A model generated the notes under the pieces. It was not told the DNA's origin, made no database searches, and saw only the letters and a program-made list of their open reading frames with translations. A DNA stretch of 64,000 bases, taken from Chamaelirium japonicum (taxonomy: Eukaryota; Streptophyta; Magnoliopsida; Liliales; Melanthiaceae). Both the position numbers and the translations under genes were made by a program. Below, piece by piece: positions 1 through 64,000 of the stretch (position 1 is its first letter; every line of letters starts with the position of its first letter). The stretch spans positions 23,719,981-23,783,980 of the forward strand of contig OX393552.1 in NCBI GenBank assembly GCA_947650365.1, given 5' to 3'.

Positions 1-397
1 TAAATATAATTTATGGAATAAGGATTCAAATAATTATTTAATTAACTTATAAAATATTTAAATAATTTTATTATTTCTTTATGTTATTAATATTTTTTCA
101 TAGAATAATTCAATTATATAATTATATAATATTTTAATCAAATAATTTAATTATTTAATTATTTTATTATTTACTTAATAATTTAAAGTATAAATTATAT
201 AAATTAATAAGTTTTTTACAATAATAAAATAATTTAATCAATAATTACATAACTAAATTATTATGTAATAAAATTATTATATTATCATTTAAACAAATTA
301 TTAAATAATTATTATGTAATAAAAACTAAGTCTGGAATTATTAAACTATTAAATAATTATTAAATAATTATTAAATTATAAATTATTATGTAATAAA
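1..397. repeat. AT-rich foldback right arm leading to the small array (U1)
   Basis: No gene. This is the right arm of the foldback that follows cassette g; its left half lies outside the window. At about 322-338 a short piece of 65-bp monomer (AACTAAGTCTGGAATTA) interrupts the AT sequence, followed by an AT stretch that repeats the preceding one before the real array starts. The array edge was therefore duplicated together with about 75 bp of AT flank. Confidence 0.7.
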
Positions 398-744
398 AAC
401 TATGTCTGGAATGCACACTCCGAAGCGTGGCGCACCGAAGACCGGCCAAAATTTGCCCGAAAAACTAAGTCAAAAACGCGCACCCCGAAGCATGGTACAT
501 TGAAGTCCGACCAAAATTCGCCCGAAAAACTAAGTCTAGAACGCTCACCCCGAAGCGTGGTGCACCGAAGACCGGCCTTGCTCGAAATACTAAGTTTGGA
601 AGGCGCAGCCCGAAGCGTGGCGCACCAAAGACTGGCCGAAATTCACCCGAAAAACTAAGTCTGGAATGCGACCCCAAAGCGTGGCGCACCGAAGACCGAC
701 CGAAATTCGCTTGAAAAACTCAGTCTGGAACACGCATCCCGAAG
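398..744. repeat. Small 65-bp minisatellite array, U1
   Basis: About 5.3 monomers of a 65-bp GC-rich repeat. Each monomer starts AAACTAAGTCTGG, has GAAGCGTGGCGCACCGAAG in the middle, and ends GAAATTCGCCCGAA. One monomer (near 570-590) is shortened after CCGGCCTTGCTCG; the same short monomer recurs in every small array and near the end of every main array, marking the two as copies of one segment. The array stops within a monomer at CCCGAAG and AT sequence follows. Confidence 0.93.
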
Positions 745-1660
745 CTAAAATTTTAATTTGATAATTATTTCAATAAAGAATTATTTAATAATTTATTTCA
801 ATAATAATCTAATAAGTTTATTATATAATAATTTAGGTATTTAATTATTAATTAAATTATTATATTATTTCAAAAAATTAATAAATAATATAATTTATTC
901 TTAAAATTATTAATTAAATATTTTAAAAATAAAATACTTAAATTTATTTTGTTAAAATATTATATAATTATATAATGGAATTATTTTATTAGAATATAAT
1001 AATAACATAAAGAAATAATAGAATTATTCAAATATTTTATTAAATAATTAAATAATTATTTGAATCATTATTCCATAAATTATAATTAATCCAATAATTT
1101 TATTATTTACTTATTGAATAATTCAATAATGATTATTGAATTATTTTATTATTGAATTATTAAATAAGTAAATAATAATAATATTTAATTAATTATAATT
1201 TATGGAATAATGATTTAAATAATAATTTAATTATTATATAAAATATTTAAATAATTTTATTAATTCTATATTTTATTAATATTTTTTAATAAAATAATTC
1301 AATTATATAATTATATAATATTTTCATCAAATAATTTAAGTATTTTATTACTTCAATATTTAAGTAATAATTTAAAGTATAAATTATATTAATTAATAAT
1401 TTTTTAAAATAATAAAATAATTGAATAAATAATTATATGACTAGATTATTATGTAATAAAATTATTAGATTATCATTAAAATAAATTATTAAATAATTAT
1501 TTATTTATATAACTAAAATATTAGAATTTAATTATTAAGATAATTAAATAAAGAATTATTTAAATAATAATTTTTTGAAATAATTAAATAGTTAGTCAAT
1601 TATTGAAATATTTAAAAATTTAATTAGTGAATAAATATATCAAATAGATTATTTATATAA
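745..1660. repeat. AT foldback between small and main arrays, U1 (centre 1131)
   Basis: No gene. A long imperfect inverted repeat is centred on base 1131 in TTCAATAATGATTATTGAA. The flanks stay complementary far outwards: ATTCCATAAATTATAATTAA on the left is mirrored by TTATAATTTATGGAAT on the right, and TATTATATAATTATATAATG by its complement at about 1300-1320. The left arm reaches back almost to the array edge near 750 and the right arm to about 1510. The block 398-1660 recurs at 4549-5811. Confidence 0.8.
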
Positions 1661-4600
1661 GACCGATCGAAATTAGATTGAAAAACTAAGTCATAAATGC
1701 GCACCCTGAAGCGTGGCGCACCGAAGACCGACCTTAATTCGCACAAAAAACTAAGTCTGGAGTGTGATCCCAGAAGCGTGGCGCACCGAGGACCGGCCAA
1801 AATTCTCCCGAAAAACTAAGTCTGGAATGTGCACCCCAAAGCGTGGCGTACCAAGGACATGCAAAAATTCGCTCGAAAAACTAAGTCTGGAACGAGCACC
1901 CCGAAGCGTGGCGCATCGACGATCGGCCGAAATTCGCCCAAAAAACTAAGTCTGGAACATGCACCCCAAAGCATGGTGCACCGAAAACCGGTCGAAAATT
2001 CGTACGAAAAACGAAGTCTGTAATGCGCACCCCGAAGCGTGGTTCACCAAAGACCGATCGAAATTCATCCAAAAAACTAAGTTAGGAACGCGCACCCTGA
2101 AGAGTGGCACACTAAAGACCTGCCGAAATTCGACAAAAAAACTAAGTCTGGAATGCGCACCCTGAAGCGTAGTGCACCGAAAACCGACCGAAATTCGCTC
2201 GAAAAGCAAACTCTGGAACGTGCACACCGAAGCGTGGCGCACCGAAGACAGATCGAAGTTCACCCAAAAAACTAAGTCTGGAATACGCGTCCTGAAGCGT
2301 GACGCACCGAAGACCATCCAAAATTCGTCAGAAAAACTAAGTCTGCAATGCGCACCCCGAAGCGTGGCACAACGAAGACCGGCCGAAATTTGCCCGAAAT
2401 GATAAGTCTAGAACGCGCACCACGAAGAGTGGCGCACCGAAGAACGACCGAAATTCGCTCGAAAATCTAAGTCTGTAATGCGCATCCCGAAGCATGGTGC
2501 ACCGAAAACTAGCCAAAATTCGGTAAAGAAACAAAGTCTAGAACGCGCACCCCAAAGCGTGGTGTAGCGAAAACCGACCAAAATTCGCACGAAAAACTAA
2601 GTCTGGAACGTGCATGATGAAGCGTGGCGCACCCCAAAGCGTGGCGTACCAAGGACATGCAAAAATTCGCTCGAAAAACTAAGTCTGGAACGAGCACCCC
2701 GAAGCGTGGCGCATCGACGATCGGCCGAAATTCGCCCAAAAAACTAAGTCTGGAACATGCACCCCAAAGCATGGTGCACCGAAAACCGGTCGAAAATTCG
2801 TACGAAAAACTAAGTCTGTAATGCGCACCTCGAAGCGTGGTTCACCAAAGACCGATCGAAATTCATCCAAAAAACTAAGTTAGGAACGCGCACCCTGAAG
2901 AGTGGCACACTAAAGACTTGCCGAAATTCGGCAAAAAAGCTAAGTCTGGAATGCGCACCCTGAAGCGTGGTGCAGCGAAAACCGACCGAAATTCGCTCGA
3001 AAAGCAAACTCTGGAACGTGCACACCAAAGCGTGGCGCACCGAAGACCGGCCGAAGTTCACCCAAAAAACTAAGTCTGGAATACGCATCCTAAAGCGTGG
3101 CGCACCGAAGACCATCCAAAATTCGACAGAAAAACTAAGTCTGCAATGCGCACCCCGAAGCGTGGCACAACGAAGACCGGCCGAAATTTGCCCGAAATGA
3201 TAAGTCCACGAAGAGTGGCGCACCGAAGAACGACCGAAATTCGCTCGAAAATCTAAGTCTGTAATGCGCATCCCGAAGCATGGTGCACCGAAAACTAGCC
3301 AAAATTCGGCAAAGAAACAAAGTCTAGAACGCGCACCCCAAAGCGTGGTGTAGCGAAAACCGACCAAAATTCGCACGAAAAACTAAGTCTGGAACGTGCA
3401 TGATGAAGCGTGGCGCACCGTAGACCGATCAAAATTCTCCCGAAAAACTAAGTCTCGAACACGCACCCCGAAGCGTGGTGCACCGAAGACCGGCCAAAAT
3501 TTATCCAGAAAACTAAGTCTGGAATGTGCACCCCAAAGCATGGCGCACAGAAGACCGGCCAAAATTTGCCCGGAAAACTAAGTCTGGAACGTGCACCCCG
3601 ATGCGTGGCTCACCGAGGACCGACCAAAATTCGTCCGAAAAACTAAGTTAGGAACACGCACCCCAAAGAGTGGTGCACCGAAGACTGGTCGAAATTTACC
3701 CAAAAAACTAAGTCTGGAACGCACACCTCGAAGCATGGCGCACCGAAGACCGACCAAAATTCGATCGAAATACTAAGTCTGGAATGCGCACCCCAAAGCG
3801 TGGCGCACCCAAAACTGGCTGAAATTCACCCGAATAACTAAGTCTGGAATGCACACACCAAAGCATGGCACATCGAAGATCGGCCGAAATTCACTTGAAA
3901 AACTATGTCTGGAATGCACATCCTGAAGCGTGGAGCACCGAAGACCGACCGAAATTTGCCCAAAAAACTAAGTCTAGAGTGCGCACCCCGAAGCATGGCG
4001 CACAGAGGATCGGGCAAAATTCGCCCAAAAAAATAAATCTGGAACGTGCACCCTGAAGTGTGGCGTACCAAGGACCGGCCGAAATTTGGCAGAAAAACTA
4101 AGTCTGGAACTCGCACCCTGAAGCGTGGAGCAGTGAAGACCGATCGAAATTCACCCGAAAAACTAAGTCTTGAATGCGCACGCCAAAGCGTGGTGCACCG
4201 AAGACCGGCAGAAATTTGCCCGAAAAACTTAATCTGGAATGCGCACCCCGAAGCATGGCGCACCGAAGACAAGCCAAAATTCGCCCGAAAAATTAAGTCT
4301 GGAACGCGCACCCCGAAGAGTGCCGGACCGAAGACCGACCGAAATTTACCTGAAAAACTAAGTTTGGAACGTGCACGTCAAAGCATGGCGCACCGAAGAC
4401 CGATCGAAATTCGTGGGGAAAACTAAGTCTGGAACGTGCACCCCGAAGCATGGCGCACCGAAGACTAACCAAAATTCACCCGAAAAACTGAGTCTGGAAT
4501 GCGCACCCCCATGTATGGCGCACCGACGATCAGCCAAAATTTGATCGAAAAACTAAGTCTGGAATGCACACTCCGAAGCGTGGCGCACCGAAGACCGGCC

Positions 4601-4896
4601 AAAATTCGCCCGAAAAACTAAGTCAAAAACGCGCACCCCGAAGCATGGTGCATTGAAGTCCGACCAAAATTCGCCCGAAAAACTAAGTCTAGAACGCGCA
4701 CCCCAAAGCGTGGTGCACCGAAGACGGCCTTGCTCGAAATACTAAGTTTGGAATGCGCAGCCCGAAGCGTGGCGCACCAAAGACTGGCCGAAATTTACCC
4801 GAAAAACTAAGTCTAGAATGCGACCCCAAAGCGTGGCGCACCGAAGACCGGCCGAAATTTGCTTGAAAAACTCAGTCTGGAACACGAATCCCGAAG
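1661..4896. repeat. Main 65-bp minisatellite array, U1
   Basis: About 50 monomers of the 65-bp repeat, with no spacers. Differences between monomers fall mostly at CpG sites changed to TpG or CpA, for example GAAGCGTGG versus GAAGCATGG, GAACGCG versus GAATGCG, TTCGCCC versus TTTGCCC. Because 65 is not a multiple of three, a reading frame passes through all phases of the monomer every 195 bp. This gives open stretches on both strands of up to 188 codons (minus strand 2810-3376); these look like by-products of the repeat, not genes. The last 348 bp match the small array. Confidence 0.95.
1831..3412. repeat. 798-bp tandem duplication inside the U1 main array
   Basis: The segment from GCACCCCAAAGCGTGGCGTA at 1831 recurs at 2629, an offset of 798 bp or about twelve monomers. 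The join is visible at 2612-2640, where a monomer starting with CATGATGAAGCGTGGCGCACC runs into the start of the duplicated block. The second copy has a short loss near 3207 and scattered base changes. U3 and U4 have one copy only, which explains why their main arrays are about 780 bp shorter. Confidence 0.85.
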
Positions 4897-6140
4897 CTAA
4901 AATTTTAATTTTATAATTATTTCAATAAAGAATTATTTAATAATTTATTTCAATAATAATCTAATAAGTTTATTATATAATAATTTAGGTATTTAATTAT
5001 TATTTAAATTATTATATTATTTCAAAAAATTAATAAATAATATAATTTATTCTTAAAATTATTAATTAAATATTTTAAAAATAAAATACTTAAATTTATT
5101 TTGTTAAAATATTATATAATTATATAATGGAATTATTTTATTAGAATATAATAATAACATAAAGAAATAATAGAATTATTCAAATATTTTATTAAATAAT
5201 TAAATAATTATTTGAATCATTATTCCATAAATTATAATTAATCCAATAATTTTATTATTTACTTATTGAATAATTCAATAATGATTATTGAATTATTTTA
5301 TTATTGAATTATTAAATAAGTAAATAATAAAAATATTTAATTAATTATAATTTATGGAATAATGTTTTAAATAATAATTTAATTATTATATAAAATATTT
5401 AAATAATTTTAATATTTCTATATTTTATTAATATTTTTTAATAAAATAATTTAATTATATAATTATATAATATTTTCATCAAATAATTTAAGTATTTTAT
5501 TACTTCAATATTTAAGTAATAATTTAAAGTATAAATTATATTAATTAATAATTTTTTAAAATAATAAAATAAATGAATAAATAATTACGTAACTAAATTA
5601 TTATGTAATAAAATTATTAGATTATCATTAAAATAAATTATTAAAAAATTATTTATTTATATAACTAAAATATTAGAATTTAATTATTAAGAAAATTAAA
5701 TAAAGAATTATTTAAATAATAATTTTTTGAAATAATTAAATAGTTAGTCAATTATTGAAATATTTAAAAATTTAATTAGTGAATAAATATATCAAATAGA
5801 TTATTTATATAATAAAATAAATATTTTCATTATTATATAATTTTATAGTTAAATAAATAATAATTTAAATAAAATATTGTATAATGAAATAAATATAAAA
5901 TTTTATAAAATTATGAGATATTAATTTAAATAACTTAAAAAATAATTATTAAATTCAGTAATTAAATAAAACAATAATTTAATAACTATTACTTATTATT
6001 TAAATAATTAATTAATTATTTGAATATATGGAAAATAAAAATAAAATTTAAATAGCTTAATATTTTTTTTAATAGTCAAAAAAATATTTATTGATTTTTA
6101 TATTTAAATAATAAATAATTAGTTTAAATAATTTAATTAT
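4897..6140. repeat. AT foldback after main array, U1 (centre 5283)
   Basis: No gene. 4549-5811 is a second copy of the small-array end and foldback seen at 398-1660, so the main array is flanked by direct repeats of about 1.26 kb. From 5812 the sequence continues along the right arm of the foldback (TTTTATAGTTAAATAAATAA and onward) up to leader remnant a. Confidence 0.8.
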
Positions 6141-6319
6141 GAAGAAACGAAGGCAGAAGAGAGAGAAGAAGAGATATGATAATGGAGAAATAAACGAGGA
6201 GAGAAGAAATCCTGCTCCAGTCCATTAGCCACAAGTATAGGTTTGAAGTAAGAAGTAATCTAAATTCCAAAACTTCAATTCTCAATAGTATCATCTCAAT
6301 GTTATTATGATTATCATTG
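6141..6319 (+). mobile_element. Leader remnant a, U1 (LTR lost)
   Basis: A GC-richer stretch matching the leader part of the LTR cassettes: purine-rich GAAGGCAGAAGAGAGAGAAG, then TCCTGCTCCAGTCCATTAGCC, TATAGGTTTGAAGTAAGAAG and TCAATAGTATCATCTCAATG. No LTR, TATA box or purine tract lies upstream. The junction with AT-rich arm at 6140 is abrupt. It is a fossil fragment of the same element family. Confidence 0.75.
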
Positions 6320-9300
6320 AAATATTTCTATAATTGTTTTAATAATAGTAAACGTTTATTTAATTATAAAATAATTGAAATAATTGAAATATTTTAATAA
6401 TTAACTTTTTATTAAAATAATAATTTTATTTAATTATCTAGTTATTTAATAGAATTTATTATTTTGTTTATTTATTAATTATTATAATATTAAATAATCA
6501 TATTATGTACCTATTTAATGGTTTAAAATATTTAATAAATAAATAATAATTTAATTATATCATTTAATTTATTTTATTAGTTATTTCTGTAATTATTATG
6601 ATTTTTTAAATTAATTTAACTAATTTAGTAAATAATAAATTGTTAAAATAATAAAATAATTAATTATTTCATATTTTATTATTTAATAAGTAATTAATGA
6701 AAATATTTCATTAATTACCATTAATAAAATAATTATTATAATTTTTATTTAATTATTTTTTGAAATAATTTATTAATTTCATTATTTCTTTAATAAAGTA
6801 ATATAATAATATAATAACTAATTCCTTATTATTTTTTAAAAAATCTATTATTTTAAATTTTTTTTATTATTTCTATATTCATATAATTCACTAATTATTT
6901 AAATAATAAGTAAATAGTTATTGAATTAATATTTTATATTATTACTTAATAAAATAATTAATTTTTTGATATATTTAATTTAATTTTTTATAATTTATTT
7001 AAATAATTTGTTAATTATTTCATTACATTATTATTTAAGTTTATTATTATTTATTTAACTATAAAATTATTTAATAATTAAATTATTTTTTTGTTTAAGT
7101 ACTTAATCTATTTAATATATTTCTTTGCTAAATAAATTATAACATATTTAAATAATTAACTAATTATTTAATTATTTCAAAAAAATATTATTTAAATAAT
7201 TCTTTATATAATTATATAAGTAATGAAATTCTAACTTTATAATTATTTCCATAAATAATTATTCAAAAATTAATTTAAATACTAAAATAATAATCTTATT
7301 ACATAATAATTTAGTTATGTAATTATTAAATAAATTATTTAAATATTTTCAAAAAATATAATTTATTTAAATTATTATTTATTTAACTATAAAATTATTT
7401 AATAATTAAATTATTTTTTTGTTTAAGTAAGTATTCCATTTAATATATTTCTTTACTAATTTTTTTTTAAATATTTAACTAATTAAATAAATATTCACTT
7501 ATTTTGAAAAATTATTATTGAAACTATTCTTTATCTCATTATTTAATTAATGAAATTCTAATTTTATAATTATTTCAATAAATAATTATTTAATAATTTA
7601 TATCAATAGTAATCAAATAATTTTATTACATAATAATTTAGGTATGTAATTATTAATTAAATTATTATATTATTTCAAAAAATTATTAATTAATATAATT
7701 TATTCTTAAAATTATTACATAAATATTTAAAAAATATAATAAATAAATTTATTTTGTTAAAATATTATATAATTATATAATGGAATTATTTTATTAGAAT
7801 ATAATAATAATATAAAGAAATAATTTATTTTCTAAAATAATTAAATTATTATTTGATATCATTATTCCATAAATTATAATTAATCTAATATTTTTATTAT
7901 TTACTTATTGAATAATTCCATAATGATAATTGAATTATTTCATTATTGAATTATTCAATAAGTAAATAATATAGATATTTCATTATTTATAATTTATGGA
8001 ATAATGATTCAAATAATTATTTAATTATTTAATAAAATATTTTAATAATTTCATTATTTCTATATGTTATTTATATTTTATAATAAAATAATTCAATTAC
8101 ACAATTATTTAATATTTTAATAAAATAATTTAAGTATTTTATTATTTAAATAGTGACGTAATAATTTAAAGTATAAATTATATTAATAAATAATTTTTGA
8201 AATTCATAAAATAATTTAATCAATAATTACATAAATAAATTATTATATAATAAAATTTTTAGATTATCTTTTAAATAAATTATTAAATAATTATTTATTT
8301 ATATAACAAAAATATTAGAATTTAGTTATTTAGATAATTAAATATAGAATTATTTAAATAATTAAATATTTATTCAATTATTGAAATATTTAAAAACTTA
8401 ATTAGTGAAGATATATATCAAATAGATTATTTACTTAAAAAAATCAATATTTTTGTTATTAAAAAATTTCATTTTTAAATAAATAATAATTTCATTATAT
8501 AATTAATTTATTATATTAGTTATTTTTTTAATTATTACTATCTTTTCAATTAATTTATTTAGTTCATTAAATAATAAATTAGAGAAATAATAAAATAATT
8601 AATTAATTCATTATTTTATTATTTAATATGTAATTAATGAAAATATTTAATTAATTAACATTAATAAAATAATTTTTATAATTTTTATTTAATTATATTA
8701 GAAAATAATTGATTAATTTAATTATTTATTTCATAAAGTAATAAAATAATATAATAACTAATTATTTATTATTTTCAAAAAATTATATAATTTAAAAAAA
8801 TATGTTATTATTTAAATGTTCAAATAATTAACTAATTATTTAAATTAACTAATTATTTAAATTTTTTTTTTTTTATAATTTAATAAAATAATTTGTGAAT
8901 TATTTCATTACATAATAATTTAATTAAATTATTATTTATTTAACTATAAAATTATTTAATAATTAAATTACTTTTTTGTTTAAGTAAATAATCTATTTAA
9001 TATATTACTTTACTAAATAAGTTTTGAAATATTTAAATAATTGTTTTTAGGGTTATTTTGACTTTGCCCCCCAAGTTTTGCCATAAATTAGACTTTACCC
9101 CCCATATTTTCATTAATTAGACTTTACCCCCCAAAACTAACTGTTCCGTCAGCTCACCATCTAGAGAAAGGTTGAGCTGACGGAAAAGAAATAAAGTTTT
9201 GGGGGGTGAGCTAACGGAACAGTTAGTTTTGGGGGGTAAAGTCTAATTAATGAAAATATGGGGGGTAAAGTCTAATTCAAGGCAAAACTTGGGGGGCAAA

Positions 9301-10241
9301 GTCAAAATAACCCTTGTTTTTATTATTATCTAAATAATGAAATTAGCATTTAATAATTATTTTAATAAAATAATTTTTAAAAAAATTATTTAATTGATAA
9401 TATAATAATTTTATTATATAATAATTTAGTTATATAATTATTTAATAAATTATTTTATTATTTCAAAAAATAACATTTTTTTAAATTATTCTTTTGTTTA
9501 AGTCAATAATCTATTTAATATATTTCTTTACTAAATAAGTTTTTAAATATTTAAATAATTGAATAATTATTCATTTATATAAAAAAATTATTATTGAAAT
9601 AATTATTTATATATTTATCTACTTAATAAAACTCTAATTTTTACAATTATTTCAATAAATTATTATTTAATATTTTATTTAAATAATAATCTAATTATTT
9701 TATTACATAATAATTTAGTTATGTAATTATTAATGAAATTATTTTATTATTTCAAAAAATTATTAATTAATATAATTTATTCTTTGAATTATTAATAAAA
9801 TATTTAAAAAATAAAATAGGTAAATTTGTTTACTTAAATAATTTTATAGTTAAATAAATAATAATTTAAATAAAATATTATATAATGAAATAAATAAAAA
9901 TATTTATTAAATTATGAGATATTAATTTAAATAACAAAAAAAAAATTTATTTAATTAAGTAATAAAATAAGACAATAATTTAATAACTATTTACTTATTA
10001 TTAAAATAATTTGTTAATTATTTGAATATATGAATAATAAAATATTTTTTTAAATAGCTTAATACTTTTATTAATAATTAAAGAAATATTTATTGATTTT
10101 AATATTTAAATAATAAATAATTAGTTTAAATAATTTAATTATATAGATAATTAAATATTTCTTTAATTATTTAATTTATTTAACTATTTAATTTATTAAA
10201 CTAATTAAATTAATTAAATAAAAGGAAGTAAAGTAGGAAGA
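6320..10241. repeat. Long AT region with two foldback modules, U1 (centre 7925)
   Basis: No gene. The first module is a left arm, a centre at 7925 (CCATAATGATAATTGAATT) and a right arm to about 8500; arms of roughly 500 bp or more are visible, and inside the left arm a block of about 328 bp is repeated in tandem (GTTTAAGTA at 7093 and 7421). Near 8500 the right arm switches to left-arm sequence again, and near 9835 that left arm joins right-arm sequence directly, so the second module has lost its centre. The MITE sits at 9050-9313. The region ends with a purine tract just before the LTR of cassette b. Confidence 0.72.
9050..9313. mobile_element. Foldback MITE, Mutator-like, private to U1
   Basis: A 264-bp palindromic element. 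Left arm 9050-9158 and right arm 9205-9313 are near-perfect inverted repeats of 109 bp around a 46-bp loop; ends are GGGTTATTTTGACTTTG and its complement. It is flanked by a 9-bp direct repeat TTGTTTTTA (9041-9049 and 9314-9322). The same place in U2 (about 18001), U3 (about 36902) and U4 (about 55717) reads TTCTCTTTA or TTCTTTTTA once, with no insertion. The 9-bp target duplication fits MULE-derived MITEs. The G/C-run arms (AGACTTTACCCCCC repeated) make it very different from its AT surroundings. It carries no transposase. Confidence 0.92.
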
Positions 10242-10637
10242 TGAGGCACACCCGAATTTTTTGCTTTAAAAAAATTTATATTTTTCTTTTAAAAAATTTA
10301 AAACATTACAACTGTTATGAGATCGTTCGATCGGATGACTGTTCACCGTCAGATCTCTCACATAGATTTGGGTTTCCTAAATAATACTTAGGCCCTAAGT
10401 AAACTTACCCTAAAAATAATATACAACCCCTTTAGGGTGGGGCATGTTTGACGGCTCTCTCTTTCTCCCATCTCACAATATGTTATCAACACGAATATAT
10501 CAAGCCGAGCCAATCCGTGGCAAGAAAACGGAGAGAGAAACAAAGACAGAAGAGGGAGAGGAAGAGAGATGAGAATAGAGAAATAAACGAATAGAGAAGA
10601 AGTCCTGCCCCAGTCCATTGGCCACGGGTATAGGTTT
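10242..10637 (+). mobile_element. LTR-leader cassette b, U1
   Basis: Probable LTR of a Ty1/copia-like, non-autonomous element, with its leader. Seen: purine-rich tract GGAAGTAAAGTAGGAAGA up to 10241; a 234-bp segment 10242-10475 starting TGAGGCAC and ending TCTCA, so the ends form TGAG...CTCA; inside it a telo-like GGGTTT, palindrome TACTTAGGCCCTAAGTA at 10385, a TATA-like CTAAAAATAA, and a GGGTGGGG run. GTTATCAACACGA follows about 7 bases later, then a purine-rich leader ending at GGTATAGGTTT (10637). The motif after the LTR resembles one I recall next to 5' LTRs of some plant copia elements; it is not the usual TGG-type primer site. A host promoter plus 5' leader is the alternative reading. 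No coding domain is present. Confidence 0.6.
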
Positions 10638-11092
10638 AATTTATTTCTTTACTAAATAAGTTTTTAAATATTTAAATAATTAAATAATTATTTATTTACT
10701 AAAAAAATATTATTTAAATAATTCTTTATATAATTATCTAATTAATAAAATTCTTATTTTAAAATTATTTCAAAACATAATTTTTTAATAATTTATTTAA
10801 ATCATAATATAATAATTTTATTATATAATAATTTAGTTATAAAATTATTAATGAAATTATTTTATAATTTAAAAAAATTATTAATTTATATAATTTATTC
10901 TTTAAATTATTACTTAAATATTTAAAAAATAAAATATTTTAATTTATTTTGTTAAATATCATATAATTATATAATGGAATTTTATTATTATAAAATAATA
11001 ATAATAAAAAGATATAATTAAATTATTCAAATATTTTCTAAAATAATTAAATAATTATTTGAAAAAAATATATAGGAAGTAAAGAAGGAAGA
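10638..11092. repeat. Truncated AT foldback arm and junction to cassette f, U1
   Basis: No gene. The left arm after cassette b matches 19266-19655 of U2 up to AATTATTTGAA near 11064, then jumps to the AGGAAGTAAAGAAGGAAGA tract before cassette f, which in U2 lies at about 26436. About 6.8 kb holding the foldback centre and cassettes c, d and e is therefore absent from U1. Confidence 0.8.
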
Positions 11093-11556
11093 TGAGGCAC
11101 AACCGAATTTTTGGATTTAAAAAAATATATATTATTCTTTAAAGAAATTTAAAACATTACAAGTTTTATGAGATCGTTCGATCGGATGACTGTCCACCGT
11201 CGGATCTCTCCCATAGATTAGGGTTTCCCATATTATACTTAGGCCCTAAGTAAGCTTACCCTATAAATAATATACGACCCTTTAGGGTGGGGTACGTTTG
11301 GCGGCTCTTTTTTTCTTTCATCTCAGAATATGTTATCAACACGAATATATCGAGTCTAAACGACCCATCGCAAGGAAACAGAGAGAGAAACGAAGATAGA
11401 AGAGAGAGAAGAAGAGAGATGAGAATAGAGAAATAAACAAAGAGAGAAGAAGTCCTGCTCTAGTCTATTGGCCACGGGTATAGGTTTGAAGTAAGAAGTA
11501 ATCTAAATTCTAAAACTCCACTTCTCAATAGTATCATCTCAATGTTATTATGATTA
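11093..11556 (+). mobile_element. LTR-leader cassette f, U1
   Basis: LTR-like segment 11093-11325 (233 bp, TGAG...CTCA) preceded by the tract AAAGAAGGAAGA and followed by GAATATGTTATCAACACGA and a long leader to about 11556. The leader is the most complete type: purine-rich part, TCCTGCTCTAGTCTATTGGCC, TATAGGTTTGAAGTAAGAAG, CAATAGTATCATCTC and TATGATTATCATTG. A canonical TATA box (CTATAAATAATATA) is present. Confidence 0.62.
11218..11274 (+). promoter_or_regulatory. Promoter-like module in cassette f, U1
   Basis: In order: telo-box TTAGGGTTT (11218-11226), perfect 17-bp palindrome TACTTAGGCCCTAAGTA (11236-11252, 8-bp arms around one base), and TATA box CTATAAATAATATA (11261-11274). In plants, telo-boxes next to GGGCC-type elements are common in promoters active in dividing cells. 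Transcription would run rightward into the CCCTTTAGGGTGGGG stretch. Activity here is unproven. Confidence 0.5.
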
Positions 11557-12752
11557 TCATTGTAATGTTTCTATAATTTTTTTAATAATATTAATCGTTT
11601 ATTTACTTATAAAATAATTTAAATAATTGAAAAATTTTAATAATTAAGTTTTTATTTAAATAATTATTTTATTTATTTATTTATTTTTTTAATTATCTAT
11701 TTATTTAATGAAATTTATTATTTTATTTATTTATTAAAATTATTATTTCAAAAAATGATTCATTAATATAATTTACTCTTTTAATTATTAATTAAATATT
11801 TCAAAATAAAATACTTAAATTTATTTAGTTAAAATATTATATAATTTTATATTGGAATTATTTTATTTGAATAAAATAATAACATAAAGAAATAATTAAA
11901 TTATTCAAATATTTTATTAAATAATTTAATAATTATTTTAATTATTATTCCATAAATTATAATTAATCCAAAATTTTTATTATTTACTTATTAAATAATT
12001 CAATAATGATTATTGAATTATTTCATTATTGAATTATTCAATAAGTAAAAAATAAAAATATTAGATTAATTATAATTTATAGAATAATGATTCAAATAAT
12101 TATTTAATTATTGAATCAATAATTTTTTCAAAAAAATTATTCGATTATCATTTAAATAAATTATTAAATTATTATTTATTTATATAACTAAAATATTAGA
12201 ATTTAATTATTTAGATAATGAAATAAAGAATTATTTAAATAATTAATTAATTAGTCATTTATTAAAATATTTAAAAACTTAATTAGTGAAGAAATATATC
12301 AAATAGATTATTTACTTAAAAAAATAAATATTTTCATTAGTAAATAATTTTATAGTAAAATAAATAATAATTTAAATAAAATATTATATAATGAAATAAA
12401 TAAAATTTATTAAATTATGAGATATTAATTGAAATAAGTTAAACTATTAATTATTTAATTAAGTAATAAAATAAGAAAATAATTTAATAACTATTTACTT
12501 ATTATTTAAATAATTAGTTAATTATTTGAATATATGAACAATAAAATATTTTTTAAATTGCTTAATATTTTTTTTAATAATCAATAAAATATTTATTGAT
12601 TTTAATATTTAAATAATAAATAATTAGTATAAATAATTTAATTATGTAGATAAATAAATATTTCTTTAATTATTTAATTATTTTATTTATTTAACTATTT
12701 AATTTATAAAACTAATTAAATTAATAATATAATAGGAAGTAAATAAGGAAGA
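11557..12752. repeat. AT foldback between f and g, U1 (centre 12008)
   Basis: No gene. A shorter module: left arm starting after the leader, jumping at about 11755 into the part next to the centre (CAATAATGATTATTG at about 12001-12015), then the full right arm ending at the AGGAAGTAAATAAGGAAGA tract of cassette g. Confidence 0.72.
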
Positions 12753-13185
12753 TGAGGCATACTCGAATTTTTTGCTTTAAAAAAACTTATATTTTTCTGT
12801 AAAAAAGTTTAAAACATTACAACTGTTATGAGATCGTTCGATCGGATGATTGTTCACCGTCGGATCTCTCCCATAGATTAGGATTTCCCATATAATACTT
12901 AGGCCCTTAGTAAGCTTAACCTATAAATAATATACGACCCCTTTAGGGTGGGGTACGTTTGACGGCTCTCTCTTTCTCTCATCTCACAATATGTTATCAA
13001 CACGAATATATCGAGCCCAGCTAATCCGTCGCAAGAAAACGAATAGAGAAACGAAGACAGAAGAGAGAGAAGAAGAGAGATGAGAATGAAAAAATAAATG
13101 AAGAGAGAAAAAATCCTGCCCCAGTCCATTGGCCACGGGTATAGGTTTGAAATAAGAAGTAATCTAAATTTCAAAACTCCACTTT
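12753..13185 (+). mobile_element. LTR-leader cassette g, U1
   Basis: LTR-like 12753-12986 (234 bp), TATA box CTATAAATAATATA, ATATGTTATCAACACGA and leader. Unlike f, the leader stops at AAAACTCCACTTTTTATTAG and goes straight into the inner part of a foldback left arm (GAATGTAAACATAACATAAA), so the outer arm is missing. All g cassettes share this junction, so it predates unit amplification. Confidence 0.6.
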
Positions 13186-13786
13186 TTATTAGAATGTAAA
13201 CATAACATAAAGAAATAATTGAATTATTCAAATTTTTTATAAAATTATTAAATAATTTTTTGAATCATTATTCCATAAATTATAATCAATCAAATATTTT
13301 TATTATCTACTTATTGAATAATTCAATAATGATTATTGAATTATTTTTTTATTGAATTATTCAATAATTAAATAATAAAAATATTTAATTAAATATAATT
13401 TATGGAATAAGGATTCAAATAATTATTTAATTAACTTATAAAATATTTAAATAATTTTATTATTTCTTTATGTTATTAATATTTTTTCATAGAATAATTC
13501 AATTATATAATTATATAATATTTTAATCAAATAATTTAATAATTTAATTATTTTATTATTTACTTAATAATTTAAAGTATAAATTATATAAATTAAAAAG
13601 TTTTTTAAAATAATAAAATAATTTAATCAATAATTACATAACTAAATTATTATGTAATAAAATTATTATATTATCATTTAAACAAATTATTAAATAATTA
13701 TTATGTAATAAAAACAAAGTCTGGAATTATTAAATTATTAAATAATTATTAAATAATTATTAAATTATAAATTATTATGTAATAAA
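13186..13786. repeat. AT foldback after cassette g, spanning U1/U2 (centre 13331)
   Basis: No gene. Inner left arm, centre TTCAATAATGATTATTGAA on base 13331, then a right arm that breaks off at the small array. The 65-bp array therefore lies inside the right arm of this foldback. Confidence 0.75.
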
Positions 13787-14133
13787 ATCTAAGTCTGGAA
13801 TGCACACTCCGAAGCGTGGCGCACCGAAGACTGGCCAAAATTCGCCCGAAAAACTAAATCAAAAACGCGCACCCCGAAGCATGGTGCATTGAAGTCCGAC
13901 CAAAATTCGCCCGAAAAAGTAAGTCTAGAACGCGCACCCCGAAGCGTGGTGCACCGAAGACCGGCCTTGCTCAAAATACTAAGTTTGGAAGGCGCAGCCC
14001 GAAGCGTGGCGCACCAAAGACTGGCCGAAATTCACCCGAAAAACTAAGTCTGGAATGCGACCCCAAAGCGTGGCGCACCGAGGACCGGCCGAAATTCGCT
14101 TGAAAAACTCAGTCTGGAACACGCATCCCGAAG
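13787..14133. repeat. 65-bp minisatellite array, U2 (only about 5 monomers)
   Basis: The same 348-bp set of monomers as the small arrays of U1, U3 and U4, including the shortened monomer ending CCGGCCTTGCTC. U2 has no main array. The array is followed by one foldback block that runs on into leader remnant a. Confidence 0.93.
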
Positions 14134-15370
14134 CTAAAATTTTAATTTTATAATTATTTCAATAAAGAATTATTTAATAATTTATTTCAATAATAATCTA
14201 ATAAGTTTATTATATAATAATTTAGGTATTTAATTATTAATTAAATTATTATATTATTTCAAAAAATTAATAATTAATATAATTTATTCTTAAAATTTTT
14301 AACTAAATATTTTAAAAATAAAATACTTAAATTTATTTTATTAAAATATTATATAAATATATAATGGAATTATTTTATTAGAATATAATAATAACATAAA
14401 GAAATAATAGAATTATTCAAATATTTTATTAAATAATTAAATAATTATTTGAATCATTATTCCATAAATTATAATTAATCCAATAATTTTATTATTTACT
14501 TATTGAATAATTCAATAATGATTATTGAATTATTTTATTATTGAATTATTAAATAAGTAAATAATAAAAATATTTAATTAATTATATTTTATGGAATAAT
14601 GATTTAAATAATAATTTAATTATTATATAAAATATTTAAATAATTTTATTATTTCTATATGTTTTTAATATTTTTTAATAAAATAATTCAATTATATAAT
14701 TATATAATATTTTCATCAAATAATTTAAGTATTTTATTACTTCAATATTTAAGTAATAATTTAAAGTATAAATTATATTAATTAATAATTTTTTAAAATA
14801 ATAAAATAATTGAATAAATAATTACATAACTAAATTATTATGTAATAAAATTATTAGATTATCATTAAAATAAATTATTAAATAATTATTTATTTATATA
14901 ACTAAAATATTAGAATTTAATTATTAAGATAAATAAATAAAGAATTATTTAAATAATAATTTTTTGAAATAATTAAATAGTTAGTCAATTATTGAAATAT
15001 TTAAAAATTTAATTAGTGAAGAAATATATCAAATAGATTATTTATATAAAAAGATAAATATTTTCATTATTAAATAATTTTGTAGTTAAATAAATAATAA
15101 TTTAAATAAAATATTGTATAATGAAATAAATATAAAATTTTATAAAATTATGAGATATTAATTTAAATAACTTAAAAAATAATTATTTAATTCAGTAATA
15201 AATTAAAACAATAATTTAATAACTATTTACTTATTATTTAAATAATTAATTAATTATTTGAATATATAGAAAATAGAAATAAAATTTAAATAGCTTAATA
15301 TTTTTTTTTATAATCAAAAAAATATTTATTGATTTTTATATTTAAATAATAAATAATTAGTTTAAATAAT
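14134..15370. repeat. AT foldback after array, U2 (centre 14520)
   Basis: No gene. Equivalent to 745-1660 and to 4897-6140 of U1 but present once. Centre is TTCAATAATGATTATTGAA on 14520. Near 15018 it reads GTGAAGAAATATATC, where both copies in U1, U3 and U4 read GTGAATAAATATATC (one copy of U4 has a further change just upstream). Confidence 0.78.
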
Positions 15371-15424
15371 TCCAAAACTTCACTTCTCAATCGTATCATC
15401 TCAACGTTATTATGATTATCATTG
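15371..15424 (+). mobile_element. Short leader remnant a, U2
   Basis: Only the end of the leader is left: CCAAAACTTCACTTCTCAAT, GTATCATCTCAACG and TATGATTATCATTG. U1, U3 and U4 keep about 180 bp here. The purine-rich part is gone. Confidence 0.65.
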
Positions 15425-18400
15425 AAATATTTCTATAATTGTTTTAATAATAGTATACGTTTATTTAATTATAAAATAATTAAAATAATTGAAATATTTT
15501 AATAATTAACTTTTTAATTATTTTATTTATTTATTAATTATTATAATATTAAATAATCATATTATGTACCTATTTAATGGTTTAAAATATTAAATAAAGA
15601 AGTAATAATTTAATTATATAATTTAATTTATTTTATTAGTTATTTCTTTAATTATTATTATTTTTTAAATTAATTTAACTAATTTATTAAATAATAAATT
15701 GTTAAAATAATAAAATAATTAATTATTTCATATTTTATTATTTAATAAGTAATTAATGAAAATATTTCATTAATTACCATTAATGAAATAATTATTATAA
15801 TATTTATTTAATTATTTTATGAAATAATTTATTAATTTCATTATTTCTTTAATAAAGTAATATAATAATATAATAACTAATTCCTTATTATTTTTTAAAA
15901 AATCTATTATTTAAAATTTTTTTTTATTATTTCTATATTCACATAATTCACTAATTATTTATATAATAAGTAAATAGTTATTGAATTAATATTTTATATT
16001 ATTATTTAATAAAATAATTAATTTTTTGATATATTTAATTTAATTTTTTATAATTTATTTAAATAATTTGTTAATTATTTCATTACATTATTATTTAATT
16101 TAATTATTATTTATTTAACTATAAAATTATTTCATAATTAAATTATTTTTTTGTTTAAGTACTTAATCTATTTAATATATTTCTTTGCTAAATAAATTAT
16201 AACATATTTAAATAATTAACTAATTATTTCATTATTTCAAAAAAATATTATTTAAATAATTCTTTATATATTTATCTAAGTAATGAAATTCTAACTTTAT
16301 AATTATTTCCTTAAATAATTATTCAAAAACTAATTTAAATAATAAAATAATAATCTTATTACATAATAATTTAGTTATGTAATTATTAAATAAATTATTT
16401 TAATAATTTCAAAAAATATAATTTATTTAAATTATTATTTATTTAACTATGAAATTATTTAATAATTAAATTATTTTTTTGTTTAAGTAAGTATTCCATT
16501 TAATATATTTCTTTACTAAAATGTTTTTAAATATTTAACTAATTAAATAAATATTCACTTATTTTGAAAAATTATTATTGAAACTATTCTTTATATCATT
16601 ATTTAATTAATGAAATTCTAATTTTATAATTATTTCAATAAATAATTATTTAATAATTTATATCAATAGTAATCTAATAATTTTATTACATAATAATTTA
16701 GGTATATAATTATTAATTAAATTATTATATTATTTCAAAAAATTATTAATTAATATAATTTATTCTTAAAATTATTACATAAATATTTAAAAAATATAAT
16801 ACATAAATTTATTTTGTTAAAATATTATATAATTATATAATGGAATTATTTTATTAGAATATAATAATAATATAAAGAAATAATTTATTTTCTAAAATAA
16901 TTAAATTATTATTTGATATCATTATTCCATAAATTATAATTAATATAATATTTTTATTATTTACTTATTGAATAATTCGATAATGATAATTGAATTATTT
17001 CATTATTGAATTATTCAATAAGTAAATAATATAGATATTTCATTATTTATAATTTATGGAATAATGATTCAAATAATTATATAATTATTTAATAAAATAT
17101 TTTAATAATTCCATTATTTCTTTATGTTATTTATATTTTATATTAAAATAATTCAATTATACAATTATTTAATATTTTAATAAAATAATTTAAGTATTTT
17201 ATTATTTAAATAGTGATGAAATAATTTAAAGTATAAATTATATTAATAAATAATTTTTGAAATTCATAAAATAATTTAATCAATAATTACAAAAATAAAT
17301 TATTATATAATACAATTTTTAGATTATCATTTAAATAAATTATTAAATAATTATTTATTTATATAACTAAAATATTAGAATTTAGTTATTTAGATAATTA
17401 AATATAGAATTATTTAAATAATTAAATATTTATTCAATTATTGAAATATTTAAAAACTTAATTAGTGAAGATATATATCAAATAGATTATTTACTTAAAA
17501 AAATCAATATTTTTATTATTAAAAAATTTCATTTTTAAATAAATAATAATTTCATAATATAATTAATTTATTATATTAGTTATTTTTTTAATTATTACTA
17601 TCTTTTTAATTAATTTAATTAATTCATTAAATAATAAATTAGAGAATTAATAAAATAATTAATTAATTCATTATTTTATTATTTAATATGTAATTAATGA
17701 AAATATTTAATTAATTACCAGTAATAAAATAATTTTTATAATTTTTATTTAATTATATTATAAAATATTTGATTAATTTAATTATTTATTTCATAAAGTA
17801 ATAAAATAATATAATAACTAATTATTTATAATTTATAATTTAATAAAATAATTTGTGAATTATTTCATTACATAATAATTTAATTAAATTATTATTTATT
17901 TAACTATAAAATTATTTAATAAATAAATTATTTTTTTATTTAAGTAAATAATCTATTTAATATATTACTTTACTAAATAAGTTTTGAAATATTTAAATAA
18001 TTCTCTTTATAATTATCTAAATAATGAAATTAGCATTTAATAATTATTTTAATAAAATAATTTGTAAAAAATTTATTTAATTGATAATATAATAATTTTA
18101 TTATATAATAATTTAGTTATGTAATTATTAAATAAATTATTTTATTATTTGAAAAAATAATATTTTTTTAAATTATTCTTTTGCTTAAGTAAATAATCCA
18201 TTTAATATATTTCTTTACTAAATAAGTTTTTAAATATTTAAATAATTGAATAATTATTCATTTATATAAAAAAATTATTATTGAAATAATTATTTATATA
18301 GTTATCTACTTAATAAAACTCTAATTTTACAATTATTTTAATAAATTATTATTTAAAATTTTATTTAAATAATAATCTAATAATTTTATTACATAATAAT

Positions 18401-18869
18401 TTAGTTATGTAATTATTAATGAAATTATTTTATTATTTCAAAAAATTATTAATTAATATAATTTAATCTTTGAATTATTAATGAAATATTTAAAAAATAA
18501 AATAGTTAAATTTGTTTACTTAAATAATTTTATAGTTAAATAAATAATAATTTAAATAAAATATTATATAATGAAATAAATAAAAAAATTTATTAAATTA
18601 TGAGATATTAATTTAAATAACAAAAAAAAATTTATTTAATTAAGTAATAAAATAAGAAAATAATTTAATAACTATTTACTTATTATTCAAATAATTAGTT
18701 AATTATTTGAATATATGAATAATAAAATATTTTTTTAAATAGCTTAATACTTTTATTAATAATTAAAGAAATATTTATTGATTTTAATATTTAATTATTT
18801 AATTTATTTAACTATTTAATTTATTAAACTAATTAAATTAATTAAATAAAAGGAAGTAAAGAAGGAAGA
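15425..18869. repeat. Long AT region with two foldback modules, U2 (centre 16985)
   Basis: No gene. Same plan as 6320-10241: left arm with about 330-bp internal duplication, centre near 16985, right arm, switch back to left arm near 17560, centreless join near 18515, and right arm to the purine tract of cassette b. The MITE target site near 18001 is empty, and two stretches of about 100 and 60 bp present in U1 are absent. Confidence 0.72.
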
Positions 18870-19265
18870 TGAGGCACACCCGAATTTTTTGCTTTAAAAA
18901 AATTTATATTTTTCTTTTAAAAAATTTAAAACATTACAACTGTTATGTGATCGTTCGATCGGATGACTATTCACCGTCAGATCTCTCACATAGATTTGGG
19001 TTTCCTAAATAATACTTAGGCCCTAAGTAAACTTACCCTAAAAATAATATACAACCCCTTTAGGGTGGGGCATGTTTGACGGCTCTCTCTTTCTCCCATC
19101 TCACAATATGTTATCAACACGAATATATCAAGCCGAGCCAATCCGTGGCAAGAAAACGGAAAGAGAAACAAAGACAGAAGAGGGAGAAGAAGAGAGATGA
19201 GAATGGAGAAATAAACGAATAGAGAAGAAGTCCTGCCCCAGTCCATTGGCCATGGGTATAGGTTT
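18870..19265 (+). mobile_element. LTR-leader cassette b, U2
   Basis: LTR-like 18870-19103 (234 bp, TGAG...CTCA), GTTATCAACACGA region and leader ending GGTATAGGTTT. As in U1, the leader joins the arm at AATTTATTTCTTTACTAAAT, so the outer left arm is missing in all b cassettes. Confidence 0.6.
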
Positions 19266-20025
19266 AATTTATTTCTTTACTAAATAAGTTTTTAAATATT
19301 TAAATAATTAAATAATTATTTATATAATTATCTAATTAATAAAATTCTAATTTTAAAATTATTTCAAAACATAGATTTTTAATAATTTATTTAAATCATA
19401 ATATAATAATTTTATTATATAATAATTTAGTTATATAATTATTATTGAAATTAATTTATAATTTAAAAAAATTATTAATTTATACAATTTATTCTTTAAA
19501 TTATTACTTAAATATTTAAAAAATAAAATATTTTAATTTATTTTGTTAAAATATTATATAATTATATAATGGAATTATATTATTATAATATAATAATAAT
19601 AAAAAGATATAATTAAATTATTTAAATATTTTCAAAAATAATTAAATAATTATTTGAATCATCATTACATAAATTATAATTAATCAAATATTTGTATTAT
19701 TTACTTATTGAATAATTCAATAATAATTATTGAATTATTTAATTATTGAATTATATAATAAGTAAATAATTAAAATATTTAAATAACTATAATTTATAGA
19801 TAATTAAATATTAGTTAAAAAATTTATTTAACTATAATTTATAATAATAAAAAATTAACTATAATTTAATTAACTATAATTTATAATAATAAAAAATTAG
19901 TTAAAAAATTTTAATTATATAGATAATTAAATATTTCATTAATTATTTAATTTATTAATTTATTGAACTATTTAATTTTTTAAACTAATGAAATTAATAA
20001 AATAATATGAAGTAAAGAAGTAAGA
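19266..20025. repeat. AT foldback and short tandem repeats, U2 (centre 19725)
   Basis: No gene. Foldback centre TTCAATAATAATTATTGAA on 19725. Right of it, from about 19785 to 19925, the phrase TTTAACTATAATTTATAATA is repeated two to three times with ATAAAAAATTA pieces, a small local tandem repeat also present in U3 and U4. Confidence 0.7.
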
Positions 20026-20322
20026 TGAGGCACACCCGAATTTTTTGCTTTAAAAAATTTATATTTTTCTTTAAAAAAATTTAAAACATTACAACTGTTA
20101 TGAGATCGTTTGATTGGATGACTGTCCACTGTCGGAAGAAAACGAAGAGAGAAATAAAGGCAGAAGAGAGAGAAGATTAGATATGAGAATGGAAAAATAA
20201 ACGAAGAGAGAAGAAATCATGCTCCAGTCCATTAGCCATGGATATACGTTTGAAGTAAAAAGTAATCTAAATTCCAAAACGCCACTTCTCAATAGTATCA
20301 TCTTAACGTTATTATGATTATC
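20026..20322 (+). mobile_element. Truncated LTR-leader cassette c, U2
   Basis: The first about 111 bp of the LTR (20026-20136, from TGAGGCAC to CACTGTCGGA) are joined directly to the leader at AGAAAACGAAGAGAG. The promoter half of the LTR and the region after it are absent. The same join occurs in U3 and U4, so it is older than the amplification of the unit. Upstream tract is GAAGTAAAGAAGTAAGA. Confidence 0.68.
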
Positions 20323-20785
20323 ATTGAAATATTTCTATAATTTTTTTAATAATAGTAATTATTTATTTAATTATAAAATATTTTAAATAATAGAAATATT
20401 TTAATAATTAACTTTTTACTAAAATAATATTTTTATTTAATTATTTAATTATCTAGTTATTTAATGAAATTAATTATTTTATTTATTTAATAATTATTAT
20501 ATTAATAAATAATTAAATTATGTACCTATTTAATGGTTTAAAATATTAAATAAAGAAATAATGATTTAATTATATAATTAATTTATTTTATTAGTTATTT
20601 ATTTTATTATTATTATTTTTTAAATTAATTTAATTAATTCATGAAATAATAAAATGCTGAAATAATAAAATAATTAGTTTAAATAATTAAATATTTCTTT
20701 AATTATTTAATTATTTAATTTATTTCATTATTTAATTTAATAAACTAATTAAATTAATTAAATAATAGGAAGTAAAGAAGGAAGA
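20323..20785. repeat. Collapsed AT module between c and d, U2
   Basis: No gene. Left-arm sequence after the leader runs to about 20670 and joins the outermost right arm (AATTAGTTTAAATAATTAAA), leaving out the foldback centre. It is the shortest inter-cassette stretch, about 460 bp. Confidence 0.7.
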
Positions 20786-21262
20786 TGAGGCACACCCAAA
20801 TTTTTTGCTTTAAAAAAATTTATTTTTTTTCTTTTTAAAAAATTTAAAATATTATAACTGTTATGAGATCGTTCGATCGGATGACTGTCCACCGTCGGAT
20901 CCCTCCCTTAGATTAGGGTTTCCTATATAATACTTAGGCCATAAGTAAGCTTACCCTATAAATAATATACGACCCCTTTAGGGTGGGGCACGTTTGACGG
21001 CTCTCTTTTTCCCATCTCATAATATGTTATTAACATGAACATATCGAGCCCAATCGACCCGTCGTAAGAAAACAGAGAGAACAACGAAGACAAAAGAGAG
21101 AGAAGAAGAGAGATGAGAATGGTGAAATAAACAAAGAGGGAAGAAGTCCTGCTCCAGTCCATTGGCCATGGGTATAGGTTTGAAGTAAGAAGTAATCTAA
21201 ATTCCAAAAATCCACTTCTGAATAGTATCATCTCAACGTTACTATGATTATCATTGTAATAT
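20786..21262 (+). mobile_element. LTR-leader cassette d, U2
   Basis: LTR-like 20786-21019 (234 bp), preceded by AAAGAAGGAAGA, with TTAGGGTTT, TATA box CTATAAATAATATA and CCCTTTAGGGTGGGG. ATGTTATTAACA replaces ATGTTATCAACA after the LTR. Full-length leader to about 21262. Differs from b, e, f and g of the same unit at many sites but closely matches d of U3 and U4. Confidence 0.62.
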
Positions 21263-23488
21263 TTCTATAATTTTTTAAATAATAGTAATCATTTAATTAT
21301 TTGATTATCTAGTTATTTATTGAAATTTGTTATTTTATTTATTTATTAATTATTATATTATTAAATAATTAAATTATGTAACTATTTAATGGTTTAAAAT
21401 ATTAAATAAAGTAATAATGATTTAATTATATAATTAATTTATTTTATTAGTTATTTCTTTAATTATTATTATTTTTTCAATTAATTTTATTAATTTATTA
21501 TATAATAAATTGTTGAAATAGTTATTGAATTAATTTTTTATTTAATTAACTAATAAAATAATTAATTTTTGAATGCAATTTATTTAATTTTTTATAATTT
21601 AATAAAATAATTTTTTAATTATTCTGTTACATAATAATTTATTTAAACTATTATTTATTTAACTTTTAAATTATTTAATAATAATTTTTTTTTGTTTAAG
21701 TAAATAATCAATTTAATATATTTTATTACTAAATAAGTTTTTAAATATTTAAACTATAGACTAATTATTTAATTAGTTAAAAAAATTATAATTTAAATAA
21801 TTCTTTATATAATTATCTAAATAATGAAATTATAATTTTATAATTATTTTAATAAATAATTATTCAAAAATTTATTGAAATGATAATATAATAATTTAAT
21901 TACATATTAATTTAGTTATATAATTATTGATTAAATTATTTTATATTTCAAAAAATTATAATTTAATTAAATTAAGATTTATTGAACTATGGAATAATTG
22001 AATAATTAAATTAATTTTTTGTTTCAGTAAATAATCAATTTAATATATTTACTAACTAAATAAGTTTTTAATTATTTAAATAATTAAATAATTATTTACT
22101 TATTTCAAAAAATTATTATTTAAATAGTTCTTTGTATAATTATCTAATTATTGAAATTATAATTTTATAATTTTTTGAAAAAATAATTATTTAATAATTT
22201 ATTAAAATAATAATATTTTAATTTTTTTACATAATTATTTAGTTATGTAGTAATTAAATAAATGATTTTATTATTTCAAAAAATTATTAATTAATATAAT
22301 TTATTTTTTTAATGATTATTTAAATATTTAATAAATAAAATACTTAAATATATTTTATAAAAATATTGTATAATTATATAATGGAATTATTTTATTAGAA
22401 TATAAACATAACATAAAGAAATAATTGAATTATTCAAATATTTTATAAAATTATTAAATAATTTTTTGAATCATTATTCCATAAATTATAATTAATCAAA
22501 TATTTTTATTTTCTACTTATTGAATAATTCAATAATGATTATTGAATTATTTTATTATTGAATTATTCAATAAGTAAATAATAAAAATATTTAATTAAAT
22601 ATAACTTATAGAATAAGGATTCAAATAATTATTTAATTAACTTATAAAATATTTAAATAATTTTATTATTTCTTTATGTTATTAATATTTTTTCATAGAA
22701 TAATTCAATTATATAATTATATAATATTTTAATCAAATAATTTAATAATTTAATTATTTTATTATTTACTTATTAATTTAAAGTATAAATTATATAAATT
22801 AATAAGTTTTTTTGAATAATAAAATAATTTAATCAATAATTACATAACTAAATTATTATGGAATAAAATTATTATATTATCATTTAAACAAATTATAAAA
22901 TAATTATTTATTTATATAACTAAAATATTAGAGTTTAATTATTTAGATAATTAAATAAATATTATTTAAATAATTTTTTTTTAAATAATTAAATCATTAG
23001 TCAATTATTGAAATATTTAAAAACTTAATTAGTGAAGAAATATATCAAATAGATTATTTACTTAAAAAAATATATTTTTATTATTAAATAATTTCATTTG
23101 TTAAATAAATAATAATTTAAATAAAATATTGTATAATGAAATAAATATAAAATTTTATTAAATTATGGGATATTAATTTAAATAACTAAAAAAAATAATT
23201 ATTTAATTAAATAATAAAATAAAACAATAATTTAATAACTATTTACGTATTATTTGAATAATTAGTTAATTATTTGAATATATAAATATTAAAATATTTT
23301 TTTAAATAGTTTAATATTTTTTTTAATAATCAAAGAAATATTTATTGATTTTAATATTTAATTAATAAATAATTTCATTATATAAATAATTCAATATTTC
23401 TTTAATTATTTAATTATATAATTTTTTTAACTATTTAATTTATTAAACTAATTAAATTAATTAAATAATAGAAAGTAAAGATGGAAGA
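21263..23488. repeat. AT foldback between d and e, U2 (centre 22537)
   Basis: No gene. Left arm with an internal tandem block of 327 bp (GTTTAAGTAAATAATCAATT at 21694, GTTTCAGTAAATAATCAATT at 22021), centre TTCAATAATGATTATTGAA on 22537, and a complete right arm to the purine tract of e. The inner part is very like the foldback after cassette g. Confidence 0.75.
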
Positions 23489-23960
23489 TGAGGCAAACCC
23501 AAATTTTTTTCTTTAAAAAAATATATTTTTCTTTAAAAAAATTTAAAATATTATAACTGTTATGGGATCATTCGATCGGATGACTGTCCACCGTCGGATC
23601 CCTCTCTTAGATTAGGGTTTCCCATATAATACTAAGGCCCTAAGTAAGCTTACCCTATAAATAATATACGACTCCTTTAGGGTGGGGCATGTTTGACGGC
23701 TCTCTCATTCTCCCATCTCATAATATGTTATTAATACGAACTTATCGAGCCCAGTCGACCCGTCGCAAGAAAGCGGAGAGAGAAACGAAGACAAAAGAGA
23801 CAGAAGAAGAAAGATGAGAATGAAGAAATAAATGAAGAGAGAAAAAGTCATGCTCCAATCCATTGGCCATAGGTCTGAAGTAAGAAGTAATCTAAATTCC
23901 AAATCTCCACTTCTTAATAGTATTATCTCAACGTTATTATGATTATCATTGCAATATTTC
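23489..23960 (+). mobile_element. LTR-leader cassette e, U2
   Basis: LTR-like 23489-23720 (232 bp). It begins TGAGGCAAACCC rather than TGAGGCACACCC and has ATGTTATTAATACGAAC after the LTR. TATA box and telo-box are intact; the palindrome arm is altered (ACTAAGGCCC). Leader ends about 23960. Confidence 0.62.
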
Positions 23961-26454
23961 TATAATTTTTTTAATAATAGTAATCGTTTATTTAATTATA
24001 AAATAAATTAACTAATTGAAATTTTTTAATATTTAACTTTTTATTAAAATAATAATTTTATTTAATTATTTAATTATCTAGTTATTTAATGAAATTTATT
24101 ATATATTTCATTTATTAATTATTATATTATTAAATAATTAAATTATTTAACTATTTAATGGTTTAAAATATGAAATAAAGAAATAATGATTTTATTATAT
24201 AATTAATTTATTTTATTATTTATTTCTTTACTTATTATTATTTTTTAAAAGTATTTTATTAATTAATGAAATAATAAATATTTAAAATAATAAAATAATT
24301 AATTATTTTATTATTCAATAAGTAATTAATGAAAATATTTAATTAATTATGTTTAATGAAATAATTATTAATTATTAATTATAAATTATAAATTTTATTA
24401 TTTTATAAAATATTTTATTAATTTAATTATTTATTAAATAAAGTAATAAAATAATATATTAATATAATAAATGATTATTTATTATTTTAAAAAATAGATT
24501 ATTTTAAAAAATATTTTATTATTTATATGATTAAATAATTAACTAATTATTTAAATAATAAGTAAATAGTTATTGAATTAATTTTTTATGTTATTACTTC
24601 ATGAAATAATTGATTTTTTGATGTATTTTATTTAATTTTTTATAATTTAATTAAATAATTTGTTATTTACTTCATTAGATAATAATTTATTTAAATTTTT
24701 ATTTATTTAACCATAAAATTAATTAATAATTAAATTATTTCTTATTTAAGTAAATAATCTATTTAATATATTTCTTTATAAAATTAGTTTTTAAATATTT
24801 AAATAATAGACTAATCTATTTAACTAAATTTTTTAAAATAATTTATTTATATATCAAATAGATTATTTACTTAAAAAATAAATATTTTTATTATTAAATA
24901 ATTTCATAGGTAAATAAAAAATAAATTACAAAAAATATTTTATAATTAAATAAATATAAAATTTTATTAAATTATGAGATATTAATTAAAATAACTGAAA
25001 AAAATAATTATTCAATTAAGTAATAAAATAAAACAATAATTTAATAATAATTTACTTATAATTTAAATAGATAGTTAATTATTTGAATATATAAATAATA
25101 AAATATTTTTTTAAAAAGCTTAATATTTTTTTTTATAATCAAATAAATAGTTATATAACTATTAATAATTTTAAAATAAATTTAGTTATAGAATTATTAA
25201 TTAATTTAGTTAGATAATTACTTATTTGAAAAAATTATTATTTAAACAATTCTTTATATCATTATTTAATTAAAAAAAATTAATTTGATAATTATTTCAA
25301 TAAAGAATTACTTAATAAATTATTTCAATAATAATTTAATAAGTTTATTATATTATAATTTAGTTATGTAATTATTAATTAAATTATTGTATTATTTTAA
25401 AAAATTAATAAATAATATAATTTATTCTTAAAATTATTAATTAAATATTTTAAAAATAAAATACATAAATTTATTTTGTTAAAATATTATATAATTATAT
25501 AATGGAATTATTTTATTAGAATATAATAATAATATAAAGAAATAATAAAATTATTCAAATATTTTCTAAAATAATTAAATATTATTTGATATTATTATTC
25601 TATAAATTATAATTAATCTAATATTTTAATTATTTACTTATGGAATAATTCAATAATGACAATTGAATTGTTTCATTATTGAATTATTCAATAACTAAAT
25701 CATAAAAATATTTAATTAATTATAATTTATGGAATAATGATTCAAATAAATATTTAATAATTTTGAAAAATATTTAAATAATTTCATTATTTCTTTATGT
25801 TATTAATATTTTATAATAAAATAATTCATTTATATAATTATATAATATTTTAATCAAATAATTAAAGTATTTTATTATTTAAATATTAACTTAATAATAT
25901 AAAGTATAAATTATATTAATAAATAATTTTTGAAATTAATAAAATAATTTAATCAATAATTATATAACTAAATTATTATATAATAAAATTAGTGAAAATA
26001 TATAGATTATTTACTTAAAAAAATTAATATGTTTATTATTAAATAATATCATAGTTAAATAATTAATAATTTGAATAAATTATTATATAATTTATTTAAT
26101 ATAAAATATTATGAAATTATAAGATATTAATTGAAATAACTAAAAATAATATTTATTTAATTAAGTAATCAAATAAAATAATAATGTAATATATATTTAT
26201 TTATTATTTAAATAATTAGTTAATATTTGAAATATATGAATATGAAAATATTTCTTCAGTTAGATTTATAATTTTTTAATAATTAAATAAATATTTATTT
26301 ATTTTAATATTTAATTAATAAATTATTAGTTTAAATTATTTAATTATATAGATAATTAAATATTTCATTAATTATTTAAATTTTTAATTTATTTAACTAT
26401 TTAATTTATTAAACTAATTAAATTAATTAAATAATAGGAAGTAAAGAAGGAAGA
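23961..26454. repeat. Two AT foldbacks between e and f, U2 (centres about 24840 and 25658)
   Basis: No gene. A first, collapsed foldback has left arm GTAAATAATCTATTTAATAT close to its mirror ATCAAATAGATTATTTAC near 24850-24870. A second with centre near 25658 follows. The left arm of the second (TTTGATAATTATTTCAATAA and onward, from about 25280) is the closest match I see to the foldback beside the 65-bp arrays. Confidence 0.7.
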
Positions 26455-26930
26455 TGAGGCACACCCGAATTTTTGGCTTTAAAAAAATATATATTATTCT
26501 TTAAAGAAATTTAAAACATTACAAGTTTTATGAGATCGTTCGATCGGATGACTGTCCACCGTCGGATCTCTCCCATAGATTAGGGTTTCCCATATTATAC
26601 TTAGGCCCTAAGTAAGCTTACTCTATAAATAATATACGACCCTTTAGGGTGTGGTACGTTTGACGGCTCTTTTTTTCTTTCATCTCAGAATATGTTATCA
26701 ACACGAATATATCGAGTCCAAACGACCCATCGCAAGGAAACAGAAAGAGAAACGAAGATAGAAGAGAGAGAAGAAGAGAGATGAGAATGGAGAAATAAAC
26801 AAAGAGAGAAGAAGTCCTGCTCCAGTCTATTGGCCACGGGTATAGGTTTGAAGTAAGAAGTAATCTAAATTCTAAAACTCCACTTCTCAATAGTATCATC
26901 TCAATGTTATTATGATTATCATTGTAATGT
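26455..26930 (+). mobile_element. LTR-leader cassette f, U2
   Basis: LTR-like 26455-26687 (233 bp, ending CATCTCA), followed by GAATATGTTATCAACACGA and leader to about 26930. Matches f of U1 and U3 closely. The LTR interior begins CGAATTTTTGGCTTTAAAAA. Confidence 0.62.
26580..26636 (+). promoter_or_regulatory. Promoter-like module in cassette f, U2
   Basis: Telo-box TTAGGGTTT (26580-26588), 17-bp palindrome TACTTAGGCCCTAAGTA (26598-26614), TATA box CTATAAATAATATA (26623-26636). Spacing equals that in U1 and U3. Confidence 0.5.
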
Positions 26931-28122
26931 TTCTATAATTTTTTTAACAATATTAATCGTTTATTTACTTATAAAATAATTTAAATAATTAAAAAATTTT
27001 AATAATTAAGTTTTTATTAAAATAATTATTTTATTTAATTATTTAATTTTTTAATTATCTAGTTATTTAATGAAATTTATTATTTTATTTATTTATTAAA
27101 ATTATTATTTCAAAAAATTATTCATTAATATAATTTACTCTTTCAATTATTAATTAAATATTTAAAAATAAAATACTTAAATTTATTTAGTTAAAATATT
27201 ATATAATTATATATTGGAATTATTTTATTCGAATAAAATAATAACATAAAGATATAATTTAATTATTCAAATATTTTATTAAATAATTTAATAATTATTT
27301 GAATTATTATTCCATAAATTATAATTAATCCAATATTTTTATTATTTACTTATTAAATAATTCAATAATGATTATTGAATTATTTTATTATTGAATTATT
27401 CAATAAGTAAATAATAAAAATATTTGATTAATTATAATTTATAGAATAATGATTCAAATAATTATTTAATTATTGAATCAATAATTTATTCAAAAAAATT
27501 ATTCGATTATCATTTAAATAAATTATTAAATTATTATTTATTTTTATAACTAAAATATTAGAATTTAATTATTTAGATAATGAAATAAAGAATTATTTAA
27601 ATAATTAATTATTTAGTCATTTATTAAAATATTTAAAAACTTAATTAGTAAAGAAATATATCAAATAGATTATTTACTTAAAATAATAAATATTTTCATT
27701 AGTAAATAATTTTATAGTAAAATAAGTAATAATTTAAATAAAATATTATATAATAAAATAAATAAAATTTATTAAATTATGAGATATTAATTGAAATAAG
27801 TTAAACTATTAATTATTTAATTAAGTAATAAAATAAGACAATAATTTAATAACTATTTACTTATTATTTAAATAATTAGTTAATTATTTGAAAATATGAA
27901 TTATAAAATATTTTTTAAATTGCTTAATATTTTTTTTAATAATCATTAAAATATTTATTGATTTTAATATTTAAATAATAAATAATTAGTATAAATAATT
28001 TAATTATATAGATAATTAAATATTTCTTTAATTATTTAATTATTTAATTATTTTATTTATATAACTATTTAATTTATAAAACTAATTAAATTAATAATAT
28101 AATAGGAAGTAAATAAGGAAGA
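26931..28122. repeat. AT foldback between f and g, U2 (centre 27370)
   Basis: No gene. Same plan as 11557-12752: shortened left arm, centre on 27370, right arm to the tract AGGAAGTAAATAAGGAAGA. Confidence 0.72.
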
Positions 28123-28555
28123 TGAGGCACACCCGAATTTTTTGCTTTAAAAAAACTTATATTTTTCTGTAAAAAAGTTTAAAACATTACAACTATTATG
28201 AGATCGTTCGATCGGATGATTGTTCACCGTCGGATCTCTCCCATAGATTAGGATTTCCCATATAATACTTAGGCCCTTAGTAAGCTTAGCCTATAAATAA
28301 TATACGACCCCTTTAGGGTGGGGTACGTTTGACGGCTCTCTCTTTCTCCCATCTCATAATATGTTATCAACACGAATATATCAAGCCCAGCTAATCCGTC
28401 GCAAGAAAACGAAGAGAGAAACGAAAACAGAAGAGAGAGAAGAAGAGAGATGAGAATGGAAAAATAAATGAAGAGAGAAGAAATCCTACCCCAGTCCATT
28501 GGCCACGGGTATAGGTTTGAAATAAGAAGTAATCTAAATTTCAAAACTCCACTTT
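28123..28555 (+). mobile_element. LTR-leader cassette g, U2
   Basis: LTR-like 28123-28356 (234 bp) and shortened leader joined to the inner foldback at ATTAGAATGTAAACATAAC. Same structure as g of U1. Confidence 0.6.
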
Positions 28556-29144
28556 TTATTAGAATGTAAACATAACATAAAGAAATAATTGAATTATTCA
28601 AATATTTTATAAAATTATTAAATAATTTTTTGAATCATTATTCCATAAATTATAATTAATCAAATATTTTTATTATCTACTTATTGAATAATTCAATAAT
28701 GATTATTGAATTATTTTTTTATTGAATTATTCAATAATTAAATTATAAAAATATTTAATTAAATATAATTTATGGAATAAGGATTCAAATAATTATTTAA
28801 TTAACTTATAAAATATTTAAATAATTTTATTATTTCTTTATGTTATTAATATTTTTTCATAGAATAATTCAATTATATAATTATATAATATTTTTAATCA
28901 AATAATTTAATTATTTAATTATTTTATTATTTACTTAATAATTTAAAGTATAAATTATATAAATTAATAAGTTTTTTACAATAATAAAATAATTTAATCA
29001 ATAATTACATAACTAAATTATTACGTAATAAAATTATTATATTATCATTTAAACAAATTATTAAATAATTATTATGTAATAAAAACTAAGTCTGGAATTA
29101 TTAAACTATTAAATAATTATTAAATTATAAATTATTATGTAATA
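28556..29144. repeat. AT foldback after cassette g, spanning U2/U3 (centre 28701)
   Basis: No gene. Centre TTCAATAATGATTATTGAA on 28701; right arm broken by the small array of U3. A monomer fragment (AACTAAGTCTGGAATTA) sits about 50 bp before the array. Confidence 0.74.
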
Positions 29145-29493
29145 AAAACTAAGTCTGGAATGCACACTCCGAAGCGTGGCGCACCGAAGACCGGCCAAAA
29201 TTCGCCCGAAAAACTAAGTCAAAAACGCGCACCCCGAAGCATGGTACATTGAAGTCCGACCAAAATTCGCCCGAAAAACTAAGTCTAGAACGCTCACCCC
29301 GAAGCGTGGTGCACCGAAGACCGGCCTTGCTCGAAATACTAAGTTTGGAAGGCGCAGCCCGAAGCGTGGCGCACCAAAGACTGGCCGAAATTCACCCGAA
29401 AAACTAAGTCTGGAATGCGACCCCAAAGCGTGGCGCACCGAAGACCGACCGAAATTCGCTTGAAAAACTCAGTCTGGAACACGCATCCCGAAG
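29145..29493. repeat. Small 65-bp minisatellite array, U3
   Basis: About 5.3 monomers, nearly identical to 398-744 and 48002-48350. Confidence 0.93.
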
Positions 29494-30408
29494 CTAAAAT
29501 TTTAATTTGATAATTATTTCAATAAAGAATTATTTAATAATTTATTTCAATAATAATCTAATAAGTTTATTATATAATAATTTAGGTATTTAATTATTAA
29601 TTAAATTATTATATTATTTCAAAAAATTAATAAATAATATAATTTATTCTTAAAATTATTAATTAAATATTTTAAAAATAAAATACTTAAATTTATTTTG
29701 TTAAAATATTATATAATTATATAATGGAATTATTTTATTAGAATATAATAATAACATAAAGAAATAATAGAATTATTCAAATATTTTATTAAATAATTAA
29801 ATAATTATTTGAATCATTATTCCATAAATTATAATTAATCCAATAATTTTATTATTTACTTATTGAATAATTCAATAATGATTATTGAATTATTTTATTA
29901 TTGAATTATTAAATAATAAATAATAAAAATATTTAATTAATTATAATTTATGGAATAATGATTTAAATAATAATTTAAATATTATATAAAATATTTAAAT
30001 AATTTTATTAATTCTATATTTTATTAATATTTTTTAATAAAATAATTCAATTATATAATTATATAATATTTTCATCAAATAATTTAAGTATTTTATTACT
30101 TCAATATTTAAGTAATAATTTAAAGTATAAATTATATTAATTAATAATTTTTTAAAATAATAAAATAATTGAATAAATAATTATATGACTAGATTATTAT
30201 GTAATAAAATTATTAGATTATCATTAAAATAAATTATTAAATAATTATTTATTTATATAACTAAAATATTAGAATTTAATTATTAAGATAATTAAATAAA
30301 GAATTATTTAAATAATAATTTTTTGAAATAATTAAATAGTTAGTCAATTATTGAAATATTTAAAAATTTAATTAGTGAATAAATATATCAAATAGATTAT
30401 TTATATAA
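29494..30408. repeat. AT foldback between arrays, U3 (centre 29880)
   Basis: No gene. First of the two copies of the array-linked foldback; centre on 29880. Ends in CAAATAGATTATTTATATAA, directly followed by monomer sequence. Confidence 0.78.
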
Positions 30409-32860
30409 GACCGATCGAAATTAGATTGAAAAACTAAGTCATAAATGCGCACCCTGAAGCGTGGCGCACCGAAGACCGACCTTAATTCGCACAAAAAACT
30501 AAGTCTGGAGTGCGATCCCAGAAGCGTGGCGCACCGAGGACCGGCCAAAATTCTCCCGAAAAACTAAGTCTGGAATGTGCACCCCAAAGCGTGGCGTACC
30601 AAGGACATGCAAAAATTCGCTCGAAAAACTAAGTCTGGAACGAGCACCCCGAAGCGTGGCGCATCGACGATCGGCCGAAATTCGCCCAAAAAACTAAGTC
30701 TGGAACATGCACCCCAAAGCATGGTGCACCGAAAACCGGTCGAAAATTCGTACGAAAAACGAAGTCTGTAATGCGCACCCCGAAGCGTGGTTCACCAAAG
30801 ACCGATCGAAATTCATCCAAAAAACTAAGTTAGGAACGCGCACCCTGAAGAGTGGCACACTAAAGACCTGCCGAAATTCGACAAAAAAACTAAGTCTGGA
30901 ATGCGCACCCTGAAGCGTAGTGCACCGAAAACCGACCGAAATTCGCTCGAAAAGCAAACTCTGGAACGTGCACACCGAAGCGTGGCGCACCGAAGACAGA
31001 TCGAAGTTCACCCAAAAAACTAAGTCTGGAATACGCGTCCTGAAGCGTGGCGCACCGAAGACCATCCAAAATTCGTCAGAAAAACTAAGTCTGCAATGCG
31101 CACCCCGAAGCGTGGCACAACGAAGACCGGCCGAAATTTGCCCGAAATGATAAGTCTAGAACGCGCACCATGAAGAGTGGCGCACCGAAGAACGACCGAA
31201 ATTCGCTCGAAAATCTAAGTCTGTAATGCGCATCCCGAAGCATGGTGCACCGAAAACTAGCCAAAATTCGGTAAAGAAACAAAGTCTAGAACGCGCACCC
31301 CAAAGCGTGGTGTAGCGAAAACCGACCAAAATTCGCACGAAAAACTAAGTCTGGAACGTGCATGATGAAGCGTGGCGCACTGTAGACCGATCGAAATTCT
31401 CCCGAAAAACTAAGTCTCGAACACGCACCCCGAAGCGTGGTGCACCGAAGACCGGCCAAAATTTATCCAGAAAACTAAGTCTGGAATGTGCACCCCAAAG
31501 CATGGCGCACAGAAGACCGGCCAAAATTTGCCCGGAAAACTAAGTCTGGAACGTGCACCCCGATGCATGGCTCACCGAGGACCGACCAAAATTCGTCCGA
31601 AAAACTAAGTTAGGAACACGCACCCCGAAGAGTGGTGCACCGAAGACTGGTCGAAATTTACCCAAAAAACTAAGTCTGGAACGCACACCTCGAAGCGTGG
31701 CGCACCGAAGACCGACCAAAATTCGATCGAAATACTAAGTCTGGAATGCGCACCCCAAAGCGTGGTGCACCCAAAACTGGCTGAAATTCACCCGAATAAC
31801 TAAGTCTGGAATGCACACACCAAAGCATGGCACATCGAAGATCGGCCGAAATTCACTTAAAAAACTATGTCTAGAATGCACATCCTGAAGCGTGGAGCAC
31901 CGAAGACCGACCGAAATTTGCCCAAAAAACTAAGTCTAGAGTGCGCACCCCGAAGCATGACGCACAGAGGATCGGGCGAAATTCGCCCAAAAAAATAAAT
32001 CTGGAACGTGCACCCTGAAGCGTGGCGTACCAAGGACCGGCCGAAATTTGGCAGAAAAACTAAGTCTGGAACTCGCACCCTGAAGCGTGGAGCAGTGAAG
32101 ACCGATCGAAATTCACCCGAAAAACTAAGTCTTGAATGCGCACGCCAAAGCGTGGTGCACCGAAGACCGGCAGAAATTTGCCCGAAAAACTTAATCTGGA
32201 ATGCGCACCCCGAAGCATGGCGCACCGAAGACAAGCCAAAATTCGCCCGAAAAATTAAGTCTGGAACGCGCACCCCGAAGAGTGCCGGACCGAAGACCGA
32301 CCGAAATTTACCTGAAAAACTAAGTTTGGAACGCGCACGTCAAAGCATGGCGCACCGAAGACCGATCGAAATTCGTGGGGAAAACTAAGTCTGGAACGTG
32401 CACCCCGAAGCATGGCGCACCGAAGACTAACCAAAATTCACCCGAAAAACTGAGTCTGGAATGCGCACCCCGATGTATGGCGCACCGACGATCAGCCAAA
32501 ATTTGATCGAAAAACTAAGTCTGGAATGCACACTCCGAAGCGTGGCGCACCGAAGATCGGCCAAAATTCGCCCGAAAAAACTAAGTCAAAAACGCGCACC
32601 CCGAAGCATGGTGCATTGAAGTCCGACCAAAATTCGCCCGAAAAACTAAGTCTAGAATGCGCACCCCGAAGCGTGGTGCACCGAAGACCGGCCTTGCTCG
32701 AAATACTAAGTTTGGAATGCGCAGCCCGAAGCGTGGCGCACCAAAGACTGACCGAAATTCACCCGAAAAACTAAGTCTGGAATACGACCCCAAAGCGTGG
32801 CGCACCGAAGACCAGCCGAAATTCGCTTGAAAAACTCAGTCTGGAACACGTATCCCGAAG
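30409..32860. repeat. Main 65-bp minisatellite array, U3
   Basis: 2,452 bp, about 38 monomers. Same order of recognisable variant monomers as U1 minus the 798-bp duplicate, and same length as U4. Variant monomers such as CATGATGAAGCGTGG, AGTGCCGGACCGAAG and GTGGGGAAAACTAAG occur once per unit at matching places, so the array is copied with the unit and is not being homogenised monomer by monomer. Confidence 0.95.
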
Positions 32861-34104
32861 CTAAAATTTTAATTTTATAATTATTTCAATAAAGAATTAT
32901 TTAATAATTTATTTCAATAATAATCTAATAAGTTTATTATATAATAATTTAGGTATTTAATTATTAATTAAATTATTATATTATTTCAAAAAATTAATAA
33001 ATAATATAATTTATTCTTAAAATTATTAATTAAATATTTTAAAAATAAAATAATTAAATTTATTTTGTTAAAATATTATATAATTATATAATGGAATTAT
33101 TTTATTAGAATATAATAATAACATAAAGAAATAATAGAATTATTCAAATATTTTATTAAATAATTAAATAATTATTTGAATCATTATTCCATAAATTATA
33201 ATTAATCCAATAATTTTATTATTTACTTATTGAATAATTCAATAATGATTATTGAATTATTTTATTATTGAATTATTAAATAAGTAAATAATAAAAATAT
33301 TTAATTAATTATAATTTATGGAATAATGATTTAAATAATAATTTAATTATTATCTAAAATATTTAAATAATTTTATTATTTCTATATTTTATTAATATTT
33401 TTTAATAAAATAATACAATTATATAATTATATAATATTTTCATCAAATAATTTAAGTATTTTATTACTTCAATATTTAAGTAATAATTTAAAGTATAAAT
33501 TATATTAATTAATAATTTTTTAAAATAATAAAATAATTGAATAAATAATTACATGACTAAATTATTATGTAATAAAATTATTAGATTATCATTAAAATAA
33601 ATTATTAAATAATTATTTATTTATATAACTAAAATATTAGAATTTAATTATTAAGATAATTAAATAAAGAATTATTTAAATAATAATTTTTTGAAATAAT
33701 TAAATAGTTAGTCAATTATTGAAATATTTAAAAATTTAATTAGTGAATAAATATATCAAATAGATTATTTATATAAAAAAATAAATATTTTCATTATTAA
33801 ATAAATTTATAGTTAAATAAATAATAATTTAAATAAAATATTGTATAATGAAATAAATATAAAATTTTATAAAATTATGAGATATTAATTTAAATAACTT
33901 AAAAAATAATTATTTAATTCAGTAATAAAATAAAACAATAATTTAATAACTATTACTTATTATTTAAATAATTAATTAATTATTTGAATATATGGAAAAT
34001 AAAAATAAAATTTAAATAGCTTAATATTTTTTTTAATAATCAAAAAAATATTTATTGATTTTTATATTTAAATAATAAATAATTAGTTTAAATAATTTAA
34101 TTAT
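32861..34104. repeat. AT foldback after main array, U3 (centre 33247)
   Basis: No gene. Second foldback copy (32510-33775 repeats 29145-30408), then right arm up to leader remnant a. Confidence 0.78.
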
Positions 34105-34283
34105 GAAGAAACGAAGGCAGAAGAGAGAGAAGAAGATATATGATAATGGAGAAATAAACGAGGAGAGAAGAAATCCTGCTCCAGTCCATTAGCCACAAGT
34201 ATAGGTTTGAAGTAAGAAGTAATCTAAATTCCAAAACTTCACTTCTCAATAGTATCATCTCAACGTTATTATGATTATCATTG
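34105..34283 (+). mobile_element. Leader remnant a, U3
   Basis: About 179 bp of leader without LTR, starting GAAGAAACGAAGGCAGAAG and ending TATGATTATCATTG, as in U1 and U4. Confidence 0.75.
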
Positions 34284-37200
34284 AAATATTTCTATAATTA
34301 TTTTAATAATAGTAAACATTTATTTAATTATAAAATAATTGAAATAATTGAAATATTTTAATAATTAACTTTTATTAAAATAATAATTTTATTTAATTAT
34401 CTAGTTATTTAATAGAATTTATTATTTTAATTATTTATTAATTATTATAATATTAAATAATCATATTATGTACCTATTTAATGGTTTAAAATATTAAATA
34501 AAGAAGTAATAATTTAATTATATAATTTAATTTATTTTATTAGTTATTTCTTTAATTATTATTATTTTTTAAATTAATTTAACTAATTTATTAAATAATA
34601 AATTGTTAAAATAATAAAATAATTAATTATTTCATATTTTATTATTTAATAAGTAATTAATGAAAATATTTCATTAATTATTATTAATGAAATAATTATT
34701 ATAATTTTTATTTAATTATTTTATGAAATAATTTATTAATTTCATTATTTCTTTAATAAAGTAATATAATAATATAATAACTAATTCCTTATTATTTTTT
34801 AAAAAATCTATTATTTAAAAAAATATTTTATTATTTCTATATTCACATAATTCACTAATTATTTATATAATAAGTAAATAGTTATTGAATTAATATTTTA
34901 TATTATTATTTAATAAAATAATTAATTTTTTGATATATTTAATTTAATTTTTTATAATTTATTTAAATAATTTGTTAATTATTTCATTACATTATTATTT
35001 AAGTTAATTATTATTTATTTAACTATAAAATTATTTAATAATTAAATTATTTTTTTGTTTAAGTACTTAATCTATTTAATATATTTCTTTGCTAAATAAA
35101 TTATAACATATTTAAATAATTAACTAATTATTTAATTATTTCAAAAAAATATTATTTAAATAATTCTTTATATAATTATCTAAGTAATGAAATTCTAACT
35201 TTATAATTATTTCCTTAAATAATTATTCAAAAACTAATTTAAATAATAAAATAATAATCTTATTACATAATAATTTAGTTATGTAATTATTAAATAAATT
35301 ATTTTAATATTTTCAAAAAATATAATTTATTTAAATTATTATTTATTTAACTATGAAATTATTTAATAATTAAATTATTTTTTTGTTTAAGTAAGTATTC
35401 CATTTAATATATTTCTTTACTAAAATGTTTTTAAATATTTAACTAATTAAATAAATATTCACTTATTTTGAAAAATTATTATTGAAACTATTCTTTATAT
35501 CATTATTTAATTAATGAAATTCTAATTTTATAATTATTTCAATAAATAATTATTTAATAATTTATATCAATAGTAATCTAATAATTTTATTACATAATAA
35601 TTTAGGTATGTAATTATTAATTAAATTATTATATTATTTCAAAAAATTATTAATTAATATAATTTATTCTTAAAATTATTACATAAATATTTAAAAAATA
35701 TAATACATAAATTTATTTTGTTAAAATATTATATAATTATATAATGGAATTATTTTATTAGAATATAATAATAATATAAAGAAATAATTTATTTTCTAAA
35801 ATAATTAAATTATTATTTGATATCATTATTCCATAAATTATAATTAATCTAATATTTTTATTATTTACTTATTGAATAATTCGATAATGATAATTGAATT
35901 ATTTCATTATTGAATTATTCAATAAGTAAATAATATAGATATTTCATTATTTATAATTTATGGAATAATGATTCAAATAATTATTTAATTATTTAATAAA
36001 ATATTTTAATAATTCCATTATTTCTTAATGTTATTTATATTTTATATTAAAATAATTCAATTATACAATTATTTAATATTTTAATAAAATAATTTAAGTA
36101 TTTTATTATTTAAATAGTGATGAAATAATTTAAAGTATAAATTATATTAATAAATAATTTTTGAAATTCATAAAATAATTTAATCAATAATTACAAAAAT
36201 AAATTATTATATAATACAATTTTTAGATTATCATTTAAATAAATTATTAAATAATTATTTATTTATATAACTAAAATATTATAATTTAGTTATTTAGATA
36301 ATTAAATATAGAATTATTTAAATAATTAAATATTTATTCAATTATTGAGATATTTAAAAACTTAATTAGTGAAGATATATATCAAATAGATTATTTACTT
36401 TAAAAAATCAATATTTTTATTATTAAAAAATTTCATTTTTAAATAAATAATAATTTCATTATATAATTAATTTATTATATTAGTTATTTTTTTAATTATT
36501 ACTATCTTTTTAATTAATTTAATTAGTTTATTAAATAATAAATTAGAGAAATAATAAAATAATTAATTAATTCATTATTTTATTATTTAATATGTAATTA
36601 ATGAAAATATTTAATTAATTACCATTAATAAAATAATTTTTATAATTTTTATTTAATTATATTATAAAATATTTGATTAATTTAATTATTTATTTCATAA
36701 AGTAATAAAATAATATAATAACTAATTATTTATAATTTATAATTTAATAAAATAATTTGTGAATTATTTCATTACATAATAATTTAATTAAATTATTATT
36801 TATTTAACTATAAAATTATTTAATAATTAAATTATTTTTTTGTTTAAGTAAATAATCTATTTAATATATTACTTTACTAAATAAGTTTTGAAATATTTAA
36901 ATAATTCTTTTTATAATTATCTAAATAATGAAATTAGTATTTAATAATTATTTTAATAAAATAATTTGTAAAAAATTTATTTAATTGATAATACAATAAT
37001 TTTATTATATAATAATTTAGTTATGTAATTATTAAATAAATTATTTTATTATTTGAAAAAATAATATTTTTTTAAATTATTCTTTTGCTTAAGTAAATAA
37101 TCCATTTAATATATTTCTTTACTAAATAAGTTTTTAAATATTTAAATAATTGAATAATTATTCATTTATATAAAAAAATTATTATTGAAATAATTATTTA

Positions 37201-37773
37201 TATAGTTATCTACTTAATAAAACTCTAATTTTACAGTTATTTCAATAAATTATTATTTAATATTTTATTTAAATAATAATCTAATAATTTTATTATATAA
37301 TAATTTAGTTATGTAATTATTAATGAAATTATTTTATTATTTCAAAAAATTATTAATTAATATAATTTAATCTTTGAATTATTAATGAAATATTTAAAAA
37401 ATAAAATAGTTAAATTTGTTTACTTAAATAATTTTATAGTTAAATAAATAATAATTTAAATAAAATATTATATAATGAAATAAATAAAAAAATTTATTAA
37501 ATTATGAGATATTAATTTAAATAACAAAAAAAAAATTATTTAATTAAGTAATAAAATAAGAAAATAATTTAATAACTATTTACTTATTATTCAAATAATT
37601 AGTTAATTATTTGAATATATGAATAATAAAATATTTTTTTAAATAGCTTAATACTTTTATTAATAATTAAAGAAATATTTATTGATTTTAATATTTAATT
37701 ATTTAATTTATTTAACTATTTAATTTATTAAACTAATTAAATTAATTAAATAAAAGGAAGTAAAGAAGGAAGA
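34284..37773. repeat. Long AT region with two foldback modules, U3 (centre 35889)
   Basis: No gene. Same plan as in U1 and U2. The MITE target at about 36902 is empty (TTCTTTTTA once). Confidence 0.72.
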
Positions 37774-38168
37774 TGAGGCACACCCGAATTTTTTGCTTTA
37801 AAAAAATTTATATTTTTCTTTTAAAAAATTTAAAACATTACAACTGTTATGTGATCGTTCGATCGGATGACTATTCACCGTCAGATCTCTCACATAGATT
37901 TGGGTTTCCTAAATAATACTTAGGCCCTAAGTAAACTTACCCTAAAAATAATATACAACCCCTTTAGGGTGGGGCATGTTTGACGGCTCTCTCTTTCTCC
38001 CATCTCACAATATGTTATCAACACGAATATATCAAGCTGAGCCAATCCGTTGCAAGAAAACGGAGAGAGAAACAAAGACAGAAGAGGGAGAAGAAGAGAG
38101 ATGAGAATGGAGAAATAAACGAATAGAGAAGAAGTCCTGCCCCAGTCCATTGGCCATGGGTATAGGTT
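37774..38168 (+). mobile_element. LTR-leader cassette b, U3
   Basis: LTR-like 37774-38007 (234 bp), tract AGGAAGTAAAGAAGGAAGA before it, ATATGTTATCAACACGA after it, short leader ending GGTATAGGTTT. Confidence 0.6.
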
Positions 38169-38884
38169 TAATTTATTTCTTTACTAAATAAGTTTTTAAA
38201 TATTTAAATAATTAAATAATTATTTATATAATTATCTAATTAATAAAATTCTAATTTTAAAATTATTTCAAAATAATTAAATAATTTAGTTATATAATTA
38301 TTATTGAAATTAATTTATAATTTAAAAAAATTATTAATTTATATAATTTATTCTTTAAATTATTACTTAAATATTTAAAAAATAAAATATTTTAATTTAT
38401 TTTGTTAAAATATTATATAATTATATAATGGAATTATATTATTATAATATAATAATAATAAAAAGATATAATTAAATTATTTAAATATTTTCTAAAATAA
38501 TTAAATAATTATTTGAATCATCATTTCATAAATTATAATTAATCAAATATTTGTATTATTTACTTATTGAATAATTCAATAATAATTATTGAATTATTTA
38601 ATTATTGAATTATATAATAAGTAAATAATTAAAATATTTAATTAACTATAATTTATAGATAATTAAATATTAGTTAAAAAATTTAATTAACTATAATTTA
38701 TAATAATAAAAAATTAACTATAATTTAATTAACTATAATTTATAATAATAAAAAATTAGTTAAAAAATTTTAATTATATAGATAATTAAATATTTCATTA
38801 ATTATTTAATTTATTAATTTATTGAACTATTTAATTTTTTAAAATAATGAAATTAATTAAATAATATGAAGTAAAGAAGTAAGA
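38169..38884. repeat. AT foldback and short tandem repeats, U3 (centre 38584)
   Basis: No gene. About 45 bp shorter than in U2 because of a loss near 38270. The TTAACTATAATTTATAATAA tandem repeat is at about 38640-38772. Confidence 0.7.
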
Positions 38885-39181
38885 TGAGGCACACCCGAAT
38901 TTTTTGCTTTAAAAAATTTATATTTTTCTTTAAAAAAATTTAAAACATTACAACTGTTATGAGATCGTTCGATTGGATGACTGTCCACTGTCGGAAGAAA
39001 ACGAAAAGAGAAATAAAGGCAGAAGAGAGAGAAGATTAGATATGAGAATGGAAAAATAAACGAAGAGAGAAGAAATCATGCTCCAGTCCATTAGCCATGG
39101 ATATACGTTTGAAGTAAAAAGTAATCTAAATTCCAAAACGCCACTTCTCAATAGTATCATCTTAACGTTATTATGATTATC
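38885..39181 (+). mobile_element. Truncated LTR-leader cassette c, U3
   Basis: LTR start 38885-38995 joined to leader as in U2 and U4. Confidence 0.68.
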
Positions 39182-39644
39182 ATTGAAATATTTCTATAAT
39201 TTTTTTAATAATAGTAATTATTTATTTAATTATAAAATATTTTAAATAATAGAAATATTTTAATAATTAACTTTTTACTAAAATAATATTTTTATTTAAT
39301 TATTTAATTATCTAGTTATTTAATGAAATTAATTATTTTATTTATTTAATAATTATTATATTATTAAATAATTAAATTATGTACCTATTTAATGGTTAAA
39401 AATATTAAATAAAGAAATAATGATTTAATTATATAATTAATTTATTTTATTAGTTATTTATTTTATTATTATTATTTTTTAAATTAATTTAATTAATTCA
39501 TGAAATAATAAAATGCTGAAATAATAAAATAATTAGTTTAAATAATTAAATATTTCTTTAATTATTTAATTATTTAATTTATTTCATTATTTAATTTAAT
39601 AAACTAATTAAATTAATTAAATAATAGGAAGTAAAGAAGGAAGA
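39182..39644. repeat. Collapsed AT module between c and d, U3
   Basis: No gene. Centreless AT stretch of about 460 bp with the same left-arm to right-arm join as U2. Confidence 0.7.
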
Positions 39645-40121
39645 TGAGGCACACCCAAATTTTTTGCTTTAAAAAAATTTATTTTTTTCTTTTTAAAAAA
39701 TTTAAAATATTATAACTGTTATGAGATCGTTCGATCTGATGACTGTCCACCGTCGGATCCCTCCCTTAGATTAGGGTTTCCCATATAATACTTAGGCCAT
39801 AAGTAAGCTTACCCTATAAATAATATACGACCCCTTTAGGGTGGGGCATATTTGACGGCTCTCTTTTTCCCATCTCATAATATGTTATTAACACGAACAT
39901 ATCGAGCCCAATCGACCCGTCGTAAGAAAACAGAGAGAACAACGAAGACAAAAGAGAGAGAAGAAGAGAGATGAGAATGGTGAAATAAACAAAGAGGGAA
40001 GAAGTCCTGCTCCAGTCCATTGGCCATGGGTATAGGTTTGAAGTAAGAAGTAATCTAAATTCCAAAAATCCACTTCTCAATAGTATCATCTCAACGTTAC
40101 TATGATTATCATTGTAATATT
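39645..40121 (+). mobile_element. LTR-leader cassette d, U3
   Basis: LTR-like 39645-39877 (233 bp) with telo-box and TATA box, full leader to about 40121. Confidence 0.62.
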
Positions 40122-42346
40122 TCTATAATTTTTTAAATAATAGTAATCATTTAATTATTTGATTATCTAGTTATTTATTGAAATTTGTTATTTTATTTAT
40201 TTATTAATTATTATATTATTAAATAATTAAATTATGTAACTATTTAATGGTTTAAAATATTAAATAAAGTAATAATGATTTAATTATATAATTAATTTAT
40301 TTTATTAGTTATTTCTTTAATTATTATTATTTTTTCAATTAATTTTATTAATTTATTAAATAATAAATTGTTGAAATAGTTATTGAATTAATTTTTTATT
40401 TAATTAACTAATAAAATAATTAATTTTTGAATGTAATTTATTTAATTTTTTATAATTTAATAAAATAATTTTTTACTTATTCTGTTACATAATAATTTAT
40501 TTAAACTATTATTTATTTAAGTTTTAAATTATTTAATAATAATTTTTTTTTGTTTAAGTAAATAATCAATTTAATATATTTTATTACTAAATAAGTTTTT
40601 AAATATTTAAACTATAGACTAATTATTTAATTAGTTAAAAAAATTATAATTTAAATAATTCTTTATATAATTATCTAAATAATGAAATTATAATTTTATA
40701 ATTATTTTAATAAATAATTATTCAAAAATTTATTGAAATGATAATATAATAATTTAATTACATATTAATTTAGTTATATAATTATTGATTAAATTATTTT
40801 ATATTTCAAAAAATTATAATTTAATTAAATTAAGATTTATTGAATTATGGAATAATTGAATAATTAAATTATTTTTTTATTTCAGTAAATAATCAATTTA
40901 ATATATTTACTAACTAAATAAGTTTTTAATTATTTAAATAATTAAATAATTATTTACTTATTTCAAAAAATTATTATTTAAATAGTTCTTTGTATAATTA
41001 TCTAATTATTGAAATTCTAATTTTATAATTTTTTGAAAAAATAATTATTTAATAATTTATTAAAATAATAATATTTTAATTTTTTTACATAATAATTTAG
41101 TTATGTAGTAATTAAATAAATGATTTTATTATTTCAAAAAAATATTAATTAATATAATTTATTTTTTTAATGATTATTTAAATATTTAATAAATAAAATA
41201 CTTAAATATATTTTATAAAAATATTGTATAATTATATAATGGAATTATTTTATTAGAATATAAACATAACATAAAGAAATAATTGAATTATTCAAATATT
41301 TTATAAAATTATTAAATAATTTTTTGAATCATTATTCCATAAATTATAATTAATCAAATATTTTTATTATCTACTTATTGAATAATTCAATAATGATTAT
41401 TGAATTATTTTATTATTGAATTATTCAATAAGTAAATAATAAAAATATTTAATTAAATATAACTTATGGAATAAGGATTCAAATAATTATTTAATTAACT
41501 TATAAAATATTTAAATAATTTTATTATTTCTTTATGTTATTAATATTTTTTCATAGAATAATTCAATTATATAATTATATAATATTTTAATCAAATAATT
41601 TAATAATTTAATTATTTTATTATTTACTTATTAATTTAAAGTATAAATTATATAAATTAATAAGTTTTTTTGAATAATAAAATAATTTAATCAATAATTA
41701 CATAACTAAATTATTATGGAATAAAATTATTATATTATCATTTAAACAAATTATAAAATAATTATTTATTTATATAACTAAAATATTAGAGTTTAATTAT
41801 TTAGATAATTAAATAAATATTATTTAAATAAATTTTTTTTAAATAATTAAATCATTAGTCAATTATTGAAATATTTAAAAACTTAATTAGTGAAGAAATA
41901 TATCAAATAGATTATTTATTTAAAAAAATATATTTTTATTATTAAATAATTTCATTTGTTAAATAAATAATAATTTAAATAAAATATTGTATAATGAAAT
42001 AAATATAAAATTTTATTAAATTATGGGATATTAATTGAAATAACTAAAAAAAATAATTATTTAATTAAATAATAAAATAAAACAATAATTTAATAACTAT
42101 TTACGTATTATTTGAATAATTAGTTAATTATTTGAATATATAAATATTAAAATATTTTTTTAAATAGTTTAATATTTTTTTTAATAATCAAAGAAATATT
42201 TATTGATTTTAATATTTAATTAATAAATAATTTCATTATATAAATAATTCAATATTTCTTTAATTATTTAATTATATAATTTTTTTAACTATTTAATTTA
42301 TTAAACTAATTAAATTAATTAAATAATAGAAAGTAAAGATGGAAGA
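40122..42346. repeat. AT foldback between d and e, U3 (centre 41395)
   Basis: No gene. Left arm with 327-bp internal duplication, centre on 41395, complete right arm. Confidence 0.74.
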
Positions 42347-42818
42347 TGAGGCAAACCCAAATTTTTTTCTTTAAAAAAATATATTTTTCTTTAAAAAAAT
42401 TTAAAATATTATAACTGTTATGGGATCATTCGATCGGATGACTGTCCACCGTCGGATCCCTCTCTTAGATTAGGGTTTCCCATATAATACTAAGGCCCTA
42501 AGTAAGCTTACCCTATAAATAATATACGACTCCTTTAGGGTGGGGCATGTTTGACGGCTCTCTCATTCTCCCATCTCATAATATGTTATTAATACGAACT
42601 TATCGAGCCCAGTCGACCCGTCGCAAGAAAGCGGAGAGAGAAACGAAGACAAAAGAGACAGAAGAAGAAAGATGAGAATGAAGAAATAAATGAAGAGAGA
42701 AAAAGTCATGCTCCAATCCATTGGCCATAGGTCTGAAGTAAGAAGTAATCTAAATTCCAAATCTCCACTTCTTAATAGTATTATCTCAACGTTATTATGA
42801 TTATCATTGCAATATTTC
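42347..42818 (+). mobile_element. LTR-leader cassette e, U3
   Basis: LTR-like 42347-42578 (232 bp) with the e-type start TGAGGCAAACCC; leader to about 42818. Confidence 0.62.
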
Positions 42819-45312
42819 TATAATTTTTTTAATAATAGTAATCGTTTATTAAATTATAAAATAAATTAACTAATTGAAATTTTTTAATATTTAACTTTTT
42901 ATTAAAATAATAATTTTATTTAATTATTTAATTATCTAGTTATTTAATGAAATTTATTATATATTTCATTTATTAATTATTATATTATTAAATAATTAAA
43001 TTATTTAACTATTTAATGGTTTAAAATATGAAATAAAGAAATAATGATTTTATTATATAATTAATTTATTTTATTATTTATTTCTTTACTTATTATTATT
43101 TTTTAAAAGTATTTTATTAATTAATGAAATAATAAATATTTAAAATAATAAAATAATTAATTATTTTATTATTCAATAAGTAATTAATGAAAATATTTAA
43201 TTAATTATGTTTAATGAAATAATTATTAATTATTAATTATAAATTATAAATTTTATTATTTTATAAAATATTTTATTAATTTAATTATTTATTAAATAAA
43301 GTAATAAAATAATATATTAATATAATAAATGATTATTTATTATTTTAAAAAATAGATTATTTTAAAAAATATTTTATTATTTATATGATTAAATAATTAA
43401 CTAATTATTTAAATAATAAGTAAATAGTTATTGAATTAATTTTTTATGTTATTACTTCATGAAATAATTGATTTTTTGATGTATTTTATTTAATTTTTTA
43501 TAATTTAATTAAATAATTTGTTATTTACTTCATTAGATAATAATTTATTTAAATTTTTATTTATTTAACCATAAAATTAATTAATAATTAAATTATTTCT
43601 TATTTAAGTAAATAATCTATTTAATATATTTCTTTATAAAATTAGTTTTTAAATATTTAAATAATAGACTAATCTATTTAACTAAATTTTTTAAAATAAT
43701 TTATTTATATATCAAATAGATTATTTACTTAAAAAATAAATATTTTTATTATTAAATAATTTCATAGGTAAATAAAAAATAAATTACAAAAAATATTTTA
43801 TAATTAAATAAATATAAAATTTTATTAAATTATGAGATATTAATTAAAATAACTGAAAAAAATAATTATTCAATTAAGTAATAAAATAAAACAATAATTT
43901 AATAATAATTTACTTATAATTTAAATAGATAGTTAATTATTTGAATATATAAATAATAAAATATTTTTTTAAAAAGCTTAATATTTTTTTTTATAATCAA
44001 ATAAATAGTTATATAACTATTAATAATTTTAAAATAAATTTAGTTATAGAATTATTAATTAATTTAGTTAGATAATTACTTATTCGAAAAAATTATTATT
44101 TAAACAATTCTTTATATCATTATTTAATTAAAAAAAATTAATTTGATAATTATTTCAATAAAGAATTACTTAATAAATTATTTCAATAATAATTTAATAA
44201 GTTTATTATATTATAATTTAGTTATGTAATTATTAATTAAATTATTGTATTATTTTAAAAAATTAATAAATAATATAATTTATTCTTAAAATTATTAATT
44301 AAATATTTTAACAATAAAATACATAAATTTATTTTGTTAAAATATTATATAATTATATAATGGAATTATTTTATTAGAATATAATAATAATATAAAGAAA
44401 TAATAAAATTATTCAAATATTTTCTAAAATAATTAAATATTATTTGATATTATTATTCTATGAATTATAATTAATCTAATATTTTAATTATTTACTTATG
44501 GAATAATTCAATAATGACAATTGAATTGTTTCATTATTGAATTATTCAATAACTAAATCATAAAAATATTTAATTAATTATAATTTATGGAATAATGATT
44601 CAAATAAATATTTAATAATTTTGAAAAATATTTAAATAATTTCATTATTTCTTTATGTTATTAATATTTTATAATAAAATAATTCATTTATATAATTATA
44701 TAATATTTTAATCAAATAATTAAAGTATTTTATTATTTAAATATTAACTTAATAATATAAAGTATAAATTATATTAATAAATAATTTTTGAAATTAATAA
44801 AATAATTTAATCAATAATTATATAACTAAATTATTATATAATAAAATTAGTGAAAATATATAGATTATTTACTTAAAAAAATTAATATGTTTATTATTAA
44901 ATAATATCATAGTTAAATAATTAATAATTTGAATAAATTATTATATAATTTATTTAATATAAAATATTATGAAATTATAAGATATTAATTGAAATAACTA
45001 AAAATAATATTTATTTAATTAAGTAATCAAATAAAATAATAATGTAATATATATTTATTTATTATTTAAATAATTAGTTAATATTTGAAATATATGAATA
45101 TGAAAATATTTCTTCAGTTAGATTTATAATTTTTTAATAATTAAATAAATATTTATTTATTTTAATATTTAATTAATAAATTATTAGTTTAAATTATTTA
45201 ATTATATAGATAATTAAATATTTCATTAATTATTTAAATTTTTAATTTATTTAACTATTTAATTTATTAAACTAATTAAATTAATTAAATAATAGGAAGT
45301 AAAGAAGGAAGA
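42819..45312. repeat. Two AT foldbacks between e and f, U3 (centres about 43700 and 44516)
   Basis: No gene. Collapsed foldback followed by one centred on 44516, as in U2 and U4. Confidence 0.7.
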
Positions 45313-45790
45313 TGAGGCACACCCGAATTTTTGGCTTTAAAAAAATATATATTATTCTTTAAAGAAATTTAAAACATTACAAGTTTTATGAGATCGTTCG
45401 ATCGGATGACTGTCCACCGTCGGATCTCTCCCATAGATTAGGGTTTCCCATATTATACTTAGGCCCTAAGTAAGCTTACTCTATAAATAATATACGACCC
45501 TTTAGGGTGTGGTACGTTTGACGGCTCTTTTTTTCTTTCATCTCAGAATATGTTATCAACACGAATATATCGAGTCCAAACGACCCATCGCAAGGAAACA
45601 GAAAGAGAAACGAAGATAGAAGAGAGAGAAGAAGAGAGATGAGAATGGAGAAATAAACAAAGAGAGAAGAAGTCCTGCTCCAGTCTATTGGCCACGGGTA
45701 TAGGTTTGAAGTAAGAAGTAATCTAAATTCTAAAACTCCACTTCTCAATAGTATCATCTCAATGTTATTATGATTATCATTGTAATGTTT
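45313..45790 (+). mobile_element. LTR-leader cassette f, U3
   Basis: LTR-like 45313-45545 (233 bp), intact promoter-like module, full leader. Confidence 0.62.
45438..45494 (+). promoter_or_regulatory. Promoter-like module in cassette f, U3
   Basis: Telo-box TTAGGGTTT (45438-45446), palindrome TACTTAGGCCCTAAGTA (45456-45472), TATA box CTATAAATAATATA (45481-45494). The palindrome is also perfect in cassette b and carries changes in d, e and g. Confidence 0.5.
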
Positions 45791-46980
45791 CTATAATTTT
45801 TTTAACAATATTAATCGTTTATTTACTTATAAAATAATTTAAATAATTAAAAAATTTTAATAATTAAGTTTTTATTAAAATAATTATTTTATTTAATTAT
45901 TTAATTTTTTAATTATCTAGTTATTTAATGAAATTTATTATTTTATTTATTTATTAAAATTATTATTTCAAAAAATTATTCATTAATATAATTTACTCTT
46001 TCAATTATTAATTAAATATTTAAAAATAAAATACTTAAATTTATTTAGTTAAAATATTATATAATTATATATTGGAATTATTTTATTCGAATAAAATAAT
46101 AACATAAAGATATAATTTAATTATTCAAATATTTTATTAAATAATTTAATAATTATTTGAATTATTATTCCATAAATTATAATTAATCAAATATTTTTAT
46201 TATTTACTTATTAAATAATTCAATAATGATTATTGAATTATTTTATTATTGAATTATTCAATAAGTAAATAATAAAAATATTTGATTAATTATAATTTAT
46301 AGAATAATGATTCAAATAATTATTTAATTATTGAATCAATAATTTATTCAAAAAAATTATTCGATTATCATTTAAATAAATTATTAAATTATTATTTATT
46401 TTTATAACTAAAATATTAGAATTTAATTATTTAGATAATGAAATAAAGAATTATTTAAATAATTAATTATTTAGTCATTTATTAAAATATTTAAAAACTT
46501 AATTAGTAAAGAAATATATCAAATAGATTATTTACTTAAAATAATAAATATTTTCATTAGTAAATAATTTTATAGTAAAATAAGTAATAATTTAAATAAA
46601 ATATTATATAATAAAATAAATAAAATTTATTAAATTATGAGATATTAATTGAAATAAGTTAAACTATTAATTATTTAATTAAGTAATAAAATAAGACAAT
46701 AATTTAATAACTATTTACTTATTATTTAAATAATTAGTTAATTATTTGAAAATATGAATTATAAAATATTTTTTAAATTGCTTAATATTTTTTTTAATAA
46801 TCATTAAAATATTTATTGATTTTAATATTTAAATAATAAATAATTAGTATAAATAATTTAATTATATAGATAAATAAATATTTCTTTAATTATTTAATTA
46901 TTTAATTATTTTATTTATATAACTATTTAATTTATAAAACTAATTAAATTAATAATATAATAGGAAGTAAATAAGGAAGA
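45791..46980. repeat. AT foldback between f and g, U3 (centre 46228)
   Basis: No gene. Shortened left arm, centre on 46228, right arm to the purine tract of g. Confidence 0.72.
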
Positions 46981-47412
46981 TGAGGCACACCCGAATTTTT
47001 TGCTTTAAAAAAACTTATATTTTTCTGTAAAAAAGTTTAAAACATTACAACTATTATGAGATCGTTCGATCGGATGATTGTTCACCGTCGGATCTCTCCC
47101 ATAGATTAGGATTTCCCATATAATACTTAGGCCCTTAGTAAGCTTAGCCTATAAATAATATACGACCCCTTTAGGGTGGGGTACGTTTGACGGCTCTCTC
47201 TTTCTCCCATCTCACAATATGTTATCAACACGAATATATCAAGCCCAGCTAATCCGTCGCAAGAAAACGAAGAGAGAAACGAAAACAGAAGAGAGAGAAG
47301 AAGAGAGATGAGAATGGAAAAATAAATGAAGAGAGAAGAAATCCTACCCCAGTCCATTGGCCACGGGTATAGGTTTGAAATAAGAAGTAATCTAAATTTC
47401 AAAACTCCACTT
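46981..47412 (+). mobile_element. LTR-leader cassette g, U3
   Basis: LTR-like 46981-47214 (234 bp) and shortened leader, as in U1 and U2. Confidence 0.6.
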
Positions 47413-48001
47413 TTTATTAGAATGTAAACATAACATAAAGAAATAATTGAATTATTCAAATATTTTATAAAATTATTAAATAATTTTTTGAATCATTATT
47501 CCATAAATTATAATTAATCAAATATTTTTATTATCTACTTATTGAATAATTCAATAATGATTATTGAATTATTTTTTTATTGAATTATTCAATAATTAAA
47601 TTATAAAAATATTTAATTAAATATAATTTATGGAATAAGGATTCAAATAATTATTTAATTAACTTATAAAATATTTAAATAATTTTATTATTTCTTTATG
47701 TTATTAATATTTTTTCATAGAATAATTCAATTATATAATTATATAATATTTTAATCAAATAATTTAATTATTTAATTATTTTATTATTTACTTAATAATT
47801 TAAAGTATAAATTATATAAATTAATAAGTTTTTTACAATAATAAAATAATTTAATCAATAATTACATAACTAAATTATTACGTAATAAAATTATTATATT
47901 ATCATTTAAACAAATTATTAAATAATTATTATGTAATAAAAACTAAGTCTGGAATTATTAAACTATTAAATAATTATTAAATTATAAATTATTATGTAAT
48001 A
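47413..48001. repeat. AT foldback after cassette g, spanning U3/U4 (centre 47559)
   Basis: No gene. Centre TTCAATAATGATTATTGAA on 47559; right arm broken by the small array of U4. Confidence 0.74.
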
Positions 48002-48350
48002 AAAACTAAGTCTGGAATGCACACTCCGAAGCGTGGCGCACCGAAGACCGGCCAAAATTCGCCCGAAAAACTAAGTCAAAAACGCGCACCCCGAAGCATG
48101 GTACATTGAAGTCCGACCAAAATTCGCCCGAAAAACTAAGTCTAGAACGCTCACCCCGAAGCGTGGTGCACCGAAGACCGGCCTTGCTCGAAATACTAAG
48201 TTTGGAAGGCGCAGCCCGAAGCGTGGCGCACCAAAGACTGGCCGAAATTCACCCGAAAAACTAAGTCTGGAATGCGACCCCAAAGCGTGGCGCACCGAAG
48301 ACCGACCGAAATTCGCTTGAAAAACTCAGTCTGGAACACGCATCCCGAAG
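48002..48350. repeat. Small 65-bp minisatellite array, U4
   Basis: About 5.3 monomers, nearly identical to 29145-29493. Confidence 0.93.
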
Positions 48351-49258
48351 CTAAAATTTTAATTTGATAATTATTTCAATAAAGAATTATTTAATAATTT
48401 ATTTCAATAATAATCTAATAAGTTTATTATATAATAATTTAGGTATTTAATTATTAATTAAATTATTATATTATTTCAAAAAATTAATAAATAATATAAT
48501 TTATTCTTAAAATTATTAATTAAATATTTTAAAAATAAAATACTTAAATTTATTTTGTTAAAATATTATATAATTATATAATGGAATTATTTTATTAGAA
48601 TATAATAATAACATAAAGAAATAATAGAATTATTCAAATATTTTATTAAATAATTATTTGAATCATTATTCCATAAATTATAATTAATCCAATAATTTTA
48701 TTATTTACTTATTGAATAATTCAATAATGATTATTGAATTATTTTATTATTGAATTATTAAATAAGTAAATAATAAAAATATTTAATTAAATATAATTTA
48801 TGGAATAATGATTTAAATAATAATTTAATTATTATATAAAATATTTAAATAATTTTATTAATTCTATATTTTATTAATATTTTTTAATAAAATAATTCAA
48901 TTATATAATTATATAATATTTTCATCAAATAATTTAAGTATTTTATTACTTCAATATTTAAGTAATAATTTAAAGTATAAATTATATTAATTAATAATTT
49001 TTTAAAATAATAAAATAATTGAATAAATAATTATATGACTAGATTATTATGTAATAAAATTATTAGATTATCATTAAAATAAATTATTAAATAATTATTT
49101 ATTTATATAACTAAAATATTAGAATTTAATTATTAAGATAATTAAATAAAGAATTATTTAAATAATAATTTTTTGAAATAATTAAATAGTTAGTCAATTA
49201 TTGAAATATTTAAAAATTTATTTAGTGAATAAATATATCAAATAGATTATTTATATAA
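48351..49258. repeat. AT foldback between arrays, U4 (centre 48729)
   Basis: No gene. As U3, with a loss of about 8 bp near 48650. Confidence 0.78.
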
Positions 49259-51710
49259 GACCGATCGAAATTAGATTGAAAAACTAAGTCATAAATGCGC
49301 ACCCTGAAGCGTGGCGCACCGAAGACCGACCTTAATTCGCACAAAAAACTAAGTCTGGAGTGCGATCCCAGAAGCGTGGCGCACCGAGGACCGGCCAAAA
49401 TTCTCCCGAAAAACTAAGTCTGGAATGTGCACCCCAAAGCGTGGCGTACCAAGGACATGCAAAAATTCACTCGAAAAACTAAGTCTGGAACGAGCACCCC
49501 GAAGCGTGGCGCATCGACGATCGGCCGAAATTCGCCCAAAAAACTAAGTCTGGAACATGCACCCCAAAGCATGGTGCACCGAAAACCGGTCGAAAATTCG
49601 TACGAAAAACGAAGTCTGTAATGCGCACCCCGAAGCGTGGTTCACCAAAGACCGATCGAAATTCATCCAAAAAACTAATTTAGGAACGCGCACCCTGAAG
49701 AGTGGCACACTAAAGACCTGCCGAAATTCGACAAAAAAACTAAGTCTGGAATGCGCACCCTGAAGCGTAGTGCACCGAAAACCGACCAAAATTCGCTCGA
49801 AAAGCAAACTCTGGAACGTGCACACCGAAGCGTGGCGCACCGAAGACAGATCGAAGTTCACCCAAAAAACTAAGTCTGGAATACGCGTCCTGAAGCGTGG
49901 CGCACCGAAGACCATCCAAAATTCGTCAGAAAAACTAAGTCTGCAATGCGCACCCCGAAGCGTGGCACAACGAAGACCGGCCGAAATTTGCCCGAAATGA
50001 TAAGTCTAGAACGCGCACCACGAAGAGTGGCGCACCGAAGAACGACCGAAATTCGCTCGAAAATCTAAGTCTGTAATGCGCATCCCGAAGCATGGTGCAC
50101 CGAAAACTAGCCAAAATTCGGTAAAGAAACAAAGTCTAGAACGCGCACCCCAAAGCGTGGTGTAGCGAAAACCGACCAAAATTCGCACGAAAAACTAAGT
50201 CTGGAACGTGCATGATGAAGCGTGGCGCACTGTAGACCGATCGAAATTCTCCCGAAAAACTAAGTCTCGAACACGCACCCCGAAGCGTGGTGCACCGAAG
50301 ACCGGCCAAAATTTATCCAGAAAACTAAGTCTGGAATGTGCACCCCAAAGCATGGCGCACAGAAGACCGGCCAAAATTTGCCCGGAAAACTAAGTCTGGA
50401 ACGTGCACCCCGATGCGTGGCTCACCGAGGACCGACCAAAATTCGTCCGAAAAACTAAGTTAGGAACACGCACCCCGAAGAGTGGTGCACCGAAGACTGG
50501 TCGAAATTTACCCAAAAAACTAAGTCTGGAACGCACACCTCGAAGCGTGGCGCACCGAAGACCGACCAAAATTCGATCGAAATACTAAGTCTGGAATGCG
50601 CACCCCAAAGCGTGGCGCACCCAAAACTGGCTGAAATTCACCCGAATAACTAAGTCTAGAATGCACACACCAAAGCATGGCACATCGAAGATCGGCCGAA
50701 ATTCACTTAAAAAACTATGTCTGGAATGCACATCCTGAAGCGTGGAGCACCGAAGACCGACCGAAATTTGCCCAAAAAACTAAGTCTAGAGTGCGCACCC
50801 CGAAGCATGACGCACAGAGGATCGGGCGAAATTCGCCCAAAAAAATAAATCTGGAACGTGCACCCTGAAGCGTGGCGTACCAAGGACCGGCCGAAATTTG
50901 GCAGAAAAACTAAGTCTGGAACTCGCACCCTGAAGCGTGGAGCAGTGAAGACCGATCGAAATTCACCCGAAAAACTAAGTCTTGAATGCGCACGCCAAAG
51001 CGTGGTGCACCGAAGACCGGCAGAAATTTGCCCGAAAAACTTAATCTGGAATGCGCACCCCGAAGCATGGCGCACCGAAGACAAGCCAAAATTCGCCCGA
51101 AAAATTAAGTCTGGAACGCGCACCCCGAAGAGTGCCGGACCGAAGACCGACCGAAATTTACCTGAAAAACTAAGTTTGGAACGCGCACGTCAAAGCATGG
51201 CGCACCGAAGACCGATCGAAATTCGTGGGGAAAACTAAGTCTGGAACGTGCACCCCGAAGCATGGCGCACCGAAGACTAACCAAAATTCACCCGAAAAAC
51301 TGAGTCTGGAATGCGCACCCCGATGTATGGCGCACCGACGATCAACCAAAATTTGATCGAAAAACTAAGTCTGGAATGCACACTCCGAAGCGTGGCGCAC
51401 CGAAGACCGGCCAAAATTCGCCCGAAAAAACTAAGTCAAAAACGCGCACCCCGAAGCATGGTGCATTGAAGTCCGACCAAAATTCGCCCGAAAAACTAAG
51501 TCTAGAACGCGCACCCCGAAGCGTGGTGCACCGAAGACCGGCCTTGCTCGAAATACTAAGTTTGGAATGCGCAGCCCGAAGCGTGGCGCACCAAAGACTG
51601 ACCGAAATTCACCCGAAAAACTAAGTCTGGAATACGACCCCAAAGCGTGGCGCACCGAAGACCAGCCGAAATTCGCTTAAAAAACTCAGTCTGGAACACG
51701 CATCCCGAAG
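49259..51710. repeat. Main 65-bp minisatellite array, U4
   Basis: 2,452 bp, the same length as in U3 and with the same variant monomers in the same order; only scattered, mostly CpG-type, base differences. Confidence 0.95.
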
Positions 51711-52954
51711 CTAAAATTTTAATTTTATAATTATTTCAATAAAGAATTATTTAATAATTTATTTCAATAATAATCTAATAAGTTTATTATATAATAATTT
51801 AGGTATTTAATTATTAATTAAATTATTATATTATTTCAAAAAATTAATAAATAATATAATTTATTCTTAAAATTATTAATTAAATATTTTAAAAATAAAA
51901 TAATTAAATTTATTTTGTTAAAATATTATATAATTATATAATGGAATTATTTTATTAGAATATAATAATAACATAAAGAAATAATAGAATTATTCAAATA
52001 TTTTATTAAATAATTAAATAATTATTTGAATCATTATTCCATAAATTATAATTAATCCAATAATTTTATTATTTACTTATTGAATAATTCAATAATGATT
52101 ATTGAATTATTTTATTATTGAATTATTAAATAAGTAAATAATAAAAATATTTAATTAATTATAATTTATGGAATAATGATTTAAATAATAATTTAATTAT
52201 TATCTAAAATATTTAAATAATTTTATTATTTCTATATTTTATTAATATTTTTTAATAAAATAATACAATTATATAATTATATAATATTTTCATCAAATAA
52301 TTTAAGTATTTTATTACTTCAATATTTAAGTAATAATTTAAAGTATAAATTATATTAATTAATAATTTTTTAAAATAATAAAATAATTGAATAAATAATT
52401 ACATGACTAAATTATTATGTAATAAAATTATTAGATTATCATTAAAATAAATTATTAAATAATTATTTATTTATATAACTAAAATATTAGAATTTAATTA
52501 TTAAGATAATTAAATAAAGAATTATTTAAATAATAATTTTTTGAAATAATTAAATAGTTAGTCAATTATTGAAATATTTAAAAATTTAATTAGTGAATAA
52601 ATATATCAAATAGATTATTTATATAAAAAAATAAATATTTTCATTATTAAATAAATTTATAGTTAAATAAATAATAATTTAAATAAAATATTGTATAATG
52701 AAATAAATATAAAATTTTATAAAATTATGAGATATTAATTTAAATAACTTAAAAAATAATTATTTAATTCAGTAATAAAATAAAACAATAATTTAATAAC
52801 TATTACTTATTATTTAAATAATTAATTAATTATTTGAATATATGGAAAATAAAAATAAAATTTAAATAGCTTAATATTTTTTTTAATAATCAAAAAAATA
52901 TTTATTGATTTTTATATTTAAATAATAAATAATTAGTTTAAATAATTTAATTAT
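51711..52954. repeat. AT foldback after main array, U4 (centre 52097)
   Basis: No gene. Second foldback copy and right arm up to leader remnant a. Confidence 0.78.
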
Positions 52955-53133
52955 GAAGAAACGAAGGCAGAAGAGAGAGAAGAAGATATATGATAATGGA
53001 GAAATAAACGAGGAGAGAAGAAATCCTGCTCCAGTCCATTAGCCACAAGTATAGGTTTGAAGTAAGAAGTAATCTAAATTCCAAAACTTCACTTCTCAAT
53101 AGTATCATCTCAACGTTATTATGATTATCATTG
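52955..53133 (+). mobile_element. Leader remnant a, U4
   Basis: About 179 bp of leader without LTR, as in U1 and U3. Confidence 0.75.
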
Positions 53134-56100
53134 AAATATTTCTATAATTATTTTAATAATAGTAAACATTTATTTAATTATAAAATAATTGAAATATTTT
53201 AATAATTAACTTTTTATTAAAATAATAATTTTATTTAATTATCTAGTTATTTAATAGAATTTATTATTTTATTTATTTATTAATTATTATAATATTAAAT
53301 AATCATATTATGTACCTATTTAATGGTTTAAAATATTAAATAAAGAAGTAATAATTTAATTATATAGTTTAATTTATTTTATTAGTTATTTATTTAATTA
53401 TTATTATTTTTTAAATTAATTTAACTAATTTATTAAATAATAAATTGTTAAAATAATAAAATAATTAATTATTTCATATTTTATTATTTAATAAGTAATT
53501 AATGAAAATATTTCATTAATTACCATTAATGAAATAATTATTATAATTTTTATTTAATTATTTTATGAAATAATTTATTAATTTCATTATTTCTTTAATA
53601 AAGTAATATAATAATATAATAACTAATTCCTTATTATTTTTTAAAAAATCTATTATTTAAAAAAATATTTTATTATTTCTATATTCACATAATTCACTAA
53701 TTATTTATATAATAAGTAAATAGTTATTGAATTAATATTTTATATTATTATTTAATAAAATAATTAATTTTTTGATATATTTAATTTAATTTTTTATAAT
53801 TTATTTAAATAATTTGTTAATTATTATTTATTTAACTATAAAATTATTTAATAATTAAATTATTTTTTTGTTTAAGTACTTAATCTATTTAATATATTTC
53901 TTTGCTAAATAAATTATAACATATTTAAATAATTAACTAATTATTTAATTATTTCAAAAAAATATTATTTAAATAATTCTTTATATAATTATCTAAGTAA
54001 TGAAATTCTAACTTTATAATTATTTCCTTAAATAATTATTCAAAAACTAATTTAAATAATAAAATAATAATCTTATTACATAATAATTTAGTTATGTAAT
54101 TATTAAATAAATTATTTTAATATTTTCAAAAAATATAATTTATTTAAATTATTATTTATTTAACTATGAAATTATTTAATAATTAAATTATTTTTTTGTT
54201 TAAGTAAGTATTCCATTTAATATATTTCTTTACTAAAATGTTTTTAAATATTTAACTAATTAAATAAATATTCACTTATTTTGAAAAATTATTATTGAAA
54301 CTATTCTTTATATCATTATTTAATTAATGAAATCCTAATTTTATAATTATTTCAATAAATAATTATTTAATAATTTATATCAATAGTAATCTAATAATTT
54401 TATTACATAATAATTTAGGTATGTAATTATTAATTAAATTATTATATTATTTCAAAAAATTATTAATTAATATAATTTATTCTTAAAATTATTACATAAA
54501 TATTTAAAAAATATAATACATAAATTTATTTTGTTAAAATATTATATAATTATATAATGGAATTATTTTATTAGAATATAATAATAATATAAAGAAATAA
54601 TTTATTTTCTAAAATAATTAAATTATTATTTGATATCATTATTCCATATATTATAATTAATATAATATTTTTATTATTTACTTATTGAATAATTCGATAA
54701 TGATAATTGAATTATTTCATTATTGAATTATTCAATAAGTAAATAATATAGATATTTCATTATTTATAATTTATGGAATAATGATTCAAATAATTATTTA
54801 ATTATTTAATAAAATATTTTAATAATTCCATTATTTCTTAATGTTATTTATATTTTATATTAAAATAATTCAATTATACAATTATTTAATATTTTAATAA
54901 AATAATTTAAGTATTTTATTATTTAAATAGTGATGAAATAATTTAAAGTATAAATTATATTAATAAATAATTTTTGAAATTCATAAAATAATTTAATCAA
55001 TAATTACAAAAATAAATTATTATATAATACAATTTTTAGATTATCATTTAAATAAATTATTAAATAATTATTTATTTATATAACTAAAATATTATAATTT
55101 AGTTATTTAGATAATTAAATATAGAATTATTTAAATAATTAAATATTTTTTCAATTATTGAGATATTTAAAAACTTAATTAGTGAAGATATATATCAAAT
55201 AGATTATTTACTTAAAAAAATCAATATTTTTATTATTAAAAAATTTCATTTTTAAATAAATAATAATTTCATTATATAATTAATTTATTATATTAGTTAT
55301 TTTTTTAATTATTACTATCTTTTTAATTAATTTAATTAGTTTATTAAATAATAAATTAGAGAATTAATAAAATAATTAATTAATTCATTATTTTATTATT
55401 TAATATGTAATTAATGAAAATATTTAATTAATTACCATTAATAAAATAATTTTTATAATTTTTATTTAATTATATTATAAAATATTTGATTAATTTAATT
55501 ATTTATTTCATAAAGTAATAAAATAATATAATAACTAATTATTTATAATTTATAATTTAATAAAATAATTTGTGAATTATTTCATTACATAATAATTTAA
55601 TTAAATTATTATTTATTTAACTATAAAATTATTTAATAATTAAATTATTTTTTTGTTCAAGTAAATAATTTATTTAATATATTACTTTACTAAATAAGTT
55701 TTGAAATATTTAAATAATTCTCTTTATAATTATCTAAATAATGAAATTAGCATTTAATAATTATTTTAATAAAATAATTTGTAAAAAATTTATTTAATTG
55801 ATAATATAATAATTTTATTATATAATAATTTAGTTATGTAATTATTAAATAAATTATTTTATTATTTGAAAAAATAATATTTTTTTAAATTATTCTTTTG
55901 CTTAAGTAAATAATCCATTTAATATATTTCTTTACTAAATAAGTTTTTAAATATTTAAATAATTGAATAATTATTCATTTATATAAAAAAATTATTATTG
56001 AAATAATTATTTATATAGTTATCTACTTAATAAAACTCTAATTTTACAGTTATTTCAATAAATTATTATTTAATATTTTATTTAAATAATAATCTAATAA

Positions 56101-56586
56101 TTTTATTACATAATAATTTAGTTATGTAATTATTAATGAAATTATTTTATTATTTCAAAAAATTATTAATTAATATAATTTAATCTTTGAATTATTAATG
56201 AAATATTTAAAAAATAAAATAGTTAAATTTGTTTACTTAAATAATTTTATAGTTAAATAAATAATAATTTAAATAAAATATTATATAATGAAATAAATAA
56301 AAAAATTTATTAAATTATGAGATATTAATTTAAATAACAAAAAAAAATTTATTTAATTAAGTAATAAAATAAGAAAATAATTTAATAACTATTTACTTAT
56401 TATTCAGATAATTAGTTAATTATTTGAATATATGAATAATAAAATATTTTTTTAAATAGCTTAATACTTTTATTAATAATTAAAGAAATATTTATTGATT
56501 TTAATATTTAATTATTTAATTTATTTAACTATTTAATTTATTAAACTAATTAAATTAATTAAATAAAAGGAAGTAAAGAAGGAAGA
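53134..56586. repeat. Long AT region with two foldback modules, U4 (centre 54702)
   Basis: No gene. Same plan as U1-U3; MITE target near 55717 is empty. Small private losses near 53190 and 53820. Confidence 0.72.
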
Positions 56587-56982
56587 TGAGGCACACCCGA
56601 ATTTTTTGCTTTAAAAAAATTTATATTTTTCTTTTAAAAAATTTAAAACATTACAACTGTTATGTGATCGTTCGATCGGATGACTATTCACCGTCAGATC
56701 TCTCACATAGATTTGGGTTTCCTAAATAATACTTAGGCCCTAAGTAAACTTACCCTAAAAATAATATACAACCCCTTTAGGGTGGGGCATGTTTGACGGC
56801 TCTCTCTTTCTCCCATCTCACAATATGTTATCAACACGAATATATCAAGCCGAGCCAATCCGTGGCAAGAAAACGGAAAGAGAAATAAAGACAGAAGAGG
56901 GAGAAGAAGAGAGATGAGAATGGAGAAATAAACGAATAGAGAAGAAGTCCTGCCCCAGTCCATTGGCCATGGGTATAGGTTT
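56587..56982 (+). mobile_element. LTR-leader cassette b, U4
   Basis: LTR-like 56587-56820 (234 bp) and short leader. Confidence 0.6.
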
Positions 56983-57742
56983 AATTTATTTCTTTACTAA
57001 ATAAGTTTTTAAATATTTAAATAATTAAATAATTATTTATATAATTATCTAATTAATAAAATTCTAATTTTAAAATTATTTCAAGACATAGATTTTTAAT
57101 AATTTATTTAAATCATAATATAATAATTTTATTATATAATAATTTAGTTATATAATTATTATTGAAATTAATTTATAATTTAAAAAAATTATTAATTTAT
57201 ATAATTTATTCTTTAAATTATTACTTAAATATTTAAAAAATAAAATATTTTAATTTATTTTGTTAAAATATTATATAATTATATAATGGAATTATATTAT
57301 TATAATATAATAATAATAAAAAGATATAATTAAATTATTTAAATATTTTCAAAAATAATTAAATAATTATTTGAATCATCATTACATAAATTATAATTAA
57401 TCAAATATTTGTATTATTTACTTATTGAATAATTCAATAATAATTATTGAATTATTTAATTATTGAATTATATAATAAGTAAATAATTAAAATATTTAAT
57501 TAACTATAATTTATAGATAATTAAATATTAGTTAAAAAATTTAATTAACTATAATTTATAATAATAAAAAATTAACTATAATTTAATTAACTATAATTTA
57601 TAATAATAAAAAATTAGTTAAAAAATTTTAATTATATAGATAATTAAATATTTCATTAATTATTTAATTTATTAATTTATTGAACTATTTAATTTTTTAG
57701 AATAATGAAATTAATTAAATAATATGAAGTAAAGAAGTAAGA
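56983..57742. repeat. AT foldback and short tandem repeats, U4 (centre 57442)
   Basis: No gene. As U2; the local TTAACTATAATTTATAATAA repeat lies at about 57495-57630. Confidence 0.7.
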
Positions 57743-58040
57743 TGAGGCACACCCGAATTTTTTGCTTTAAAAAATTTAAATTTTTCTTTAAAAAAATTTA
57801 AAACATTACAACTGTTATGAGATCGTTCGATTGGATGACTGTCCACTGTCGGAAGAAAACGAAGAGAGAAATAAAGGCAGAAGAGAGAGAAGATTAGATA
57901 TGAGAATGGAAAAATAAACGAAGAGAGAAGAAATCATGCTCCAGTCCATTAGCCATGGATATACGTTTGAAGTAAAAAGTAATCTAAATTCCAAAACGCC
58001 ACTTCTCAATAGTATCATCTTAACGTTATTATGATTATCA
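57743..58040 (+). mobile_element. Truncated LTR-leader cassette c, U4
   Basis: LTR start 57743-57853 joined to leader, same join as U2 and U3. Confidence 0.68.
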
Positions 58041-58502
58041 TTGAAATATTTCTATAATTTTTTTAATAATAGTAATTATTTATTTAATTATAAAATATTT
58101 TAAATAATAGAAATATTTTAATAATTAACTTTTTACTAAAATAATATTTTTATTTAATTATTTAATTATCTAGTTATTTAATGAAATTAATTATTTTATT
58201 TATTTAATAATTATTATATTATTAAATAATTAAATTATGTACCTATTTAATGGTTTAAAATATTAAATAAAGAAATAATGATTTAATTATATAATTAATT
58301 TATTTTATTAGTTATTAATTTTATTATTATTATTTTTTAAATTAATTTAATTAATTCATGAAATAATAAAATGCTGAAATAATAAAATAATTAGTTTAAA
58401 TAATTAAATATTTCTTTAATTATTTAATTATTTAATTTATTTCATTATTTAATTTAATAAACTAATTAAATTAATTAAATAATAGGAAGTAAAAAAGGAA
58501 GA
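58041..58502. repeat. Collapsed AT module between c and d, U4
   Basis: No gene. Centreless AT stretch as in U2 and U3. Confidence 0.7.
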
Positions 58503-58978
58503 TGAGGCACACCCAAATTTTTTGCTTTAAAAAAATTTATTTTTTTCTTTTTAAAAAATTTAAAATATTATAACTGTTATGAGATCGTTCGATCGGATGA
58601 TTGTCCACCGTCGGATCCCTCCCTTAGATTAGGGTTTCCCATATAATACTTAGGCCATAAGTAAGCTTACCCTATAAATAATATACGACCCCTTTAGGGT
58701 GGGGCACGTTTGACGGCTCTCTTTTTCCCATCTCATAATATGTTATTAACACGAACATATCGAGCCCAATCGACCCGTCGTAAGAAAACAGAGAGAACAA
58801 CGAAGACAAAAGAGAGAGAAGAAGAGAGATGAGAATGGTGAAATAAACAAAGAGGGAAGAAGTCCTGCTCCAGTCCATTGGCCATGGGTATAGGTTTGAA
58901 GTAAGAAGTAATCTAAATTCCAAAAATCCACTTCTCAATAGTATCATCTCAACGTTACTATGATTATCATTGTAATAT
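58503..58978 (+). mobile_element. LTR-leader cassette d, U4
   Basis: LTR-like 58503-58735 (233 bp), telo-box and TATA box present, full leader. Confidence 0.62.
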
Positions 58979-61204
58979 TTCTATAATTTTTTAAATAATA
59001 GTAATCATTTAATTATTTGATTATCTAGTTATTTATTGAAATTTGTTATTTTATTTATTTATTAATTATTATATTATTAAATAATTAAATTATGTAACTA
59101 TTTAATGGTTTAAAATATTAAATAAAGTAATAATGATTTAATTATATAATTAATTTATTTTATTAGTTATTTCTTTAATTATTATTATTTTTTCAATTAA
59201 TTTTATTAATTTATTAAATAATAAATTGTTGAAATAATTATTGAATTAATTTTTTATTTAATTAACTAATAAAATAATTAATTTTTGAATGTAATTTATT
59301 TAATTTTTTATAATTTAATAAAATAATTTTTTAATTATTCTGTTACATAATAATTTATTTAAACTATTATTTATTTAACTTTTAAATTATTTAATAATAA
59401 TTTTTTTTTGTTTAAGTAAATAATCAATTTAATATATTTTATTACTAAATAAGTTTTTAAATATTTAAACTATAGACTAATTATTTAATTAGTTAAAAAA
59501 ATTATAATTTAAATAATTCTTTATATAATTATCTAAATAATGAAATTATAATTTTATAATTATTTTAATAAATAATTATTCAAAAATTTATTGAAATGTT
59601 AATATAATAATTTAATTACATATTAATTTAGTTATATAATTATTGATTAAATTATTTTATATTTCAAAAAATTATAATTTAATTAAATTAAGATTTATTG
59701 AACTATGGAATAATTGAATAATTAAATTATTTTTTTGTTTCAGTAAATAATCAATTTAATATATTTACTAACTAAATAAGTTTTTAATTATTTAAATAAT
59801 TAAATAATTATTTACTTATTTCAAAAAATTATTATTTAAATAGTTCTTTGTATAATTATCTAATTATTGAAATTCTAATTTTATAATTTTTTGAAAAAAT
59901 AATTATTTAATAATTTATTAAAATAATAATATTTTAATTTTTTTATATAATAATTTAGTTATGTAGTAATTAAATAAATGATTTTATTATTTCAAAAAAT
60001 TATTAATTAATATAATTTATTTTTTTAGTGATTATTTAAATATTTAATAAATAAAATACTTAAATATATTTTTTAAAAATATTGTATAATTATATAATGG
60101 AATTATTTTATTAGAATATAAACATAACATAAAGAAATAATTGAATTATTCAAATATTTTATAAAATTATTAAATAATTTTTTGAATCATTATTCCATAA
60201 ATTATAATTAATCAAATATTTTTATTATCTACTTATTGAATAATTCAATAATGATTATTGAATTATTTTATTATTGAATTATTCAATAAGTAAATAATAA
60301 AAATATTTAATTAAATATAACTTATGGAATAAGGATTCAAATAATTATTTAATTAACTTATAAAATATTTAAATAATTTTATTATTTCTTTATGTTATTA
60401 ATATTTTTTCATAGAATAATTCAATTATATAATTATATAATATTTTAATCAAATAATTTAATAATTTAATTATTTTATTATTTACTTATTAATTTAAAGT
60501 ATAAATTATATAAATTAATAAGGTTTTTTGAATAATAAAATAATTTAATCAATAATTACATAACTAAATTATTATGGAATAAAATTATTATATTATCATT
60601 TAAAAAAATTATAAAATAATTATTTATTTATATAACTAAAATATTAGAGTTTAATTATTTAGATAATTAAATAAATATTATTTAAATAAATTTTTTTTAA
60701 ATAATTAAATCATTAGTCAATTATTGAAATATTTAAAAACTTAATTAGTGAAGAAATATATCAAATAGATTATTTACTTAAAAAAATATATTTTTATTAT
60801 TAAATAATTTCATTTGTTAGATAAATAATAATTTAAATAAAATATTGTATAATGAAATAAATATAAAATTTTATTAAATTATGGGATATTAATTGAAATA
60901 ACTAAAAAAAATAATTATTTAATTAAATAATAAAATAAAACAATAATTTAATAACTATTTACGTATTATTTGAATAATTAGTTAATTATTTGAATATATA
61001 AATATTAAAATATTTTTTTAAATAGTTTAATATTTTTTTTAATAATCAAAGAAATATTTATTGATTTTAATATTTAATTAATAAATAATTTCATTATATA
61101 AATAATTAAATATTTCTTTAATTATTTAATTATATAATTTTTTTAACTATTTAATTTATTAAACTAATTAAATTAATTAAATAATAGAAAGTAAAGATGG
61201 AAGA
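58979..61204. repeat. AT foldback between d and e, U4 (centre 60253)
   Basis: No gene. As U2 and U3. Confidence 0.74.
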
Positions 61205-61676
61205 TGAGGCAAACCCAAATTTTTTTCTTTAAAAAAATATATTTTTCTTTAAAAAAATTTAAAATATTATAACTGTTATAGGATCATTCGATCGGATGAC
61301 TGTCCACCGTCGGATCCCTCTCTTAGATTAGGGTTTCCCATATAATACTAAGGCCCTAAGTAAGCTTACCCTATAAATAATATACGACTCCTTTAGGGTG
61401 GGGTATGTTTGACGGCTCTCTCATTCTCCCATCTCATAATATGTTATTAATACGAACTTATCGAGCCCAGTCGACCCGTCGCAAGAAAGCGGAGAGAGAA
61501 ACGAAGACAAAAGAGACAGAAGAAGAAAGATGAGAATGAAGAAATAAATGAAGAGAGAAAAAGTCATGCTCCAATCCATTGGCCATAGGTCTGAAGTAAG
61601 AAGTAATCTAAATTCCAAATCTCCACTTCTTAATAGTATTATCTCAACGTTATTATGATTATCATTGCAATATTTC
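61205..61676 (+). mobile_element. LTR-leader cassette e, U4
   Basis: LTR-like 61205-61436 (232 bp), e-type start TGAGGCAAACCC, leader to about 61676. Confidence 0.62.
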
Positions 61677-64000
61677 TATAATTTTTTTAATAATAGTAAT
61701 CGTTTATTTAATTATAAAATAAATTAACTAATTGAAATTTTTTAATATTTAACTTTTTATTAAAATAATAATTTTATTTAATTATTTAATTATCTAGTTA
61801 TTTAATGAAATTTATTATATATTTCATTTATTAATTATTATATTATTAAATAATTAAAATATTTAACTATTTAATGGTTTAAAATATGAAATAAAGAAAT
61901 AATGATTTTATTATATAATTAATTTATTTTATTATTTATTTCTTTACTTATTATTATTTTTTAAAAGTATTTTATTAATTAATTAAATAATAAATATTTA
62001 AAATAATAAAATAATTAATTATTTTATTATTCAATAAGTAATTAATGAAAATATTTAATTAATTATGTTTAATGAAATAATTATTAATTATTAATTATAA
62101 ATTATAAATTTTATTATTTTATAAAATATTTTATTAATTTAATTATTTATTAAATAAAGTAATAAAATAATATATTAATATAATAAATGATTATTTATTA
62201 TTTTAAAAAATAGATTATTTTAAAAAATATTTTATTATTTATATGATTAAATAATTAACTAATTATTTAAATAATAAGTAAATAGTTATTGAATTAATTT
62301 TTTATGTTATTACTTCATGAAATAATTGATTTTTTGATGTAATTTATTTAATTTTTTATAATTTAATTAAATAATTTGTTATTTACTTCATTAGATAATA
62401 ATTTATTTAAATTTTTATTTATTTAACCATAAAATTAATTAATAATTAAATTATTTCTTATTTAAGTAAATAATCTATTTAATATATTTCTTTATAAAAT
62501 TAGTTTTTCAATATTTAAATAATAGACTAATCTATTTAACTAAATTTTTTAAAATAATTTATTTATATATCAAATAGATTATTTACTTAAAAAATAAATA
62601 TTTTTATTATTAAATAATTTCATAGGTAAATAAAAAATAAATTACAAAAAATATTTTATAATTAAATAAATATAAAATTTTATTAAATTATGAGATATTA
62701 ATTAAAATAACTGAAAAAAATAATTATTCAATTAAGTAATAAAATAAAACAATAATTTAATAATAATTTACTTATAATTTAAATAGATAGTTAATTATTT
62801 GAATATATAAATAATAAAATATTTTTTAAAAAAGCTTAATATTTTTTTTTATAATCAAATAAATAGTTATATAACTATTAATAATTTTAAAATTAATTTA
62901 GTTATAGAATTATTAATTAATTTAGTTAGATAATTACTTATTTGAAAAAATTATTATTTAAACAATTCTTTATATCATTATTTAATTAGAAAAAAATTAA
63001 TTTGATAATTATTTCAATAAAGAATTATTTAATAAATTATTTCAATAATAATTTAATAAGTTTATTATATTATAATTTAGTTATGTAATTATTAATTAAA
63101 TTATTGTATTATTTTAAAAAATTAATATATAATATAATTTATTCTTAAAATTATTAATTAAATATTTTAAAAATAAAATACATAAATTTATTTTGTTAAA
63201 ATATTATATAATTATATAATGGAATTATTTTATTAGAATATAATAATAATATAAAGAAATAATAAAATTATTCAAATATTTTCTAAAATAATTAAATATT
63301 ATTTGATATCATTATTCTATAAATTATAATTAATCTAATATTTTAATTATTTACTTATGGAATAATTCAATAATGACAATTGAATTGTTTCATTATTGAA
63401 TTATTCAATAACTAAATCATAAAAATATTTAATTAATTATAATTTATGGAATAATGATTCAAATAAATATTTAATAATTTTGAAAAATATTTAAATAATT
63501 TCATTATTTCTTTATGTTATTAATATTTTATAATAAAATAATTCATTTATATAATTATATAATATTTTAATCAAATAATTAAAGTATTTTATTATTTAAA
63601 TATTAACTTAATAATATAAAGTATAAATTATATTAATAAATAATTTTTGAAATTAATAAAATAATTTAATCAATAATTATATAACTAAATTATTATATAA
63701 TAAAATTAGTGAAAATATATAGATTATTTACTTAAAAAAATTAATATGTTTATTATTAAATAATATCATAGTTAAATAATTAATAATTTAAATAAATTAT
63801 TATATAATTTATTTAATATAAAATATTATGAAATTATAAGATATTAATTGAAATAACTAAAAATAATATTTATTTAATTAAGTAATCAAATAAAATAATA
63901 ATGTAATATATATTTATTTATTATTTAAATAATTAGTTAATATTTGAAATATATGAATATGAAAATATTTCTTCAGTTAGATTTATAATTTTTTAATAAT
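61677..64000. repeat. Two AT foldbacks after e, U4 (second centre 63375), cut by window end
   Basis: No gene. Collapsed foldback near 62560, then one centred on 63375. By comparison with U3 the next cassette (f) should begin about 170 bp after the window end. Confidence 0.7.

Follow-up and report, generated by a model that had tools for sequence, protein, structure and literature searches.

Does the DNA of this window, by which we mean the whole 64,000-nucleotide stretch analysed, form a true higher-order satellite, and from which sequences did so long a unit arise? The preliminary description had divided it into four direct units starting at 1, 13390, 28760 and 47618, and all of these starts were reproduced by our analysis. 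The register of about 18,858 bp claimed for the third and fourth units was likewise confirmed, their lengths being 18,858 and 18,859 bp. The units are as follows.

1-13389, + strand: unit 1, 13,389 bp; both 65-bp blocks; MITE-like insertion; without three cassettes of unit 3
13390-28759, + strand: unit 2, 15,370 bp; single short 65-bp block; without the ~3.37-kb segment holding the large 65-bp block
28760-47617, + strand: unit 3, 18,858 bp; reference unit U
47618-64000, + strand: unit 4, 16,383 of its 18,859 bp, the rest lying beyond the window up to 66,476

In the window, 89.6% of 21-mer positions are recurrent, compared with 0.01-0.06% in five dinucleotide shuffles made in 1-kb blocks, and the top self-repeat offset is 18,858. 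The window sits within a direct-repeat array on contig C4 (the assembly, marked as that of a land plant by 28 chlorophyll a/b-binding matches, has 12 large contigs of 69.9-137.3 Mb). Followed by a junction marker, this array spans ~454 kb, from about C4:23,636,895 to an assembly gap (a run of N) at 24,091,237; 260 kb were read as sequence, and the last ~243 kb were followed by junction markers alone. All 53 junctions on C4 lie on the + strand, giving a head-to-tail tandem order, and 22 of them belong to the G type, a marker of units bearing both 65-bp blocks.

The period is not constant, 18,858 or 18,859 bp being the length of two of the four window units. Among the 21 G-type spacings on C4, six consecutive ones measure 18,700-18,870 bp, while the others range from 14,353 to 25,922 bp, apart from two of 28,749 bp that equal unit 1 plus unit 2, or copies of these, with a marker-less unit lying between. 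Compared with unit 3, identity is 98.97% for the whole of unit 4, 99.989% for the unit at 85187, 96.4% over 17 kb for the unit at 66477 (from which three 65-bp monomers are missing), 97.0% for the main segment of unit 1, and 98.3% and 97.9% for two left-edge segments. An edge-to-core gradient of divergence from unit 3 was sought across the units, and no clean one was found.

Two kinds of sequence make up each unit. One is a GC-rich 65-bp minisatellite, present in the following blocks.

395-745, + strand: short block, unit 1
1659-4897, + strand: large block, unit 1, 46 extracted monomers
13784-14134, + strand: short block, unit 2
29144-29494, + strand: short block, unit 3 (U 385-735)
30407-32861, + strand: large block, unit 3, 37 extracted monomers
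48002-48352, + strand: short block, unit 4, approximate, placed by offset from unit 3
49257-51711, + strand: large block, unit 4, 37 extracted monomers, collinear with those of unit 3

The other is an AT-rich, partly palindromic satellite that carries GC-richer cassettes of ~0.55 kb.

6143-6397, + strand: cassette, truncated, unit 1
10216-10788, + strand: cassette, class 1, GC-richer, unit 1
11060-11640, + strand: cassette, class 3, unit 1, copy used as query
12723-13300, + strand: cassette, class 2, unit 1
15368-15502, + strand: cassette, truncated (135 bp), unit 2
18844-19414, + strand: cassette, class 1, unit 2
19996-20404, + strand: cassette, internal deletion, unit 2
20760-21332, + strand: cassette, class 5, unit 2
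23463-24029, + strand: cassette, class 4, unit 2
26429-27002, + strand: cassette, class 3, unit 2
28093-28670, + strand: cassette, class 2, unit 2
34107-34361, + strand: cassette, truncated, unit 3
37748-38333, + strand: cassette, class 1, unit 3
38859-39263, + strand: cassette, internal deletion, unit 3
39619-40190, + strand: cassette, class 5, unit 3
42321-42887, + strand: cassette, class 4, unit 3
45287-45860, + strand: cassette, class 3, unit 3
46951-47528, + strand: cassette, class 2, unit 3
52957-53207, + strand: cassette, truncated, unit 4
56561-57145, + strand: cassette, class 1, unit 4
57717-58121, + strand: cassette, internal deletion, unit 4
58477-59048, + strand: cassette, class 5, unit 4
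61179-61745, + strand: cassette, class 4, unit 4

Both components are homogenised by position. The 54 full-length cassettes in the 260 kb fall into five position classes, with class means of 98.2-99.6% identity within and 79-90% between classes. They thus group by position and not by unit, in agreement with the earlier observation that same-place cassettes are nearly identical while those within one unit diverge. Between units, the 65-bp monomers correspond in collinear order at 98-100%, against a mean of 77.2% inside unit 3; for all 37 monomers of unit 3, the order of the best matches is preserved in the units starting at 47618, 85187 and 104045 (99.5-100%). With this position-specific homogenisation, and with an array that continues beyond the window, the claim of a higher-order satellite holds: the array is a true higher-order repeat of the minisatellite fused to the AT-rich satellite. 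At CpG sites the 65-bp monomers carry C>T/G>A changes at a frequency of 0.205 in unit 3 and 0.208 in the left flank, compared with 0.106 and 0.110 at other C/G positions; to judge from these frequencies, the twofold excess would be as in methylated DNA.

Eight imperfect palindromes of at least 400 bp and at least 75% were found in the window, compared with none in three shuffled windows.

748-1529, no strand: AT-rich imperfect palindrome, 85.9%
4900-5681, no strand: AT-rich imperfect palindrome, 85.4%
14137-14918, no strand: AT-rich imperfect palindrome, 86.6%
29497-30277, no strand: AT-rich imperfect palindrome, 85.6%
32864-33645, no strand: AT-rich imperfect palindrome, 86.1%
48354-49127, no strand: AT-rich imperfect palindrome, 82.6%
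51714-52495, no strand: AT-rich imperfect palindrome, 86.1%
62802-63969, no strand: AT-rich imperfect palindrome, 76.2%, not adjoining a 65-bp block

The copy at 29497-30277 has a predicted single-stranded DNA fold of -192.4 kcal/mol, whereas 20 shuffled versions average -88.25 (z -32). The array may be self-amplifying, because seven of the eight palindromes (~780 bp each) begin 2-3 bp past the end of a 65-bp block: as built-in breakage sites, they would break at their feet, capture the adjoining minisatellite and make the junction a new higher-order repeat. This idea is speculative, and we hold it to be improbable. The minisatellite adjoining the AT-rich family is the 65-bp one on C4 and on the unplaced contig C63, and a 23-bp one on the unplaced contig C48. 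Among four loci outside C4, palindromes of at least 250 bp and at least 75% were detected in one (L041; 470 bp, 78%) and in none of L032, L035 and L036; L035 is the C48 locus, where no higher-order repeat was shown, and its lack of a detected palindrome runs contrary to palindrome breakage.

The edges and irregularities of the array bear on how it grew. The composite array starts where a stretch of at least 52 kb, consisting mostly of 65-bp repeats, ends, and the junction from 65-bp to AT-rich sequence at this left edge differs by a single base, across the letters compared, from the one inside unit 1. A duplication with an offset of 9,070 (97.7%) is present at the left edge. Several units have also been duplicated together: in a block at offset 47,051, 22 of 41,119 positions differ (99.95% identity), and at offset ~56,430 there are 79 mismatches along a block of 52 kb (99.8%). 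A segment of 3,366-3,368 bp is absent from unit 2, and the resulting junction spacing is seen again, consecutively, towards the right end of the array. A single clean crossover between two 1.27-kb direct repeats was considered as the source of unit 2 and is unsupported by the diagnostic sites, at which the unit 2 copy of that repeat is a mosaic resembling the second copy of unit 1; unit 2 may instead represent an older state. By eye, the deletion joint in unit 1 has little homology, and junction microhomologies are about 4 bp, which means little because the DNA is A-rich.

Unit 1 carries a further feature.

9050-9313, no strand: MITE-like inverted-repeat insertion, TTGTTTTTA flanking both ends; within the window, in unit 1 only

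Its two ends match inversely, forming terminal inverted repeats, and TTGTTTTTA at both flanks is a 9-bp target duplication, since units lacking the insertion have a single site, TTCTCTTTA or TTCTTTTTA. We take a duplication of this length to point to Mutator, and with both features the insertion qualifies as a putative Mutator-type MITE. The 260 kb contain it three times, with offsets of 29,414 and 47,051, a pattern that a single insertion copied together with its unit would produce.

The preliminary description had called the modules retroelement-like, which the analysis did not bear out: a Pfam scan of 10 of the 18 open frames of unit 3 matched no family, an Rfam scan of the window gave no match, and for the cassettes LTR or other element ends, a target duplication, a primer site and a coding body were not demonstrated. 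The cassettes could nevertheless be LTR-retrotransposon pieces, either solo LTRs or an LTR with leader, from which the satellite started, as in maize CRM1TR/CRM4TR and human MaLR arrays. By eye a cassette looks promoter-like, with a TATA-like motif and a purine-rich leader, and such satellite origins are documented in the available parts of PMC3648361, PMC7004042 and PMC2588610. An LTR-only piece would leave no coding domain. The scored genome matches (the best 40 of 8,163 candidates) all lie on C4 and the unplaced contigs C48, C63 and C223, and a parent element may lie elsewhere among the candidates; we regard this origin as a possibility worth keeping, although not the one we favour. A tandem gene amplicon was rejected on the lack of Pfam families in the 10 frames scanned, of Rfam families and of tRNAs, and an rDNA origin on the lack of an Rfam match in the window.

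Higher-order arrays are common at centromeres, and the uniform strand of the C4 junctions would suit a CENH3-binding array on C4, serving as functional centromere or core pericentromere and maintained through kinetochore selection. In several taxa, centromeric sequences are also reported to have an excess of dyad symmetries, according to the available part of PMC13081366. Against this, the fusion of 65-bp and AT-rich sequence was found only on C4 and the three unplaced contigs, and its components are dispersed. The 65-bp minisatellite and the AT-rich satellite each occur genome-wide, with matches near chromosome ends among those listed. Among the matches listed, the cassette motif also lies on C4 at 1.83, 2.29, 93.49 and 93.82 of 94.9 Mb, on C3 at 0.46, 1.05 and 96.09 of 100.1 Mb, on C6 at 14.66 and 45.5-47.1 of 88.3 Mb, and on C7 at 41.3 and 79.9-82.7 of 85.9 Mb, while the 65-bp motif spans 13.8 to 122.9 Mb on C1; both distributions are partial, and single matches need not be arrays. 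Several places per chromosome, some of them only 0.46-2.29 Mb from a chromosome end among the matches listed, argue against a centromere-only repeat, and we consider a centromeric role unlikely. The unplaced contigs bear on two further explanations. The same fusion lies on C48, C63 and C223 in both orientations, which would suit amplification through extrachromosomal circles, rolling-circle copying and reinsertion in place of unequal exchange, a route that would yield similar arrays; the duplications of several units and the uneven lengths of units are in keeping with local exchange without being decisive, and we judge the circular route rather unlikely. Contigs joined or duplicated during assembly, such as two haplotypes placed in tandem, might create some or all apparent units, given the near-identical blocks at the two large offsets, the run of N that terminates the C4 array, and the related array on C63, which might belong to the other haplotype or fill a missing part. 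However, no N occurs within the 260 kb read, the units also differ by length and point changes, and the higher-order signal rests on units 1-4% apart, not on near-identical blocks alone. On C63, moreover, the modules follow the composite order along 4.1 kb (97.6%), and a spacing of 17,914 bp particular to that contig recurs; an artefact of this kind seems very improbable.

Collectively, these findings make it likely that a junction between two satellites was amplified by recombination into a composite higher-order array of non-coding appearance in plant heterochromatin, presumably without a product. A 65-bp minisatellite array is bordered on its right by the AT-rich satellite, which carries the ~0.55-kb cassettes and, beside the 65-bp blocks, the ~0.8-kb palindromes. 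A segment spanning this junction may then have been tandemly duplicated, with the ~9-kb step remaining at the left edge, and have grown to units of ~19 kb. Unequal exchange, or an equivalent break repair, would have multiplied these units and kept them homogeneous, several being copied at once, with the palindromes probably supplying the breaks. The array thereby records its own history, in the parent-minisatellite edge, the ~9-kb edge duplication, the insertion copied with its unit and the recent multi-unit duplications. It is a good natural record of satellite birth at the junction of two older satellites, and the palindromes beside the 65-bp blocks offer a testable cause for breaks.

Comparison with known systems draws on the available parts of the cited papers. 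Maize CRM1TR/CRM4TR are likewise plant tandem repeats with locus-specific variants, for which the authors propose intrastrand deletions at the start and gene conversion for growth; they derive, however, from known centromeric retrotransposons, and no minisatellite composite is described in that part of the source (PMC3648361). In Lathyrus sativus, satellites from the Ogre 3'UTR resemble the present case in that short tandem arrays expand in particular chromosome regions, but the part available describes no composite ~19-kb unit (PMC7004042). CUS-TR24 of Cuscuta europaea similarly belongs to a heterochromatin mosaic of satellite, simple repeats and insertions, but its arrays are short and often interrupted, and no homogenised higher-order unit is described in the part available (PMC8091179). 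Tribolium satellites share a dyad of several hundred base pairs predicted as one hairpin (~300-bp inverted segments in TmSat2 and ~470-bp segments in the 1061-bp monomer of T. brevicornis); in these beetles the dyad makes up most of the monomer, whereas here it is one module of a larger unit (PMC13081366). The preliminary description knew of no account of this unit, and none was found for the plant repeat in the literature searched, but the higher-order form has a human precedent, the MaLR 'LTR arrays' megasatellite, a higher-order repeat of six ~3.5-kb monomers (about 21 kb) in which one inserted element marks each higher-order unit and missing monomers are put down to unequal crossing over (PMC2588610). 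Its monomers are identified LTR retrotransposon pieces (PMC2588610), whereas the unit described here joins a 65-bp minisatellite to an AT-rich palindromic satellite and to cassettes of possible LTR origin. The human LTR-array megasatellites are a close precedent, and the present array is a clean, unusually long case of known recombination-driven satellite growth.

The preliminary description held that a higher-order repeat fills the whole window, and this was borne out: 89.6% of 21-mer positions were repeated, compared with 0.01-0.06% in five shuffles of the window made in 1-kb blocks. The unit starts (1, 13390, 28760, and 47618) were reproduced, giving lengths of 13,389, 15,370, 18,858, and 18,859 bp, and the most frequent repeat offset was 18,858 bp. 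Three further units to the right measured 18,710, 18,858, and 18,860 bp. The 54 full-length cassettes, a set that excludes truncated or internally deleted copies, fell into five classes by position. Mean identity was 98.2-99.6% within a class, where no pair fell below 96.2%, and 79-90% from one class to another. All 37 monomers of the large 65-bp block of unit 3, the reference unit, were matched in order in three other units at 99.5-100%; the unit at 66477 held 34 large-block monomers, 98.2% identical to those of unit 3, and unit 1 held 46, at 98.7%. Compared with one another, the 65-bp monomers inside unit 3 had a mean identity of 77.2%, and the adjoining 65-bp array matched unit monomers at only 85-86%. 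Such position-specific identity of cassettes and monomers, near-complete across units and divergent between positions, is the defining signature of a higher-order repeat; the first observation and its reading as a higher-order satellite are correct.

The composite array starts at about -83,085 in window coordinates and continues rightward; the 52 kb read before that point was mostly 65-bp array of ~50% GC. Besides the window, 196 kb of flanking DNA was read. Contig C4 (OX393552.1), on which the window occupies 23,719,981-23,783,980, was read unbroken to 23,843,980 and then at 24,087,374-24,091,373, the array in between being known from its junctions alone, and the array meets at least 137 N at 24,091,237. 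The pattern of the 65-bp/AT junction, where the 65-bp block meets the AT-rich satellite, had 94 matches in the 1.52-Gb assembly, whose chlorophyll a/b-binding genes are the mark of a land plant, at up to 3 mismatches (reversed control, 0), distributed over C4 (53) and the unplaced contigs C63 (31), C223 (8), and C48 (2). The C4 junctions were all on the + strand, spanning 23,639,341-24,087,373, and 22 of the 53 were of the G type, seen in units having both 65-bp blocks. G-type spacings on C4 (n = 21) were 14,353-25,922 bp, plus 28,749 bp twice, the latter representing units 1 and 2 together (unit 2 lacks the G-type marker) or copies of that pair. Six successive spacings were 18,700-18,870 bp. 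The proposed 18.9-kb unit therefore stands as the core period, but not as a constant length.

Two stretches breaking the left 65-bp array (loci L011-L012), one from roughly -114,000 to -104,000 and the other close to -98,000, had almost no 21-mer in common with the window and a GC content of 0.40-0.50, and are probable insertions. The same array contains a further feature:

C4:23583981-23590280 and 23596227-23602526 (approximate; loci L009-L010), second large duplication in the left 65-bp array, about 6 kb present twice, 12,246 bp apart, the copies showing 7-21 mismatches in each kb and containing no AT-rich DNA

The left edge of the composite array carries a duplication at an offset of 9,070 (97.7%). 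The 65-bp-to-AT junction at this edge differed from that of unit 1 by one base over the letters compared, which suggests that the repeat unit was probably cut from the left edge. Recent copying took in multi-unit blocks, one at an offset of 47,051 with 22 differences in 41,119 positions, mostly toward the right end, and one of 52 kb at an offset of ~56,430 (99.8%; 79 mismatches). The MITE-like insertion of unit 1 (window 9050-9313) was present at three sites within 260 kb, and a 400-base query around it gave three full-length matches, those same sites, among the best 40 of 2,479 candidates. Relatives of its palindrome, at 90-98% identity, occurred on all of the large contigs C1-C12 among these best 40. 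Unit 2 lacks a segment of ~3,367 bp; the junction spacing that belongs to this segment is repeated several times in succession toward the right end of the array. A single crossover was considered as the origin of this loss; the diagnostic sites do not show one. The two left-edge segments were 98.3% and 97.9% identical to unit 3, the main segments of units 1 and 2 were 97.0% and 99.1% identical, and the unit at 66477 was 96.4% identical; for the remaining units on the right side the figure was 98.9-99.99%, and no clean edge-to-core gradient of divergence from unit 3 was found.

The window contained eight imperfect AT-rich palindromes (at least 400 bp and 75%), compared with none in three shuffled windows. 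Seven were 774-782 bp at 82.6-86.6% and began 2-3 bp past a 65-bp block (the short block of unit 4 was placed by offset); the other was 1,168 bp at 76.2%. Folded as single-stranded DNA, one palindrome reached -192.4 kcal/mol, compared with -88.25 (sd, 3.22) for 20 shuffles. Long palindromes are fragile, and those of the array are therefore likely break sites. One of four loci checked outside C4 had a palindrome, of 470 bp at 78%; the other three had none of at least 250 bp.

Both families extend beyond C4. The 39-base cassette motif occurred 8,563 times in the genome at up to 3 mismatches (control, 0); the matches listed lay on C1, C2, C3, C4, C6, C7, and C10, interstitially and also 0.46-2.29 Mb from the ends of C2, C3, and C4. 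A 65-bp motif occurred 2,041 times at up to 3 mismatches, with the 100 places listed falling on C1-C5, C7-C12, and small contigs. In the 65-bp monomers, transitions were twice as frequent at CpG sites as at other C/G, in keeping with methylated DNA. Fusion of the 65-bp and AT families was found only on C4, C63, C223, and C48. The 4.1 kb read from C63 was 97.6% identical to unit 3 with the order of parts unchanged, and a junction spacing of 17,914 bp was found there three times. At C223:256606-260927 (L032-L034), cassette matches lay exactly 1,903 bp apart, each step holding two cassettes, by eye from the GC profile, somewhat like unit 1. At C48:1091099-1094614 (L035 2192-3516), the AT-rich satellite adjoins another minisatellite (23-bp unit, 55.9 copies), a junction of like kind with a different partner. 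C202:292060-418081 (L041), where motif spacings repeat at 12,303-12,312 and 17,374-17,381 bp, is a further array of long period, and 4 kb of it that was read matched the AT family and had no 65-bp period.

The modules had also been called retroelement-like. In favor of this, the cassette layout, by eye, has a TATA-like motif followed by a purine-rich leader; against it, no Pfam family was found at E <= 1 in 10 scanned of the 18 open frames of unit 3 (at least 50 aa, outside the 65-bp blocks). A retroelement origin of the cassette is possible but unproven. Because the layout resembles that of plant housekeeping promoters, the cassette may, instead of an LTR, be the captured start of a gene. Searches of the window for Rfam families and for tRNAs found none. 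Cassettes on the + strand, including window 11060-11640, looked promoter-like by eye, with TTAGGGTTT and AGGCCC lying close to a TATAAATA motif and the purine-rich leader next.

A centromere role for the array is a candidate at most; the C4 composite array is of interest mainly as a legible record of satellite birth. In keeping with the statement that the unit had no known description, no account of the plant unit was found in the open-licence literature searched (weak evidence), but a human precedent exists. Long dyads within satellite monomers are described in Tribolium (PMC13081366). The nearest precedent found for the Chamaelirium japonicum array is the human MaLR LTR array, which consists of higher-order repeats of six ~3.5-kb monomers, with one inserted LTR6A as marker, remodeled by unequal crossing over (PMC2588610).
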